Of a stretch of DNA of 64,000 bases, positions 1 through 64,000 are shown one piece after another. Origin of the DNA: Prosthecobacter debontii (GTDB taxonomy: Bacteria; Verrucomicrobiota; Verrucomicrobiia; Verrucomicrobiales; Akkermansiaceae); the NCBI GenBank assembly GCA_945873125.1, contig CAMCBV010000003.1, positions 40,867-104,866 of the forward strand. Direction: 5' to 3'. Position 1 is the stretch's first letter. Each line of letters opens with the position of its first letter. A program made the translations under genes and the position numbers. The notes below the pieces were generated by a model. The model was given only the letters and a program-made list of their open reading frames with translations. It made no database searches and was not told the DNA's origin.

Positions 1-385
1 TCCCCAGATGCGGGTCGCACTTCTTTTTCCGCCGATCACCTTGACGATGCGAAAACTCGCGCTGGTGGTGATCGCCATTGCGGTCGGAGTGATTATTTTT
101 GGTATCGGTGACAATGAAGGCGGCGAGGCCGGACATCTCGGGGGAGCGATCGTGGGCTATCTTCTGATCAGAATGGTACCGGCTTTTGGAGTTGATGCAT
201 GCCGAGCGGCGGGGCGGTCGAAACGCCGTTTTGAGCCAAAAATCCGCCCTCGAACCGAGATGGATTTGCATGCGGCCTCCGAAGTGGATTTGATTTTGGA
301 TAAAATTTCACGTGAGGGATTTCAGAGCCTGACAGATGAGGAACGGGATTTGCTTCAGCGTGCAGCAAACAAAGAACAGGATTGA
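1..385 (+). CDS. Rhomboid-family intramembrane protease, C-terminal part (5' end outside window)
   Basis: ORF open from the window edge; 'GEAGHLGGAIVGYLLIR' resembles the last rhomboid TM segment with the catalytic-His region (xHLGGxxxGxL); soluble tail follows. Confidence 0.6.
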   Translation, partial: PQMRVALLFPPITLTMRKLALVVIAIAVGVIIFGIGDNEGGEAGHLGGAIVGYLLIRMVPAFGVDACRAAGRSKRRFEPKIRPRTEMDLHAASEVDLILDKISREGFQSLTDEERDLLQRAANKEQD

Positions 386-388
386 AAT

Positions 389-1198
389 ATGACAGATGAC
401 GAGATGATACATTGCGATGAGCCGGGCAAACAAATCGAGCGTTTGCGCGCAATCATGCACCGCTTGCGTGCGCCCGGCGGTTGTCCCTGGGATGCCGAGC
501 AGACGCACGAATCCATCATTTCGAACATGATCGAAGAGGCTTACGAATGTGTCGATGCGATACGCTCTGGCGACGACGCGCACATGCGTGAGGAACTCGG
601 CGATTTGTTGCTGCAAGTGGTTTTCCACAGTGAGATCGCCGAGGAGCGGGGAGGTTTCGATTTCTATCAGGTGGCTGCGGAAATTTCCGATAAATTGGTG
701 CGGCGGCATCCGCATGTTTTCGGTGAGACCTCCGCGGAAGATTCCGATCAGGTGCTCAAGCAATGGGACGCGATCAAGCGCACGGAAAAGGGTGAAAAAG
801 AAGTGCCCTATTTGCACGGCACAGGCAAAGGTTTGCCGGCTTTGATCCGGGCCAACAAGCTCCTCAAAAAAGCGTCAAAAGCCGGCTTTGATTGGCCGGA
901 AGAAGCGGGCGTGGTTTCAAAAATTCGCGAAGAACTCGGTGAGCTGGAATCCGCGATTGCTGGTAAAAACGCCAGCGAAGTGGAAGAAGAGCTTGGTGAT
1001 TTGTTTTTCTCGGTGGTGAATTTGGCACGCTACCGAAAGATCGACCCCGAGGTGCTGATGGCGGCCGCGAACAAGAAATTTGAACATCGCTTCGGCGCGA
1101 TGGAGCTGGAATTGAAGGCTGGAGGAAAGAGCCTGGAACAATCAACACTCGGAGAAATGGAAAACGCATGGCTGACGGTGAAGGAGCGGGGAATGTGA
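389..1198 (+). CDS. mazG: MazG family nucleoside triphosphate pyrophosphohydrolase
   Basis: 'LRAPGGCPWDAEQTHESIISNMIEEAYECVDAI...EELGDLLLQVVFH' and second repeat 'REELGELESAI...EELGDLFFSVVNLARY' are typical of two-domain MazG. Confidence 0.92.
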   Translation: MTDDEMIHCDEPGKQIERLRAIMHRLRAPGGCPWDAEQTHESIISNMIEEAYECVDAIRSGDDAHMREELGDLLLQVVFHSEIAEERGGFDFYQVAAEISDKLVRRHPHVFGETSAEDSDQVLKQWDAIKRTEKGEKEVPYLHGTGKGLPALIRANKLLKKASKAGFDWPEEAGVVSKIREELGELESAIAGKNASEVEEELGDLFFSVVNLARYRKIDPEVLMAAANKKFEHRFGAMELELKAGGKSLEQSTLGEMENAWLTVKERGM

Positions 1199-1323
1199 GG
1201 CGTATTTGGCTTCTTGCTTGAGATTTAAAGTTTAAAATTTAGAATTTCGAAACCCTGCGGCTTCTTTTCGGTTGCCCCAAGCTGAGGGTTTGGTAGCTTC
1301 TCAGCGTTTTGCTGGGAAAGGAT

Positions 1324-1932
1324 ATGAGCGAGCCTCTTGAATTACCTGTGCTGGTGCTGAACCGCTATTGGCAGCCGGTTCATGCATGCTCGGCGCGACG
1401 TGCTGTCCACTTGCTGTGCTTGGGACATGCGCATGTGGTGCAAGTCGATGGGGATGATAAATTCACGACTCACGATTTGGTTTCGTGGATCAGCCACTCA
1501 CGGCAGAAGGCAGATGACGAAATGATTCACAGCGTGAAAGTCGCATTGCGGGTTCCGAAAATCATCGTGCTGGGAATTTATGACCGCCTGCCACGCCTCG
1601 AGGTCAAATTCACACGGCGCAATGTTTTCCTCCGAGACAAGTTCACCTGTCAGTATTGCGAGAAGGTTCTGCCTGAAAATAAATTGAACCTGGATCACGT
1701 GATTCCACGAGACAAGGGAGGAAAGACCACTTGGGAAAACATCGTGGCCTCATGCGTGAAGTGCAACACCCGCAAGGCGAACAAATTGCCCCATGAAGCT
1801 GGCATGCATCCGGCTGGCAAGCCGTTCGCCCCGCGTTGGCGTCCGCTCTATGGCTTGCAGGAAAACGGTTTGGGCGATGAAAGCTGGGATCACTTCCTGC
1901 ATTTTGAAAACAAGGATCTCAAGTCGGCTTGA
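1324..1932 (+). CDS. HNH endonuclease family protein
   Basis: 'VLVLNRYWQPVHACSARRAVHLL' and 'RDKFTCQYCEKVLPENKLNLDHVIPRDKGGKTTWENIVASCVKCNTRKAN' (CxxC...HV...N...CxxC HNH). Start chosen at internal ATG 1324. Confidence 0.9.
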   Translation: MSEPLELPVLVLNRYWQPVHACSARRAVHLLCLGHAHVVQVDGDDKFTTHDLVSWISHSRQKADDEMIHSVKVALRVPKIIVLGIYDRLPRLEVKFTRRNVFLRDKFTCQYCEKVLPENKLNLDHVIPRDKGGKTTWENIVASCVKCNTRKANKLPHEAGMHPAGKPFAPRWRPLYGLQENGLGDESWDHFLHFENKDLKSA

Positions 1933-1952
1933 TGTGCGAGGTTGGGTTTTTG

Positions 1953-2067
1953 ACCACGAATTACACGAATTTCTCGAATTGTATGGAGATAAGATCCGCA
2001 ATCCGCATCCATATCACGCTTAAATTTTTCAATTCTTATTTGTGAAATTCGAGAAATTCGTGATTCG
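1953..2067. repeat. Intergenic imperfect inverted repeat (arms ~ CACGAATTTCTCGAATT / AATTCGAGAAATTCGTG)
   Basis: Left arm 'accacgaattacacgaatttctcgaatt' (1953-1980); right arm 'aattcgagaaattcgtgattcg' (about 2046-2067) is its near reverse complement. Confidence 0.7.
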
Positions 2068-2076
2068 AAGTTTTAC

Positions 2077-3084
2077 TCAATTCCTGCAATTTTTCAGCAA
2101 CGATTCCAGGAAATTTGTGATCTGGAGCAAAGCGCTTTTGTAATCGGACTCTGGCAGGAAAGCGATGTCTTTGCGACAGTCTTCCAAAAGATCCACGGCA
2201 GTCTTTACGGCGCGGGCCAGCGCGTCATCGTATTCGGCGAAACCTGTTAGAGTTGGGAGGTCGAATTCCTCGTCGGCGAGAATGCGACGGTTGATTTCCT
2301 GGCGCTGTTGTTCGGATGATGCTTCCAACAGGTTCAAAATCGGCAGGGTAAGTTTCCCTTTCGCGAGATCGGTATGCAGCGTTTTCCCGACGATTTCCTC
2401 GGAGCCGACGAGATCCAGACAGTCATCATAAATCTGATACGCGGTTCCCAGTTTCATCCCGTAGGATGCCAGCGCAGCTTCCTGTTCCGCGCTCAAGCCG
2501 GAAACCGCCGCCGCCAGCCCCGTTGCGGCAGCGAATAACGCGCCGGTTTTCATTTCAATGACTTGGAAATAATCTTTTTTTGATAAGGTCAGATCAAAGC
2601 GGCGTTGGGTTTGGATGATTTCTCCCTGACACACTTCACGTGCGGCTTGACCGACTTTTTTGCAGATTTCGATGGAGTTGAAATCCGTTGCCAAAGTTAG
2701 CGCATGGGAAAACAGCGCATCGCCAAGCAACACGGCAAGGGCGTTGCCCCATTTTGCATTTGCTGTCGGCATCGAGCGACGTGCCGTGGCACCATCGATG
2801 ATGTCGTCGTGGACGAGGGTCGCCATATGGATGAGCTCAAGAATCACCCCAATTTTGAGATGGTCTCCCGTCACCTTTCCGTTGGCGCCCCCGACCAAAA
2901 TCGCAAGTGCTGGGCGGATCCGTTTGCCGGCGGTGTTGCAAATATAGGTGATGTAGGGCTCGACGGCGGAGTCGAAATCTCGAACCTGGGCACGGATCGC
3001 GATCTCGACTTTTTCCAAGTCGGGACGGACCAACTCGAAGGGAAACTGATCGTTGTTAGGCGAAGTGGCGGTGAAGGTGGCCAT
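2077..3084 (-). CDS. Polyprenyl diphosphate synthase (IspA/IspB-type trans-isoprenyl synthase)
   Basis: 'LIHMATLVHDDIIDGATARRSMPT' (first Asp-rich motif) and 'AYQIYDDCLDLVG' (second Asp-rich motif). Start chosen at internal ATG 3084. Confidence 0.92.
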   Translation of the reverse strand: MATFTATSPNNDQFPFELVRPDLEKVEIAIRAQVRDFDSAVEPYITYICNTAGKRIRPALAILVGGANGKVTGDHLKIGVILELIHMATLVHDDIIDGATARRSMPTANAKWGNALAVLLGDALFSHALTLATDFNSIEICKKVGQAAREVCQGEIIQTQRRFDLTLSKKDYFQVIEMKTGALFAAATGLAAAVSGLSAEQEAALASYGMKLGTAYQIYDDCLDLVGSEEIVGKTLHTDLAKGKLTLPILNLLEASSEQQRQEINRRILADEEFDLPTLTGFAEYDDALARAVKTAVDLLEDCRKDIAFLPESDYKSALLQITNFLESLLKNCRN

Positions 3085-3192
3085 GGTGTGCCGGAAGGTA
3101 GCCACGCTTCCGGCTGGGGGGCAACCAGCTTTCACGCATGTGAAAAAAAAGAATCTTGAAAGTTTCGGGGATGAATGGCGGTTTTATGCCAT

Positions 3193-3993
3193 ATGAAATT
3201 GAACACAGGGTCTTTATTCACGGGATGCTCCCTAGGATGCTTGCTAGTTTGCGGATCACTACGGGCAGAGGAAAAAGTTGTGGGCTTTAAGGACACACCC
3301 ATCATTCCGGGAACGAATTTCCATGTGCATGATGGCGATCGCCCCCAACCACCTGTCGTCGAAACCGCTGGAGCCGTGGTGATCAAGCCGCCTGCTGATG
3401 CGACCGTTTTGTTCGATGGAAGCAATATCGATGCATGGAAGTTCAAAGATGGTCCCGCCCTCTGGGAAGTCCGTGATGGGGCGATGATTGCCAAAGGTAG
3501 AGATATTCTTACAAAAGAGGAGTTCGGCGCGATTCAGATCCATCTCGAATGGCGTCTACCGGAAGGTCGCAAAGTCAATGGCCAAGGAGGAGGCAACAGC
3601 GGGGTCTTCATCATGGGTCTTTATGAAGTTCAAGTTTTGCAAAGCCATAACAACAAGACCTATCCGGACGGCCAAGCCGGCTCGCTTTATGGCCAGCAGC
3701 CACCGCTGATGAATGCAACCTCTCCCCAGGGCGAGTGGAACAGCTATGACATGACATTTGAGCCACCTGTTTATGAGAATGGGAAATTGAAAACTCCGGC
3801 CAAGGTCACCGTCATTCACAATGGGGTCATTGTGCAGCATGCCGAGCCTTTCCACGGGCTCTCGACTTACCGGAAACTTGCCGAATATCCCGCCACCCAT
3901 CCTGAGAAAGGACCGATCAAGCTCCAATTTCATGGTGACCCTGTAGAATATCGCAATATTTGGGTGCGGCCACTTGGCGAGCGCAGCAAATAG
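3193..3993 (+). CDS. Secreted DUF1080 (3-keto-disaccharide hydrolase-like) protein
   Basis: Signal peptide-like N-terminus; 'VLFDGSNIDAWKFKDGPALWEVRDGAMIAKG...GNSGVFIMGLYEVQVLQS...IKLQFHGDPVEYRNIWVRPL' typical of DUF1080. Confidence 0.88.
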   Translation: MKLNTGSLFTGCSLGCLLVCGSLRAEEKVVGFKDTPIIPGTNFHVHDGDRPQPPVVETAGAVVIKPPADATVLFDGSNIDAWKFKDGPALWEVRDGAMIAKGRDILTKEEFGAIQIHLEWRLPEGRKVNGQGGGNSGVFIMGLYEVQVLQSHNNKTYPDGQAGSLYGQQPPLMNATSPQGEWNSYDMTFEPPVYENGKLKTPAKVTVIHNGVIVQHAEPFHGLSTYRKLAEYPATHPEKGPIKLQFHGDPVEYRNIWVRPLGERSK

Positions 3994-4072
3994 GCTCAAA
4001 ACCGAAAAAACGGTCTCCCTCCCCAGTTCGTTAGATTGACGGCGGAGTTTGTGGCGCTATGTTGCTGACTTC

Positions 4073-4945
4073 ATGGATAGGAAATTCTCCAATTTTTTTC
4101 AAATCTCCGCCTGCTTGGTTGGTTTATGCACCCTTGCAAACGCACAATTGGCAACCTCCATCAGCGTCAGCAAGCGTGAATACATCGCCGGCGAGGCGGT
4201 GATTGCGGAGGTGATTATCACCAATCACACAGGCCAAGAGCTAACTCTGGCGGGTAGTCGCCAGCAGCCATGGCTGACGTTCGTTGTGACAAATGCCCAA
4301 GGAAATCCTGTGACAATCCTGAAGGCTAATACCTTTGGGGCAATGAAAATCAAAGCCGGTGAGTCTCTGGCCAAGCAAGTGAACCTTGCGGAGTATTTTC
4401 TTCTTAACAGCCAAGGAAATTTTGCCGTGTCAGCTGTCATCCGGGATGCGCAGAAACGATTTAGCGGTGCGTCGACCAATCGGGTGCTTTTCAACCTCAA
4501 TCCCGGGCGCCTCTATTGGACTCAAAAAGTAGGCGTATCGAGTGACGGAAAAGGTGCCAAAACCCGTGAAATGAGGCTTCTCACCTTCTCCAACGGGGAA
4601 AATAATCAAATTTATGCACAGATTGCCGACGGAACATCAGGCGTGCCCCTGCGGACATTTTTGTTGGGAGACACTCTCATGCTGCGCAAGCCCATGGTGA
4701 CTCTCGACGGTGAGAGGCGTATGCATGTCATGTTTTTGAGCACCCCGTCCATGTGGGTGCATTGTCAGGTGGACACGGATGGCCAGCTGGTCAAAAGGGA
4801 CCTCCACAAATCGCCTGCCCAAGGGGATCCGGTAATGATGGCCTATGGTGATGGTTCTGTCAGAGTCGCAAACAGTATTCCTTACGATGCGGTTGCGGCG
4901 GCAAAAGCGCGTGACTTGATTCACAAAATCTCTGATCGCCCGTGA
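4073..4945 (+). CDS. Secreted hypothetical protein
   Basis: Signal peptide-like N-terminus (FFQISACLVGLCTLANAQ); start chosen at internal ATG 4073. Confidence 0.65.
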   Translation: MDRKFSNFFQISACLVGLCTLANAQLATSISVSKREYIAGEAVIAEVIITNHTGQELTLAGSRQQPWLTFVVTNAQGNPVTILKANTFGAMKIKAGESLAKQVNLAEYFLLNSQGNFAVSAVIRDAQKRFSGASTNRVLFNLNPGRLYWTQKVGVSSDGKGAKTREMRLLTFSNGENNQIYAQIADGTSGVPLRTFLLGDTLMLRKPMVTLDGERRMHVMFLSTPSMWVHCQVDTDGQLVKRDLHKSPAQGDPVMMAYGDGSVRVANSIPYDAVAAAKARDLIHKISDRP

Positions 4946-5046
4946 TACGATGATTTTGGTGGCATGAACCGATTCGATTTTATGAAAAAATCTTTACAAT
5001 GCCTCAAAATTAATCAACAAATCTTAATAATTCTTGGCTCAGCATC

Positions 5047-5643
5047 ATGAAGCGTACTTTCATTACAGCTTTACTCGGACTGGCGTTTTCTCTGGTTGCG
5101 AGCGGATACAATTTCCGCACGGTCATTATCGATGCGGGGCATGGTGGCCATGACAAAGGCGGGCAGTGGGGGCGGGTCTACGAAAAGCACCTCGCGCTTG
5201 ATACGGCAATTCGTCTGGAAGCTCATTTGAAAAAAATGGGATACAATACGATTCTGACCCGCCGTAGCGATTATTTCGTCTCCCTTCCCGGCAGGATGCA
5301 GATGGCGAACAAGTATCGCAACTCGATCTTTATCAGTATCCATTACAACTATACGTGGAAGCAGCAGGTAAGCGGCATCGAAACTTTTTACAACAGTCAG
5401 CAAAGCCACGATCTCGCCAAGGATGTGCACAAAGGCATGATGAGTCGGGTTAAAGTCGTGGATCGCCAAGTCAAGTATGCCCGCTATTATGTGATCCGGA
5501 ATACCAAAATGCCCGCGATTCTGGTTGAGGGCGGATTTGTTAGTAACTCCAATGAACGCAGCAGAATGAAAACCGCATGGTTTCGGGATGCAGTCGCCCG
5601 CGGGATTGCAGATGGGGTGCAAAATTTCCGCAGAGGAAATTGA
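5047..5643 (+). CDS. N-acetylmuramoyl-L-alanine amidase (Amidase_3)
   Basis: 'VIIDAGHGGHDKGGQWG...EKHLALDTAIRLEAHLKKMGYNTILTRRSDYFVSLPGRMQMANKY...FISIHYN' and 'PAILVEGGFVSN'. Confidence 0.93.
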   Translation: MKRTFITALLGLAFSLVASGYNFRTVIIDAGHGGHDKGGQWGRVYEKHLALDTAIRLEAHLKKMGYNTILTRRSDYFVSLPGRMQMANKYRNSIFISIHYNYTWKQQVSGIETFYNSQQSHDLAKDVHKGMMSRVKVVDRQVKYARYYVIRNTKMPAILVEGGFVSNSNERSRMKTAWFRDAVARGIADGVQNFRRGN

Positions 5644-5677
5644 CTTGGTAGGTGGAACCAAAGCCACTGGGTGAGGC

Positions 5678-5980
5678 TCACTCCTCAGGAGGTCTCACAA
5701 TCACGGTGGCTTTGCCATCTTTTGAGCCGGTGGAAGGGGAGCGTAACTGATCATCTTGGGGCAGGGTCAACATGTCCTGCGGAAGACGCAAGCCATCTGC
5801 CGGTTTGTTTGGCTTTGCGAGACGGTTGGCGGGTTTGTCAACAGCTACAGACGCCTTCGGAGCTTCTCTTGGCGCCGGCGGTAAATCTGGAGTAGGCTCC
5901 TGATATATGGCGGCATCCTCTAGGTCTTTTGCACAAGAAGCAAAGACCAGCGAGACCAGTGATAGCAGTAGGTATTTCAC
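5678..5980 (-). CDS. Small putative lipoprotein
   Basis: N-terminal 'MKYLLLSLVSLVFASCAKD' with lipobox-like Cys, proline-rich remainder. Confidence 0.6.
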   Translation of the reverse strand: MKYLLLSLVSLVFASCAKDLEDAAIYQEPTPDLPPAPREAPKASVAVDKPANRLAKPNKPADGLRLPQDMLTLPQDDQLRSPSTGSKDGKATVIVRPPEE

Positions 5981-5983
5981 GAT

Positions 5984-7114
5984 CTAACGAGATTCTATGG
6001 GAGGAACCGGGCTGAGGGTTTTGGGTCCGGTATAGAGGGTGAGCGGGCGGTAGAGGCGGTTGTCGCGAAGTTGTTCGAGAACGTGTGCGGTCCAGCCAGA
6101 GGTGCGGGAGATCGCGAAGATGGGAGTGAACAAATCGGTCGGGATGCCGAGCGAGTAGTAAACCGTGGCGGAGTAGAAATCGACATTTGCTTCGAGACCT
6201 TTGCGCGCCCGCATGATTTCTGCGATCCGCTCTGACATCTTGATCCACTTGGGTTCGCCAAGCTCCTCAGTGAGTTGGATCGCGAGTTTGCGAAGGTGGG
6301 GGGCGCGTGGATCAAGCACTTTGTAAACCCGGTGTCCGATACCCATGATTTTTTCCTTACGCTCGAGTTTACCTTCAACGAAGGCATCGACCTTATCGAG
6401 GGCTCCGATTTCCTGTAGCATGTGAATCACGCCTTCGTTGGCGCCGCCATGGAGAGGCCCTTTGAGGGTTCCGATGGCCGCGGTGATGGCGGAATACATA
6501 TCGGAAAGAGTCGCAACAGTGACCCGAGCGGAAAAAGTGGAGGCATTCATGCCGTGATCTGCATGAAGGATCAGAGCCACATCGAGGATGCGCGCAGCGT
6601 TGTCACTCGGGACTTCGCCGTTGATCAGGTAGAGGAAATGTTGTGCCTCGGAGAGATCAGTGCGAATGGGAGGCAACTCGAGACCGTTGCGGAAGCGATG
6701 GTAAGCGGCAACGATGGTCGCGGATTTTGCGCAGAGTGAGAGCGCGATCGCGGCATTTGCTTCCATGTTAGGTTCACCGATTGTGGCTCGCTTGTCATAG
6801 AGGCCGAGCATGGAAACGGCGGTGCGCAGCACGTCCATGGGTGATGCGTCCTTGGGCGCGGTTTTTAAAAAGTCAATGACAGCTGCCGGCAGATCGCGGT
6901 CGGTGCGGAGCTTAGTTGAAAAATTTGCCAACTCTTCTCGGTTTGGCAGGCGGCTGTGATGCAGCAGGAAGATGATTTCCTCATACCCACAATTTGCGAC
7001 AAGATCATCGATGTGGTATCCGACATAACTCAGCTCTCCGATATCTCCGATAACGTTGCTGAGCGATGATTCATTGGCGATGACCCCTTCAAGGCCGCGT
7101 GCGTATTCTGACAT
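5984..7114 (-). CDS. Citrate/2-methylcitrate synthase
   Basis: 'LHADHGMNASTFSARVTVATLSDMYSAITAAIGTLKGPLHGGANE...MGIGHRVYKVLDPRAPHLRKLA...DFYSATVYYSLGIPTDLFTPIFAISRTSGWTAHVLEQ'. Start at internal ATG 7114. Confidence 0.93.
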   Translation of the reverse strand: MSEYARGLEGVIANESSLSNVIGDIGELSYVGYHIDDLVANCGYEEIIFLLHHSRLPNREELANFSTKLRTDRDLPAAVIDFLKTAPKDASPMDVLRTAVSMLGLYDKRATIGEPNMEANAAIALSLCAKSATIVAAYHRFRNGLELPPIRTDLSEAQHFLYLINGEVPSDNAARILDVALILHADHGMNASTFSARVTVATLSDMYSAITAAIGTLKGPLHGGANEGVIHMLQEIGALDKVDAFVEGKLERKEKIMGIGHRVYKVLDPRAPHLRKLAIQLTEELGEPKWIKMSERIAEIMRARKGLEANVDFYSATVYYSLGIPTDLFTPIFAISRTSGWTAHVLEQLRDNRLYRPLTLYTGPKTLSPVPPIESR

Positions 7115-7225
7115 AATGAGAGTGGTTTGATTCGACTGCAGGGAAGGAAGCGTTTTGTGGATGGGCGTGCAAGGGAGAATCAACGAAGAAGGATCACAAA
7201 ATACCGGAGAGGGGCTGAGGGAAAC

Positions 7226-8812
7226 TCAGCGTTCTTCAATTTGTTGGATCGCGCGCTTGGCGAGCAAGCTGACCTCGGGATCTGCATCGCCGAGGGCTTT
7301 GCGAAGAAGAGGAAGACTTGACCCGGTTCCAACCTCACCAAGCATTTTGATCGCCGCCCTGCGCAGGGGCGGTTGTGCGGAGTTGATTCGTTCAAGCACG
7401 TGGGCTTCGATAGGGGGGCCGAATTTTACCAGTTCCTTGTCCCAGATCACCGTGTTCTTCTCCCAAATGGAAACCATGGTTGGAATGGCTTGGGGGTCCT
7501 TGTGATCCGCAACCAACCTCACCAGATGCTCGGGCGGTGAAATTTCCTCTAAAGCATAGGATTCCAAGGTTTTGAGGCCGGCTTCCGCAGCAGGACCCGG
7601 GTCATCGGTCCACTTGAGGAGAGCACGGGCAATGGAGCCATGAAAGGTGATGCCCGGTTTTTGGAGAAGTTTGATCAAGACGCCGCTGATGTCGCTTCGC
7701 AAGAGTGTGGCATCCGAATCGGCAAGTCGTTCGACGGCTTCTTTGATTCGTTCGGGATCGATGCTTTCAAGTTCGCGGCGGTTGAGTTCGTAAAATGCGG
7801 GATGCGATCGATCGTTGAGTTTTTCAGTGGATCCGGCGACGAAAAGCCCATTATCGACCTGAACGACCATCAAATCTATTTCGGGATGGGTTTCTGTGAC
7901 TTTTCCCAAGGTTCCGGCGACTTGTGCGACTTGATCGAAGTCCATGTCGGTTTCTGTCAGAACCAAGAGGTGGTTTTTATCATTCCGAGGGTAAGGATGG
8001 GAAGATTCTCCTGCCAGAGTTTCAAGTACGAGGTAATCCCTCGCCGTGAGCTTGTTGCGGTCCAGTATGCCAGCGAGGTAGATGCCGTATGCCTTTTTGT
8101 TGAGTTTGCTAGATTTAAGCCGAGCCTGTTCATTTTCCAGAGGCTGTGTCAGGAAGCGTGCGCGCAAGGCTCGGGTAGGGTCCGCGGCCGTATTGTTAGA
8201 TAGCCTAGGATCAGATTCGGCTGGTATGCCGTAATTTTTACCAGTTTTCAGGGGACCTTGCTTCACGAAGATGGGAATGGCAAATACGCCTGCGGCAAGC
8301 AGCAGGCCGAAGAAGCTCGCTTTCAATTTGGCTCGTGGATTGGCATACCGCAAAAATACCAAGCCAAGCAGGGAGGTGAAGCCGCTGACGATTAATTTTT
8401 TTTCAAACGCCATACCTCCGAAGGGGGAGTCCGGCTTGGAGGAGATGAAGAGCAGCAGGGCACCAAAGAGCATGATCGAGACGCCGAAAATCCCCGCGAT
8501 GACACGTTGGGGTGATGCCGGGCCAATGGGTTCGGAATGATTGGGCTCCGTGTAATTGATAGTCTGAATGTCTTTGGGCGTGCTACCCGAATCAATGGGA
8601 ATGCGGCGGAATTGATTGATCTCCGTTTCTTTTTTTTCTCCAGGGTAAACTTTTTTGGAATGCATCACCACCTCCTCAGTGATGCGGAATTGAGTATCAC
8701 ATCCGCCACATTCGACGATCCGGTTCATGAGCACTGGAGCTACTGAAAAACGTAACCGACAGCTCGGGCAACGAATGCCCAACGTTTCCGAATCTGTTTT
8801 GTCCTCATCCAT
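7226..8812 (-). CDS. Zinc-ribbon membrane protein with C-terminal HEAT-like repeats
   Basis: N-terminal 'IRCPSCRLRFSV...VECGGCDTQFRI' (CxxC...CxxC, MJ0042-like), TM segments mid-protein, C-terminal 'RRAAIKMLGEVGTGSSLPLLRKALGDADPEVSLLAKRAI' HEAT-like. Confidence 0.65.
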   Translation of the reverse strand: MDEDKTDSETLGIRCPSCRLRFSVAPVLMNRIVECGGCDTQFRITEEVVMHSKKVYPGEKKETEINQFRRIPIDSGSTPKDIQTINYTEPNHSEPIGPASPQRVIAGIFGVSIMLFGALLLFISSKPDSPFGGMAFEKKLIVSGFTSLLGLVFLRYANPRAKLKASFFGLLLAAGVFAIPIFVKQGPLKTGKNYGIPAESDPRLSNNTAADPTRALRARFLTQPLENEQARLKSSKLNKKAYGIYLAGILDRNKLTARDYLVLETLAGESSHPYPRNDKNHLLVLTETDMDFDQVAQVAGTLGKVTETHPEIDLMVVQVDNGLFVAGSTEKLNDRSHPAFYELNRRELESIDPERIKEAVERLADSDATLLRSDISGVLIKLLQKPGITFHGSIARALLKWTDDPGPAAEAGLKTLESYALEEISPPEHLVRLVADHKDPQAIPTMVSIWEKNTVIWDKELVKFGPPIEAHVLERINSAQPPLRRAAIKMLGEVGTGSSLPLLRKALGDADPEVSLLAKRAIQQIEER

Positions 8813-8945
8813 CTATCGGCAAAATTGGCTCATATGCCTGAGAATTGCAACCCTGCGGAATAAAAGTCATTTTAATTAAGTTAACTTGGATATTGAGGAA
8901 GTTTAAATTCTTTGTTAAATTTCATTCGCCTCAAATTGAAACTCC

Positions 8946-9164
8946 ATGACTGTTCCTCCGATCGATTCACTGCAAAAACTTTCTGAAAAATGCCGACTTC
9001 GTCACGAAGGTTTCATCGATGAGGCGCTGGTTCGTGAAATGGTCATGGGAAATACGATTGAAAGCCAGCGGACCTCTCGCGAGCATGTGGCAATTTCTTC
9101 AAGCGAGGACGATTATGCGGGCTGGGACCTGCCGGCAAATACCTCATTGGGTCGGGCGGCCTGA
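8946..9164 (+). CDS. Small hypothetical protein (72 aa)
   Basis: ORF in the gap between divergent genes; no recognised motif. An overlapping frame (9019-9222) is also open. Confidence 0.25.
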   Translation: MTVPPIDSLQKLSEKCRLRHEGFIDEALVREMVMGNTIESQRTSREHVAISSSEDDYAGWDLPANTSLGRAA

Positions 9165-9232
9165 GAGTCCGATTCGAATTGTGTGTCAAATTTGGCTCGT
9201 CACACGCGGCCGATTGATTTGAAACTCCCCAA

Positions 9233-10006
9233 GTGATTCATCCTACCGCTATCATTTCGCCAAAGGCAGAGCTTGGAAAAAATGTCCGGGTCGGCCCCTA
9301 CTGCGTCATCGGCGCCAATGTCACGCTTGGCGATGATTGCGTGCTCCACAGCCATGTGGTGTTGGAGGGGGTCTCGACTTTTGGCAAACAGAACGAGTTT
9401 TTTCCTTTCGCCATGGTGGGCGGGAAGACTCAAGATTTGAAATACATCGGCGAGCCGACCGCGCTTGAAGTAGGGGATCACAATGTCTTCCGTGAAAACT
9501 GCACGGTACATCGCGGCACCCATGAGGAACTGCCGACCCGCATCGGCTCTCACAATTTGTTTCTCTGCTACTCGCACATTGCGCATGATTGCCAGCTCGG
9601 CAATCACATCATTCTTTCTAACAATGGGAGCCTCGCCGGTCATTGCGTGGTCGGGGATCATGCGATTGTTTCCGGCCTCGCCGCTGCCCATCAGTTTTGC
9701 CGTATCGGGGAACATTCCATCATCGGCGGACTGTCAAAAATCGTGCAGGACGTGCCGCCATTTATGATCATCGATGGCAATCCCGCCGCGACTCGCGGAC
9801 TGAACTTGGTCGGCCTGCAACGCCGTGGATTTTCCGAGGATGATATCCGGGATCTGAAATCCGCTTACAAACGCCTTTTCCTGAAGAAGGATATCAGCCT
9901 TGCCAACGGAGTCAGCTCGTTGAAAGCCACCGCTGCCGCATCAAATCCACACGTCGAGCATCTCATACAATTTGTAGAGAACTCGCAGCGTGGGGTGACG
10001 CGTTGA
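9233..10006 (+). CDS. lpxA: UDP-N-acetylglucosamine acyltransferase (LpxA), GTG start
   Basis: Hexapeptide repeats from 'IHPTAIISPKAELGKNVRVGPYCVIG', 'FGKQNEFFPFAMVGGKTQDLKY', 'HRGTHE...GSHNLFLCYSHIAHDCQLGNHIILSNN'. Confidence 0.92.
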   Translation: MIHPTAIISPKAELGKNVRVGPYCVIGANVTLGDDCVLHSHVVLEGVSTFGKQNEFFPFAMVGGKTQDLKYIGEPTALEVGDHNVFRENCTVHRGTHEELPTRIGSHNLFLCYSHIAHDCQLGNHIILSNNGSLAGHCVVGDHAIVSGLAAAHQFCRIGEHSIIGGLSKIVQDVPPFMIIDGNPAATRGLNLVGLQRRGFSEDDIRDLKSAYKRLFLKKDISLANGVSSLKATAAASNPHVEHLIQFVENSQRGVTR

Positions 10007-10007
10007 T

Positions 10008-11612
10008 CTAGGGGTTGAGAACCTGCTTCGCGGCTAACAGCTTTTCCCTGAGAATGGGATAATCCAGATCCTGCACGCTGGTGTTTTTATCCAGTGCCAA
10101 ACCAGCAGCGATGGCAGCGCTTTGTGAAAGAACCATGAACACGGGCTCCATACGCATCGATCCGTGGGCAACGTGTGAGGCGGAAAAACAGATAGGGGAG
10201 AACAGGTTTTCGCACTCACCTTTTTTCGGAATGATGGATCGGTACGAGATACCGTAAGGCTTTGGCGGCACACGCCAGATGACCCCTTCGTTTTGGGCGT
10301 GGCCGGATTCCGTCACAAAATGCTGCACGCAATGCGAATCCATACCGAACGATCCCAACCCAATCGGATCCGGCGCGCGGCGTTTGCCTTCGCATTCGTG
10401 TTGGGTCATGACGTAGTCGCCGATCATGCGCCTTGCCTCACGAATGTAAATCATCCATGGCCAGCCGCCGTTGTCGGTGAACTCATCCTTCGAAAGGCCG
10501 TATTGCGAGGCTTGTTTGCGGATCGCTTCTGGCACGCGTGGGTTGTTAGACAAGGTCCACAGGAAGCCGCGAATATAAGTTTGATGCGCCTTCTCGATCT
10601 CGATGCGTTTTTCGTAACTCGCTTGCGGATACTCCCAGTTTCCTCCCGCAAGGTCAGAACCCACGGCGTGCATGTTGTTCCAATCCACCTTTGAGCCTGT
10701 CCCCGAAAGCGGCTCGATGAGCGCGGGCATTCTCAGATCTCCCGCTTCGAAATTTCGCAACAGTAACTCATGGTCCAGCTCCTTGTAGCCCTCGGGTTTT
10801 TCGATGGGGATGTGGAGCTTCGGATCGGTCGTCAGACAAACACGGTAGTTGTATGCTTGGATTTTTTTATCACCATGGCCGTTGGTTAGATTTTCGATTT
10901 TATGAATTTTCGGAAGCAACCCGCTTTCAGGCTTTCCGGGAGTGATGTAGGGATCGACCTGTTTGATAAAATGATCTTTGTCTCTCTGCGTGTAGTGAAG
11001 ACGCGGTTTGGTGTCGCCGCGGCGCACGCCCGCCATGTCTTCGTTGTATTGGCTTTCCGGCTCGCGACCCACGGTGTGGCTTACGCCAGCAGCAGCCATG
11101 AGATCGCCGACGTAACTCGCATCGATAAACATTTTCGCACGGTAGGTTTTTCCACTCAAGGTGGTGATCGCCTCAATTTTTTTGCCATTCATCTTCACGC
11201 CTTTGCCGAGCGCGCGGTCGAGTCGTTCGTTATAAACGACATCGACCCCAGCATCTGAGATCATTTTTTTGAAAACCTGCAACCCGACCTTTGGCTCGAA
11301 GCTGCGCACGTATTTCTCACCGTAAGCGGCGGCGATCGCGTCGTAGAATTCGGATGCGATACCGCCAAACGTGTTGCGTTTGCCAAGAAAATCTGTCGCG
11401 CCGAGACCGCTGGAACTCATGCCGCCAGGAAATGAAGTGGGATTCAGCCAGATCACCGAGCGACCCTCGCGTTTCGCAGAAACCGCCGCTACCGCCGCGC
11501 CTGAGGAGTCACCGTAGACGACAAGATCATAGATTTGCTCTTCAGCTTTGGAGGTGGAGGTGAAAATCAAAGCTGCAGCGAGTGAGAGGAAAAGTGGCTT
11601 TAATGAAGTCAT
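10008..11612 (-). CDS. Secreted FAD-dependent oxidoreductase (PF12831-like)
   Basis: 'IYDLVVYGDSSGAAVAAVSAKREGRSVIWLNPTSFPGGMSSSGLGATDF' dinucleotide-binding region and 'MFIDASYVGDLMAAAGVSHTVGRE'. Start at internal ATG 11612; the ORF extension to 11705 is derived from the intergenic repeat. Confidence 0.88.
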   Translation of the reverse strand: MTSLKPLFLSLAAALIFTSTSKAEEQIYDLVVYGDSSGAAVAAVSAKREGRSVIWLNPTSFPGGMSSSGLGATDFLGKRNTFGGIASEFYDAIAAAYGEKYVRSFEPKVGLQVFKKMISDAGVDVVYNERLDRALGKGVKMNGKKIEAITTLSGKTYRAKMFIDASYVGDLMAAAGVSHTVGREPESQYNEDMAGVRRGDTKPRLHYTQRDKDHFIKQVDPYITPGKPESGLLPKIHKIENLTNGHGDKKIQAYNYRVCLTTDPKLHIPIEKPEGYKELDHELLLRNFEAGDLRMPALIEPLSGTGSKVDWNNMHAVGSDLAGGNWEYPQASYEKRIEIEKAHQTYIRGFLWTLSNNPRVPEAIRKQASQYGLSKDEFTDNGGWPWMIYIREARRMIGDYVMTQHECEGKRRAPDPIGLGSFGMDSHCVQHFVTESGHAQNEGVIWRVPPKPYGISYRSIIPKKGECENLFSPICFSASHVAHGSMRMEPVFMVLSQSAAIAAGLALDKNTSVQDLDYPILREKLLAAKQVLNP

Positions 11613-11651
11613 CGGCGGTAATACGCGATGGATGGAGCGGATTTTCCAAAA

Positions 11652-11747
11652 GAAAGGAACCGCGATTTCCAATCGCGACCTCGTAAGCGAAATGTCTACG
11701 GCCATCGTGGCGGTTGCAGTCGCGATTGGAAATCGCGGTTCCTTTCC
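11652..11747. repeat. Palindromic repeat element, copy 1 (96 bp, inverted ends GAAAGGAACCGCGATTTCCAATCGCGA)
   Basis: 'gaaaggaaccgcgatttccaatcgcgacc...agtcgcgattggaaatcgcggttcctttc': long inverted terminal arms. Confidence 0.85.
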
Positions 11748-11750
11748 AAA

Positions 11751-12185
11751 TTAAAATGGGTTCAGCGGATTGTGATAATTCAGTCCGGGAAAACGCAGGA
11801 AATCGGTATCATTGCTGTGAAGTGCGGCTTTCTCTTGTTTGGCTAAGGAGGCGATCTGCGCATCGGTTGTTAGATTTCCTGCCGTACCAAGTTGGTTTAG
11901 CAGACCGAGCACATCGGATACATATTGAGGTGATGGCTCAATCACGCGTACGTGGGGCTGTTTAAGCCATGTTTCCACCCTGGCACTCGCTTCCGCGATG
12001 GTGAGAGGGGTTTGGAAAACTTTGGGATGCGTGGAGAGTCGGACGAATCCGAAAATTACCACAGTGGCCAAGCCGATTTCCTCGCTTCCTAACATGCAAT
12101 CTTTCCACCAAGTCGCTGCTTTTTGATGCTGCGGCGAGCTGGAGTCGTAGGCGTAAATCAGCAGATTGATGTCGGGAACGATCAT
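11751..12185 (-). CDS. PIN-domain toxin (VapC family)
   Basis: 'MIVPDINLLIYAYDSSSPQHQKAATWWKDCM...EEIGLATVVIFGFVRLSTHP...LTTDAQIASLAKQEKAALHSNDTDFLRFPGL' with conserved PIN acidic residues. Confidence 0.9.
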   Translation of the reverse strand: MIVPDINLLIYAYDSSSPQHQKAATWWKDCMLGSEEIGLATVVIFGFVRLSTHPKVFQTPLTIAEASARVETWLKQPHVRVIEPSPQYVSDVLGLLNQLGTAGNLTTDAQIASLAKQEKAALHSNDTDFLRFPGLNYHNPLNPF

Positions 12186-12454
12186 TGAGAAGGGGGGGAG
12201 GATTGTTTGGAAAGGAACGTTTCCGCCTCAAGATCATCCAAGAGCGTGTTTAGTTTTCCGCCATCGATCCCTGCTCGGAGGCCCATGGGTTTCGCTTCGA
12301 TCACAAAATCCCTCTGCGCGGTTGGTTCATTGACACGACTCAAACCCAGGCGCACCGCATCATTAAGCGTTTCCTTGAAACTTTTGCGCGTCCGGCGTGC
12401 ATAATCATCGAGCATGCGTGCCACATCAGGCTCTAGGGTGACGGTGGTTCTCAT
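12182..12454 (-). CDS. Antitoxin, VapB-like (ribbon-helix-helix N-terminus)
   Basis: 'MRTTVTLEPDVARMLDDYARRTRKSFKETLNDAVRLGL' RHH-like; ATGA overlap with the downstream PIN toxin. Confidence 0.85.
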   Translation of the reverse strand: MRTTVTLEPDVARMLDDYARRTRKSFKETLNDAVRLGLSRVNEPTAQRDFVIEAKPMGLRAGIDGGKLNTLLDDLEAETFLSKQSSPPSQ

Positions 12455-12499
12455 TTAGACATCATGATGCTTAAAAAATTGCTGTCAAGATGCTACTTA

Positions 12500-12646
12500 G
12501 GAAAGGACCAGCGATTTTCAATCGCGACCTCGTAAGCGAAATATCTACGGGCATCGCGCCGGTTGCAGTCGCGATTGGAATTGCCGACATGCTGGAGGAA
12601 AAAGGTCGGCTATCTCCGCTGCGCTTCGATTCGCGGTTCCTTTCCA
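12500..12646. repeat. Palindromic repeat element, copy 2 (degenerate, with extra internal GCCGAC...GTCGGC segment)
   Basis: 'ggaaaggaccagcgattttcaatcgcgacctcgtaagcgaaatatctacgggcatcgcgccggttgcagtcgcgattgg...gattcgcggttcctttcc' is near-identical to copy 1 through 'cgacctcgtaagcgaaat-tctacgg-catcg-g-cggttgcagtcgcgattgga'. Confidence 0.85.
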
Positions 12647-14320
12647 TTAGTAAGGCAAGGGGAACGCGCGGTTGAACGCGAACACCTTATCCCTTAGCGC
12701 ATGAAGCTTCTTGATATTCGTATGATCCGCAAGTGCTTCGGCGATGAAGTCGGCGACTTGCTCGACGTCTTTCTCCACCATGCCGCGTGTGGTGACCGCC
12801 GGAGTTCCGATACGGATGCCGGATGGCTTCATCGGGCTGCCGGTGTCGAAGGGGATGCCGTTTTTATTGACCGTGATGCCGGCTTCATCGAGGGCGTGCG
12901 AAGCGTCGGTGCCGTTGAGGTTTTTGTTGCGGAGATCGACGAGCATGACGTGGTTGTCAGTGCCTCCGGAGCAGATGCGGAAACCGTGATGTGTGAGACG
13001 AGCCGAGATGGCTTGGGCGTTTTTCACGACCTGTTGCGAGTAGGTTTTGAACTCCGGCTTAAGCGCCTCACCAAAGCAGGCAGCTTTCGCAGCGATGACG
13101 TGCATGAGCGGGCCGCCTTGAATGCCTGGAAAAACTTGTGAGTCGATTTTTTTCGCAAACTCTTCTTTGCAAAGAATGATTCCGCCGCGAGGCCCGCGCA
13201 GGGATTTGTGCGTGGTCGATGTAACGAAATCTGCGTGAGGGACCGGACTTGGATGAACGCCGGCAGCGACGAGTCCAGCGATGTGTGCCATATCGACAAA
13301 CAGGTAAGCGCCAATCTCACGAGCGAGTTTGCCCATGCGTTCGAAGTCGATGACGCGCGAGTAAGCTGATGCTCCAACAGTGATCAGCGCAGGATTGAGT
13401 GCGCGTGCGGTTTTTTCGAGTTCATCATAGTCGATGCGCTCGTCATCTGGGGAAACGCCGTAGTGAGTGACGTCGTAGAAACGGCCGGAGAAGTTTGCTT
13501 TGTGACCGTGAGTCAGGTGCCCTCCGTGTGCGAGGTCCATGGTGAAAATCTTATCACCCGGCTTCAGCACGGAGAAATAAACCGCGGTGTTGGCTTGTGA
13601 ACCGGAGTGCGGCTGCACGTTGGCGTGATCGGCTCCGAAAAGTTCTTTGGCGCGTTCGATGGCGAGAGTTTCGACGATGTCGACGTATTCGCAGCCGCCA
13701 TACCAACGCTTGCCCGGATATCCCTCAGCGTATTTGTTGGTGAGCAAAGATCCCTGCGCTTCCATCACGGCTGGCGATGCGAAGTTTTCCGAAGCGATCA
13801 ACTCGATGTGATTCCGTTGGCGGTGCTCCTCGCCTACGATGGCCTCATAAAGCGCCGGATCGGTCACCGCAATGCGGCTGCCGGAAGATTTGCAAACGCG
13901 TGCTTCGTGGCGTCCACCTTCAAATTCCGTTGCGAGGAAAGCATCGGCCATTTGCTTGGCGGTCTCGATATCGATATATTTTCCCGAAAGACAAAGTATG
14001 TTCGCATCGTTGTGCTGGCGGGTGGTGACGGATTCTTCCACATCACGGACATTGGCGGCGCGGACGTGACGGAAGCGATTCGCGGCAATCGCCATGCCGA
14101 CTCCTGAAGTGCAGGCAAGGATGCCGAAATCAAATGTGCTGTCTGCAACATTGCGCGCCACAAGATTCGCGAAGTCCGGATAGTCCACCGACTCTTTACC
14201 GTTTGTGCCGAAATCTTCGACCTCATGTCCCGCCGCGCGTAGGTGGGCGACGATGGCATTTTTCATTTCAAAAGCGCCATGATCGGCGCCGACGGCGATG
14301 CGGTAGGTGGATTGGCTCAT
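12647..14320 (-). CDS. Fusion protein: ribose-5-phosphate isomerase B (N-terminal) + serine hydroxymethyltransferase (C-terminal)
   Basis: N-terminal '[36 protein letters not shown]...YPDFANLVA...[26 protein letters not shown]' (RpiB) continuous with '[39 protein letters not shown]...[10 protein letters not shown]...[15 protein letters not shown]' (GlyA). Start at internal ATG 14320. Confidence 0.93.
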
Positions 14321-14433
14321 AAGCTTGTTGAGAGACCGGCATTGAACGCTGGGAAGTCTCGCTTGGAAACCGGAAATTTCAGGAAAATCTTCCACTTGTC
14401 AGCCTAGAGACGTATTTTAACGCTGCCAGCCTC

Positions 14434-14465
14434 ACAATTATTGTCGTGGCCACGACAATAATTGT
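14434..14465. promoter_or_regulatory. Perfect 32-bp palindrome in divergent intergenic region (candidate operator/cruciform)
   Basis: ACAATTATTGTCGTGGCCACGACAATAATTGT, perfectly self-complementary, 16-bp half-sites without spacer, between divergent genes starting at 14320(-) and 14622(+). Confidence 0.6.
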
Positions 14466-14621
14466 AAGGGCGACGATGAGGGAAAGGTGATTTCGGGGAG
14501 TGTATAGGGTTGATCGAGGCTAAATTTTAAATTTTTAAGTTTTCATTTATTTGTGCTTTCTGCGGGCTGGGGTTCGCGCTTAGAAAGGTCTTCGCATCTT
14601 TAGAAACCCACAAAATTTACC

Positions 14622-16598
14622 ATGAACAGCATTGAGATCATTTTATTCATTGTCGCGGTCGTTGGCGTTATTGCACTCGGTATTTGGAAAAGCCGAGACG
14701 AGGTCACATCTGGCGAGACTGGAGCTTCGGATTATTTCCTCGCAGGTCGCGGACTCACTTGGTGGTTGGTTGGTTTTTCTTTAATTGCCGCAAACATCTC
14801 AACCGAGCAATTCGTGGGTATGTCGGGCTCATCTGCAAACTGGCTTGGCATGGCAATCGCATCCTATGAATGGATCGCCGCTGTGACATTGGTATTCGTG
14901 GCTTTTTGGTTCCTTCCGCGCTTTTTAAAAGCTGGCCTTTACACGATTCCGGAGTTCCTCGAATACCGTTTCAATGGCGTCGCTCGCCTTGCCATGGCGA
15001 TTCCGGCTATCATCACCTTGGTTTTTGTTGCAACTTCATCGGTCATCTATTCCGGCGCTAAGTTCATCTCTGAGTATTACAATGACGTGCCAGTGCTGAA
15101 CAGCCTCACCGCCATGTGCTGGCTCATTGCCATTTTCTCGGCGCTCTACGTTTTCGTCGGCGGATTGAAAGCATGTGCATGGACCGATCTTATCTGGGGT
15201 GCTGCTCTTATTCTTGGTGGCGTGGTGGTGTTGTGGTTTGCGATGACTGAATTGGGTGAGCGCCCAGCATCCGAGCTCATTCAGACCAAAGTGATCAACT
15301 CCACAGCAACTGTGCAAGATCTGGAGAAAGCTGGCGCATGGGAGCGTCTGATGTTGCTAAACGATGGTAAGGATGGTGAAGCCGTTGTGTCCGATGGTGC
15401 GAATCTATCGGGCGGTAAAATGCATATGGTGCGCCCCAAAGAAGATAGTGATATCCCATGGACCGCCTTACTGATCGGCTTATGGATTCCGAATCTTTTC
15501 TATTGGGGACTCAACCAATATATCGTCCAGCGCACCTTGGGCTCCAAGTCGCTCGCTGAAGGTCAAAAAGGTATTGTTTTCGCCGCCTTCCTGAAGCTCA
15601 TCATTCCATTCGTGGTGGTGATTCCCGGAATCCTTGCGTTCAACCTTTTCTCCAAAGACCTTAACGAGGGTGCGATCAAGGGCAACAAAGAGCTTTTGGC
15701 AACCCATGGCGTATCAGCGCTTTATAAAGTCGATGTCGATTACGTGAAGCTCTATCCAGCAGAAGCTGCGAAGGTTTTGGAAACCAATGCGAAAATCCTT
15801 GGTGGAGAAGTGAGTATTCCAGCCGATGCCACGCCGGAGCTAGCTGCTCAAGTCATCAATGATTTGGCCAACTCAGGCGTTGAGAAGGACAAAGCGCTCG
15901 TGCCCGTCGGTATGCTTAAAGGTTATGATTACGATTCAGCTTTCCCTGTGCTGGTGCGTAACCTGATCAAGCCCTACCCGCTCATCTCATGGTTTGTTCT
16001 CGCGGCTTTGTGCGGTGCGGTCATCAGCTCATTGGCTTCGATGCTCAACTCGGCATCAACGATTGCGACAATGGATCTTTACGCGAAATTCACTGGAGTC
16101 ACGGATTCCGCTAGACTCGTTTTCCTTGGCAGGGTCTTCGTTGTGATCTTTGTGATTCTTGCAGCTCTTGTTGCTCCGGCACTTTCAAACTTCTCATCGA
16201 TTTTCTCCTACATCCAAGAGTTCCAGGGCTTCATCTCACCGGGTATTCTGGCCGTATTCATTTTCGGTTTCTTCTCTCCAAAAACTCCACGTTGGTTTGG
16301 TGTTGTGGGAATCGTTACCAACATCATTGCTTACGCGGCATTCAAGTGGTTGATCGGTCCATGGATCGTCGCCAACGAATTGTGGTATGCCTCAGAAATC
16401 GCGTTCCTTGATCGTATGGCGATTTGCTTCTTCATCGTCATTATCATAGGTATCGTGATCACTATACTTAAACCTCTTGCGAAGCCCGTCGTGCTGCCTG
16501 TGAACGATCAAATCGAGCTCACAACTTCGTTCGGAGCTAAAATTGTGGGTGGTATCGTTGTCGTCCTAACCATCGCTTTATACGCCGTATTCTGGTAA
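14622..16598 (+). CDS. SSS-family (SGLT-like) sodium/solute symporter
   Basis: 'ASDYFLAGRGLTWWLVGFSLIAANISTEQFVGMSGSSANWLGMAIASYEW' typical of SGLT transporters; many TM segments; next to galactokinase. Confidence 0.92.
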   Translation: MNSIEIILFIVAVVGVIALGIWKSRDEVTSGETGASDYFLAGRGLTWWLVGFSLIAANISTEQFVGMSGSSANWLGMAIASYEWIAAVTLVFVAFWFLPRFLKAGLYTIPEFLEYRFNGVARLAMAIPAIITLVFVATSSVIYSGAKFISEYYNDVPVLNSLTAMCWLIAIFSALYVFVGGLKACAWTDLIWGAALILGGVVVLWFAMTELGERPASELIQTKVINSTATVQDLEKAGAWERLMLLNDGKDGEAVVSDGANLSGGKMHMVRPKEDSDIPWTALLIGLWIPNLFYWGLNQYIVQRTLGSKSLAEGQKGIVFAAFLKLIIPFVVVIPGILAFNLFSKDLNEGAIKGNKELLATHGVSALYKVDVDYVKLYPAEAAKVLETNAKILGGEVSIPADATPELAAQVINDLANSGVEKDKALVPVGMLKGYDYDSAFPVLVRNLIKPYPLISWFVLAALCGAVISSLASMLNSASTIATMDLYAKFTGVTDSARLVFLGRVFVVIFVILAALVAPALSNFSSIFSYIQEFQGFISPGILAVFIFGFFSPKTPRWFGVVGIVTNIIAYAAFKWLIGPWIVANELWYASEIAFLDRMAICFFIVIIIGIVITILKPLAKPVVLPVNDQIELTTSFGAKIVGGIVVVLTIALYAVFW

Positions 16599-16622
16599 AT
16601 GATCACCACCTCGATTTGACAC

Positions 16623-17804
16623 ATGCTTTCACCCAACACCCCGATTGAGTCTTTGGCGCAGACGGCTGGCGATATTTTCCGCGAGCATTTCGGTAGCGAT
16701 GCTACCCTCGTTGCCGCCGCACCGGGGCGGGTGAACCTGATCGGGGAACACATTGATTACTGCGATGGCTTCGTGTTGCCATTTGCCATTGAGCGGACAG
16801 TCGTCATTGCTGCAGCACCGAACGGCACGGCCGAAGCCAGAATCGCCACCGCCTTCGATGATGAGCCCGCGACTTTTTCTGTCGGATCTGATCAGGAGAT
16901 CGGAGACCCAAAATGGTCAAACTATCTGCGCGGTGTGGTTCAGGGCTTCCGTCAACGCGGGATCGATGTTCCCGGTTTCGATGCCTTTATCGTTTCCAGC
17001 CTGCCTGGCGGTGCGGGGCTTTCTTCGTCCGCCGCTCTTGAGTGCGCGACGGCGACCTTGTTGGAAACGCTAACGGGTGCAAGGATTGAGACTCGCGAAA
17101 AAGCCCTACTCGCGCAGAAAGCCGAACATGATTTCGCCGGCGTGCCGTGTGGAATCATGGATCAGTTCGCCTCTTCGTTTGGAAAAGACGGGCAACTCGT
17201 CCTGATTGATTGTCGCTCCGGAGATACCGAACTTGTTCCGTTTGCGGATCCTTCGTTAACCCTCCTCGTTTCTAATACCAAAGTGTCGCATGAGCTCTCC
17301 GATGGAGTCTACGCAGCGCGCCGGAAAAGTACGGAAGATGGTCTGGCTGCGATCGGGAAACCGAGCTGGCGCGATGTCACCCCCGCCGATCTCGAGATTG
17401 CTGCGACTTCGATGGACCCTATCACTTTTCGTCGCGCTCGTCACGTGGTTGGTGAAATCGCACGCACGATCGGTGCTGTGGAGGCGCTGAGAAAAAATGA
17501 TTTTCCGCTGCTGGGCAGACTCATGTATGAAAGTCACGTTTCACTTCGGGACGATTTCGAAGTTTCCTGCCCTGAGCTCGATCACCTGGTCGCCACCGCT
17601 TCAGAGATCGGCACCGCTGGCGGGGTGATCGGCGCGCGCATGACGGGTGGTGGCTTCGGCGGTTCCACGGTCACCCTTTGCGAAACTGCAAAAGCGGACT
17701 CCATCGCCGCCGCTCTGGTGAAATCCTATGAGGAGGCTTTTGGCTTTGCGCCGGAAATCTTCGCTAGCCGCCCTGCGGAGGGTGCGCGGATCATTGTGGC
17801 GTAA
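16623..17804 (+). CDS. galK: Galactokinase
   Basis: 'APGRVNLIGEHIDYCDGFVLPFAIER', 'SSLPGGAGLSSSAALECATA', 'GARMTGGGFGGSTVTL' (GHMP/galactokinase signatures). Confidence 0.96.
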   Translation: MLSPNTPIESLAQTAGDIFREHFGSDATLVAAAPGRVNLIGEHIDYCDGFVLPFAIERTVVIAAAPNGTAEARIATAFDDEPATFSVGSDQEIGDPKWSNYLRGVVQGFRQRGIDVPGFDAFIVSSLPGGAGLSSSAALECATATLLETLTGARIETREKALLAQKAEHDFAGVPCGIMDQFASSFGKDGQLVLIDCRSGDTELVPFADPSLTLLVSNTKVSHELSDGVYAARRKSTEDGLAAIGKPSWRDVTPADLEIAATSMDPITFRRARHVVGEIARTIGAVEALRKNDFPLLGRLMYESHVSLRDDFEVSCPELDHLVATASEIGTAGGVIGARMTGGGFGGSTVTLCETAKADSIAAALVKSYEEAFGFAPEIFASRPAEGARIIVA

Positions 17805-17969
17805 TCATCGCAATCGCGCCGCAGGCTGTGGAATGCTGGGATTCCTATTCCCAGCTCTCGGGGTTTATTTGTTAGAAAAAATACGCGGTATATTTTCCCT
17901 CAGTCCAACAACTTAGGGCCAACCCAAAGAGCTGCAAATGATTGCAGCAGTCCAGAGCCTGCGGCGAAA

Positions 17970-18821
17970 TCACTCCTCCCGCTCCTCCTTGGACATGTTT
18001 GCCAACTTATCCAAGTAAGCATTTTTTGGACGGGGTTTTACGGGGCGAAGTTCTTCTGTGAGCATTTGGTCCACCCTTGGTCTGCTCGATCCGATGAGTT
18101 CATCGATCAACTCGGCTTCGGGGAGGTTTTTCCAATATCGTTTCGGCATTTCGGTTTGCATGGCTTTCACCTTGAGGCGAGCGGGATTGAAAATGCTGCG
18201 GTAGTAAGTGAGCCATGCGGCTTCGATTTGATCGGGGTTGGCGATGGGGTTTTTCGCGATGCCGGGTGTGAAGATCAAAGATTTTCCATTCCAATGCGCA
18301 CAGCCTTTCGGGGTGATGATACTCCAGTCCATGTTGGAAAATCGTTTTTTGAAAAAGGTCGATCCCGGCTCGACGATGTAATGATCTGGCTCGAACCATG
18401 CGGCATAGCGCTCGCGGCCGCTTTCCGCATCGGTATCCATCAGGCGAAAGCGAACGAAGGCATGCATTTTGTGGATTTCGCGTCGTACGGATTTTTCCAT
18501 CAAGCGCGCGGCGGTGATATCGGGATCAATGGCAATGGAGGTCAGATGGCGCTCTCCGCCATGCGTGATGCGCCAGAGAATTTTGTAAAGCAAGGGCCAA
18601 CGGTCAGGATCGTTGTGATACGAAACCGTTTGAGCGAGATCGAGAAACGCCGCAGGGACTTTCGGGATGACGCACGGTTGCGCGGTTTCGCGAACCACGG
18701 CAGAGCCAAACAAACCACCCGTTTCCCATAAAACATTCTGCGGAGCCACGCGTCGCTCTAACAAATCACGCGCGGCTTTGCGCCATGAGCTGAATGTTTT
18801 TCCGGGATCAACGCATTCCAT
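17970..18821 (-). CDS. DUF4130 / TIGR03915-like probable DNA metabolism protein
   Basis: 'FSSWRKAARDLLERRVAPQNVLWE', 'VRREIHKMHAFVRFR', 'AAWLTYYRSIFNPARLKVKAMQTEMPKRYWKNLPEA' typical of this family; next to its usual radical-SAM partner. Confidence 0.85.
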   Translation of the reverse strand: MECVDPGKTFSSWRKAARDLLERRVAPQNVLWETGGLFGSAVVRETAQPCVIPKVPAAFLDLAQTVSYHNDPDRWPLLYKILWRITHGGERHLTSIAIDPDITAARLMEKSVRREIHKMHAFVRFRLMDTDAESGRERYAAWFEPDHYIVEPGSTFFKKRFSNMDWSIITPKGCAHWNGKSLIFTPGIAKNPIANPDQIEAAWLTYYRSIFNPARLKVKAMQTEMPKRYWKNLPEAELIDELIGSSRPRVDQMLTEELRPVKPRPKNAYLDKLANMSKEEREE

Positions 18822-18844
18822 GGCTTAAATTAAGAGGAGAATAT

Positions 18845-18940
18845 CAACCGCAGATGGACGCAGATCGACACGGATCATAAAAATACTTGAATCTTGTCTT
18901 TCTGAATATCTGAGTTCATCTGTTTCCATCTGCGGTTCAA
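18845..18940. repeat. Intergenic imperfect inverted repeat (arms ~ AACCGCAGATGGACGCAGAT)
   Basis: Left 'caaccgcagatggacgcagat', right 'atctgtttccatctgcggttcaa'. Confidence 0.75.
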
Positions 18941-18955
18941 TTTTATGATATGATT

Positions 18956-20179
18956 TTAGAAAAGTTCGAGCTGCACAGGCTTAGGTAAAAATCGCGCACG
19001 GAGTTTATCCGAATCTAACAACATCGAATTCGGATGATGATCCGCGGTGATGATGAACGGCTGGACTTTCGAAAGTGAAACACGCAAGCGCGCAAGATCG
19101 GTGAGACGAATGCGTGTGTGACGGCGGATGTGGATGATACGGTCGGCATTGCGCACGCCGAGGCCCGGCACACGCAGGAGGATTTCACGGCCGGCGGTTT
19201 GTATATCCACGGGAAAATCCTGACGGTTTCGCAAGGCCCACGCGAGTTTCGGATCAAGATCCAGATCGAGGTTCGGCATTTCCGGAGTGAGGATTTCTGA
19301 AGTTTTGAAACCATAGAAACGCATCAACCAGTCTGCCTGATAAAGCCGGTGCTCGCGGATGAGTGGAGGTGCTTTGAGCGGCAGGATTTTCGATGGCTCG
19401 GGAATCGGACTAAAAGCGGAGTAGTAAACGCGACGCATTTTGAAATTGCCATAGAGATCGTCGGAGCGGGCGAGGAAATCGGCATCGGTTGATGCGTCAG
19501 CGCCGACGATGACCTGCGTGCTTTGGCCGGTCGCGTGACGCAGTTTTTTGTCGCCGTTTTTGCGTCGGTCGTGCGCTTCATCCAGTTTGTGACGAATCTT
19601 TCCCATCGCCAGGCGGGTGCGCGTCAGGCTTTTTTCCGGAGCCAACAGATCGAGGCTTTTTTGCGTGGGAAGTTCCAAATTGATGCTGATGCGGTCGGCG
19701 TAGCGCGCGGCGGTTTCGATCAATTCCGCCGATGCCTCCGGGATGGTTTTCAAATGGATGTAGCCACGGAAATCATGAACTTCCCGCAAGGTGCGCGCGA
19801 CGGCGATGACTTGTTCCATGGTGTGATCCGCATTGCGAATGATACCGGAGCTCAGAAATAAGCCTTCGATGTAGTTTCGCTTGTAGAAATCCAGAGTCAG
19901 TTTCACCACTTCTTCTGCGGTGAATGCCGCCCGTCTGACATTGCTGGAGCGGCGGTTGATGCAGTAGTGGCAATCGTAGATGCAGGAGTTGGTGAGCAGC
20001 AGTTTGAGCAAAGAAATACATCGCCCGTCTGGGGCGTAACTGTGGCAAATACCCGCCCCTCCGGTGGACCCGACACCCGTGCCATTCAACGAGTCTCCAC
20101 GCACCGCGCCCGAGCTGGCGCATGATGCGTCATACTTCGCGGCGTCGGCTAGAATGGCGAGTTTCGATTGCAGCTCCAT
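18956..20179 (-). CDS. Radical SAM protein, putative DNA modification/repair (TIGR03916-like) with C-terminal HhH
   Basis: 'LAILADAAKYDASCASSG', 'GICHSYAPDGRCISLLKLLLTNSCIYDCHYCINRRSSN' (CxxxCxxC), C-terminal 'LRVPGLGVRNADRIIHIRRHTRI' (helix-hairpin-helix). Start at internal ATG 20179. Confidence 0.88.
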   Translation of the reverse strand: MELQSKLAILADAAKYDASCASSGAVRGDSLNGTGVGSTGGAGICHSYAPDGRCISLLKLLLTNSCIYDCHYCINRRSSNVRRAAFTAEEVVKLTLDFYKRNYIEGLFLSSGIIRNADHTMEQVIAVARTLREVHDFRGYIHLKTIPEASAELIETAARYADRISINLELPTQKSLDLLAPEKSLTRTRLAMGKIRHKLDEAHDRRKNGDKKLRHATGQSTQVIVGADASTDADFLARSDDLYGNFKMRRVYYSAFSPIPEPSKILPLKAPPLIREHRLYQADWLMRFYGFKTSEILTPEMPNLDLDLDPKLAWALRNRQDFPVDIQTAGREILLRVPGLGVRNADRIIHIRRHTRIRLTDLARLRVSLSKVQPFIITADHHPNSMLLDSDKLRARFLPKPVQLELF

Positions 20180-20399
20180 AAGTTCTTTTGAACAGTATTC
20201 GGAAAATTTCGAATGCCAACGGAAAATTGCCCGCATATTCGTAACGGTAGGATCTCGCCCAGCTGCCAGCTTCATCTCTGGCAACGGTTTGAGTCCCTAC
20301 GCGACATGTTTTTGGAGAGACCAAATGGAAGCTTGGCGGAGGAGCCGCTGACTAGGAGGGATCATGGGCTGAAAAAACCGCTTGTGCGGAGCGCCAGCG

Positions 20400-20490
20400 T
20401 TTCCGAACCTCGGGTAGGGTTTCTACCGTAACCCGTGGGTTACCGAATGTTGCTGGGCTTGGGTTCGGTGGCTGCGCCACACCTGATCGC
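20400..20490. repeat. Intergenic palindromic segment with core GTAACCCGTGGGTTAC
   Basis: 'gggtagggtttctaccgtaacccgtgggttaccgaa': inverted repeat GTAACCC/GGGTTAC plus additional complementary segments. Boundaries approximate. Confidence 0.45.
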
Positions 20491-20498
20491 TTGGAAGA

Positions 20499-21344
20499 TT
20501 GTTTGCGAAAAACCCCTTTTATCCCACAAATTCATTGATTCAAACTTCAAAACAAACCGATGAGCTTCTCGAGGCGTCCAAGCATCAGGCGAAAGCTTCG
20601 GATGAGGTCGTGCGTGCGATCGAGTGCTGGTGCCTGCACGGTGCCGTGGGCGCGGCTTCCGATTGGCGTGGGTTTGCCTCCGGTTTGGCCAAGCACGGAA
20701 TCTCCACCCGCGCGGTCGATCTCTGGCGTTTCCTCCAATGCGAAAGCGTCACCATGCCCGAATTTGGGAAACGCCTCAACGCAGATGCTGAAGGCGAAGT
20801 TTCCCGTAGCGATCGCCGCATTTTGGTCGGTTACTCAATGGGTGGCCGTCTCGCCCTGCACGCGCTGTTAGAAAGCGGACCGTGGGATGCGGCTGTGATC
20901 ATTTCCGCGAGCCCGGGACTCCGCGAACCTCAGGAAGCCATCCAACGCCGCAGTCAGGACGCGCATTGGGCAACCCGAGCTCTAACGGAATCATGGTCGG
21001 ATTTCCTCCACGAATGGAACAGCCAACCCATCCTCGGCGGTGCGATGCGCGACGAACGCGAGGATAAAAAACTCATCCAACGCCGCCGTGAAATCGCGCG
21101 TAGTTTTGTCGATTGGTCACTTGGGAATCAGTTAAATCTGTGGGATCGCCTGGCAGAAATCAAAATTCCCGTGCTCTGGATCGCAGGCGAGAACGATGAG
21201 AAATTCTCCGCCATCGCTCGTGAAGCCTCGGAGAAATCCCCACATTTCTCTCTGGCAATCGCCCCTGCCACAGGCCACCGTGTCCCGTGGGAGAACGAAG
21301 TATGGATGAACAAAACCCTTCATGAATACCTTGCCGCACCATGA
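20499..21344 (+). CDS. Alpha/beta hydrolase, MenH (SHCHC synthase)-like
   Basis: 'WCLHGAVGAASDWRGFASGL', nucleophile elbow 'ILVGYSMGGRLALHAL', 'VLWIAGENDEKFSAIA'; C-terminal His 'APATGHRVPWENE'. True start may lie downstream of 20499. Confidence 0.75.
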   Translation: MFAKNPFYPTNSLIQTSKQTDELLEASKHQAKASDEVVRAIECWCLHGAVGAASDWRGFASGLAKHGISTRAVDLWRFLQCESVTMPEFGKRLNADAEGEVSRSDRRILVGYSMGGRLALHALLESGPWDAAVIISASPGLREPQEAIQRRSQDAHWATRALTESWSDFLHEWNSQPILGGAMRDEREDKKLIQRRREIARSFVDWSLGNQLNLWDRLAEIKIPVLWIAGENDEKFSAIAREASEKSPHFSLAIAPATGHRVPWENEVWMNKTLHEYLAAP

Positions 21345-22072
21345 GCAGAGGATTCAAAGTCACGTTGTTTATCGTTCTGGCTTTCGGGGCCGCGGTCTTT
21401 GTCATCGTGTTTGCTCGGCCACGGATTGGAGCGTGGTATCGTGAACATCAAATCATTAGCAAACAGGAGGTTGACCTGAAAACCATCCTTGAAGAAAAAA
21501 AACTGAAAATCGGATCGCCGGTATTCATCCGCGCCTTCAAGGAAGAACGCGAACTCGAGTTGTTCGTGAAAAACGAATCGACTGGTAAGTATGACTTGCT
21601 CCGCACCTATCCCATCGTTGCTGCGAGTGGTGAGCTTGGTCCGAAGCTCGCGGAAGGGGACGGCCAGGTTCCGGAAGGCTTTTATTTTGTAGGCCAACAG
21701 GCGATGAAGCCCGACAGCGCTTACCACCTCGCATTCAACATCGGCTACCCGAACTCCTACGATCTTGCGCACCAACGCACCGGCTCGTTCATCATGGTGC
21801 ATGGCTCAAACGTTTCCATCGGTTGCCTTGCGATGACCGATGCTAAAATTGAAGAGATCTACACCCTCTGCCAAGCCGCACTCGATGGCGGACAATCGTT
21901 TTTCCGTATCCACATTTTCCCCTTCCGCATGACCGAATCACGCATGCGACAAGCCGCCTCCAGTGAGCATTACAATTTTTGGAAAAATCTCAAAACCGGC
22001 TATGACCTCTTCGAAAGCACGCGCATACCACCCGACGTGAAAGTGAAGGAAAGGGAATACGTTTTCGAATGA
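21341..22072 (+). CDS. L,D-transpeptidase (YafK/ErfK-like) with N-terminal membrane anchor
   Basis: 'IGSPVFIRAFKEERELELFVKNESTGKYDLLRTYPI...LGPKLAEGDGQVPEGFY...GSFIMVHGSNVSIGCLAMTDAKIEEIY' (HGxxxSxGC). ATGA overlap with upstream gene. Confidence 0.88.
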   Translation: MSRGFKVTLFIVLAFGAAVFVIVFARPRIGAWYREHQIISKQEVDLKTILEEKKLKIGSPVFIRAFKEERELELFVKNESTGKYDLLRTYPIVAASGELGPKLAEGDGQVPEGFYFVGQQAMKPDSAYHLAFNIGYPNSYDLAHQRTGSFIMVHGSNVSIGCLAMTDAKIEEIYTLCQAALDGGQSFFRIHIFPFRMTESRMRQAASSEHYNFWKNLKTGYDLFESTRIPPDVKVKEREYVFE

Positions 22073-22093
22073 ATGATTATTGAACCCAACATC

Positions 22094-24157
22094 ATGTCCC
22101 ATCAAACCCATTCGCTGATTGAAGCGATCACAGAACCCCTTGCGGACAACGCGGAGATGAGTCTCTCCGCGGTTCAAATCCTGGAGCAAACTTTTGATCC
22201 GGATCATCCAAGCATACCGCAAATGTTGGAGCGATTGGAGGCGCGGGATAAGAAGAGGTTTCCTTGGCTCGGCAAGATTGCGATTTGGATTTTGGCGGTG
22301 ACGGCGCTTGGATTTGGAATTCATGCGGAGAGGTCAATGATATGGACTGTAATCAACTATCGGGGTTTTTATGGTTTTGATTCGCCAAAGCCCCCGGCTC
22401 TGCCGCGCGACCTAACCAAGCAAGAGCAACTTTTGTTAGGCGATCCGCAACTTGACGAGTTTACTCAGAAACAACTGCTCTTTGAGAGCGATCCGGAGAA
22501 TCCCGCCTATTTTGCGGAGTATGTCGGTTCATTCAAAAGCAAACATGGCAAGATGCCTGACGGGTATCTGGAAACGGCCAAGCGTATTGACCCTTTGAAC
22601 TCTTATTTCCCTTATTGGGCCGCAGGCGTTATCGGTAATGATGCGGTCGAAAAGAAGCCGGTGAAGCACGGCAAGCATTCTGGAGGCGGCACGATTCCGC
22701 CCCTACGCTATGTGAACGGAGTTAAATTAAAACCGCTACCTGTCGAACAGGAATATGTCATCAAGGATCAGGCCGCCTATGACGAAGCGCTGAGGCTCAT
22801 TCGTCAGGCGGGGGAGCTTCCAAATTTTGATCATTATGAGATCCTGATGATGAAAGCGAGAATGCGTCTCGTCAGCGGAAACGATACGTTACCCGGCTTC
22901 ATGCGAGCTCTGATGGTTCAATACGCTGCGCCATCTTACGGCCTCATGTCGCTTATGAAGGTCTCCCAGATCATGAGCGCGCGCGCCGAAGAACTTTCCA
23001 AAGGCGGGCAACGCGAGGAGTTTCTTTTGCTGGCGGCGCAACGGGATGCACTCGCTTCCAGATTATCCCGAAGCTCACTCGGTACTTTGGTTCACGAGCT
23101 GGTCTTTTTTGCCATGGCATCATCAACCGCCACAAATTTCCTAGCAGCCGCAGAACGGCTTGAGCTTCCGGAATTGGCGGAAACGTATCGCAAGCAGAAC
23201 GACAGGTTTGTTGAGGAACGTGATCGTCGGGAGCTCAATCGAAATTCCAAATCCGAAGATCTGATTCAAAAACACGGCGCCAGTCTGAGCCGACTCGCAC
23301 TTCCCATGATTGAACATCAGGTCAAATCGCCGCCGTCATTGACGGATGACGACTTAAAGCCTTTACGCATGGCTGAACATGAAGTGTTAGGCCGTTTAGG
23401 CATTCTGTGTGCGGCTTTGATTCTTCCAATCGCCGCACTGTTCCTCTTCCTCTTCCGTTTTCTCGTCAGTTTGCCGATTCGAAATACAGCCAAACGTTTC
23501 GCTTGTCTGCTCAAGACATCCGATTGGATCTGGATCGTTACCTTGGGCATCATTCCCTCCATCCTTTTCTTCATCTACATCAGCCGCTTCTCACCCGTGA
23601 GCGGAAGAAATGTTGGATCCTTTTATTTTCTTTTCATTTTCCCGGGGCTTCACCTCAGCGTTTTGCTGCTGAATCTGCTCCTCGCTCCGGCGGTCGTCAC
23701 CCGTTGGCGGCTGAAGCGTCGTGCCGCGGCTTTCAAGTTCGGATCGCCGCTCGATTTGCTTTCTCTGCCGGTCTTCGTGGTGATGTTCATTTATTCGTTC
23801 GCGGCATATCCTGTCTTGGTGAAATTCAACCTGATCTTGCCGGTTCAGATCGCTCTGGCGGCTCCTTTGGCTGGCTGGGTTGGATTCGTGTTTTTCAAGG
23901 GCCTACCGATTTTCCTCGGCAGCGCACGCTCTCGTCTTATCCAAACCGCCACCTCCATGGCAGTGATTCCCGCTTATCCGCTCGCCATCATAGTGCTCTG
24001 CCTTGTTTTGCCAATGTATCATGCGGGTGAAAAATATTGGCTGCCAAAGGACAAGCTCCACCTCGTCGATCCCGATGCCCCGGATCTGGGGGCTTATGAA
24101 TTCAAAATCGCCGCCCTAAAGCGCAAGGAAATCAATGCGATCTTGGGCCTCGACTGA
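22094..24157 (+). CDS. Multi-pass membrane hypothetical protein
   Basis: N-terminal TM plus several C-terminal TM segments; no recognised family. Start ambiguous (22073 or 22094). Confidence 0.6.
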   Translation: MSHQTHSLIEAITEPLADNAEMSLSAVQILEQTFDPDHPSIPQMLERLEARDKKRFPWLGKIAIWILAVTALGFGIHAERSMIWTVINYRGFYGFDSPKPPALPRDLTKQEQLLLGDPQLDEFTQKQLLFESDPENPAYFAEYVGSFKSKHGKMPDGYLETAKRIDPLNSYFPYWAAGVIGNDAVEKKPVKHGKHSGGGTIPPLRYVNGVKLKPLPVEQEYVIKDQAAYDEALRLIRQAGELPNFDHYEILMMKARMRLVSGNDTLPGFMRALMVQYAAPSYGLMSLMKVSQIMSARAEELSKGGQREEFLLLAAQRDALASRLSRSSLGTLVHELVFFAMASSTATNFLAAAERLELPELAETYRKQNDRFVEERDRRELNRNSKSEDLIQKHGASLSRLALPMIEHQVKSPPSLTDDDLKPLRMAEHEVLGRLGILCAALILPIAALFLFLFRFLVSLPIRNTAKRFACLLKTSDWIWIVTLGIIPSILFFIYISRFSPVSGRNVGSFYFLFIFPGLHLSVLLLNLLLAPAVVTRWRLKRRAAAFKFGSPLDLLSLPVFVVMFIYSFAAYPVLVKFNLILPVQIALAAPLAGWVGFVFFKGLPIFLGSARSRLIQTATSMAVIPAYPLAIIVLCLVLPMYHAGEKYWLPKDKLHLVDPDAPDLGAYEFKIAALKRKEINAILGLD

Positions 24158-24395
24158 CTGGTCGGATTGATTTTCAAAAATCGGAATCCAAAAACAAAGC
24201 GGTTCACCCAGGTTCAGCGGGAAAATACCTTGACGCTCAAGCATCCCCACCTAGTCTCCCATCCCTGCTCTTCTTTGATTTTCCTCGTTGTATCAGTCGC
24301 ATAGATTCTTCGATGAAAGCATGGTAGATAAAGCCGCGTATTGCCTGTCGCCCCCCGAAATTTCTGCTTTCCACCGCTTCACTACAGTTCACTTT

Positions 24396-26135
24396 ATGCA
24401 TAGATTCCACCGCCTCATCCTACTTCAAATCTTCGGAACTTGGTTGCTCGCATCAGCTTATGCTTCGGCGCAAAACCAGGCAGGTCAGGAAATTCTCTAT
24501 CCTAGCGCGGCATTTTCAAAACTGGACACCTTCGAGGGGGTGAATTTGGAAGACGCGGACAAACTCTACAAAGCTCTCGATTTTCAAGGCGCTTATGCGG
24601 CTTACAAAGCCTATTCGTTTGAGTTTCCGAAAAGCAAGGCAATGCCTTACGTCCTCCTCCGTCTGGGTCGTTGCCTCCACAAACTCGACAAACGTAATGC
24701 AGCCATCAAAGCGTATCAAGATGTCGTCGATTACTATCCTGACGATGTTTCTTACGCCGCCGCCGCCCTCTACCACATTGGTGAATGTCACGGCCAAAAC
24801 GGTGAAGAAGACAAGCAAACCGCTGTCTGGGCACGCATGGTGAAGGACGATGGCTACGTCACTCAGCCTAATTCTGGCACCGCACTCACCCATCTCGGTA
24901 ATGCGATGCAAAAACTCGGAAAACACGAGGAAGCCGCCGAATACCAATGGCGCACGGCTGTCGCCTTCCTTCAGACCAATCACGCCGCCGCTGCCGCCGC
25001 CCGGGGTTCGGTTCTCTTCCACTACGCGGCTCGCAGCCCAAACCACGAGAAGCTCAAAGAATTCTATATCGCTGCCAGTGGCTTCGATGGCAGGGGTCAA
25101 AACATTGATAAACCCGAGGAGGACGCCCGTTATTGGAATGCCGTTTTGGATACCATTCTGGATCCGAAAACAGAAACCGCTTTCCGAGAAAAAGCCTGCG
25201 CCTACTGGACGGCGAAACTTGGGGAGCGCTTCACCGATAACGATGAAATCCGTCGCCTTTGGTGCGATGCCAATCTTGCCCATGAGAAAAAACCAGACGC
25301 TTGGAAAGCACGGCTAGAAAAGCAATTTGCCCTGAAGCCAGCAACCGTGAATCGCTTGATGCAATGGTGCGGATATCTTAAACCCGATCCCAAATTCCGC
25401 TCTGAATTTTTCGCCAAGCACGGCAAAGCGCTGCTTGCAGGCCTGAAGCCGGTTGAAATGATGGGGTTGATGGCCGGGCTTAATCATCCTCATCAAATGC
25501 ACGAGGAGGCACAGGTCGTCATGCGCGCCATTCGCACCGACGCCATGACCGATGAGGAAATTAAGCGCTTCGCCATGCTCTGTGCCAACTATCAGACGGA
25601 GGAGGAGGTTCTCCGCCATCTCAACCGCATCAAGGACAAGCTATTTGCCACCAAAGCGCGCTTCGATTATTACCTGTCCAAGAGTTATCGTAATCCCCCC
25701 TTTATGGAAAAGGCGCTCGCTGAAATCCCCGAGCTTTCCAAATCCCCCCAATACGCCGACGGACTAACTTGGACGAAAGCAACTCTTCTTCAAAGCCTGG
25801 GCCGTCACGAAGAGGCGATCGAAGCCTTCCGTGCCGCCAACAAGCAACCCGATTCCACCTTTCAAATCGGCAACTGCCTGGTCGCCCTCAAGCAATACCC
25901 TCAAGCCATCAAAACCGTCAGTGAACTTGAATCGGTCGGCGGCTCTGTCGCTTCTTCGGCCAGCTTGAAAGTCGCGGATATCTACAAAATATCCGGAGAC
26001 AAGGCCAATGAAGTCTCCCAACTCCGCACAATTCTGCGCCGATATCCCAAAACCGGGGAATCTGCCGCCGCTCACGATCGCCTCGAAAGCTACGGAGTCG
26101 CCCTCGTTGGCGGCGAAGCCGAAGCCAAAAAATAA
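24396..26135 (+). CDS. Secreted TPR-repeat protein
   Basis: Signal peptide-like 'LILLQIFGTWLLASAYASAQ'; TPR-like 'YVLLRLGRCLHKLDKRNAAIKAYQDVVDYYPDDVSYAAAALYHIGEC'. Start at internal ATG 24396. Confidence 0.8.
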   Translation: MHRFHRLILLQIFGTWLLASAYASAQNQAGQEILYPSAAFSKLDTFEGVNLEDADKLYKALDFQGAYAAYKAYSFEFPKSKAMPYVLLRLGRCLHKLDKRNAAIKAYQDVVDYYPDDVSYAAAALYHIGECHGQNGEEDKQTAVWARMVKDDGYVTQPNSGTALTHLGNAMQKLGKHEEAAEYQWRTAVAFLQTNHAAAAAARGSVLFHYAARSPNHEKLKEFYIAASGFDGRGQNIDKPEEDARYWNAVLDTILDPKTETAFREKACAYWTAKLGERFTDNDEIRRLWCDANLAHEKKPDAWKARLEKQFALKPATVNRLMQWCGYLKPDPKFRSEFFAKHGKALLAGLKPVEMMGLMAGLNHPHQMHEEAQVVMRAIRTDAMTDEEIKRFAMLCANYQTEEEVLRHLNRIKDKLFATKARFDYYLSKSYRNPPFMEKALAEIPELSKSPQYADGLTWTKATLLQSLGRHEEAIEAFRAANKQPDSTFQIGNCLVALKQYPQAIKTVSELESVGGSVASSASLKVADIYKISGDKANEVSQLRTILRRYPKTGESAAAHDRLESYGVALVGGEAEAKK

Positions 26136-26210
26136 TCCGCGCCTTACGAAAGATATCTCCTGATTCACCTGTATCCAACAAAGCTCCACCATTCGCCCAA
26201 AATCACTGGC

Positions 26211-28529
26211 ATGAAGTCCAAACCCCCTTTCCTCACAAGCGCCACCGCCACGCTCGCCTTGGCCACCATTCTCTTGCCGGTTCTTGCAACCGCTCAGAAT
26301 GAAAAACCGACCGAACGCGCTCGCGTGTCCGCCGCAGAAATCGATCCCCAGGCGAAACACCTTTTCGACAAGGCCATGGAGCTCATGGATTACAAGCAAT
26401 ACGAGCGCGGTCTCGCCATGTTGAATTCGATTGTCCGTGATAACCAAGGCACCCTTCTTGCTCACCGCGCCCATATGGCGATGGGCAAGCATTTCCTCGA
26501 GCAACGCGCAACAGCCGACGCTCTAAACCATTTCATGCTACTCACCCGCGTCCTCGCTCCGGTTCCGGGGGAGAAACAATCCGAAGACGAAATTTCGCTC
26601 TACCAAGAATCTCTTTTCCAATCCGGCTTCACCCAATACACCGCCGGCCAATACGCTGCCGCTTTCCCTATGTTCCGCCGCCTCACAGAAGTCGCTGGAA
26701 AAACCACTTGGGCCAACCAAGCTTATTTCTACATCGGCATGAGCCACTACCACATGGGTAATTGGAACAAGGCCATCGACTCCCTCTCTCTCGTCGGAAC
26801 CGAAGTCGCGGATGCCGAAGGCGATGACCTCGGCCGGATCGAAATCGGCCAGCGCTTCTACGCGAAAATCGTCGATGCGGATGTCCCCGTCATGCGCAAG
26901 CTCAACCAACCCGTCCAGGCCATGGTGAAAGTCAGTAGCGGTGACTCCGAAGTCATCACTGGCGTTCCGGTTCCTGGAAAAGATAACGAAATGCTCGCCT
27001 CGGCGCCCACCGCGCTCGGTAATTCAAAACCCAATGATGGCGTCCTCCAAATGGTCGGTGGCGACACATTGGAAGTCACCTATGTCGACGATAGCACGCT
27101 TGACGGACAAAAAGGCGTCTCCCGCAAGGGGAAAGTTCGCGCGGTCAGCACCGGTACGGTCGGCTTCTACCTGGGTGACAACTCCACCCCCGCCTACATC
27201 GCCTACCCCGGCCAACCGCAAGTTGTCATGCTTCGCGATGCCGACCTCGATACTTCACCCGCCGCTCAATCCGTCACTCTTACGGTAAAATCCTTCTTCA
27301 AAACCGAAGCGAAAGACGCTGCCGCAGGTGAAGAGTTATTGGATATTTTTGCTCTGAAAGACGATGAAAAAGATCAATGGGTGGAGCGTGATAGTATCAC
27401 GATCAACCTGACGGAAACCGGTGACGGCCCGGAAATCCGCACCGGGGTCTTTTTAGGAAAAATCCCGCTCGCGCCTCTAACCGAAGGTATGGAGCCGACC
27501 AACAAGGACCAAATTCTCCACACCGCAGAGCTGGACGAACTCTCCATCTCTTATACCGACGCAGTCCACCTCTATGGGGATGATCCACGGGATTCCGAAT
27601 CCCGCATCAAAGTCTCCGGATCAGTCAATTCCGGCGTGACTGCCGACCAATACGTTGTCTTCGAGGAACTCCTCAAAGCTCGCAAAGGCTCAGTCGAGGC
27701 CGAAGCGCTCGTCGGTCTCGGATCGATTTACAAAGACATGGGCCTCGACCAACGCGCTGCAGAACGCGCCAATGAATCCCTCAACAAAATCGATCCCATC
27801 ATCGTCAATCGCCAGAAACTTCCCGGCGACCTCGTCGAGCAGGCTTTCAAACTCAAATGGGAAAGTGAACTCCTGAAAAACGATTTTACTTCCGCGATGG
27901 CGACCTGCCTTGCCTTCAACCGCCTCTATCCCGAGTCAGTTCTCGCAGACCAGGCGCTGATGACCCTCGGCCGCAGCCTCGCAGATCGCGGTGAATACAA
28001 ACAAGCTGTCGATGTTTACGGTCGGGTGCTGCAACTCGAAAATCCGATCTCAGCTGCGGAAGCCCAGTTCCGCATCGGAGAGGTCCTTGCCAAAGAAGCT
28101 GAGGAACTCACGGCTGCAGCTGATGAGCACAACAGCAAATGGGGCAAAGCAGGTCTCAACCCCGCCACCGCTCTGCAAGCCCGCATGAGCCCGGCCATCA
28201 ATGCTTACCAAAAAACGTATCAAACCTATCCGGAAAGCTCCTACGCTGCTGAAGCCCTCGGACGCGTCGTCCGTCACTATGTCGAAACCGATAGCTTTGC
28301 CCAAGCCGCCGGACTGTTGGAAAGCGTCTTCGCCGAATATCCAGACGCTGCGTTCCTTGATGAAATGCTCCTGCTCTGGGCAAACGTCGCTTTCCGCATG
28401 AACGACACCGCCACGGCCAAGTCAAAACTTCAACAACTCCTCTTCGACTACCCCAACAGCCAATACGTTGCCGAGGCCCGCAAGCGAATCGCCGGCCTTG
28501 AAGGAGAAGCAAAACCCAAAGAAGAATAA
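26211..28529 (+). CDS. Secreted TPR protein with internal beta-rich domain related to the giant paralogs downstream
   Basis: Signal peptide; TPR motifs at both ends; middle 'VQAMVKVSSGDSEVITGVPVPGKDNEMLASAPTALGNSKPNDGVLQMVGGDTLEVTYVD' resembles the domain in the 28.6-43.7 kb proteins. Confidence 0.8.
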   Translation: MKSKPPFLTSATATLALATILLPVLATAQNEKPTERARVSAAEIDPQAKHLFDKAMELMDYKQYERGLAMLNSIVRDNQGTLLAHRAHMAMGKHFLEQRATADALNHFMLLTRVLAPVPGEKQSEDEISLYQESLFQSGFTQYTAGQYAAAFPMFRRLTEVAGKTTWANQAYFYIGMSHYHMGNWNKAIDSLSLVGTEVADAEGDDLGRIEIGQRFYAKIVDADVPVMRKLNQPVQAMVKVSSGDSEVITGVPVPGKDNEMLASAPTALGNSKPNDGVLQMVGGDTLEVTYVDDSTLDGQKGVSRKGKVRAVSTGTVGFYLGDNSTPAYIAYPGQPQVVMLRDADLDTSPAAQSVTLTVKSFFKTEAKDAAAGEELLDIFALKDDEKDQWVERDSITINLTETGDGPEIRTGVFLGKIPLAPLTEGMEPTNKDQILHTAELDELSISYTDAVHLYGDDPRDSESRIKVSGSVNSGVTADQYVVFEELLKARKGSVEAEALVGLGSIYKDMGLDQRAAERANESLNKIDPIIVNRQKLPGDLVEQAFKLKWESELLKNDFTSAMATCLAFNRLYPESVLADQALMTLGRSLADRGEYKQAVDVYGRVLQLENPISAAEAQFRIGEVLAKEAEELTAAADEHNSKWGKAGLNPATALQARMSPAINAYQKTYQTYPESSYAAEALGRVVRHYVETDSFAQAAGLLESVFAEYPDAAFLDEMLLLWANVAFRMNDTATAKSKLQQLLFDYPNSQYVAEARKRIAGLEGEAKPKEE

Positions 28530-28530
28530 A

Positions 28531-28555
28531 AGGCGGATTCGTCCTATCCGCCTTC
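28531..28555 (+). terminator. Hairpin just after the stop codon of the 26211-28529 gene (AAGGCGGAT-tcgtcct-ATCCGCCTT)
   Basis: Perfect 9-bp inverted repeat starting 2 nt after TAA; no convincing T-tract, so termination versus attenuation/processing is unclear. Confidence 0.4.
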
Positions 28556-28588
28556 TCCTCCTGATTCATCCATCCATCAGAATTTTCC

Positions 28589-31500
28589 GTGGCCAAAACA
28601 CTCTCATCACCCAATTATCTTATCGCTCTAACAGCCCTTCTGCTGTTGGTTCCGCGCCACATCCACGCTGCCAGTTTTGAGGAGCAACGCACCGCTGTGG
28701 CCGCTGCTGTCGAATCGCAAACCGAGGATGCCATTCTCGCTCTGCTCACTGCCGGCATCGCGGAGAATCGCCCAGCTCCCGCTGTTGCTCTCACCAGCGA
28801 ATGGCTGCGCCGCAACATGCCGAAAAAGCCCGCTGTCCTTTTCCAAGCCGCGCGCGCCGCCGAGCTCAGCGGCGAACCGAAAAACGCCGTCGCTTTCCAC
28901 CAGCAAGCCCTGAAGCTCGCCGATCCGAAGTCAGCCGAAGCCGGCGAATCCATCACTGCAATCCACACCTTGTTGATTTATCGTCTCCAAGATAACGCAG
29001 GCGCTTACGTTTTTTCCCAAAACGAAGCGGAACGCCTCTCGGTCAATCCTGCCTTCCGCCAGTTCGATCCATGGTTCCTGAACGAAGCAGTCAAACGAAA
29101 CGACCCCACAGCAATGGCCAAGCGCCTGAATGCCTGCATCACGTCTGGGATTCCTGTGGATCTTCTGAACGCTAGCTATGGCCAGTATTTCATCTGGTTG
29201 TTGGATTCGGTGGATGGCTATTGTGATCCACCGGGTAAGGCTCCGCTGTCTCAGGATCTTTACGACGCGATCAAGGATCTGTGTGAGGTGATGACGCACA
29301 GTGAGGAAATGAAACTGCGTCTCGACTGGGCCGTTTCGGTCAAGGCTTACAACCTCTCGAGATTCGGAGATCAGGCGAAAGGCAAGGTTGGTACCCGCGG
29401 CAGTGGCGGCAAGAAAACGCCGGGTAAAAAACCTGGTAAAAAATCTCCTGAAGATACCGTGGTGGAGGAAAAGAAACTTGAAATGGGCGATGATATCGCC
29501 CCACCCGTTGCCGAGGCATCCGCGTTGCTCGAAAAATTCCCTCAATTTGCGATGTGGGTCATGACCGGTTGGGCCGGTGGCGGAAACGGTCCCTATTATC
29601 GTGGCGATTTCAAAAAATATTGGCCGCATGAGGCTGACGCCAAGATGGCGCCTATCCTCGCCGCCCTTTCCAAGCTGCCTTCGGCCGAAGCTTTGGAACT
29701 ATTATATGCCGCGGCCTATGGCGGCTATGTTTCGACCCCTGGGGTCTTGGATATCCCCGAGGTGCGGAAATATGTGCGTGCCACGCCGGACCTGTGGAAA
29801 CTCCGGAATTGCGTGGTGATCCTCCCGCGGGAATGGAACCAGCTCTCCCTTGAAGAGGCGCAGAACCTAGCGCCAAGGCTGGAGCAAATCGCCCATCCCC
29901 AGGCGTCCCTGGTGCGCGCGATCGCAGTAGGCGGTAAGGATTTCGACAAGGTCATGGCCGCTTTGCTCGGTCCCGAGGTCTGGCGTCTCGGTCCCAGCGA
30001 CTTGAACGGGAGTCTGACCGATCAGCTCTGGCACTACTGCGGTCGGCCGGTTGGTTCGCAGAAACGGGACGAGTGGATTGCGAAGTCCAACGCGGTGGCC
30101 GCTACGTTCGCCGCCGGCGATGCGAAGAAGGAAGATCCGGCAGACAAGCGTCTCGCGGCGTTCAGGAACTTGTGGGCGGATTACAAGTCGGCCCAGCCAA
30201 AAATCCCGAACGCGAGAGCTCGGGCGGCGGCAATTCTGGCATTCACTCCCGAGTTGGTGCCGGAACTTCTGAAGGATCCGAACCCCGATGCCCAGATCAT
30301 GGTGCGCGATGCGATCGTGGTCGGGCTTGAAGATGCCAAGGGGCTTGTCGAGCGAGACGGTAGGGCGCGCGGCATTGCTCAGGGAGCCTATGCTCCATGG
30401 ATACAGCGTCTTGGAATTTTCAGTTATGGCAGCCTGGAAGGGATGAAGCAGCAGAGAAAGGAGTGGTATGTTCCTCATCCCCTTGAGCCGGCACTACGGG
30501 CTGCTGTGGCGGAGCGATTGGCGCAGGGCAAAATCGATCCGGCGCTGACGATGCAGTGGATCAACACGCAATTCCCTGAGAATAACGCCGAGCAGGTCAA
30601 ACTGATGCAGGCGCTGTTCAAGTCCCCAGCTTGGGCGACGATGCCTTTTCACTTGCAGTTTGGCGCCCGCGAGTGGTTCAAGAAGGATGCGATGACTCCG
30701 GGGCAGATCACTTGGCTCGATGCCGCCAACCCTACCCTCATCTTCAAAAATCTCAATGAACTCCCCAAAGAGGCCGATGCCGCTACCGCTACCGCAGCTC
30801 TCACCGCGGCGGTCGAAGGGGTGAAAAAATCTCCAGTCTTCCATGAAATCCAAGGATCGGAAAAACTCGCTGCCATCTCCGAAGAGGCCTACGCGGATGA
30901 CAAACTTCAGGCTCTCATCATCGATCTCATCGATAAACGTCTCATCATCGAGCCAACCGCAACCTTCGGCCAACGAGTTTTTGATGCTCTAAAAAAAATC
31001 AACAAGCCTGCCGAATATCTCCGCACCTCAGGTTATCTCTGGCGGAACGTTGCCGTCCACCACCGCACTTACCCAGCCATGCTCACTCTATCCGAGTCAT
31101 TGTTGGAAACCGAGCCTTCCATATCATACGCCTTCGCCAACGACGGTCTGGGTGTGATCGAGCGCCACGTTGCCGGACACACTTGGTTCAAGGCAGATAC
31201 GGATATCCCTCGCCTTAAATCGATCCGTGGCAAAGCCGCCAGTAAACTCGGCCTCATTTCCATTCCCGTCCCGCCCACCCATCCGGCTTACCCTGTCTAT
31301 CAAGCACAGGCCGAATGGATGTCCGGAAACGAGGATTCCGCATGGAAACTTCTCGATGCAAACTGGGAGGTCTTCACCACCACTCACCGCGAACTCACCA
31401 TCCCGTTCCTGATGTGGACGCTTCAACGCACCATCTTCGGTCGTGATGATGCCCGCCAAGAACTTCTCGTCAAATCCCTCATCGCCTGGGCTGGCGAAGC

Positions 31501-34500
31501 CAACTCTCCGCTCACACCCACGGAAAAAGCCACCATCGAACTCGCATACGGCGACATCGCCCTCCAGCGCGGTCAAGTCCGTCAAGCCCACGAGATCTAC
31601 ACTCGCACCCGTCAGAATCCCGCATACGCCGAACTCCCGGTCCGCCACCAAGCCTCCCTCCGCCGCGTCCGCGCCGAGCGCATCGCCAAAAACTATGATG
31701 CCGCCCTCCAAACCCTCACCGATCTGGAAATGGAACGCGTTCCGGAAATCTGGACCGATATCCGCTTCGCCCGCGCCGAGGTCTATTTCGACCGCGAGGA
31801 CTTCGATGAAGCCAAAGACGATGTCGATTCCATCCTTGCCCGCGACCCCAACCATGCCGACTCACGCATTCTGTTAGGAAAAATCCAACTCAAGCGGCAA
31901 AAACTCATGGAGGCCACCGAGGTCGAACTCGGCTCCTCTTCCGCGCAAAAAAACATTGTCCCGGGCGAGCGGTTGAAAGTCACTCTCAGTGATCCTACTC
32001 TTGCGGTCTCCGGTGCTGGCACCGAAATCGAAGTCGTCGTTTGGGCTGTCTCCGGCGACAAAGAAACGTTTTTCCTGCGCCAGTTCGGGGATGAAAAAAC
32101 CAAATTCCGTGGCGAACTTCCGACCGCTCTCGGAGCTCCTGGTGCCGGCGATGGGATTCTCCAAGTCATAGGCGACGACGAAGTCTTCTATGCCTACTCC
32201 GAGGGATTCCGCGCCAAAATGAACAATCTCGATGAAAAACGCGGCGGCCCCATTACCATCGCTTCAGACGCCATGCTCATGGCTTCCGCTCGGAAACTCC
32301 TCACAGAAGCCGAACAACGCAGCGCGGATATGGAGCTGGTCATGGAAACGATCGGCAAGGGAGCGAATACCGAAGCCGCCGCCAAAGCGAAAATTGCCAC
32401 GGGTGAAATCAAGATCGATCACGCAAAGCATATTTCCACGATCGCTAAACCGGGCAACCCCATCCACGTCCGAGTTACCGATCCCGATCGCTCCCGCACT
32501 CCAAAAATCGATGAACTAACAGTGAGTGTCAGCGCTTCCAGTGGCGATTCCGTTTCTCGCGTGACTCTCAAAGAAACTTCCACGCACTCCGGCGTATTCG
32601 AAGGTCGCTTCCCTACCACTGGCGCCCAAGCCAGCGCCTTCGCGCAAAATTCCGAGCCCGGCCGCTCGCCGAACATGGTGATCAGCCCAAATGCTGAATA
32701 CCCAGCATGGCGTCCAGTCGCGACCAAAGGCACTACCCCTGATTTTACTATCGATCTCAACGATAACCTCCCCCTCGGCGAACTAACGATCCATGCCAAA
32801 GAGCCCGGAGCCAAGCTCAAGCAGTTTGTCATTCAGACCGGAATGTCCGCGAGCGATATGACCACGGTGGCAGTCTATCCGCGGAGTCTGATCCATATCG
32901 AGAAACCATGGCATCCGTCCGTTACCATCATGAACGACGCGGATCCATTCCATAACACCAACGAGCGTTCCGTTTATTCCCTCTCAGATATCCAAGCCCA
33001 CCTTGATCGCGGTTGGATGTCCCAACAGTTTGCGGCGGGCGTTGGGGAAAATGTCGCGGGCCCATCGGAAGCCATGACCGCTTCCATTCCCGCTAAGGTG
33101 AAGTGGCTTCGCCAGAATACACATCACAATTCCCATGTTATCTACCGCTTCCGCGGTTATTTCCACGAGTCTGCCGATGTCACACGCCGTTTCAAGGTCG
33201 CTCTGGGTTCATACCAACTGCCCGCAAACACCCATCCCAGTGTTTCGAACCCTCCTCAGTTCCTACTGGCAGTGAACGGCAAGCCGATCACAAGCAAAGA
33301 TAAAATGGACCAGTTAGAGGGCGAGATCGCTTTGAGAGCGGGTGTGCATCGCTTTGAAATCTGGGCAACCGGTTGGGATTGCGCCATCGGCTTCGGACGC
33401 ACCGTCAAACTGTTTACAAATTCCGCAGATACCAACCAATGGGTCGATTGCCCCGATAAGTTTTTTGATCCGGCGGGATTCCCAGCGGATGCGGTTGATC
33501 ACCGCAATGGCCCTGCTCAGTTGAAGGCTGATGACGATGGAACGACTTTCACCGCGACATTCGCCAAAGACTCTCGCGCCCGTCTTATTCGTCTTCTCGT
33601 GATCAGCAACGAGGGGACAGTGCCAGCTCTGAACAAGCTTACCCTCACCCAACCCGACGGTAAGAAAATTCTGCCCGTGGCCGAGGATTTCGCGGAGCTC
33701 AATAAAAATGACACGCTCGAGATGCTCACTGGTGATAAGATTTCCGTGCGTTATACCGATGACCGCTTCGTCACCAAGACCCGTGAACGCCATGAACGTT
33801 TCCTCGATGTCTCCTTTACCGACGCACGCGCCGAGTTTGCCGATATGGAGCCGCGTTTCGACATTGGCCTTAATGAGGACAGGCCCTATTACGAAAAACT
33901 CCTGCGTTTCGTCCATGACAAGCCCCTGTCTCTTGCCATTCACGACGCCGACATGGACTCCACCGTGAAGCCGGATAAAGTGAAAGTCTCCCTTGAAACA
34001 TCCGCGGGAACCAAAGACTTCGATGCGGTCGAAACAGGTGACTCCACGGGCGTTTTCAAACTGGTCATTAAGCCTGTGACCCGCGCAGCCAAAAAAGCTG
34101 ATGAAGTCCAAGTCCCAGATGGCGGTGTCATTACCGCGCGTTACTTGGATGAGGAAAATAACCGCCCTGGTGTCCCAACCGAGCGCATCGCAACCATTCG
34201 TCACGCCTCCTTTGTCGAACCTGAAATTCGCCTCTCCCATGCCACGGTTACGCCCTTACAAGGACCAGGAAAATCTTCTACGCTAAATCATGGTTTCGAG
34301 CGTCTTCCCGAACATGAAAAACCCAGTATCGCTAACGAAAAAATAAGCGCTGCTTGGGATATCAAACACGATATGTATTCTAGCAAACAGGCGCCAGAAG
34401 GCGGCTTCAATGCTGTGCTTGGCCATAAACTATTTATCGAGGTTATCGCACCTCAAATGGCTCTTGGCACTACATCCAAAATCGAGATTTTCGCCCAAAC

Positions 34501-36298
34501 CGATGAAGGCCGCCGCGCCGCTGGCGCAGCTACCGAAGGATACAATAAAGATGCTCCAGGCACATTGCTGTTAGAGGGCGGACTCGATTTGCTCCGGTCT
34601 ACCATTGCATGGCACGGAATTTCTGAACTGCCCATTTATCAAGGAGCCATAGCTCCGGCTTTTGGCGATAATTCCGAATACGACCGTTTTGCCACCAGTG
34701 TGCCGCTCATCCTTGGCACCTTGCCAAATTATGGCGCTCTTACTGATACTGAGCGATACGAGTTGGCGAAAGCTGCGCGTAATTCCCTGGATGGCTCGGA
34801 GGTTGACTACTTGCTGAGCGGTCTCGTCGTCCGCCCCGGTGAAAATGTTCACATAGGATTTCGCTATACCGCTGCGGATGGAAGCCAGAAATGGGCAACT
34901 GCCAGCACCAAGGTTGTCACTCATCCGGCATTCGATCTTCTCGCGGAAGACAACCTTTCAACCATGACAGCCGCCTATGTTGGGGAGAATCTCAATCTGC
35001 GCGTCGTTGATCTTGGTGCCGATCTCACCGATTCTCCGGACACCGTCAGTGTGCTTGTTCAGGCAAAATCAGGAGCCAAGCATTCTCTTGTGCTCAATGA
35101 AAGCGGACCGCACACGGGCATCTTCAAGAGCTCTTACCCGCTGGTCTATGCTGGTGCCCCAGAAGTAAAACCCGAAGACGGTGCGCAACCCGCCCCTTAC
35201 GATGTCCGCATCAATGGCTTTCCTGTGACATACGGCGATACCATCGCCGCGCGATACACCGCTTCCAACGGTCTGAAATCCGACACGCGCATGGTCTCCA
35301 TTAGCAAGGGCGCAGACGGCACGATCGAACCATTTTCCAAAAAATATCAAGATGCCGAAATGGCCATGCGCACGCAGTTCTCGCTTGCCGAAGCCTACCT
35401 CGAGGTCGCCAAGCGTCGCCGTAAAATGGGTGAACACGAGCTCGCAGATCTCGATTACCAGACCGCCAAGCAGCTTCTTTCCAGCGCCGTGGACCAATTC
35501 AACGATCCTTCCACCCGCGCCCATGCCGAATATCTGTTAGGCAGCCTCACCATGGAGGAGGCCGAAGCAGCACAGGACGCAGAGATAAAGGAAACCCGAT
35601 ACCGCGCCGCACTTACCCGTTTCATCAATGTGACCGGTTCATACTCGGAAACTCTCCATGCCTCCAAAGCTCAATACCAAATCGCAACGATCTATGAGCG
35701 CCTGAAAGAGCCCGACATCGCCGCACAAGAATACGTCAAGCTCGCCTATAAATATCCGGATTCGGAATATCTTGCAGTGTCCATGGCACGTCTCGGCACG
35801 CATTTCCTCAAAAAAGCCTCGGAATACGAAGCCAAGGCGAAGCCGCTGTTAGAAAAAGGCCCAGAAGACAAGGATGCTGCATTTGAGGGCGAAGCGATGC
35901 AAAAAATGGCCGTTTCCGAATATCTCAAAACCGCCCAGATTTTCGGGCGCCTCCAAGAACGTTTCCCTACCGATCCTCTTGCGGGTCAAGCCGGACTCAG
36001 TGCGGGTCAATCTTTCATGCGCGCTGGAAAAAACCAGGAAGCGGTGGATGCCCTGAAACGCGTTACGGACGAAGTTTCGTATGACGGGCCGACCATCCGT
36101 GCTCAAGCCATGTATTGGTCAGGCATGTGTTATCAAAAACTCAGGCAGCCCATGGCGGCTTTCTCGCACTTCAAGCGTTTGACTTATGATTTTCCGGAAA
36201 GTGAATGGGCGGCCTTCGCCCGCGGGCAACTTTCTCAAGACAGCATGTTGGACCTTGAGGACAAACTTGAGCTTGAAAGATTGGAAAGCGAGAAATGA
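28589..36298 (+). CDS. Giant secreted protein (2569 aa), TPR + repeated beta-sandwich-like domains + PA14-like segment
   Basis: Signal peptide-like 'LIALTALLLLVPRHIHA'; C-terminal TPR 'AEYLLGSLTMEEAEAAQDAE...AQYQIATIYERLKEPDIAAQEYVKLAYKYPDSEYLAVSMARLG'; recurring 'D..D.S...D...V.V...SG......ET..HSGVFEG' modules. Upstream in-frame start possible. Confidence 0.9.
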   Translation: MAKTLSSPNYLIALTALLLLVPRHIHAASFEEQRTAVAAAVESQTEDAILALLTAGIAENRPAPAVALTSEWLRRNMPKKPAVLFQAARAAELSGEPKNAVAFHQQALKLADPKSAEAGESITAIHTLLIYRLQDNAGAYVFSQNEAERLSVNPAFRQFDPWFLNEAVKRNDPTAMAKRLNACITSGIPVDLLNASYGQYFIWLLDSVDGYCDPPGKAPLSQDLYDAIKDLCEVMTHSEEMKLRLDWAVSVKAYNLSRFGDQAKGKVGTRGSGGKKTPGKKPGKKSPEDTVVEEKKLEMGDDIAPPVAEASALLEKFPQFAMWVMTGWAGGGNGPYYRGDFKKYWPHEADAKMAPILAALSKLPSAEALELLYAAAYGGYVSTPGVLDIPEVRKYVRATPDLWKLRNCVVILPREWNQLSLEEAQNLAPRLEQIAHPQASLVRAIAVGGKDFDKVMAALLGPEVWRLGPSDLNGSLTDQLWHYCGRPVGSQKRDEWIAKSNAVAATFAAGDAKKEDPADKRLAAFRNLWADYKSAQPKIPNARARAAAILAFTPELVPELLKDPNPDAQIMVRDAIVVGLEDAKGLVERDGRARGIAQGAYAPWIQRLGIFSYGSLEGMKQQRKEWYVPHPLEPALRAAVAERLAQGKIDPALTMQWINTQFPENNAEQVKLMQALFKSPAWATMPFHLQFGAREWFKKDAMTPGQITWLDAANPTLIFKNLNELPKEADAATATAALTAAVEGVKKSPVFHEIQGSEKLAAISEEAYADDKLQALIIDLIDKRLIIEPTATFGQRVFDALKKINKPAEYLRTSGYLWRNVAVHHRTYPAMLTLSESLLETEPSISYAFANDGLGVIERHVAGHTWFKADTDIPRLKSIRGKAASKLGLISIPVPPTHPAYPVYQAQAEWMSGNEDSAWKLLDANWEVFTTTHRELTIPFLMWTLQRTIFGRDDARQELLVKSLIAWAGEANSPLTPTEKATIELAYGDIALQRGQVRQAHEIYTRTRQNPAYAELPVRHQASLRRVRAERIAKNYDAALQTLTDLEMERVPEIWTDIRFARAEVYFDREDFDEAKDDVDSILARDPNHADSRILLGKIQLKRQKLMEATEVELGSSSAQKNIVPGERLKVTLSDPTLAVSGAGTEIEVVVWAVSGDKETFFLRQFGDEKTKFRGELPTALGAPGAGDGILQVIGDDEVFYAYSEGFRAKMNNLDEKRGGPITIASDAMLMASARKLLTEAEQRSADMELVMETIGKGANTEAAAKAKIATGEIKIDHAKHISTIAKPGNPIHVRVTDPDRSRTPKIDELTVSVSASSGDSVSRVTLKETSTHSGVFEGRFPTTGAQASAFAQNSEPGRSPNMVISPNAEYPAWRPVATKGTTPDFTIDLNDNLPLGELTIHAKEPGAKLKQFVIQTGMSASDMTTVAVYPRSLIHIEKPWHPSVTIMNDADPFHNTNERSVYSLSDIQAHLDRGWMSQQFAAGVGENVAGPSEAMTASIPAKVKWLRQNTHHNSHVIYRFRGYFHESADVTRRFKVALGSYQLPANTHPSVSNPPQFLLAVNGKPITSKDKMDQLEGEIALRAGVHRFEIWATGWDCAIGFGRTVKLFTNSADTNQWVDCPDKFFDPAGFPADAVDHRNGPAQLKADDDGTTFTATFAKDSRARLIRLLVISNEGTVPALNKLTLTQPDGKKILPVAEDFAELNKNDTLEMLTGDKISVRYTDDRFVTKTRERHERFLDVSFTDARAEFADMEPRFDIGLNEDRPYYEKLLRFVHDKPLSLAIHDADMDSTVKPDKVKVSLETSAGTKDFDAVETGDSTGVFKLVIKPVTRAAKKADEVQVPDGGVITARYLDEENNRPGVPTERIATIRHASFVEPEIRLSHATVTPLQGPGKSSTLNHGFERLPEHEKPSIANEKISAAWDIKHDMYSSKQAPEGGFNAVLGHKLFIEVIAPQMALGTTSKIEIFAQTDEGRRAAGAATEGYNKDAPGTLLLEGGLDLLRSTIAWHGISELPIYQGAIAPAFGDNSEYDRFATSVPLILGTLPNYGALTDTERYELAKAARNSLDGSEVDYLLSGLVVRPGENVHIGFRYTAADGSQKWATASTKVVTHPAFDLLAEDNLSTMTAAYVGENLNLRVVDLGADLTDSPDTVSVLVQAKSGAKHSLVLNESGPHTGIFKSSYPLVYAGAPEVKPEDGAQPAPYDVRINGFPVTYGDTIAARYTASNGLKSDTRMVSISKGADGTIEPFSKKYQDAEMAMRTQFSLAEAYLEVAKRRRKMGEHELADLDYQTAKQLLSSAVDQFNDPSTRAHAEYLLGSLTMEEAEAAQDAEIKETRYRAALTRFINVTGSYSETLHASKAQYQIATIYERLKEPDIAAQEYVKLAYKYPDSEYLAVSMARLGTHFLKKASEYEAKAKPLLEKGPEDKDAAFEGEAMQKMAVSEYLKTAQIFGRLQERFPTDPLAGQAGLSAGQSFMRAGKNQEAVDALKRVTDEVSYDGPTIRAQAMYWSGMCYQKLRQPMAAFSHFKRLTYDFPESEWAAFARGQLSQDSMLDLEDKLELERLESEK

Positions 36299-39200
36299 TG
36301 AATTTTGATAAAATGAATTTGCAAAGAATTACTCGGCACACGCTCGTTTTGCCGCTCTTGCTCGGTTTGGCCAATGCCTCGCCTTTGGACGATCGGATTC
36401 AAACGTTTCGCAAGGCCCAGACTCAAAAAGAAGCCGATGTTGCCGAGCTTCTGAAACTCGGCATCCAAGAACAACGCTGTGCCGAAGCCTTTGCCGCAAC
36501 CCGCGGATGGCTGACATCCAATCAATCCGAATCCGCCGAACTTCTCATGCAGGCCGCTAAAGCCGCGGAATACGCCAGTGAGTGGAAAGATGCTGTGAGT
36601 TTTTATCGAAAATTACTCAAACAGACGAACTTGGACGGCACAAGAGCCGGCGAGGCCGTCACCGCGACTTACCGTATTCTGATCAATCACCTCGGCGATC
36701 CCGATGCCGCTTACCTTTTCATGCGCGAGGACGGCAACCGCCTCCGCACTTACGGTCGCGCCCACCAGTTTGACGCATGGTTCATCGCTCAGACCAGGTC
36801 TCGTAATGACGTTCCTGCACTTTGCGGCCGCCTTGAAGCCCTTATCAACACCGATGCGGCAAATGCCGTGAAATATGGCGCGGATGTCGAATGGCTTTGC
36901 AAGACGCTGGAATCGTTTGCGATAGCGGACGATTCTTGGCTTAAGGCCGCAGGCAAGCTCGCGGCTTTGCCAAATCTACCTGCTCCCTACAAGGCGCGTA
37001 TCAACTGGGTCAACGAAATCGTTCCTTTCAGCAAGCAGGCGACTGAGCTGTTCAAGGCGAACAAGCCGATTCCAGACACATTGTTCGACAAACCCCTGCA
37101 AGCCGCCGAGGCACTGGTGACCGCTTTGCCCTACGAGGGATCGATCCTTGCAGCCAAAGGGTGGATGAATTACCGCGACGGGCACACGCCAAATCTTTGG
37201 AAATATACGAGTCCGCGGCGTGATGCCAAGACCGCGCCCATCATCAGGGCGCTGGCAAGCATGCCGCCGCACCAGGCCCAGGCCGTGCTTGCCGCGCCAG
37301 GATGCCCGCAAGGGCGACCGGTCATTCAACTGTTCTACGCGGAAAACGGCGTTGCCACGGCCGAGATGAAGACTTTGGTCAGGAGCTTGCCGTCCGTCTT
37401 TAACTCGCTGACCGCGCCCGACACAGCGGTGTTCGACGCCACCCTGACCGTGGAGGAGGCGAAGGCCCTGGCACCCAGCCTGGCACGCAATCCGAGCGGA
37501 CATGCCGCGCTGGTCCGCGCCTATTCCGTGGCTGGAACGAATACCTTCAGTGCGGTAGTGCCGGTCCTTATGAAGTCCGAAATGTGGCGGTTCAACTCCG
37601 CCAGGGCCGCCATTGACCTAGCGTGGAACAGCGGACTGAAGCGCGAGGCGGCAGACCAGGCACAACATGCCGCATTCTGCAAACAATACGAAAATCTCGG
37701 CGCCAGTCACGGTCAAGTTAGCAAGCAGGTGGCGAAAGAGGCAAGCGCGCAGGATCGAACCGCCGCCTTCAACACGCTGCTGAACGATCTCATGACTGCC
37801 AGCCCGACCCTTCCTGACGCGCTTTTGTTGTGGAACGAGTTGTTCAAGAATGCGCCGCCGGCGGAGGCCTTAACCCTGCTCAAGACTCAGCTTGGAAATC
37901 TCGATGGCGACCGCGAGTTTCTTTTCCGCCGGGCGGTGGCGGCCGTCCCGCAGGTGGGTGGTCACGCCATTTACGCTGGGCCGCAATGGGATGGGTTCAT
38001 GCACAACGGCCCGCAAAACGCTAGCTACAAGGCGGCGATTGCCCCACTCGTTCCCGAACTCCAACGCATCCTGACCGCGCAGATCCCGACCGACCTCATT
38101 TCCGACCATTTGTTCGCCATCTGGCTCCACGCCGCGGACCCGAAGGATACCGCCGCGCAGGCATTCATGAAGACGCTGATCGCCTCACCGGCCTACGCGA
38201 AACTTAATCCCGCCTATCATCTAACAGCCGCCGACAGTATGCACTTCGGGGCGCTTGCAATGACCCCGGCCATGGCTGCGGTCGATCCGAATTCCGTCAG
38301 CCGCGAGTTGCTGGCCTTGCCGAAGGACGCCGCACCCGCCGCAGTGGAGGTGGCACTCAAGACCGTGGTCGATCGCGTGGTCGCGTCCCCCACAATCATT
38401 CCGGTCATCGGCCTGCAAAAAGTGGTAGCCTTGCCTGAATGGACAGCCCCCACCCGCCAGCTGGTCTTATCGCTTTTCAAAGAAAACGCTCCGCTCGGAG
38501 CGGTTGTCAGGGCTCCAGGCGACGAACTGCTGGTGCAACGGGTGATAAAGGAACTGCAGGACAAAAAGGAATGGTCCTCTGCAGAGACCATCGCCGCCGG
38601 ATTGTGGCATGCTTCTAGCGATATCGCATATTATGTGCACGCCGACGCGCTCTCTCTCTTTGCAGAAGCGGCACTCGCTGCTGACCACCCCTCGGTGGCC
38701 ATGACTCTCGCGCTAGGCGGTATCAGAAGCACGGTAGGCAAGCAAATGGCTGCCCAGAGCTCAAATCCTACGTATGCGAAAATCATCGGCAGGCTCAAAC
38801 AGGTGGCTGGCAAGGCAGCTACCGAAGTTGGCGCGGTCGAGATTCCGGTCGATGAAACCAACCCAGCGTATCCGATTTACAAATCGAACGCAGAATTCGT
38901 GTTGGGAAATGAGGATTCCGCCTGGCAGCTCTACCTCGCCCACGCCGATCAACTCGCTCCTATCATGCGCTCCCTTTCCGTGGATTATTCGTTCTGGCTT
39001 CTCAAACGCAACATTGCTTCTAGCCGGGATCAGGAAGCCGAAAATCTCATTAAGGAACTTACCATCTGGTCGCGGCAAGCCGAAGGCACTCTCAGCTCAG
39101 CCCAGGACGCGCAACTCAAAATCGCCTACGCCGATCTCGCTTTCCGCAAAGGCGCATTGCCTACCGCCCGCGCCTGGTATCGAAAAGTCGCTGAAGCAGC

Positions 39201-42200
39201 CGAGTATGAGGGCACGGAAGTTCATCTAACAGCAGCACTCGGATCGGTGATGGTCGATCGCGTATCAAAAAATTTCGGGGCTGCCATGACCGAGCTCGAT
39301 ATTTTAATGAAGCTTCAGAATGAAGATTTCCGCAAAAGAATCCGCTACGCTCGTGCAGAGGTTCTAATGGATCAGGAAAGTTATAAGGAGGCGCTCGATG
39401 AAATCGAACAAGTCCTTCGCCAAGAACCGAAACATCCCGACGCACTCATTCTTCGCGGTAAAATTCACTACGAAATGCGCAAGCTCATCGAGGCGAGTGA
39501 AATTGAACTAGGACCTTCCCAAGATAAAACCGTGATTGTTCCCGGTGAAACGGTTAAAATCAATTTGCGCGACCCCACTCTCAGTGTTTCTGGTGCTGGA
39601 TCGGAAATCGAAGTGGAAATTTGGGCCAAGTCCGGAGACCGCGAACGGGTTCTTCTCTACCAGCTCGGCGATAGCAAAGAAAAATATCGCGCCGAAGTCG
39701 CTACCGCGATCGGGGCACCCGTTGCCGGCGACAAAGTCTTGCAAATTCTCGGCGAAGACGAAATCCGCTTCGGCTACTCCCAGCGCTTCCGCGCAAAAAT
39801 GAAAGACCTTCCCGCTGATCCCGACATCGTCATTGGGGTCGCTTCGGATGCGTTTCTTTCATTCTCAGCTGGAGCATTTCCTCCCAGAGAAGGTGAGCGT
39901 CGTCTTAACATCGAAGAACTCGGCATCTCCTCCGCCCAAGCGGCTCTCGGCACCCGCACGGTTCGTCCCGGTAATCCGGTCTACATCCGAGTCACCGATC
40001 CTGATCGCAGCCTTACGACGGGCATCGATGAAGTCACCGTCGGCCTGCAAACCTCCAGCGGTGATGAAATCCGCCAACTCTCCCTCAAGGAAACCTCGCC
40101 CTTTAGCGGCGAGTTCCAAGGCATTGTTCCAACCTCCGGCGCACAGGCCATCGCCTTCGCCTCAGAGAGCGCTCCGGGCCGCGATCCCAACATGGCGATC
40201 AGCTCACGCGATTATCCCGGCTGGCAAGGCAACGTGGGAGACGCAAACAAGTCCAGAATTTTTGGTATCGATTTGAACGACAACGCTGCCATTGACAAAA
40301 TGTCCATTGATATGGGTGACGATACGACCCGTCTCAAGCGCTTCGTCCTGCAAACTTCACTCGATGGTAAAACTTGGACCACTCGCGCCCGCTATCCGGA
40401 AACCACCCCTGTTTGGGAAGGTAAACCTCACGTTTCCTCTTTCCCAACCTTTGGCGCCGCCAGCCTCACGGTCACCAAGCCAGAGAGCCGAGAGCTACCG
40501 GCGGATTGGCTGGAGCTGATGGATCTCGCTTCCAACCAAGAAAAAATCAAATATCTCTCTGCCAGAGTCGCAGGCTTGTCTGCGGCGGAATTGCCTTTCG
40601 TTGACACGGGTCATCCGGGTTACAGCGGTTTGATCCGCTATCGCGCTCTCTTCCATCAACCCGCTGCCGCCATCCGTCGCTTCCAGCTCACCGGCTATCC
40701 GGATGATGGCAACACGATTTTTCTTATCAATGGCATACCCGCTGCCGTGGATGCGGAAAGCGGCTTGCTGATCGAACGCGAACTTCCACCCGGTCTCCAC
40801 GAAATCCAAATCTGGCGCCATGATTCACGTGATAAAATCATCACGTCCAAGCCCGCCCTTCTCTGTGATGACAATGGAAAGCCCGATCTCGTACCTTGTC
40901 CAAACTCCATGTTTGACCCCGAGAAGTTCCCGGAAAATGTCAGAGATTCAATCCCGCAAGCCGCCACGATCACCGCCTCTGCCAATGCAAAACTGGATAT
41001 CGCCTTTGGTGATAAAACCCGCGCGCGCATCGTTCGCTTGGTCATCAACGGCTTTGATGGCGTCGCTCCTACGATCAAGAAGGTCACGCTCAACAATCGA
41101 GAAGGCAAGGCACTCATTCCCGTCGCGCAGGATTTCATGGAGCTGCGCCAAAACACCCAGCTTGAAGTTCTGCCGGGCGACAGTATCAGCGTCCGTTATC
41201 AAGATCCTCGCAGCGCAACTCCGAAACGTGATCGCCACGAGCAGCGGCTCAATGTTGCTTTCAATGACGCCAAAATCACCGCCTCTTTCCTCAATTACAA
41301 AGAAACGGAAAAGGGACGCGAACTTCTGCTGGAGCCCATCCGCCGCTTCCGCTTTGATGACGCGGTTGCCATCGTTATCGATGATCCGGATATGGACGCC
41401 AGTGCCGGAAAAGACATGATCGAAATCGCCGTCACCTCCTCGTCTGGCGGTAAAGCGACCATTCAAGCGATCGAGACGGAGGAACACAGCGGTCGCTTCC
41501 TCGGGCGCATCTTCCCTGTGACGGGTCAACCAGCCCGCGCATCCGAAATCCAACTCAACGAAGGCGGAACTCTAACAGCGGTTTACCGCGACACTGAAAA
41601 CCTCAGCCCTGGCATTCCTACGGATCGCGAAATCATCATCCAGCACGCGATCTACTCAGAGCCCGCGCTTTCGGCCTACAACACGACGACGAAGCCCATC
41701 GCAGTTGCTCCATCGAATCCAGAGACGCAGAAAAAATCCGATACGCCAACCCGCACGACTGGGCCGGAACTTGTTACGGAACGCAGAAGCCTGCATTTTG
41801 ATCACAGCGAGCCTTCAAAATCTCTCGTGGCTGTTCTTGGCTCAAGCGTTCGCTTCGATGTGGTTTTCCCTCACCTTGCCTTGGCGGAAAGCAGCACGGT
41901 CAATGCCTACGTCCAAACCGAAGCCGGGCGCAAAGCCAAGCAATCCGAACTTAAGCCACCCTTCGATGTTGCAGCTCCGGGAACCCTGAAGCTTACCGGC
42001 GAGCTCAAGGGCGCGAGTGTCGTCACTCCGAGCGGCTATCAACTTGCTCAAAAGCCAACCGCCCCAAGCAACGAGCCACCGCTCGAAGAAGGTCGCTTCT
42101 CTTTCTCCATCCCACTCATCCTTGGAGAAACTCCCGACCGCAGCTTCGCCACCAAATCGGCTGAATCCCTCCCCGAATCATCCATTCCGGATGGCCTGGC

Positions 42201-43704
42201 GGTCAAAGCAGGTGACATCGTCCATGTCGGCTTTCCTTACAAAGATCCTTCAGGTCAGATCAAATGGATTACCGCAAGTTTCATGGTTGAGAGTCATCCG
42301 TTTCTCGATGTGATGAATGCCAACTACACCGAATCCCTAACAAAAGCATTCGTTGGAGAAAAAATACACCTGCGCCTCATCGACCGCGGCCTTGATCGTG
42401 GGCCAGCACGCGACATGACTTCGGTCACTCTCAAGGCTGGATCGACATCCGTAAGCTACGAGCTCCAGGAGACCGAAGGCCACAGCGGTATCTTTAAATC
42501 GACTTTCGCCATTAGCTACGCGCCGGACAAACTTCCCGCAAAACTCCCGCCCGTCGCACTCAACGGTTTCCCTGTCCGCTACGGCGATAACATTGAAATT
42601 TCCTACAGCGCTAAAGACGAGACCCAATCTCATGCTGTCTCAGTCAACAAAGGAGCCGATGGGATGATCGAGCCTTTCAGCAAGCGTTTCAACGGCGATG
42701 AAATGGCTGTTCGCACCAGCTTCACGCTCGCCGAATGTTTCTTCGAACTGGCGAAAAAACACCGCGAACTCGATCAGGAAAGTCTCGCGCGCCGCGAGAT
42801 CGCCCAAGCCAGAAAACTCCTAGCTGAAGCGATCGCCACGCATCGCGATGACGATCTCCGCGCCCATGCCGAATATTTGTTAGGAAACCTCGCTCAAGAA
42901 TACGCCGACCTCGCCAAAAACGACGAATCCAAGCTTCCGATGTATCAAGACGCCCTTGCGCGATTCTCGAAAATCCCCTCCGATTACCCGGAAACCGAAT
43001 TCGCCCCCAAAGCCCAGTTCAAAACCGCGCTGGTTTATGAAAAAATGGGGGAGACGCAAAACGCCGTCGAGGAATACGTCAAACTCGCCTACAAGTATCC
43101 GAAGCACGAACTCATCCCTTCCGTGATGTCGCGCCTCGGTGCCTATTTCCAACAGACCGGCCTTGCTTTTAAAAAAGAGGCCGATGCCCTGCGCGACAAA
43201 ACCGACGATGCTTCCAAGTCCGAAGTTCTTCGCCTCGATCAACTTTCCTTTCCCGAGTTCCTGAACGCTGCCATGGTCTTTGCGAAACTGGAGGAGCGCT
43301 TCCCTGAAGACCCTCTCGCTGGCCTCGCCGGTCTGCGTGCCGGACAAAACTTCATGCGTTCCCATCATTACGGCAAGGCATTCGCCCTGTTCACCAAATG
43401 CCACGCAAACGAAAAATACGATGACCGTGAGATCCGCTCCCAAGCTCTCTACTGGAGCGGCATCTGTCAGGAACGCATGGCTGGGCTCATGTCAGAAGAC
43501 AACTATAGAGGACGCGGAGAGGCCATGGAAACCGCCTATGAAGTCTACCGCCGCGTGACTTTTGATTTCCCGGACAGCATCTGGGCAAAATATTCTCGCG
43601 GACGCCTCGCGGATCCAGCCTTCGAAAAACGCGTTGCCATCGAAAACGAAGCGCGCGAACGCATGATTGAATCCCTCAAAGAAAGCAAAAAGAACAGACG
43701 ATGA
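36295..43704 (+). CDS. Giant secreted protein (2469 aa), paralog of the preceding gene
   Basis: ATGA overlap with upstream gene; colinear similarity, e.g. 'VIVPGETVKINLRDPTLSVSGAGSEIEVEIWAKSGDRE' vs 'NIVPGERLKVTLSDPTLAVSGAGTEIEVVVWAVSGDKE', and the C-terminal TPR block. Confidence 0.9.
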   Translation: MMNFDKMNLQRITRHTLVLPLLLGLANASPLDDRIQTFRKAQTQKEADVAELLKLGIQEQRCAEAFAATRGWLTSNQSESAELLMQAAKAAEYASEWKDAVSFYRKLLKQTNLDGTRAGEAVTATYRILINHLGDPDAAYLFMREDGNRLRTYGRAHQFDAWFIAQTRSRNDVPALCGRLEALINTDAANAVKYGADVEWLCKTLESFAIADDSWLKAAGKLAALPNLPAPYKARINWVNEIVPFSKQATELFKANKPIPDTLFDKPLQAAEALVTALPYEGSILAAKGWMNYRDGHTPNLWKYTSPRRDAKTAPIIRALASMPPHQAQAVLAAPGCPQGRPVIQLFYAENGVATAEMKTLVRSLPSVFNSLTAPDTAVFDATLTVEEAKALAPSLARNPSGHAALVRAYSVAGTNTFSAVVPVLMKSEMWRFNSARAAIDLAWNSGLKREAADQAQHAAFCKQYENLGASHGQVSKQVAKEASAQDRTAAFNTLLNDLMTASPTLPDALLLWNELFKNAPPAEALTLLKTQLGNLDGDREFLFRRAVAAVPQVGGHAIYAGPQWDGFMHNGPQNASYKAAIAPLVPELQRILTAQIPTDLISDHLFAIWLHAADPKDTAAQAFMKTLIASPAYAKLNPAYHLTAADSMHFGALAMTPAMAAVDPNSVSRELLALPKDAAPAAVEVALKTVVDRVVASPTIIPVIGLQKVVALPEWTAPTRQLVLSLFKENAPLGAVVRAPGDELLVQRVIKELQDKKEWSSAETIAAGLWHASSDIAYYVHADALSLFAEAALAADHPSVAMTLALGGIRSTVGKQMAAQSSNPTYAKIIGRLKQVAGKAATEVGAVEIPVDETNPAYPIYKSNAEFVLGNEDSAWQLYLAHADQLAPIMRSLSVDYSFWLLKRNIASSRDQEAENLIKELTIWSRQAEGTLSSAQDAQLKIAYADLAFRKGALPTARAWYRKVAEAAEYEGTEVHLTAALGSVMVDRVSKNFGAAMTELDILMKLQNEDFRKRIRYARAEVLMDQESYKEALDEIEQVLRQEPKHPDALILRGKIHYEMRKLIEASEIELGPSQDKTVIVPGETVKINLRDPTLSVSGAGSEIEVEIWAKSGDRERVLLYQLGDSKEKYRAEVATAIGAPVAGDKVLQILGEDEIRFGYSQRFRAKMKDLPADPDIVIGVASDAFLSFSAGAFPPREGERRLNIEELGISSAQAALGTRTVRPGNPVYIRVTDPDRSLTTGIDEVTVGLQTSSGDEIRQLSLKETSPFSGEFQGIVPTSGAQAIAFASESAPGRDPNMAISSRDYPGWQGNVGDANKSRIFGIDLNDNAAIDKMSIDMGDDTTRLKRFVLQTSLDGKTWTTRARYPETTPVWEGKPHVSSFPTFGAASLTVTKPESRELPADWLELMDLASNQEKIKYLSARVAGLSAAELPFVDTGHPGYSGLIRYRALFHQPAAAIRRFQLTGYPDDGNTIFLINGIPAAVDAESGLLIERELPPGLHEIQIWRHDSRDKIITSKPALLCDDNGKPDLVPCPNSMFDPEKFPENVRDSIPQAATITASANAKLDIAFGDKTRARIVRLVINGFDGVAPTIKKVTLNNREGKALIPVAQDFMELRQNTQLEVLPGDSISVRYQDPRSATPKRDRHEQRLNVAFNDAKITASFLNYKETEKGRELLLEPIRRFRFDDAVAIVIDDPDMDASAGKDMIEIAVTSSSGGKATIQAIETEEHSGRFLGRIFPVTGQPARASEIQLNEGGTLTAVYRDTENLSPGIPTDREIIIQHAIYSEPALSAYNTTTKPIAVAPSNPETQKKSDTPTRTTGPELVTERRSLHFDHSEPSKSLVAVLGSSVRFDVVFPHLALAESSTVNAYVQTEAGRKAKQSELKPPFDVAAPGTLKLTGELKGASVVTPSGYQLAQKPTAPSNEPPLEEGRFSFSIPLILGETPDRSFATKSAESLPESSIPDGLAVKAGDIVHVGFPYKDPSGQIKWITASFMVESHPFLDVMNANYTESLTKAFVGEKIHLRLIDRGLDRGPARDMTSVTLKAGSTSVSYELQETEGHSGIFKSTFAISYAPDKLPAKLPPVALNGFPVRYGDNIEISYSAKDETQSHAVSVNKGADGMIEPFSKRFNGDEMAVRTSFTLAECFFELAKKHRELDQESLARREIAQARKLLAEAIATHRDDDLRAHAEYLLGNLAQEYADLAKNDESKLPMYQDALARFSKIPSDYPETEFAPKAQFKTALVYEKMGETQNAVEEYVKLAYKYPKHELIPSVMSRLGAYFQQTGLAFKKEADALRDKTDDASKSEVLRLDQLSFPEFLNAAMVFAKLEERFPEDPLAGLAGLRAGQNFMRSHHYGKAFALFTKCHANEKYDDREIRSQALYWSGICQERMAGLMSEDNYRGRGEAMETAYEVYRRVTFDFPDSIWAKYSRGRLADPAFEKRVAIENEARERMIESLKESKKNRR

Positions 43705-44030
43705 ATCAATTAGAGTCAGCGTTACTAGACGAACTCACAAACGGAGGAGATCCCGAACTTCTCCTGCGCAGCCGCACGCGCATCGATGCCGGACGCTGGT
43801 GGCGGCGCAACTCTGTTTGGATATGCGTCACGAAGTCCGAACTGATCCTTTTTGCCGTTGCGCGCCGGCGCTATGTGGAGCGCCTTCCTCTTGCTGATTG
43901 CCATAAGAGTCATTACGTGGCCGCCACTGGTGAATTAGTGATCGACTCCTCTGACGCATTGCGTATCAAGCATGTCAAACTTACTCCCCGTGAAGCTCTC
44001 AACGTATTGGATTTTCTAACAAAAAAGTAA
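43701..44030 (+). CDS. Small hypothetical protein (109 aa), translationally coupled
   Basis: ATGA overlap with upstream giant gene; co-directional with exbB. Confidence 0.65.
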   Translation: MNQLESALLDELTNGGDPELLLRSRTRIDAGRWWRRNSVWICVTKSELILFAVARRRYVERLPLADCHKSHYVAATGELVIDSSDALRIKHVKLTPREALNVLDFLTKK

Positions 44031-44058
44031 CCGTTTTCCCCAACAACACCTCAAAACT

Positions 44059-44703
44059 ATGATCGAACAAATCCTATTAGGCGGACCTCTGATGATTCCC
44101 CTGATGTTATGCAGCCTTGTCGGCATCGCCGTCGTCTATGACCGCTGGTTTTCCTTCCGGCAAAACCGCCGCATCGACATCCGCTCCCTTCGCGCCAAAG
44201 TGCAAGCCCGCCTGAGTGAAAAAAACATTGCGGGTGCCATCAGCGAGTGCGAGGCAGCCGGCGGCCCAGTCGCATCCGTTCTTCTTGCGGGACTGCGCTC
44301 ATACAAACAGCTTCGGGATAAAAATGAAGGCACAGAGACCATGCGTCTGGTCGTTGCCCAAGTCATGCAAGACTACAGCGCCCAAGCGATGAGCGTCGTC
44401 AACAAGCGTCTCGATGTTCTGACTACGATCGGCATGGCCGCGCCTCTTCTCGGCATGACCGGTACGGTGACGGGTATGATCGCGTCCTTCGCGGGTCTTG
44501 CGGAAGCGGGCAGCTCAGGTGGTGGCGGTGGCGCCGTTGCCAACGGTATCGCGGAAGCCCTCATCACCACAGCTGCAGGACTTCTCATTGCTCTTGCCGC
44601 CGTCATTCCGCAGAGCGTCTTTTTCCGCTGGGCAGATGAGATCGAACTCGCAATCGAGGAAAGCACCTGTGAGCTGGTGGAATTCATACTCACGAATCAC
44701 TAA
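44059..44703 (+). CDS. MotA/TolQ/ExbB proton channel family protein
   Basis: 'MIEQILLGGPLMIPLMLCSLVGIAVVYDRWFSFR', 'RLDVLTTIGMAAPLLGMTGTVTGMIASFAGLA...VANGIAEALITTAAGLLIALAAVIPQSVFF' diagnostic. Confidence 0.95.
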   Translation: MIEQILLGGPLMIPLMLCSLVGIAVVYDRWFSFRQNRRIDIRSLRAKVQARLSEKNIAGAISECEAAGGPVASVLLAGLRSYKQLRDKNEGTETMRLVVAQVMQDYSAQAMSVVNKRLDVLTTIGMAAPLLGMTGTVTGMIASFAGLAEAGSSGGGGGAVANGIAEALITTAAGLLIALAAVIPQSVFFRWADEIELAIEESTCELVEFILTNH

Positions 44704-44723
44704 AGCCAAAAAGCCACATTCAA

Positions 44724-45113
44724 GTGAAAAACCGCCGCTCCAGTGATATTCCCGTCGATTCGTTTTCGGATATCGCGTTTCTTCTCATCATCTACTTCAT
44801 GGTGGCGACCACACTTGTCAAAGTGAAGTCTGTTACAGCGGATCTTCCCGCCGGTGAGAAATCCACTCAGGCAAAATCAGAAAAGACCCCCATCATCAAT
44901 TTGCGCGGCGGCGAAATATTTTTTAGCGACAAGCCTGTGAAAATGGACGAGCTCAACGAGCGCTTGGCCGCCCTCGACCTGCCAAACCAAGATGGTGAAA
45001 AGCGGGTGATCATGTTGGAAGCCGCCAAGGGCACTCCTTACCAAAATTATTTTCAAGTATTGGCCTCCATCAGCGCCAATGGCGGCGTGGTTGCCATCGT
45101 CGAGGATGAATAG
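44724..45113 (+). CDS. ExbD/TolR family protein (copy 1, GTG start)
   Basis: 'DIPVDSFSDIAFLLIIYFMVATTLVKVKSVTADLPAGEKS' with TM Asp typical of ExbD/TolR. Confidence 0.92.
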   Translation: MKNRRSSDIPVDSFSDIAFLLIIYFMVATTLVKVKSVTADLPAGEKSTQAKSEKTPIINLRGGEIFFSDKPVKMDELNERLAALDLPNQDGEKRVIMLEAAKGTPYQNYFQVLASISANGGVVAIVEDE

Positions 45114-45116
45114 CCC

Positions 45117-45536
45117 ATGAAACGGTCCAAGAAAAAGAAACGTAAAACGATTCCCATACCCGTCGCGAGTATGGGTGACATTGCTTTCTTGCTCATCATC
45201 TTCTTCCTGGTTTGCAGCGAGAGCATCAAAGACAAAAGCAACCTTCCTGTCGAACTTCCAACTTCGGAGTATGTCAAGAAACCGGATATCAGTGTGATTG
45301 CATATGTGGTGATCGATGAAAATGGCGAATTGTATTTCGACGGACAACGGGTCGATAGCGCCAAAGACATCGAGTGGGGAGTGCGCGCACTCCTGACAAA
45401 TTCCGTCTCTGACGATCAACGCCACGTCCAACTCAAATGTGACAAATCCCAATCCAAGGAAGTTTTCCAGCCCGTCCTCCAAGCCATCGCCGAAGCCGGC
45501 GGCATCATCGAAGCCGTAGGCGAAACAGAACAGTAA
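45117..45536 (+). CDS. ExbD/TolR family protein (copy 2)
   Basis: 'IPIPVASMGDIAFLLIIFFLVCSESIKDKSNLPVELPTSE'. Confidence 0.92.
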   Translation: MKRSKKKKRKTIPIPVASMGDIAFLLIIFFLVCSESIKDKSNLPVELPTSEYVKKPDISVIAYVVIDENGELYFDGQRVDSAKDIEWGVRALLTNSVSDDQRHVQLKCDKSQSKEVFQPVLQAIAEAGGIIEAVGETEQ

Positions 45537-45555
45537 ATTTCACCCATTCATCATC

Positions 45556-46044
45556 ATGTCCAATCCAACTCAAGAAATCACCCCTGATCAATTGTTAGAG
45601 TCCTTTCGTGGACGAAGCCTCAAGTCCGTGATCCTTTTCACCGTTATCATCCACGTTGTGATTGTGGGCGGTACCAGCATTCCCTATCTGATGAAATCGA
45701 TCGCTGGCAAATCCAGTTCTAAGCTCAATGAAACCGATCGCACGGAACTCGCCGCACGCGAAGCGACAGACGCCTTGCGTGAAATTGCCACCAAGCACGG
45801 CATCAAGCCACAGGACCTCAGTTCCCGTATCGCCGGCGGTGCCGCACCCAAGGCAACTGTTGAAAAAGAAGAGGAAGCGCCCGCAATAAAAGAGGAGCCA
45901 GTCACGCCGGAGGCCCAGCCGACAGTCGAGCCTGAGAAGCCTAAGTCCGCGATCGAGAAGGAACTGGAAGTGAAGCAGGAAGGCCCGAAGGTGCCGGACA
46001 TCAAGGTCGAGGAAGCGAGCGAAGAAGATCTTTTCAGTAAGTAA
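45556..46044 (+). CDS. Single-TM, Pro/Glu/Lys-rich periplasmic protein (TonB-like N-terminal architecture, no recognisable TonB C-domain)
   Basis: N-terminal TM 'SVILFTVIIHVVIVGGTSIPYLM' followed by 'EEEAPAIKEEPVTPEAQPTVEPEKPKSAIEKELEVKQEGPKVPDIKVEEA'. Confidence 0.75.
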   Translation: MSNPTQEITPDQLLESFRGRSLKSVILFTVIIHVVIVGGTSIPYLMKSIAGKSSSKLNETDRTELAAREATDALREIATKHGIKPQDLSSRIAGGAAPKATVEKEEEAPAIKEEPVTPEAQPTVEPEKPKSAIEKELEVKQEGPKVPDIKVEEASEEDLFSK

Positions 46045-46079
46045 TGATCGTAAGTTTCGAATTTATCTAACGGTTTAGC

Positions 46080-47693
46080 ATGATCTTCAACAACGATACG
46101 ACGCTCCCCACGGTCAAAGTGGATGAGATTCCAACGAATCCATCTCCTCTGAAGGGACGTGTCGTGTCGATTGCTGTCGCTTCCATTTCAGTGCTCGCTG
46201 CCGCCGCCTACTACTGGCTGCCTCCAGCGTTCGCGGCCTTTCTATCAAGCAACGCGGAAGTCCAGATTCTTCTCCAAAGCAATCATACGTATGCATCTCT
46301 GAAGCTTGCCTTCCAACTCTTCGGCCTGCTGGGCATGATTTGCGCCGCGGGCGGAATCGCTGGTTTTTTCCGCAATCGGATCACTTGGAAGATTCTCCAC
46401 ATTCCTCTTTACGCCGTTTATCTTGTCGTCGGCTTCTATGTATGGGTCACATGGCAGGCATGCTTCTCCATTCTCGACAAAGGACTCAAGATTGGCGGGG
46501 AAGAACAAAACAATGCCACCATTATCCGTCTTTGGTGGAGTGTCGCATGGCCGGCCCTCGGCATGGTCGCTTTCGCTGCCTGGACACATGTCATGCTCCG
46601 CAGTCGTTCGGTTTTCGCTGCGTTTACGCGAGAAAAAGGCGACGCGATGACGGGGGACAGGGTGCTGGAAAATTTCCGGACCCACGGCTCCGATCCTCGC
46701 AACCGCCGCAGTCTCTATTTGAGTGCGCTGACGCATTTCATCATCCTCATTTTGATTCCATGGATCATGACTTTGGGTGGTTGTGTGGAAGCATACAAGG
46801 TTCCCAAGGGCAGTGGTAATCCTGTGGTTGCCATGGTTAAAATGACCAAGCCCAAAAAGAAAAAGAAACAAACGCTCTCTCTTCGCCCCAACTCGGCCAT
46901 CCTCTATGAAGTCCCTGATCTTGATGACTCACAGGTTGATCAACAGATGGAGGAACAAACCCAGGCGACCTACGCGGCAAACAATGCAAAAGCCGGGAAG
47001 ATGGGCAAGGGTGGCGGTAAGGATGGCGGCTGGCCGGAAGGCATGGACAAATATAAGATCCGTTTCATTCGCCTCGAACACAGTGGCGCGGGTTGGGATG
47101 ATGGCATGGACGAGTCGAATGCGGATATCAATTTCCTTCGCTCTTTTGCCGAAGCGACAGGATTCAAAAAAATTGCGAACAAAGGAGAGAGCCACTCCAT
47201 CGCTCTGTTGAAAAAATATCCCAAAGACGGCTTCCCTCCCTTTGTATTCCTGACAGGAAACGGCAGCATGGGTAGCGTCAGCACAGCTGATAAAAAGATC
47301 CTGCGCGATTACTGCCTGAATGGCGGCATGCTCATCGCCGATGCGGGTAGCGTGCAATTCCACAACTCTTTCATGCCATTCATTCGCTCGGTGTTTCCGG
47401 ATAAACCCCTCATCGACATTGCCGATGACGATATGCTCTATCAGGTGCCTTACACCTTCCCGGATGGAGCACCGCCTTTCTGGCGCCTCGGCGGCACACG
47501 CGCGCTCGGCATCAAGCACGAAGGCCGCTGGATCGCCTTCTATCACCCCGGTGACATGAACGGCGCATGGAAATCCCAAGGCTATACGGATGTCACTCCT
47601 GAAATGCGCGAGGCTGCGATGAACTTGGGTATCAATCTCGTCTACTATTCGTTCAATCAATGGAACGATGCGATTTCTAAAGCGAAAAAATGA
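46080..47693 (+). CDS. Membrane protein with C-terminal DUF4159 domain
   Basis: Several N-terminal TM segments; 'FIRLEHSGAGWDDG...NADINFLRSFAEATGF...FPPFVFLTGNGSMGSVSTADKKILRDYCLNGGMLIADAGSVQFHNSFMPFIRSVFPDKPL' typical of DUF4159. Confidence 0.85.
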   Translation: MIFNNDTTLPTVKVDEIPTNPSPLKGRVVSIAVASISVLAAAAYYWLPPAFAAFLSSNAEVQILLQSNHTYASLKLAFQLFGLLGMICAAGGIAGFFRNRITWKILHIPLYAVYLVVGFYVWVTWQACFSILDKGLKIGGEEQNNATIIRLWWSVAWPALGMVAFAAWTHVMLRSRSVFAAFTREKGDAMTGDRVLENFRTHGSDPRNRRSLYLSALTHFIILILIPWIMTLGGCVEAYKVPKGSGNPVVAMVKMTKPKKKKKQTLSLRPNSAILYEVPDLDDSQVDQQMEEQTQATYAANNAKAGKMGKGGGKDGGWPEGMDKYKIRFIRLEHSGAGWDDGMDESNADINFLRSFAEATGFKKIANKGESHSIALLKKYPKDGFPPFVFLTGNGSMGSVSTADKKILRDYCLNGGMLIADAGSVQFHNSFMPFIRSVFPDKPLIDIADDDMLYQVPYTFPDGAPPFWRLGGTRALGIKHEGRWIAFYHPGDMNGAWKSQGYTDVTPEMREAAMNLGINLVYYSFNQWNDAISKAKK

Positions 47694-48850
47694 ATCTTAA
47701 CTCTTTCAGTATTCTCGGCTATCTCAGCGTGCTTCTCTGGCTCGCCGTGCCAGTCGTTTGGCTGCTTGCCCGTCGTTTTAAACTGCCGGGTTGGTTGGCT
47801 CTCGCTCTCGCATGTGTTGCCTTCGTTTTTGCCAAGTTTAACTCAAGCAGCCACGTCGATCGCATCGAAGTCAAACAAGTCGAGCAAAACGTCAATCAAC
47901 TCGAAATCGCGGCAGCAAAACGCAAAGCCGTTGAAGAGGCGCGCGGCGGAGAAGTTGCCGATGTCCGCTTTGCTGAAGACGGAAATGACGATTTCATCGA
48001 CAAAGCCGGCATGGAGGATGCCGATAAGAAATACCTCGATAGCATCGATAAGACCGCCGATCCCGCTTGGAAGGGAAAAAAGAAAAAGCGCGGCGAAACT
48101 GAAAAGGAAAGTGGCGATTTGGAAGATGAGCTCGGAGGTGAAGAAGCCGTAGCCGGAGTTGAATCGGATGCCCTGCCTGTAAAAGAAGAACGCGAACCCA
48201 TTTTTATGTCGCAGGATCACATGGGTGTCGCTCAAAGACTTGATAGCCTGAATCTCGACGCATGTCGCTGGGCTATAGTCTTGGGCTTCATCATCCTGAT
48301 CCTTGATTATTTAACACGTGTAAACTCCTACGACCGTTCGTATTTCCCGCTCCCTCTTCCCGCTTCATGGAGAAACGCTTTCACGCCCGTAGCGCCGTCA
48401 TTTCACCGCCCCGTTTCCGCGCGCCGCTCACTCAGTCAAGAACTCGCATGGCTGGCTCGTCGCGGCGATATCTTCATCTGCTTCACCAAAGACGCCAGTG
48501 AGTTGCCAACGGAACTCCCTCGCTTGGCAAAACTTGGCGAATTCAGCAAGCCTCTCGATGTGCTCCACGTGAAGAATGACGACCGCATATCTGATGAGCT
48601 TATCTTCGAGTCTCTATGGTACGGGCGAAGCTGCTTTGTGGTGGATTCCATGGATCGCATCAATCAGCTCTTCGGCTCGATCTACTCTCAGCTTCAGCAA
48701 CGCCATGTCGCGCGCGCGCGCTCCAACTTCAACGTTCACATCATCTGGAACATCGACCAAGCGCTGCATGAGGATGACATCGCCGATTTTGAGGCTCTCG
48801 CCGGTCCCGCCGGATTTTCTCTGTTCATCTGTAACGACAACCCGATATGA
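47690..48850 (+). CDS. Membrane protein with acidic/Lys-rich extracytoplasmic linker (hypothetical)
   Basis: ATGA overlap with DUF4159 gene; N-terminal TM segments, charged linker, further TM 'WAIVLGFIILILDYL', C-terminal soluble domain. Confidence 0.75.
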   Translation: MNLNSFSILGYLSVLLWLAVPVVWLLARRFKLPGWLALALACVAFVFAKFNSSSHVDRIEVKQVEQNVNQLEIAAAKRKAVEEARGGEVADVRFAEDGNDDFIDKAGMEDADKKYLDSIDKTADPAWKGKKKKRGETEKESGDLEDELGGEEAVAGVESDALPVKEEREPIFMSQDHMGVAQRLDSLNLDACRWAIVLGFIILILDYLTRVNSYDRSYFPLPLPASWRNAFTPVAPSFHRPVSARRSLSQELAWLARRGDIFICFTKDASELPTELPRLAKLGEFSKPLDVLHVKNDDRISDELIFESLWYGRSCFVVDSMDRINQLFGSIYSQLQQRHVARARSNFNVHIIWNIDQALHEDDIADFEALAGPAGFSLFICNDNPI

Positions 48851-51800
48851 AACCTGTCTTCATTCTTTTTTCCCTCACACTTCTCGCGTTCGCAGACGAG
48901 CGCGAAGTCACCGACGAACAGCGCAAGGCCATTGAAAATGCTGGCGAAGAAGAGATAAAGCTCGAGCGTCCGAAAAATCTGCCGGATCTCACCAAAGGAG
49001 AGAAGCTTCCCCCCTCCAAGGACAAGCCCTTCATCTGGCACCTCGGGCCAACGGGTATTTCTTGTGTCATGTCGGGTCGTTTTGTCGGCGATCAATTGCT
49101 GGTTCAAGGCACGATCAAAGGTTCACCAGCTGAAGGCAAATTTCTTCCAGGTGATGTGATCACGGGTATCAATGGGAAAAAATTCCAAGCCGGAGGACAT
49201 CTTGGTGAGCTTATTGGAAATACCATCATCGAGGCGGAGAAAGAGGAAAACGGAGGTAAAATGGTTTTCCAAGTCTGGCGCGATAAAAATTATGTCGCAC
49301 GCACGGCGACCAAGAACATCGCGGGAACGGATATCGATACGCTGATCAACCAAGTGGAAAACGACAATTCTTTGTTCGATTGGAAACCGGAAGAGGCACG
49401 CAAGCAGGAAGTAGAGAATATCGATATGGATAAGTTTCCGATTGATCCGATGACCTTGGATGTCGAGTTGAAGATCCGGGTTTTTCCTGCCTACACCGAT
49501 ACCGCTCCCTATGATTGCCCCAAGACCCAGAAAATTCTCGAAGATGCATGGAAAGTGTTAGAACAACGCTTTGTGGTGGATCCGAAAAAGCCGGGCAGCG
49601 GCAAGGGCGGTATCATTGAGGCGATGGCGCTCGTCGCTTCAGGAAAACCTGAACATCGTAAGCTTGTTCATGAATGGGTGCGTAGCAAAAACTGTCCGTG
49701 GCAACCACCCACCGAGCCCATCGGTGCGAGGTTCGAGCCGGGCTACAAGGGTTACAACGGATACCAAAGTTGGCATCACGGGTTCATCGGTCTCCAATGC
49801 GCCTTGTATTACGATGCCACTGGTGACGATTACGTGCTTCCCGCCCTTCGCAAATACGCGATCGAGACTGCAATGGGACAGAGTAAAGCCGGAACTTGGG
49901 GTCACACATTCGCCTTTCCTTCCTTCAATGGTGGTAAACTGCATGAAATGAATCCCGGATACGGGGCACTCAACGCCGCCGGGAACCGCTGCTTTTTCCT
50001 CGTCGCTCTTGCACAGAAACTCGGCATCAAGCATCCGGAAATCGATCTCGCTGTCTCACGTGCACATAGATTCTTTGGTTCGTTTGTCGATCAAGGTGCG
50101 ATTCCCTATGGCGATCATGGAGCCGCTGCCACCGATGACAGCAATGGTAAAAATGCCGGCACCGCTTATGCGATGAAGTTGATTGGTGACGACTACAGCG
50201 CCAAATACTTTTCGATGATGTCCGCTCACGCGGCCTTCACGCCCCGTGGTGGTCATGCTCACGATTATCACACCCAGTGGTCGTCTTGGGGTGCTGCTCT
50301 TTGCGGTCCACAAGTTCGTACCTACAATGAGCGCAACATGCGTTGGCGCCGTACTCTTTGCCGCATGTATGACGGCAGCTTTGTGTATCACTCGCCTTCA
50401 GAAAAATACTCAACCCTGCGCGATCCCACCGCCACAGAAGTTTTCAATCAGGTCGTCATCCACAAACAAACCCTGATCAGCGGCAAAGATGCCGATGAGA
50501 AAATGTATCTTAACGAACGAGAAATGAAGCAGCTTCTAACAAGCGCTGCAGGTCAGTTTAATAACGACTACCTCAAGAATATCGCTGGCAAACCCTGGCC
50601 TGAGCGATCCACGGATGAACTGTTTGATCTGCTGGATATGTTTAAGCCCAAGACCCGTAATCAGATCGCCGCGGAGTTGGGCAAGCGCTTTAAGGCCGGA
50701 GAAGCCGCAATTGCACCACGCCTCGTCTCGCTTTTGACTCACGAAAATGCACGCTTCCGCCATGGGGCATTACGTGCACTCGATGCTTGCGGCACCGATG
50801 TGATGCTCTCGAATCTTTCCAAGATTGTACCCATGCTTGACGATTCGAAGGACTTCGTTCGGATCACCGCGATTGAATTGGTTTCCAAGGCGACCGATGA
50901 TAAGGAGGCGCAACTCGCGATTCTAAAGACGACGGTGGCGGAGCAGCACACGGAAGCTCCGAACAGTGTGCGTAACTCGGTTCAATCCAATTTGTTCAGC
51001 TCCAAGGTCAAATCCGCAATTTCCGATTCTCCGTTCAAAGCGGGCTTCGACGATAAGCTTGTCGAGCAGGCGCTTACCAAACTGATCTTAGAAGAAACCG
51101 GCGGGGGTCCTTTGGTGGAATCCAAGGTCAAGACCTGGGATAAGGACACGGTCGTTCGTTTGGCTGGGCCTCTCACCTTCATCGCCGAGGAAGAACAGGT
51201 ATATGACCAGATGTTCGGCGCAAGAAATGCGGCGGCACAAGCCATGCTCGGCAAGTTCGGCTACCTCGAGGGTGTTCAAACCAATGGCTACCGCCTCATG
51301 CAAAAAGCGAATATTCCAAGACATATTCGCGCCGCTTCCGGCTTCAAGGATCCCATGGTCAATCCTGATATGGTTTTCAAACAACCGGGCGCTTTTGCCG
51401 ATTATGCAGATGAGATTAAGACCATCCTCATCGACAGCCCTTCCGAGACGATCACGATTAAGGATCAATCCACCAACTGGATCCAAGTCAGCACTCCGCT
51501 AAGTAAGGTTTTAAAAGCCATCGAGGCGAATAAAACGCCCGCAGCCCTGCCCAGTATCGCGGGTGATGTGCGCAAAATATTTCAATCCGAGTTGGCTGCT
51601 GTTGAGGGCACGGGTGCCAAGATGAAATTGTGTCGTGATGCCTTGGCGGATCCACAGAGCATGCAAACCTTCCGTCAGATTGCTGCGATGGATGCTCTGG
51701 TTGAGCTCGGCGGACCTGAAGCAGTGAATGATCTTCTCCCGTATCTCGGTCATGAATACTGGCGGTTGAGCGAGCACTCACGTCGCGTTGCTGGGGATCT

Positions 51801-52818
51801 TGTCAAAGGCATGCCAGCTGCACAGATCACCAAATTATTTACAGAGACGCCCCATACTTCGTCCAAGACAGGTTTCCTTCAAATGCTGACCATCAGTGGA
51901 GCAAAAGGCGGGCTTGATACCGCGAAGCAAGCGATGAAGCACGAATCTTCATCGGTTCGCGCAGCTGCGATTGGTACGGTATCCGCTCTCGGCGGTGGTG
52001 CTGTCACCGAGGAGATCCTCAAATTCCTCCAAACCGCAGAATCCTTGGAAGAATGTCACGCCTGCGAAGATGCGCTCCTGTCTCGCACGGGAGATGTTTC
52101 AACCGCCGGTCGCATCCGTGACCGTCTCATTGCCATGAAGTCCGGCGCTTCAACCATGCTTCTCGATAGCGTTTACTATCTCTTGGCCCGCATCGGTGAT
52201 GCAAAATCCATCGAGGTTCTGCGTCAGGTGGCGGCCACGGAAGATCCCAAGGAATTTGCCCGAGTCATGTTCGCTCTCTCCTATTCGCCTTCCCGTGAAG
52301 CAGACAAGGTGATGCTGGAAATTGCCGCCAAGAACCCCAAACGCGCCGCGATCGTGGGTGTCTATGGTGACCGCCGCATGGTCATCGGGCCAAAGGGCTA
52401 TGGCGACATCGAAAGCAAAGACCGCATGGACTTTGCCGAAGCCATGCTCAAGCTCACACTCGAGCCTCGTATTATTAAACTACTTGGCACCATCCATGAA
52501 GCGCGCGCGCTGCGTGCCCTGATGTTCTGTTTGGAAAAAGGCATCGGTTCTGCCGCTCAAAGTATTGTTGAAAATGCGGAAGGCATGGAAAAATTGAGCC
52601 CTGCTGATGCTAAAATCGCTGCGGAAACCCTGCGCCATCTCATCGAATACATCGAGGTCTCCCATCTCCGGGGCGGTATCAAAGCTCACATGGGTAAAGA
52701 CGACAAATACACCGAGTGGAAATCCCTCCAAGCCCGTGCCGGAAAGTCATTACTCAAGTTTCACAAGCCCGAAACCGCGCCTATCCCCACATTCGATGGG
52801 TTGGATCTGGACCGCTGA
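48847..52818 (+). CDS. Large secreted DUF6288-like protein with PDZ-like and HEAT-like regions
   Basis: Signal peptide 'MKPVFILFSLTLLAFA'; PDZ-like 'LLVQGTIKGSPAEGKFLPGDVITGINGKKF'; 'GYKGYNGYQSWHHGFIGLQCALYYDATGDDYVLPALRKYAIETAMGQSKAGTWGH'; HEAT-like C-terminal half. ATGA overlap with upstream gene. Confidence 0.8.
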   Translation: MKPVFILFSLTLLAFADEREVTDEQRKAIENAGEEEIKLERPKNLPDLTKGEKLPPSKDKPFIWHLGPTGISCVMSGRFVGDQLLVQGTIKGSPAEGKFLPGDVITGINGKKFQAGGHLGELIGNTIIEAEKEENGGKMVFQVWRDKNYVARTATKNIAGTDIDTLINQVENDNSLFDWKPEEARKQEVENIDMDKFPIDPMTLDVELKIRVFPAYTDTAPYDCPKTQKILEDAWKVLEQRFVVDPKKPGSGKGGIIEAMALVASGKPEHRKLVHEWVRSKNCPWQPPTEPIGARFEPGYKGYNGYQSWHHGFIGLQCALYYDATGDDYVLPALRKYAIETAMGQSKAGTWGHTFAFPSFNGGKLHEMNPGYGALNAAGNRCFFLVALAQKLGIKHPEIDLAVSRAHRFFGSFVDQGAIPYGDHGAAATDDSNGKNAGTAYAMKLIGDDYSAKYFSMMSAHAAFTPRGGHAHDYHTQWSSWGAALCGPQVRTYNERNMRWRRTLCRMYDGSFVYHSPSEKYSTLRDPTATEVFNQVVIHKQTLISGKDADEKMYLNEREMKQLLTSAAGQFNNDYLKNIAGKPWPERSTDELFDLLDMFKPKTRNQIAAELGKRFKAGEAAIAPRLVSLLTHENARFRHGALRALDACGTDVMLSNLSKIVPMLDDSKDFVRITAIELVSKATDDKEAQLAILKTTVAEQHTEAPNSVRNSVQSNLFSSKVKSAISDSPFKAGFDDKLVEQALTKLILEETGGGPLVESKVKTWDKDTVVRLAGPLTFIAEEEQVYDQMFGARNAAAQAMLGKFGYLEGVQTNGYRLMQKANIPRHIRAASGFKDPMVNPDMVFKQPGAFADYADEIKTILIDSPSETITIKDQSTNWIQVSTPLSKVLKAIEANKTPAALPSIAGDVRKIFQSELAAVEGTGAKMKLCRDALADPQSMQTFRQIAAMDALVELGGPEAVNDLLPYLGHEYWRLSEHSRRVAGDLVKGMPAAQITKLFTETPHTSSKTGFLQMLTISGAKGGLDTAKQAMKHESSSVRAAAIGTVSALGGGAVTEEILKFLQTAESLEECHACEDALLSRTGDVSTAGRIRDRLIAMKSGASTMLLDSVYYLLARIGDAKSIEVLRQVAATEDPKEFARVMFALSYSPSREADKVMLEIAAKNPKRAAIVGVYGDRRMVIGPKGYGDIESKDRMDFAEAMLKLTLEPRIIKLLGTIHEARALRALMFCLEKGIGSAAQSIVENAEGMEKLSPADAKIAAETLRHLIEYIEVSHLRGGIKAHMGKDDKYTEWKSLQARAGKSLLKFHKPETAPIPTFDGLDLDR

Positions 52819-52836
52819 AATTTAAATCATCAGATC

Positions 52837-54240
52837 ATGAAGTTACTCGTATCTGTATGTCTCAGCGCACTTCTGTTAGGCTTCTCGCATGCCGCCGAAA
52901 CCCCACCCAACGTCGTTGTCATTTTCATGGACGATATGGGCTATGGCGATATCGGTCCTTTTGGTGCAACCAAACAGAAAACTCCGAACCTCGATCGCAT
53001 GGCGAAAGAGGGGATGAAGCTGACATCTTTTTATGCGGCTCCTGCATGTTCCGTTTCCCGTGCCCAGCTTTTAACAGGTTGTTACGGGCCTCGTATTAAT
53101 GTGCCATGGGTCTACATGCCAGTTAGTCCAGAGGGATTGAATCCTAAGGAGATAACCATTGCGGACCATCTCAAAAAACTTGGCTACGCAACGATGTGCA
53201 TCGGCAAATGGCACGTCGGCGATCAGCCCGAATTTCTCCCCACGAAACAGGGCTTCGATCACTACTTTGGCATTCCTTATTCCAATGATATGCAGCGCAC
53301 TTCGACGGAATCCGGCCTTCGTGTCACTCCGTTGCTGCGCGATGACAAGGTCACCAAACTTCTGACCGATGAAGAACAATCCCGTATCGTTGAAAGCTAC
53401 ACCGATGAGGCGATTAACTTTATTTCTAACAATAAAGAAAAACCGTTTTTCCTCTACCTCCCTCACACCGCCATCCACACGCCTATCTATCCGGGAAAAG
53501 CGTTTCAGGGAAAATCTAACAACGGTCAGGTAGGTGATTGGATCGAAGAAGTCGATTGGAGTACCGGCCGTATTCTCGACACCTTGCGTGAGCTCAAGCT
53601 CGATAAAAACACCCTCGTTATTTTCACTAGCGATAACGGCCCGTGGTTGATCAAAGAAAAAGACAGCGGAAGTGCAGGTCCTCTGCGTGGCGGAAAAGGT
53701 AGCACGTGGGAAGGCGGTGTCCGCGTTCCAACTCTCGCCTGGTGGCCCGGAAAAATTCCCGCTGCTTCATCGGTCGATGCCGTTGCAGGAACGATCGACC
53801 TTCTACCCACGATCGTCACGATTGCCGGTGGAGCTGTCCCAGCGGAGCCTATCATCGATGGTCGTGATATCTCGCCCTTGCTATTAGGAAAATCAAAACA
53901 GTCTCCGCGTGAAGCTCACTATTATTTCAAGGGATACAATCTTGAGGCTGTTCGCCAAGGTCCGTGGAAACTCGCCTTAGCTCCTCAAATCGAAACCATG
54001 GGTCGGAGCTTTGATGATGATGCAAAAGGTTCAGAACCGCGTCTCTATCATCTCGACGGAGAAATTGGCGAGCGTACCAACGTGGCAGCACAGAACCCTG
54101 AGATAGTCGCAAAACTCACCGCACTCGCAGAAAAGATGAAAGCGGATATCGGCAAGGCCGATGGACCTGCGTCGCGTCCTGCGGGAAAAGTTAAAAATCC
54201 CCAGCCGCTTTATCCTTCAGAGGGTAAAAAGCCCAAATAA
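52837..54240 (+). CDS. Secreted sulfatase (arylsulfatase family)
   Basis: 'PPNVVVIFMDDMGYGDIGPFGATKQKTPNLDRMAKEGMKLTSFYAAPACSVSRAQLLTGCYGPR', 'ATMCIGKWHVGDQPEFLPTKQGFDHYFG', 'TLVIFTSDNGPW'. Confidence 0.93.
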   Translation: MKLLVSVCLSALLLGFSHAAETPPNVVVIFMDDMGYGDIGPFGATKQKTPNLDRMAKEGMKLTSFYAAPACSVSRAQLLTGCYGPRINVPWVYMPVSPEGLNPKEITIADHLKKLGYATMCIGKWHVGDQPEFLPTKQGFDHYFGIPYSNDMQRTSTESGLRVTPLLRDDKVTKLLTDEEQSRIVESYTDEAINFISNNKEKPFFLYLPHTAIHTPIYPGKAFQGKSNNGQVGDWIEEVDWSTGRILDTLRELKLDKNTLVIFTSDNGPWLIKEKDSGSAGPLRGGKGSTWEGGVRVPTLAWWPGKIPAASSVDAVAGTIDLLPTIVTIAGGAVPAEPIIDGRDISPLLLGKSKQSPREAHYYFKGYNLEAVRQGPWKLALAPQIETMGRSFDDDAKGSEPRLYHLDGEIGERTNVAAQNPEIVAKLTALAEKMKADIGKADGPASRPAGKVKNPQPLYPSEGKKPK

Positions 54241-54271
54241 TGTCGCAAAACGCGTTTTCACATCGAAAAAG

Positions 54272-54345
54272 TGGTCCCGTCAGGAATCGAACCTGAAACT
54301 ACGGCTCGATGGGGTACATTTCTATGCAATACGGGAGCCGGTTAT
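54272..54345 (-). pseudogene. tRNA-3'-end-like remnant (T-arm and 3' acceptor half), no matching 5' half
   Basis: Reverse complement reads '...TCAGG TTCGATT CCTGA CGGGACCA': T-stem/loop plus acceptor 3' strand and A. No GGTCCCG 5' acceptor half within tRNA distance, and the candidate anticodon loop is too long. Confidence 0.5.
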
Positions 54346-54393
54346 CTCTACGGATCAACGAATTTTCGATCATGTTGATCGTGCAGCATAGAA

Positions 54394-54480
54394 GGGAGCG
54401 CGGGCGTCTCGTCCGCCTGCTTGGACGCTCTAGGGTGAGACGTCCCACCTCTTTGAGGCGGGCAAGATATCCGCGCTCCC
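54394..54480. repeat. Intergenic inverted repeat (GGGAGCGCGG...CCGCGCTCCC)
   Basis: Left 'gggagcgcgggcgtctcgtccgcctg', right 'gaggcgggcaagatatccgcgctccc' (reverse complement gggagcgcggatatcttgcccgcctc). Confidence 0.8.
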
Positions 54481-54664
54481 CCTTGTCCAATCATCGAAAT
54501 CGGCCTTAATCACGTGCCATTCAGGACAGACAATCTGAAATGATCTGTAAAGACGGGCGAACCTTCTTTGATCCTCAAGAAGTTAGCGCTGCTTTGTCGC
54601 GGAGATTCCGAATTTCTGATCTAGCGTGGTTAATCCACCGATCTGTTGATACTTCGCAGACGCA

Positions 54665-55555
54665 TTACTTTTTACCACTTAACTGTTTCGCAAGTCGGCC
54701 TATCTCAGGACGCTTGGCGGCTTCGGTGGGCGACCATGCAATCACGTATTCATCGGTGTAGTCCTCTAGGTCAGCTAACTTAACTTCAGTGAAGCCAACA
54801 GGGAATTGCTTTTCAAGATCCTTGGGGAGAAATCCCGAAATCTGGAATCCACTCATCGCATCAATTACCTGAGTCCATGAGCTACACTCCAACATCACGT
54901 CCAGCACAATAGAGATACCGGAAGTTTTCTCATCTAGGAAACGAGTAAATGCCCCGTCGCCCTCTGGTAGCACCAATGGCATATCCGCAAGCTCTTCCCA
55001 TTTGAGTTTAAGCCCAGCCTTCTTGTGATCCGCAGGGAGTAACAGGCACATTGGAATAGGTTTCATACTCACGCTAGAGAGGCCATGGGGACAGCTGTCT
55101 TTCTTAAGTATACCGAAGTCGATACGCTTCGCTAAAAGTTCACCCCGTACCTCGGTAGATGCAAGATTGCGAAAAATCCATCGAATATCCGCATCCTTCT
55201 TCTTTGCTGCCCACGGTATGAGGTAGCTCCGTATCATTCTTTCGCCGGCTCCAAAAACCACTTCTCTTCGACCTCCCGCAGTATTCTCTTTTAGAGAATT
55301 CAGATTCGTCATGAATGTTTCGACTTCTCGCGAAATTCCAATCGCCGCAGTCGTGGGTCTATTCGGTGTCACTGAACGATCTAACAATTCCATTCCGAAC
55401 CAATCTTCAAGCTCTGCTACCTGCCTACTGAATTGGCTCTGCTTGTTCGTATTGCCCCCAGAAGCTTGAACTATGCTACCTTGGGAAACGATCTGCGAGA
55501 GAGTCTCTAAGCGATCCAATGACAGGCCTTTAAGTTTGAGTTTTGTTCTAGACAT
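54665..55555 (-). CDS. LysR-type transcriptional regulator-like protein
   Basis: N-terminal 'SLDRLETLSQIVSQGSIVQASGGNTNKQSQFSRQVAELEDWFGMELLDRSVTPNRPTTAA' LysR-like wHTH, C-terminal substrate-binding-like region; divergent from hsdR. Confidence 0.75.
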   Translation of the reverse strand: MSRTKLKLKGLSLDRLETLSQIVSQGSIVQASGGNTNKQSQFSRQVAELEDWFGMELLDRSVTPNRPTTAAIGISREVETFMTNLNSLKENTAGGRREVVFGAGERMIRSYLIPWAAKKKDADIRWIFRNLASTEVRGELLAKRIDFGILKKDSCPHGLSSVSMKPIPMCLLLPADHKKAGLKLKWEELADMPLVLPEGDGAFTRFLDEKTSGISIVLDVMLECSSWTQVIDAMSGFQISGFLPKDLEKQFPVGFTEVKLADLEDYTDEYVIAWSPTEAAKRPEIGRLAKQLSGKK

Positions 55556-55706
55556 GACTTTTCAGTCATATTGCATGTATACGGATAGTTTGCAAGAAAG
55601 ATAAAACGGATGCAGTCTGCTCTCAGTGATCGCAACGCAGTTAAACACAAATCCAATAAGCGATTGCCTACACCTCTCAAGATCGTTAGGAACTATTACG
55701 TATCTA

Positions 55707-57971
55707 ATGCTAAATCCTTCAGAAGCCGACGCCCGCATCAATATCGACCAACTTCTCCGTGAAGCTGGTTGGGATCCTGCGGACAAGCAGCAGGTGAGAA
55801 CGGAAGTCCCCGTCTCACTGGTGCCTGTGCCTTTAAATTTTGGCGAAGTCGCGGATGCTGCTGAAATTAATGCTGATATTCTTAAATCCGGACCGAAAAG
55901 AGCAGACTACGTTTTACACTCATCCGATGGAAGACCCCTCGCGGTCATCGAGGCTAAGAAAAATGCAATCGATCCCTATCGGGCAAAAAACCAAGCGTTA
56001 CCCTATGCACGTTCAATAGATGCACCCTTTATTTTCCTCTCCAATGGTGATGCCATCTACTTCTGGGATTATCATAATGGCGATGCCCGCCCAGTAGCTT
56101 CTTTTTATTCACAGCGGGATCTTGAGCGCCTTATAAGCCAGCGCAAAAACAGTAAGGATCTCTCTCTCATCCCAATCGAAGAGGAATACATCCGTGCTGG
56201 GGAAGTTCGCTTCCTTCGTCCGTATCAGACCGATTGTATGAGCGCCCTAGATTCCGCGTTCTTACTTGGAAAGCGTCGTTTCTTGATTGAGCTACCCACT
56301 GGCACAGGAAAAACGGATCTCACCGTTCTTTATATCAAGCGACTCTTAGAGGCAGGTCACGCCGAGCGCATACTCATTCTTGTGGATCGTGAATCGCTTG
56401 CCAAACAAGCTCTTGAAACCATTCAGGACCTCCTTCCGGGATACTCCAGCTATTGGCTGAAAGCCGGCACCGCGCCCCAGCACAAGCAAATCACCGTCTG
56501 CTTGCTCCAGACCATGATGAGTCGCTTCCGCTCCTTCTCCAGTGGCTACTTCGATCTGGTGGCTACTGATGAAGCCCACCGCTCCATCTACGGGGCTTGG
56601 CGAGCATCCCTGGATCATTTCGATGCATTTCATATTGGCCTCACCGCCACTCCCGCCCAATACATAGAACGGAACACTTATCAGTTTTATCAATGCGAAA
56701 ACGATCAGCCAGATTTCTCCTATCCGATTGAGGAGGCATTCAAAAATAAGTATCTCGTTCCCTACAAGTTCGCAGAAGGTATTACCGAGCTTCTATCCGA
56801 TCCTTTCGAGGAAAACGGGGAGGAATACAATCCGTCCGAATTTGAGCGCCGTTGGACAAATCCAGCGACTAACGAACTCATGATGAAAGAGTTCGATCGC
56901 CTATCTCACGAAAATTTCAAAGAACTCGCCCCTGGTCTGACTGACAAGGACTCCCCTGGAAAATCCATTGTCTTCGCGATAACAAAGAACCACGCAACTC
57001 GCCTCGCGAAAATTCTTAATGACCTCCACCCCGAGGCAAAGGGCAACTACGCCGAGGTAATCACCTCTGATGTAGCGGACGCTCAAGGTCTCATCCGCAA
57101 GTTCAAACGCGATCCATATCCACGTGTCGCAGTCTCCGTTGGTATGTTAGATACCGGCTTTGACTGTCGCGAGGTCCTTCACCTTGTGATGTGTCGGCGT
57201 GTCCGCTCTCCCATTCTCTATCAACAGATGCGTGGTCGCGGCACTCGCACCGCACCGCATATCAAGAAGAAGGGATTCGTCATATACGATTTCTTTAAAA
57301 ATCACGATTACTTCGGCGACACCGATGACCATCCGTTCACAGGCACAGGTATGGGCAGTGGCTCTGGAGGGGATGGCCCCGGCTCTGGCGGCAGCCCATT
57401 GATCGAACTCGACCGCGACGACCGCTGGCGGGAGCGTGTCACTTACGTCGAAGTTGGTCCCGAGGACGTGCGTATCGACAAGAACGAATATCGTTCGCGC
57501 TGGGAAGAGACCATCTCAGCCGCCCAAACCAGCGATCCTATCATTGCAAAAATTAAATCAGGTGAAGACCTCACCGATGAGGAACAGGATGAACTTTCCC
57601 GACGCCTCAACGAAAACGAGAATTACTTCAACGAAGAAAATCTGCGTAACGCCTACAAGACGCCAATTGGCACGATCATTGACTTCATTCGTGCCGCTCT
57701 CGGCATGGTCAAAGTGAAATCCCGTGAGGAACAGGTTGATGAAAATTTCCGTGCATGGCTTGTCTCCCATCAGTTCACACAGGAGCAGGCGAGCTTCCTT
57801 TCTCTCCTGAAAAACCGCGGTATCGCAAACGGTCATATCGAACTCTCAGAACTTTTTGAACCTCCCCTAATTCACTCGAATGCTCCAGAGAAAGTCCAGC
57901 AGCTCTTCGGTCCCGATATCAAAGAGATCGTCGCTGAAATGAACTCTTCCGTATTTGAAGCAACCGCCTAG
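55707..57971 (+). CDS. hsdR: Type I restriction enzyme R subunit (DEAD/DEAH helicase-nuclease)
   Basis: N-terminal nuclease-like 'KRADYVLHSSDGRPLAVIEAKKN', Walker A 'IELPTGTGKTDLTVLYIKRLL', 'LVATDEAHRSIYGAW', 'IGLTATPAQYIERNTYQFY', 'QQMRGRGTRTAP'. Start at internal ATG 55707. Confidence 0.93.
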   Translation: MLNPSEADARINIDQLLREAGWDPADKQQVRTEVPVSLVPVPLNFGEVADAAEINADILKSGPKRADYVLHSSDGRPLAVIEAKKNAIDPYRAKNQALPYARSIDAPFIFLSNGDAIYFWDYHNGDARPVASFYSQRDLERLISQRKNSKDLSLIPIEEEYIRAGEVRFLRPYQTDCMSALDSAFLLGKRRFLIELPTGTGKTDLTVLYIKRLLEAGHAERILILVDRESLAKQALETIQDLLPGYSSYWLKAGTAPQHKQITVCLLQTMMSRFRSFSSGYFDLVATDEAHRSIYGAWRASLDHFDAFHIGLTATPAQYIERNTYQFYQCENDQPDFSYPIEEAFKNKYLVPYKFAEGITELLSDPFEENGEEYNPSEFERRWTNPATNELMMKEFDRLSHENFKELAPGLTDKDSPGKSIVFAITKNHATRLAKILNDLHPEAKGNYAEVITSDVADAQGLIRKFKRDPYPRVAVSVGMLDTGFDCREVLHLVMCRRVRSPILYQQMRGRGTRTAPHIKKKGFVIYDFFKNHDYFGDTDDHPFTGTGMGSGSGGDGPGSGGSPLIELDRDDRWRERVTYVEVGPEDVRIDKNEYRSRWEETISAAQTSDPIIAKIKSGEDLTDEEQDELSRRLNENENYFNEENLRNAYKTPIGTIIDFIRAALGMVKVKSREEQVDENFRAWLVSHQFTQEQASFLSLLKNRGIANGHIELSELFEPPLIHSNAPEKVQQLFGPDIKEIVAEMNSSVFEATA

Positions 57972-57999
57972 ACTCTTTTCCCTGTCACTTTAATTATCT

Positions 58000-59658
58000 A
58001 TGAATTCCGATATCCGCCAAAAGCTCGACAAGATCACTGACACCATGTGGTCAGGCGGCTTAGCAAATCCCATCACCTATGTTGAGCAGCTCTCGTATCT
58101 GCTTTACCTTAAGCTACTCGACGAAGCCGAAAATCAGCATACTCAAGCGGAGCTGTTAGGAATCACGCTTGACCGCCCAACACTCTTCCCTGCTCAGGCG
58201 AAGCGTTACCGCTGGTCCGAGTGGCGTTTTAAGTCAGGCAACGACCTGCTCGATTTCGTAGCAGATGAGGTTTTTCCCTACATGTCTTCTCTTGTTCGAG
58301 AAGCTCCCAGCGTAGCGACCTTCTTCGCAGACGCTCGCTTCCAGTTCGAGGATGCCAATGTCTTTAAAGAAGTCGTGGATATCCTAGACACATTCCAGTT
58401 CGCAAAAATGGGACCGGATGTGAAAGGTGATATTTTCGAATACCAGCTACTCAAACTTCAGAATCAAGCGAAGTCCGATCTCGGTCAGTTCCGCACCCCG
58501 CGCCAGCTCCGCCAGTTCATGGTTCAGCTCGTCGATCCAGATATCGGTGATACGATCTACGATCCAGCCTGCGGTACCGCCGGATTCCTAGTCGAGGCAC
58601 TCGACCACATCCTCGCAAAATATTCCTCGGAAACCCGTCTCATTCCCATCTATGGCGAAGGCTGGGAGGAAGAGAAGGGGTACAAATCCGTCAAGGAAGC
58701 GAAGCAAAAAATGCCAAACCTTCAGACTTACCCACGTGGAGTTGGTGATCGTCTTGCAAAGGACGATTGGAAGAAGCTCGAATCCGCTATCTATGGGCAC
58801 GACGTATCAGGCCAAATGGTCCGCGTCGCCTTGATGAACCTCGTCCTCCACGGGGTCCCCAAATCCCACATCCGCCGCGCAAATTCTCTCTCAGAAACCG
58901 GTGGCCTCACCGAGGATGACAGGAACCGCCGCTACAAGGTTATCATCGCTAACCCGCCCTTCGCTGGACTACTCCCTAAAGATTCCATCCGCTCGGATCT
59001 CCCGACGAACTCCAAGAAAAGCGAACTTCTGTTCCTCGCTATAATGATGGACGCCCTCGCCCCCGGCGGGCGCTGTGCTGTTGTCGTCCCCGAGGGTCTG
59101 CTTTTCGGCTCCACTGAGGCGCACGTAGATCTGAGGAAAAAGCTCGTCACTGAGTTTCATCTTCAAGCCGTCATCTCGCTCCCTGCCGGAGTGTTTAAAC
59201 CCTATGCCGGCGTCAAAACCTCCGTCTTGGTCTTTTCCAAGCCTAACAATCAGGAGGATCTAAACAAAAGTCCGCGTCACATCTGGTTCTACGAAATTAA
59301 AAATGACGGCTATGACCCCGATAAGGTCGCCGGTGGCGGACGTGTCCCAACACCCAACGAGAACGACATCCCCGCCCTAATCGAGGCATGGACTGCTTAC
59401 AAAATCTCAGACTTTCAGAAGCCGCCCGGAGCAGAGGCTAAATCTCGACTTAAAGTTGATGAGGATGTTCCTGACTGCTGGTGGGCAAGCATCGATAAGA
59501 TTGTAGAGTCTGATTTCAACCTATCAGCGGGAGCTTATAAACCTTACTCATCTTCTATCAAAATCACGGCCGACCCAAAAACTCTGATCCATGACACTCT
59601 CGAACTTGAACGTGGCGTAGCTGCCCATTTAGAAAAATTACTCAAAATCCTAGAATGA
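58000..59658 (+). CDS. hsdM: Type I restriction-modification DNA methyltransferase (M subunit)
   Basis: 'GQFRTPRQLRQFMVQLVDPDIGDTIYDPACGTAGFLVEAL', 'VIIANPPFAG' (NPPF), N-terminal HsdM region. Confidence 0.95.
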   Translation: MNSDIRQKLDKITDTMWSGGLANPITYVEQLSYLLYLKLLDEAENQHTQAELLGITLDRPTLFPAQAKRYRWSEWRFKSGNDLLDFVADEVFPYMSSLVREAPSVATFFADARFQFEDANVFKEVVDILDTFQFAKMGPDVKGDIFEYQLLKLQNQAKSDLGQFRTPRQLRQFMVQLVDPDIGDTIYDPACGTAGFLVEALDHILAKYSSETRLIPIYGEGWEEEKGYKSVKEAKQKMPNLQTYPRGVGDRLAKDDWKKLESAIYGHDVSGQMVRVALMNLVLHGVPKSHIRRANSLSETGGLTEDDRNRRYKVIIANPPFAGLLPKDSIRSDLPTNSKKSELLFLAIMMDALAPGGRCAVVVPEGLLFGSTEAHVDLRKKLVTEFHLQAVISLPAGVFKPYAGVKTSVLVFSKPNNQEDLNKSPRHIWFYEIKNDGYDPDKVAGGGRVPTPNENDIPALIEAWTAYKISDFQKPPGAEAKSRLKVDEDVPDCWWASIDKIVESDFNLSAGAYKPYSSSIKITADPKTLIHDTLELERGVAAHLEKLLKILE

Positions 59659-60845
59659 GCTGGGCAATCCAATCAACTCTGCAAGAGGCAGCCATAATTA
59701 CAATGGGACAATCCCCCCCTTCGGAATTCTATAATGAATCGCAACAAGGACTGCCATTTTTCCAAGGAATGGCGGACTTTGGGCCACGATTTCCGACATC
59801 TCGGAAGTGGTGCACAAAGCCGGTGCGAACCGCCGAACGGGGAGATATCTTGATGTCCGTCAGAGCACCTGTCGGACCGGTAAATATTACTCAAGAACCC
59901 TGCTGTATAGGTCGAGGAGTTTGTTCAATCAGAGGAAATAAATACACACGGACAGATTTTTTATTCTACTTCTTAATGACCCAAAAGTCAGAGTTGGATC
60001 GGCGTTCTACAGGAAGCACATTTAAAGCGATTTCAACACCAAATCTAAAGAGTCTAAGCATCCCGCTGCCGCCGCTGCCCGAGCAAGACCGCATTGTCGA
60101 GATTCTGGATCAAGCTGACGCCCTCCGGCAACAACGTCGTAATGCCGACGACCTCTCCCAACGGCTCCTTCCCGCGCTATTCAATGAGATATTCGGGGAT
60201 GGTCAGACAAACTCGAAAGGCTGGCCTTTGGAAAATCTTCAGAAACTTGGCAGAGTTGTCACTGGTTCAACTCCACCATCGAAGAAAGAAGGTATGTTTG
60301 ACGGGCCTATCCCATTCGTAACTCCGTCGGATTTGAAGGAGACATGGGTAAATCATCATCGGAGTGTTACAGAACAGGGAGCAACCCAGTCACGAACAGT
60401 CAGATCCGGATCTACCTTTGTGTGCTGTATCGGCGCGACGATTGGAAAAATGGGGAAGGCCGCCCATGAATCGGCTTTCAACCAGCAAATCAACGCCATC
60501 GAATGGTTTGATAGCTCTTACGACTCATACGGCTTGGAAGCGTTGAAACAAATCAAAAGCCAGATTATCGCGGGTGCTTCTTCGACAACACTACCGATCA
60601 TGAATAAGTCCACGTTTCAGGCACTTCAGATTCCGTGTCCTCCAAAAGATCTCAGGCTAAAGTTCGCTAAAATGGTCGCTGAAATTGAAGCAATTTACAT
60701 AAATCAAGCTGCCTCTCATTCCACCCTCGAAACCCTCTTCCAAACGCTCCTCCACCGCGCCTTCGACGGCAGTCTGACCGCCAAATGGCGTGAGGGCGAA
60801 GGTAAGGAGCTACTCCAAGAAATGGAGCGTCAATCTAAATCATGA
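59655..60845 (+). CDS. hsdS: Type I restriction-modification specificity subunit (S)
   Basis: Two TRD-like regions with 'SIPLPPLPEQDRIVEILDQADALRQQRRNADDLSQRLLPALFNEIFGD' and C-terminal 'LETLFQTLLHRAFDGSLTAKWRE'. ATGA overlap with hsdM. Confidence 0.95.
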   Translation: MSWAIQSTLQEAAIITMGQSPPSEFYNESQQGLPFFQGMADFGPRFPTSRKWCTKPVRTAERGDILMSVRAPVGPVNITQEPCCIGRGVCSIRGNKYTRTDFLFYFLMTQKSELDRRSTGSTFKAISTPNLKSLSIPLPPLPEQDRIVEILDQADALRQQRRNADDLSQRLLPALFNEIFGDGQTNSKGWPLENLQKLGRVVTGSTPPSKKEGMFDGPIPFVTPSDLKETWVNHHRSVTEQGATQSRTVRSGSTFVCCIGATIGKMGKAAHESAFNQQINAIEWFDSSYDSYGLEALKQIKSQIIAGASSTTLPIMNKSTFQALQIPCPPKDLRLKFAKMVAEIEAIYINQAASHSTLETLFQTLLHRAFDGSLTAKWREGEGKELLQEMERQSKS

Positions 60846-62776
60846 ATCTTAAATCTTTTAGCGTCGGCAACTTCAAGGCTTTTGGGCAACCTGTCCAAAA
60901 GTTTCCTATTAAGCCAATCACTTTGGTTTTTGGTCCTAATAGCGCAGGCAAATCATCACTACTTCATTCGCTGCTTTGGTTGAATCATGCGGTGAGGCGG
61001 GATGAGTTGGACGTAAGGTTCCCAGTTGCTGCAAAAGGTTCGATTGATCTGGGTGGGTTTTCTCAGATCGTTAATGATCAGGCAACTCCTGCCCGCGTGG
61101 TGGTTGAGTTGGAGCTTGAAGCCAACAGTATATCCCCAGCTCTAAGGAAAGAGCTTTCCATTACAGAAGCGTTGTCAGTGCAAATGTCATACGGGCATTC
61201 CAATTGGGCGGGGCTACAATCCGAAATCTCTCTATTGGACTTTAGTATCCAGATTGATGGCGATGATATTATTAGAGCGGTAAGGCAGAAACAAAAATTA
61301 AAGATCATTCATTTTGATGTAAAACGGTTCCGTTTGAATGATAATGCGGAGAGTGATTCGCTTTCAGTTCCGGCAAATAAAAAGGTGCTTGATGCACTTG
61401 AAATGATGCATGACTTGAATGAAGAGGAGCGTAGGGAAGTTGCTGAAGTACTTATTCAGCAGTATTTTGAAGAGGCAAGTCTCGTGGGTCCAGCATGGAT
61501 GCCTGATGCAGTGCTTTATGACGCGAATAAAGAAGGTGTTTTCTCTTGGGTTAGCCAAGATAGTCTATTTCAGAGTTTGCTACGTACAATCCATGATGCG
61601 CTCAAAAGGGATCTTAGTAAATTTACTTATGTGCCTCCGTTGCGCGATATTCCTGCGCGATATTTCGATGCCACAGGGGCTGATGAGGTTTGGGCAAAGC
61701 TTTTTGAAGAACCAATTTTGTTAGATAAGGTGAATCAATGGCTTGGTCATTCGGTATTCAAAACCAAATATCAAATTCATGTTTCTGAATACTTCTCGCG
61801 CTCAGTTCTGGATGAAAAACTTCCTCAATTCATTCGAAGTGAAATTTTAATGGCTACCTTGCCGGATGAAAATCCTAACAATGAGAATTCCATATCTGTC
61901 GAATTGGTTGAGGTGCTTGAACAGCTGAAGGATAGCTATGAAAGCTCAAATCCCGAAACCATTTTGGAGTCATATCCTGAATTAAAAGAGGAATTATTGG
62001 ATATCGAGGCTGATAATTACTGGCAAGATAACATGCGAGACATAGATCCTGGCGAACACGCTACTCTTGAGGAAGTTCGTCGGTGGTCTGATGGGCAGGC
62101 GGACTTGGATTGTTGGGTGGGGATAGAAGCCCTGAAACATCATGGATTTTATGCCACTACATTGTTCACTAAGTGGGCGGCCGATCAGCCTCAGGTTCTA
62201 AATGTTTTCAATAGTGGTGATTGGAGTGATGCTGAAGAAACTGCAAAAGAATTTCTTAGTCTGCTTGCGGCATCCAAGAGGGATGTGCGTCGCGAGATTC
62301 ATCTCAAGGATAAAGACAAGGGAACAACGGTTTCATTGCAGGATGTGGGCGTTGGGGTCAGCCAAGTTCTGCCGGTGATCATCAACGCATTCGGAAGGCA
62401 AAATGAATTCATCGCCATTGAGCAGCCAGAAATTCATATTCACCCCGCTCTTCAAGCTGAGCTCGGGGATTTGTTCATCGAGTCTGCTCTCGGACAAAAT
62501 AAAAACACATTTCTACTAGAGACCCACAGTGAGCATTTGATTCTGAGGCTTTTGAGAAGAATACGTGAGACCACCGAAGGGGACATGGAATCTTGGCCAG
62601 ATAATTTACGGAAAGCATGTCCAAACGGAATAAGACCGCATGATGTAGCAGTAATTTACATACAGCCAGGAACAGAGGGAGCGCAGGCAAAACATTTGCG
62701 TATCAATGAACTAGGGGAGTTTGTCGATGAATGGCCGGGGGGATTTTTTGACGAGAGATCACGTGAAATTTTCTGA
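60842..62776 (+). CDS. AAA ATPase (AAA_21/DUF3696-like, OLD/SMC-type)
   Basis: Walker A 'LVFGPNSAGKSSLLHSLLWLNHAV', C-terminal 'SLQDVGVGVSQVLPVIINAF...IAIEQPEIHIHPALQAELGDLFIESAL...FLLETHSEHLILRLLRRIRET'. ATGA overlap with hsdS. Confidence 0.9.
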   Translation: MNLKSFSVGNFKAFGQPVQKFPIKPITLVFGPNSAGKSSLLHSLLWLNHAVRRDELDVRFPVAAKGSIDLGGFSQIVNDQATPARVVVELELEANSISPALRKELSITEALSVQMSYGHSNWAGLQSEISLLDFSIQIDGDDIIRAVRQKQKLKIIHFDVKRFRLNDNAESDSLSVPANKKVLDALEMMHDLNEEERREVAEVLIQQYFEEASLVGPAWMPDAVLYDANKEGVFSWVSQDSLFQSLLRTIHDALKRDLSKFTYVPPLRDIPARYFDATGADEVWAKLFEEPILLDKVNQWLGHSVFKTKYQIHVSEYFSRSVLDEKLPQFIRSEILMATLPDENPNNENSISVELVEVLEQLKDSYESSNPETILESYPELKEELLDIEADNYWQDNMRDIDPGEHATLEEVRRWSDGQADLDCWVGIEALKHHGFYATTLFTKWAADQPQVLNVFNSGDWSDAEETAKEFLSLLAASKRDVRREIHLKDKDKGTTVSLQDVGVGVSQVLPVIINAFGRQNEFIAIEQPEIHIHPALQAELGDLFIESALGQNKNTFLLETHSEHLILRLLRRIRETTEGDMESWPDNLRKACPNGIRPHDVAVIYIQPGTEGAQAKHLRINELGEFVDEWPGGFFDERSREIF

Positions 62777-62779
62777 CAT

Positions 62780-63760
62780 ATGATTTATTACGAAATCGCA
62801 GTTGATCCAGATTCGTTCCAAGATCTCAAGGACCTTGGGCTTTTGGAGAAAATGTTTGGCTTTGAACATGGGCGACTGATTCCATTCCTGCCATCCAAAG
62901 GAAAGGACTGGCATTCACAGGTGAAACAGCGTTTGACTGATATTCACCCAGGGAAATCCAAAGAGATCGAATTACGACTTGTTCAAATTATGGACCGTTG
63001 TGTCTGGAGATCTCGTGGAACAAGTAAATATGATCCGGCTAATTCCTGGCGTTCGCTGGCTGGTCGTGAGCATTCGATTCGGGAGTTTGCCGCGATTTTG
63101 TGTAGCGAAGAAGGGCTATGTAGTCATCCCGAATATTCTTATCAAGGAATGCATTCTCCGCCCGCTGAGTATCCCGATTTCCTACGTAAGCCGATCCATG
63201 TTGCGGAATCCTTGAAATCTCCAGATGTTTTCTTAGAGAATCTAAGACCGTTAATAACATCAGGAAAAAAAATTACACTGATCGATGCGTATTTGAACCC
63301 ACTTCCTGATGATGAACATCAAACTTCTGTGTGGTTAATGACTTTGAAGAAACTGGCCACATTTCTAATAGAGTCGAACCGCAAAACCATCGATGTGGAT
63401 ATCCACACCAAAAGTCCGGGATATGATACTACCAAACCTATCAGCCGTGAGAACATTGAAACCGAAGACTTTCTGAACCGGTCGATTAGGCTCATTGAGG
63501 GCTGGTTTCCTAAAGAGACGACGCTTTCTCTAACCTCTTGGTCGGAGCACCATAAAGGACAAAGGTTTCACGCACGTTACATTATTACAAATAAGGCAGG
63601 CGTAGCTCTGGATTATGGACTTGATATGAGGCCTGGCCAACGGACAGACGTTTCTCTTTTGCCATTGGACAAGGCAATGCAACGCTTAGGGGAGTTTGAT
63701 CGCGAGAACCCCAGCCTTTTTGAATTGGATGGGCACAAAACGTTCAACGGAACCCGATGA
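62780..63760 (+). CDS. Hypothetical protein coupled to AAA ATPase; C-terminal half possibly PLD/MIT_C-like
   Basis: 3-nt gap to the ATPase gene; 'LITSGKKITLIDAYLNPLP...TTLSLTSWSEHHKGQRFHARYIITNKAGVALDYGLDM' faintly recalls PLD-fold 'HxRxxxT...GxD' modules. Confidence 0.6.
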   Translation: MIYYEIAVDPDSFQDLKDLGLLEKMFGFEHGRLIPFLPSKGKDWHSQVKQRLTDIHPGKSKEIELRLVQIMDRCVWRSRGTSKYDPANSWRSLAGREHSIREFAAILCSEEGLCSHPEYSYQGMHSPPAEYPDFLRKPIHVAESLKSPDVFLENLRPLITSGKKITLIDAYLNPLPDDEHQTSVWLMTLKKLATFLIESNRKTIDVDIHTKSPGYDTTKPISRENIETEDFLNRSIRLIEGWFPKETTLSLTSWSEHHKGQRFHARYIITNKAGVALDYGLDMRPGQRTDVSLLPLDKAMQRLGEFDRENPSLFELDGHKTFNGTR

Positions 63761-63884
63761 TTTTTCAATAATTAGTTACTACGAACGACAAGCATAACGA
63801 AAATATATACATTGTAGAAGTCGGTGCAGACTTTCTCTAACTTACCCATAAATGTAAGCGCCCAACAGAACCGCTCTTGTAGAG

Positions 63885-64000
63885 ATGGTAGAGATTAGTG
63901 TATCTCTGGTGGTTACGCTATTTTGCTCTGGTGCATTGCTTGCAGCCATGCAGTTGGCAGGAGTTGATCGATTTGCTCCGCACTTGGGGATGGCTGATGC
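63885..64000 (+). CDS. Possible start of a hypothetical membrane protein, truncated by the window end
   Basis: Open frame from ATG 63885 to the edge: MVEISVSLVVTLFCSGALLAAMQLAGVDRFAPHLGMAD... Confidence 0.3.
   Translation, partial: MVEISVSLVVTLFCSGALLAAMQLAGVDRFAPHLGMAD

What the first reader, a model, noticed from the sequence alone, without database searches (positions are those of the whole stretch)
24396..54240. About 30-kb co-directional cluster: giant TPR proteins + ExbB/ExbD/ExbD + TonB-like linker + DUF4159 + PDZ/HEAT protein + sulfatase
Twelve consecutive plus-strand genes, several with ATGA stop/start overlaps (36295, 43701, 47690, 48847), combine a proton-channel motor (ExbB and two ExbD) with four secreted TPR proteins (two about 2,500 aa), a proline/glutamate-rich single-TM protein, DUF4159 and other membrane proteins, a PDZ/HEAT-like secreted protein and a sulfatase. 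ExbB/ExbD motors normally energise an outer-membrane partner through TonB or TolA; no TonB-dependent receptor, TolB or Pal is present here. I infer a PMF-driven envelope machine (polymer uptake, surface assembly or cell-envelope maintenance) whose moving parts are the giant TPR proteins. The function is unknown to me.
Basis: partly seen in the sequence, partly recalled or inferred. Interest (0 to 1): 0.78.

Follow-up and report, generated by a model that had tools for sequence, protein, structure and literature searches.

The report
Proton-driven envelope machine with giant proteins
Twelve neighbouring genes in this Verrucomicrobium encode what looks like a proton-powered machine reaching from the inner membrane into the cell envelope with two giant repeat proteins; the same gene set is kept together, or kept in the same genome when split apart, across much of the Planctomycetes-Verrucomicrobia group, yet its function is unstudied.

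Summary
Window 24396-52818 is a 12-gene co-directional cassette: TPR615, TPR772, two paralogous giants (2,569 and 2,469 aa), a small cytosolic protein, ExbB, two ExbDs, a TonB-like arm, a 4-TM DUF4159 protein, a 3-TM protein and a PDZ/DUF6288/HEAT protein. The sulfatase is not core: its ortholog follows the cassette in 1 of 19 testable relatives. The unit is real: 67 of 69 relatives with room have ExbB-ExbD-ExbD directly upstream of DUF4159. In 194 phylum genomes TPR772 and motor-type DUF4159 occur in exactly the same 11. Where the motor stands alone (four Kiritimatiellae), TPR772 lies elsewhere in the genome, as predicted. The proton-carrying Asp, pore threonines and TonB-type [S/T]xxxH helix motif are conserved. 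The cassette has no TonB/TolA C-terminal domain, receptor, TolB or Pal, although the genome has a separate TonB and receptors. Best reading: a PMF-powered trans-envelope machine, like Agl-Glt/Nfs in logic, working giant TPR/Ig/CBM32-like proteins. Motor coupling is well supported; the output (surface or glycan transport, uptake, or upkeep) is inferred. A 2025 paper noted a PVC TPR-tolQ-tolR-tolR-transducer locus, so this is a new variant of a known kind.

The parts
24396..26135 (+). TPR615: secreted TPR protein (579 aa from ATG 24396), cassette gene 1
   Evidence: TPR Pfam hits; Sec-type signal peptide; orthologs 54-66% at the same place in G001, G004, G035, G044
26211..28529 (+). TPR772: secreted protein with TPR, two beta/Ig-like domains and C-terminal CpoB/YbgF-like TPRs (772 aa)
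   Evidence: Pfam TPR/YfiO; NCBIfam tol_pal_ybgF 97.6 bits against cut-off 90.1; alignment A5
28589..36298 (+). Giant 1: secreted 2,569-aa TPR + beta-domain chain + TPR protein
   Evidence: paralog of giant 2
36295..43704 (+). Giant 2: secreted 2,469-aa protein: alpha-solenoid/TPR (about 1-1060), chain of Ig-like domains with a CBM32-like domain (about 1080-2120), C-terminal TPRs (about 2150-2450)
   Evidence: AF2 of residues 1061-2150 mean pLDDT 84.8, all-beta; Foldseek top hit Nitrosopumilus S-layer 5e-21; CBM32 2w1q E 0.0045; F5/8 type C 3.5e-4
43701..44030 (+). s109: small conserved cytosolic protein, no family
   Evidence: orthologs 40-70% between giant 2 and ExbB in six genomes; no Pfam/NCBIfam hit
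44059..44703 (+). ExbB/TolQ-like motor subunit
   Evidence: PF01618 80.5 bits; TolQ/ExbB structures 5e-25; T136 and T170/T171 invariant in 12 orthologs and paralogs
44724..45113 (+). ExbD/TolR-like subunit 1
   Evidence: PF02472 69.3 bits; TM Asp16 invariant in 14 ExbDs
45117..45536 (+). ExbD/TolR-like subunit 2 (different type from subunit 1)
   Evidence: PF02472 56.6 bits; same invariant TM Asp
45556..46044 (+). TonB-like arm: one TM helix with T-x3-H, disordered Pro/Glu-rich linker, conserved acidic C-terminal tail (EEDLF), no TonB/TolA C-terminal domain
   Evidence: [ST]xxxH in 49 of 68 relatives; central His in about 58 of 68; no Pfam/NCBIfam hit
46080..47693 (+). DUF4159 protein: four TM helices, the fourth with S-x3-H; disordered linker; periplasmic class-I-GATase-like domain
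   Evidence: PF13709 94.4 bits; S-x3-H in 38 of 53 aligned relatives; AF2 and Foldseek to 4i66 1e-8, TMt 0.80
47690..48850 (+). p386: three TM helices, charged periplasmic loop, C-terminal cytosolic domain; no known family
   Evidence: orthologs beside DUF4159 in many loci
48847..52818 (+). Secreted PDZ + DUF6288 + HEAT-repeat protein (1,323 aa), last gene of the conserved cassette
   Evidence: PF19805 270 bits, HEAT_2, PDZ_2; orthologs 50-61% in the same place
52837..54240 (+). Sulfatase, 18 nt downstream; possibly co-transcribed here but not part of the conserved core
   Evidence: PF00884 198 bits; orthologous neighbour only in L054 of 19 loci with room

Best explanation
The cassette encodes a dedicated proton-motive-force-driven trans-envelope machine. 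ExbB (by homology a pentamer) and a pair of unlike ExbDs form a 5:2 rotary motor in the inner membrane. Two membrane proteins carry TonB-type motor-docking helices: the small TonB-like arm (TM with T/S-x3-H, 100-aa disordered linker, short acidic tail) and, in this lineage, the DUF4159 protein (TM4 with S-x3-H, linker, GATase-like periplasmic domain). They pass motion to a periplasmic/surface assembly of TPR772, TPR615 and the two giant proteins, whose TPR solenoids flank a chain of S-layer-like Ig domains that includes a CBM32-like module. The likely output is cyclic pulling or moving of these long, probably carbohydrate-binding arms, i.e. transport of surface glycan or surface protein, as Agl-Nfs/Glt does in Myxococcus. 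Shown: the unit, its co-inheritance, the motor residues, the domain make-up and the secretion signals. Inferred: complex formation, docking of both helices, motion of the giants, glycan as substrate.
For: Conserved order and strand: 67 of 69 loci with ExbB + two ExbDs just upstream of DUF4159, and 51 of 56 with a giant further upstream. Co-occurrence: TPR772 and motor-type DUF4159 are in the same 11 of 194 genomes, chance 4e-18 if genomes were independent (relatedness makes this optimistic). In four rumen-type Kiritimatiellae whose motor locus lacks neighbours of this kind, TPR772 was found elsewhere (E about 1e-232), and type B is split in G004 and G044 yet all parts are kept. Motor: TM Asp invariant in 14 ExbDs, pore Thr invariant in ExbB. 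Docking: [ST]xxxH in the TonB-like TM and SxxxH in DUF4159 TM4. FHA-DUF4159 fusions in L104 and L120 recall GltG, the FHA/TonB protein that binds AglR (PMC3169522). Giant: S-layer-like Ig chain, CBM32-like domain. Tree distances of ExbB, DUF4159 and giant agree (Spearman 0.91-0.96). A separate TonB with its C-terminal domain and three receptor plugs lie elsewhere in the genome.
Against: No outer-membrane barrel, lipoprotein or peptidoglycan-binding domain was found in the cassette, so how force would reach the surface is open. Type B relatives lack the His in both helices and the ExbB Glu in TM3, so docking may differ or the motif may not be essential. The CBM32 match is weak (E 0.0045). No expression, interaction or phenotype data exist. 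Linkage and co-occurrence show a shared process, not physical contact.
Confidence: 0.6

Rival explanations
1. Tol-Pal-like envelope maintenance or division machine: the motor pulls a CpoB/YbgF-like TPR network that tethers outer membrane to wall; the giants are structural struts.
For: TPR772 exceeds the NCBIfam tol_pal_ybgF cut-off (97.6 against 90.1 bits) and ExbB is nearest to TolQ structures. BatC- and PorE/PorW-like TPR hits are weaker.
Against: Sporadic presence (11 of 194 phylum genomes; absent from all sampled genomes of a close genus of the family) does not fit a housekeeping role. No TolB, Pal or TolA C-terminal domain in the cassette. TPR models cross-hit easily.
Confidence: 0.2
2. 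Energised uptake of a polymer or large substrate: the machine feeds an outer-membrane channel encoded elsewhere, like a TonB system for polysaccharide.
For: CBM32-like module; type B clusters sit beside PSCyt/PSD1 and DUF1501 genes; a sulfatase is downstream in this genome; freshwater Verrucomicrobia are inferred polysaccharide degraders with many PSCyt genes (PMC5615132).
Against: No receptor, porin, transporter or CAZyme is conserved in the cassette; the sulfatase is not conserved; the genome's TonB C-terminal domain lies elsewhere.
Confidence: 0.25
3. The DUF4159 and giant genes are merely conserved neighbours of an ordinary ExbBD and act separately.
For: Operon neighbours need not interact; no interaction data exist (no tool result supports it beyond that).
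Against: Retention in the same genomes when physically separated, matching gene trees, and motor-docking motifs in the neighbouring membrane proteins.
Confidence: 0.05

Closest known systems
PVC motor-linked vWA force transducers (Mol Biol Evol 2025, PMC12204202)
   Same: Same superphylum and same order as described there: TPR gene, tolQ-like, two unlike tolR-like, then a TM-anchored transducer whose helix carries the SHLS-type His; function unknown.
   Different: Here the globular transducer candidate is DUF4159, four-TM, GATase-like (4i66) with no vWA match listed, and a separate small arm lacks any globular end. The paper's text does not mention DUF4159, and the section read does not mention giant TPR/Ig proteins, DUF6288 or split loci. 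Whether some of its loci are this one could not be checked (no accessions in the text held).
Agl-Glt / Agl-Nfs machinery of Myxococcus xanthus (PMC3169522, PMC3858216)
   Same: One TolQ-like plus two TolR-like subunits, secreted TPR proteins including a very large one (GltI 4,132 aa), and a TM transducer; FHA domains occur on GltG and on some DUF4159 relatives.
   Different: GltG has a TonB domain, absent here; no Glt-like outer-membrane protein is seen here; homology of the TPR proteins to GltD/E/I was not tested.
TonB-ExbB-ExbD
   Same: ExbB, ExbD, TM helix with S/T-x3-H and a disordered Pro/Glu-rich linker.
   Different: Two ExbDs, no TonB C-terminal domain, no receptor; the genome has a separate TonB.
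Tol-Pal
   Same: TolQ/TolR-like motor and CpoB/YbgF-like TPRs.
   Different: No TolA C-terminal domain, TolB or Pal in the cassette.

Membership tests
5:2 ExbBD/TolQR/MotAB-type motor | MotA/TolQ/ExbB channel protein with pore Thr residues | tested here: met
   PF01618 80.5 bits; T136, T170, T171 invariant; TolQ/ExbB structures 5e-25
5:2 ExbBD/TolQR/MotAB-type motor | ExbD/TolR partner with proton-binding TM Asp | tested here: met
   PF02472 in both; Asp invariant in 14 sequences
5:2 ExbBD/TolQR/MotAB-type motor | 5:2 stoichiometry and ion-driven rotation | not testable with these tools
   needs purification and cryo-EM
TonB system | TonB TM motif (Ser-x3-His part of SHLS) | tested here: met
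   [ST]xxxH in 49 of 68 TonB-like proteins, Thr-x3-His in the window; lost in type B
TonB system | TonB C-terminal domain (PF03544) | tested here: not met
   no hit in the cassette; the model does ring elsewhere in the genome, at C10
TonB system | linked TonB-dependent receptor | tested here: not met
   no Plug/receptor in the cassette; three plugs on other contigs
Tol-Pal | TolB and Pal genes | tested here: not met
   no such Pfam hits in the cassette proteins
Tol-Pal | CpoB/YbgF TPR protein | tested here: inconclusive
   TPR772 97.6 bits against cut-off 90.1, but generic TPRs cross-hit
Agl-Glt core complex | one TolQ-like and two TolR-like genes | tested here: met
Agl-Glt core complex | GltG-type transducer (FHA, TM, TonB domain) | tested here: inconclusive
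   FHA on DUF4159 in L104 and L120; none in the window; TonB domain absent
Agl-Glt core complex | homologs of GltC/GltD/GltE | not tested
   Myxococcus sequences not at hand
PVC vWA force transducers (MBE 2025) | gene order TPR-tolQ-tolR-tolR-transducer | tested here: met
PVC vWA force transducers (MBE 2025) | vWA C-terminal domain | tested here: not met
   DUF4159 model matches 4i66 and GATase/ThuA folds, with no vWA among the 50 best PDB matches listed
PVC vWA force transducers (MBE 2025) | TolA/TonB-like topology (one TM helix, disordered linker, globular end) in one protein | tested here: not met
   the features are split: a one-TM arm without a globular end, and a four-TM DUF4159 protein
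DUF4159 (PF13709) | profile match over curated cut-off | tested here: met
   94.4 against 25.9 bits

The most novel reading that the evidence does not exclude
A previously unnamed class of PMF-powered trans-envelope machine of the PVC superphylum, in which an ExbB/ExbD/ExbD motor works two separate transducers (a tail-only TonB-like arm and a GATase-like DUF4159 protein) to move giant TPR/Ig surface proteins. It would be a PVC counterpart of gliding/glycan-transport motors with its own output mechanism.
Probability: 0.4. Interest if true: 0.85.

Novelty: new variant of a known kind. Interest (0 to 1): 0.68.

Why it matters
If true, a superphylum that includes major polysaccharide degraders carries an unstudied proton-driven envelope machine, in one to several copies per carrier genome. 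It would add a motor output that uses no TonB/TolA-type end domain and give a testable role to DUF4159 (no mention in 5.39 million open papers) and to giant genes of these bacteria. Cultured carriers appear to exist (Rubritalea profundi SAORIC-165, L062; Verrucomicrobiaceae bacterium E54, L074).

Tried and rejected
Sulfatase as part of the machine: rejected as core, adjacent ortholog in 1 of 19. TonB-like gene as a true TonB: rejected, no C-terminal domain. DUF4159 as vWA domain: not supported. DUF4159 as active glutamine amidotransferase: unlikely in the window's type, since the presumed nucleophile-elbow region reads ADAGS without Cys, while HPGD is conserved; some distant relatives have ADCGS, so activity there is open. 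p386 and the DUF6288 protein against solved structures: nothing usable. (Planctomycetota-centred survey) failed because only G handles can be centres, so prevalence in that phylum is not measured. Complement and other Ig-rich Foldseek hits are taken as generic Ig-chain resemblance only. The promoter/terminator scan of the 3' end found nothing above chance.

Full report
Observation. The window lies in a 2.88-Mb draft genome (G000). The genes are as described. Coordinates, start/stop overlaps and spacing were read directly. There are 13 genes from 24396 to 54240; 12 of them (to 52818) form the conserved cassette. Sec-type signals without a lipobox are seen on both giants, TPR615, TPR772, the PDZ protein and the sulfatase (by eye and pattern).

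Is it a unit? Orthologous cassettes with the genes in the same order occur in G001, G004, G013, G035 and G044 (G005 split over contigs). A scan of 85,000 species genomes with the DUF4159 alignment found 227 relatives. Among the best 80 (Verrucomicrobiota, Kiritimatiellota, Lentisphaerae, Planctomycetota by record title; titles of MAGs are unreliable), 67 of the 69 with room have ExbB and two ExbDs directly upstream on the same strand, and 51 of 56 have a giant further upstream. The two exceptions (L093, L095) are DUF4159 paralogs without a motor, like the one at G000:C27.

Separation test. In 194 phylum genomes at least 90% complete, TPR772 and motor-type DUF4159 (over 300 bits) are found in exactly the same 11 genomes. 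Two further DUF4159 genomes (G202, G239) have only weak, partial matches. In the 59 close relatives the 12 genomes with a strong giant match all have DUF4159 as well; other DUF4159 kinds (about 300 aa, or two domains in tandem) are present more widely. Five loci had no giant beside the motor. For the Kiritimatiellae among such loci (L107, L111, L128, and L110 with little upstream sequence) I predicted that the partner would be elsewhere; TPR772 was found in all four genomes (E about 1e-232), with giant-size frames of about 2,590 aa beside it in two. The upstream neighbours there are housekeeping genes such as IF-2, NusA and RecN-like. The complete genome G004 keeps type B in two places, about 420 kb apart. 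Retention without linkage argues for shared function. Gene-tree distances agree at Spearman 0.91-0.96, and types A and B are clades for ExbB, DUF4159 and giant. Shared ancestry of the hosts contributes to that agreement.

Types. Type A is the window's. Type B, a paralog in the same genome (G000:C1, 6265-24246), has PSCyt/PSD1, DUF1501, TPR772-like, one giant, ExbB, two ExbDs, TonB-like, DUF4159 and TPR533. Kiritimatiellae have giant-TPR615-TPR772-ExbB-ExbD-ExbD-TonB-like-DUF4159, some relatives with an FHA domain on DUF4159.

Motor and coupling. The ExbD TM Asp and ExbB pore Thr residues are invariant. The TonB-like protein has its TM helix with [S/T]-x3-H in 49 of 68 relatives, a linker and a short acidic tail (EEDLF in type A, F-LDDL or GDDL in Kiritimatiellae, LDKLLDG in type B), and no known domain. 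The last two residues of the SHLS motif are not clearly kept. DUF4159 TM4 has S-x3-H in 38 of 53 aligned relatives. Type B has neither His. The canonical TonB domain and receptor plugs of this genome lie elsewhere, so their absence in the cassette is not a failure of the models.

Giants. The beta region of giant 2 (residues 1061-2150) is predicted with mean pLDDT 84.8 and resembles S-layer and other Ig-chain proteins. A weak CBM32-like segment suggests carbohydrate binding. DUF4159 has mean pLDDT 80 and matches 4i66, Hoch_4089, with weaker ThuA/GATase matches.

Mechanism. The best-supported reading is a PMF-driven trans-envelope machine in the Exb/Tol/Agl class. What it moves is inferred from the giants; glycan or surface-protein transport by analogy with Agl-Nfs (PMC3858216) is my first choice, uptake and envelope upkeep are rivals. 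The sporadic distribution speaks against housekeeping.

Known work. A 2025 study (PMC12204202) reports PVC loci with a TPR gene, tolQ, two tolRs and a TM-anchored vWA transducer of unknown function. The order is the same; the transducer fold and topology tested here differ. Some of those loci may be this machine, which I could not check. I therefore file it as a new variant of a known kind.

Noticed in passing
G000:C27:25207-26304 (L036:10208-11305): A DUF4159 paralog without motor genes (54% identical to the window's domain), apparently secreted, fused to a TPR segment 47% identical to giant 2 residues 978-1071, next to an ECF sigma factor and a Ser/Thr kinase; similar orphans in L093 and L095. 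The fusion hints that DUF4159 and the giant's TPR act together.
   Followed up: partly
G000:C1:6265-24246 (L034, L035): Type B paralogous cluster joined to PSCyt/PSD1 and DUF1501 genes; DUF1501 is seen beside it in six Verrucomicrobial genomes and PSD1 in five.
   Followed up: partly
L104:8957-11023 and L120:8927-11251: FHA domain fused in front of the DUF4159 membrane protein (62 and 56 bits), recalling GltG of Myxococcus.
   Followed up: partly
G253 (9-Mb genome of L096/L124): A Planctomycetota-labelled genome with several TPR772 copies and several giant frames of 2,600-3,000 aa.
   Followed up: no
window 12647-14395 (-): Ribose-5-phosphate isomerase B-like domain fused to serine hydroxymethyltransferase in one 582-aa frame.
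   Followed up: no
window 55626-62776 (+): Type I restriction-modification genes (HsdR, HsdM, HsdS) followed by an AAA_15/AbiEii-like ATPase, likely a defence island.
   Followed up: no
window 22073-24157 (+): 694-aa multi-TM protein without Pfam hit, after an L,D-transpeptidase-like gene; just upstream of the cassette, in the same direction.
   Followed up: no
DUF4159 domain, window protein residues 412-427 and 484-500: Invariant YHPGD and a near-invariant Asp in the presumed nucleophile-elbow region; Cys follows that Asp in some distant relatives (ADCGS) but not in the window (ADAGS).
   Followed up: partly
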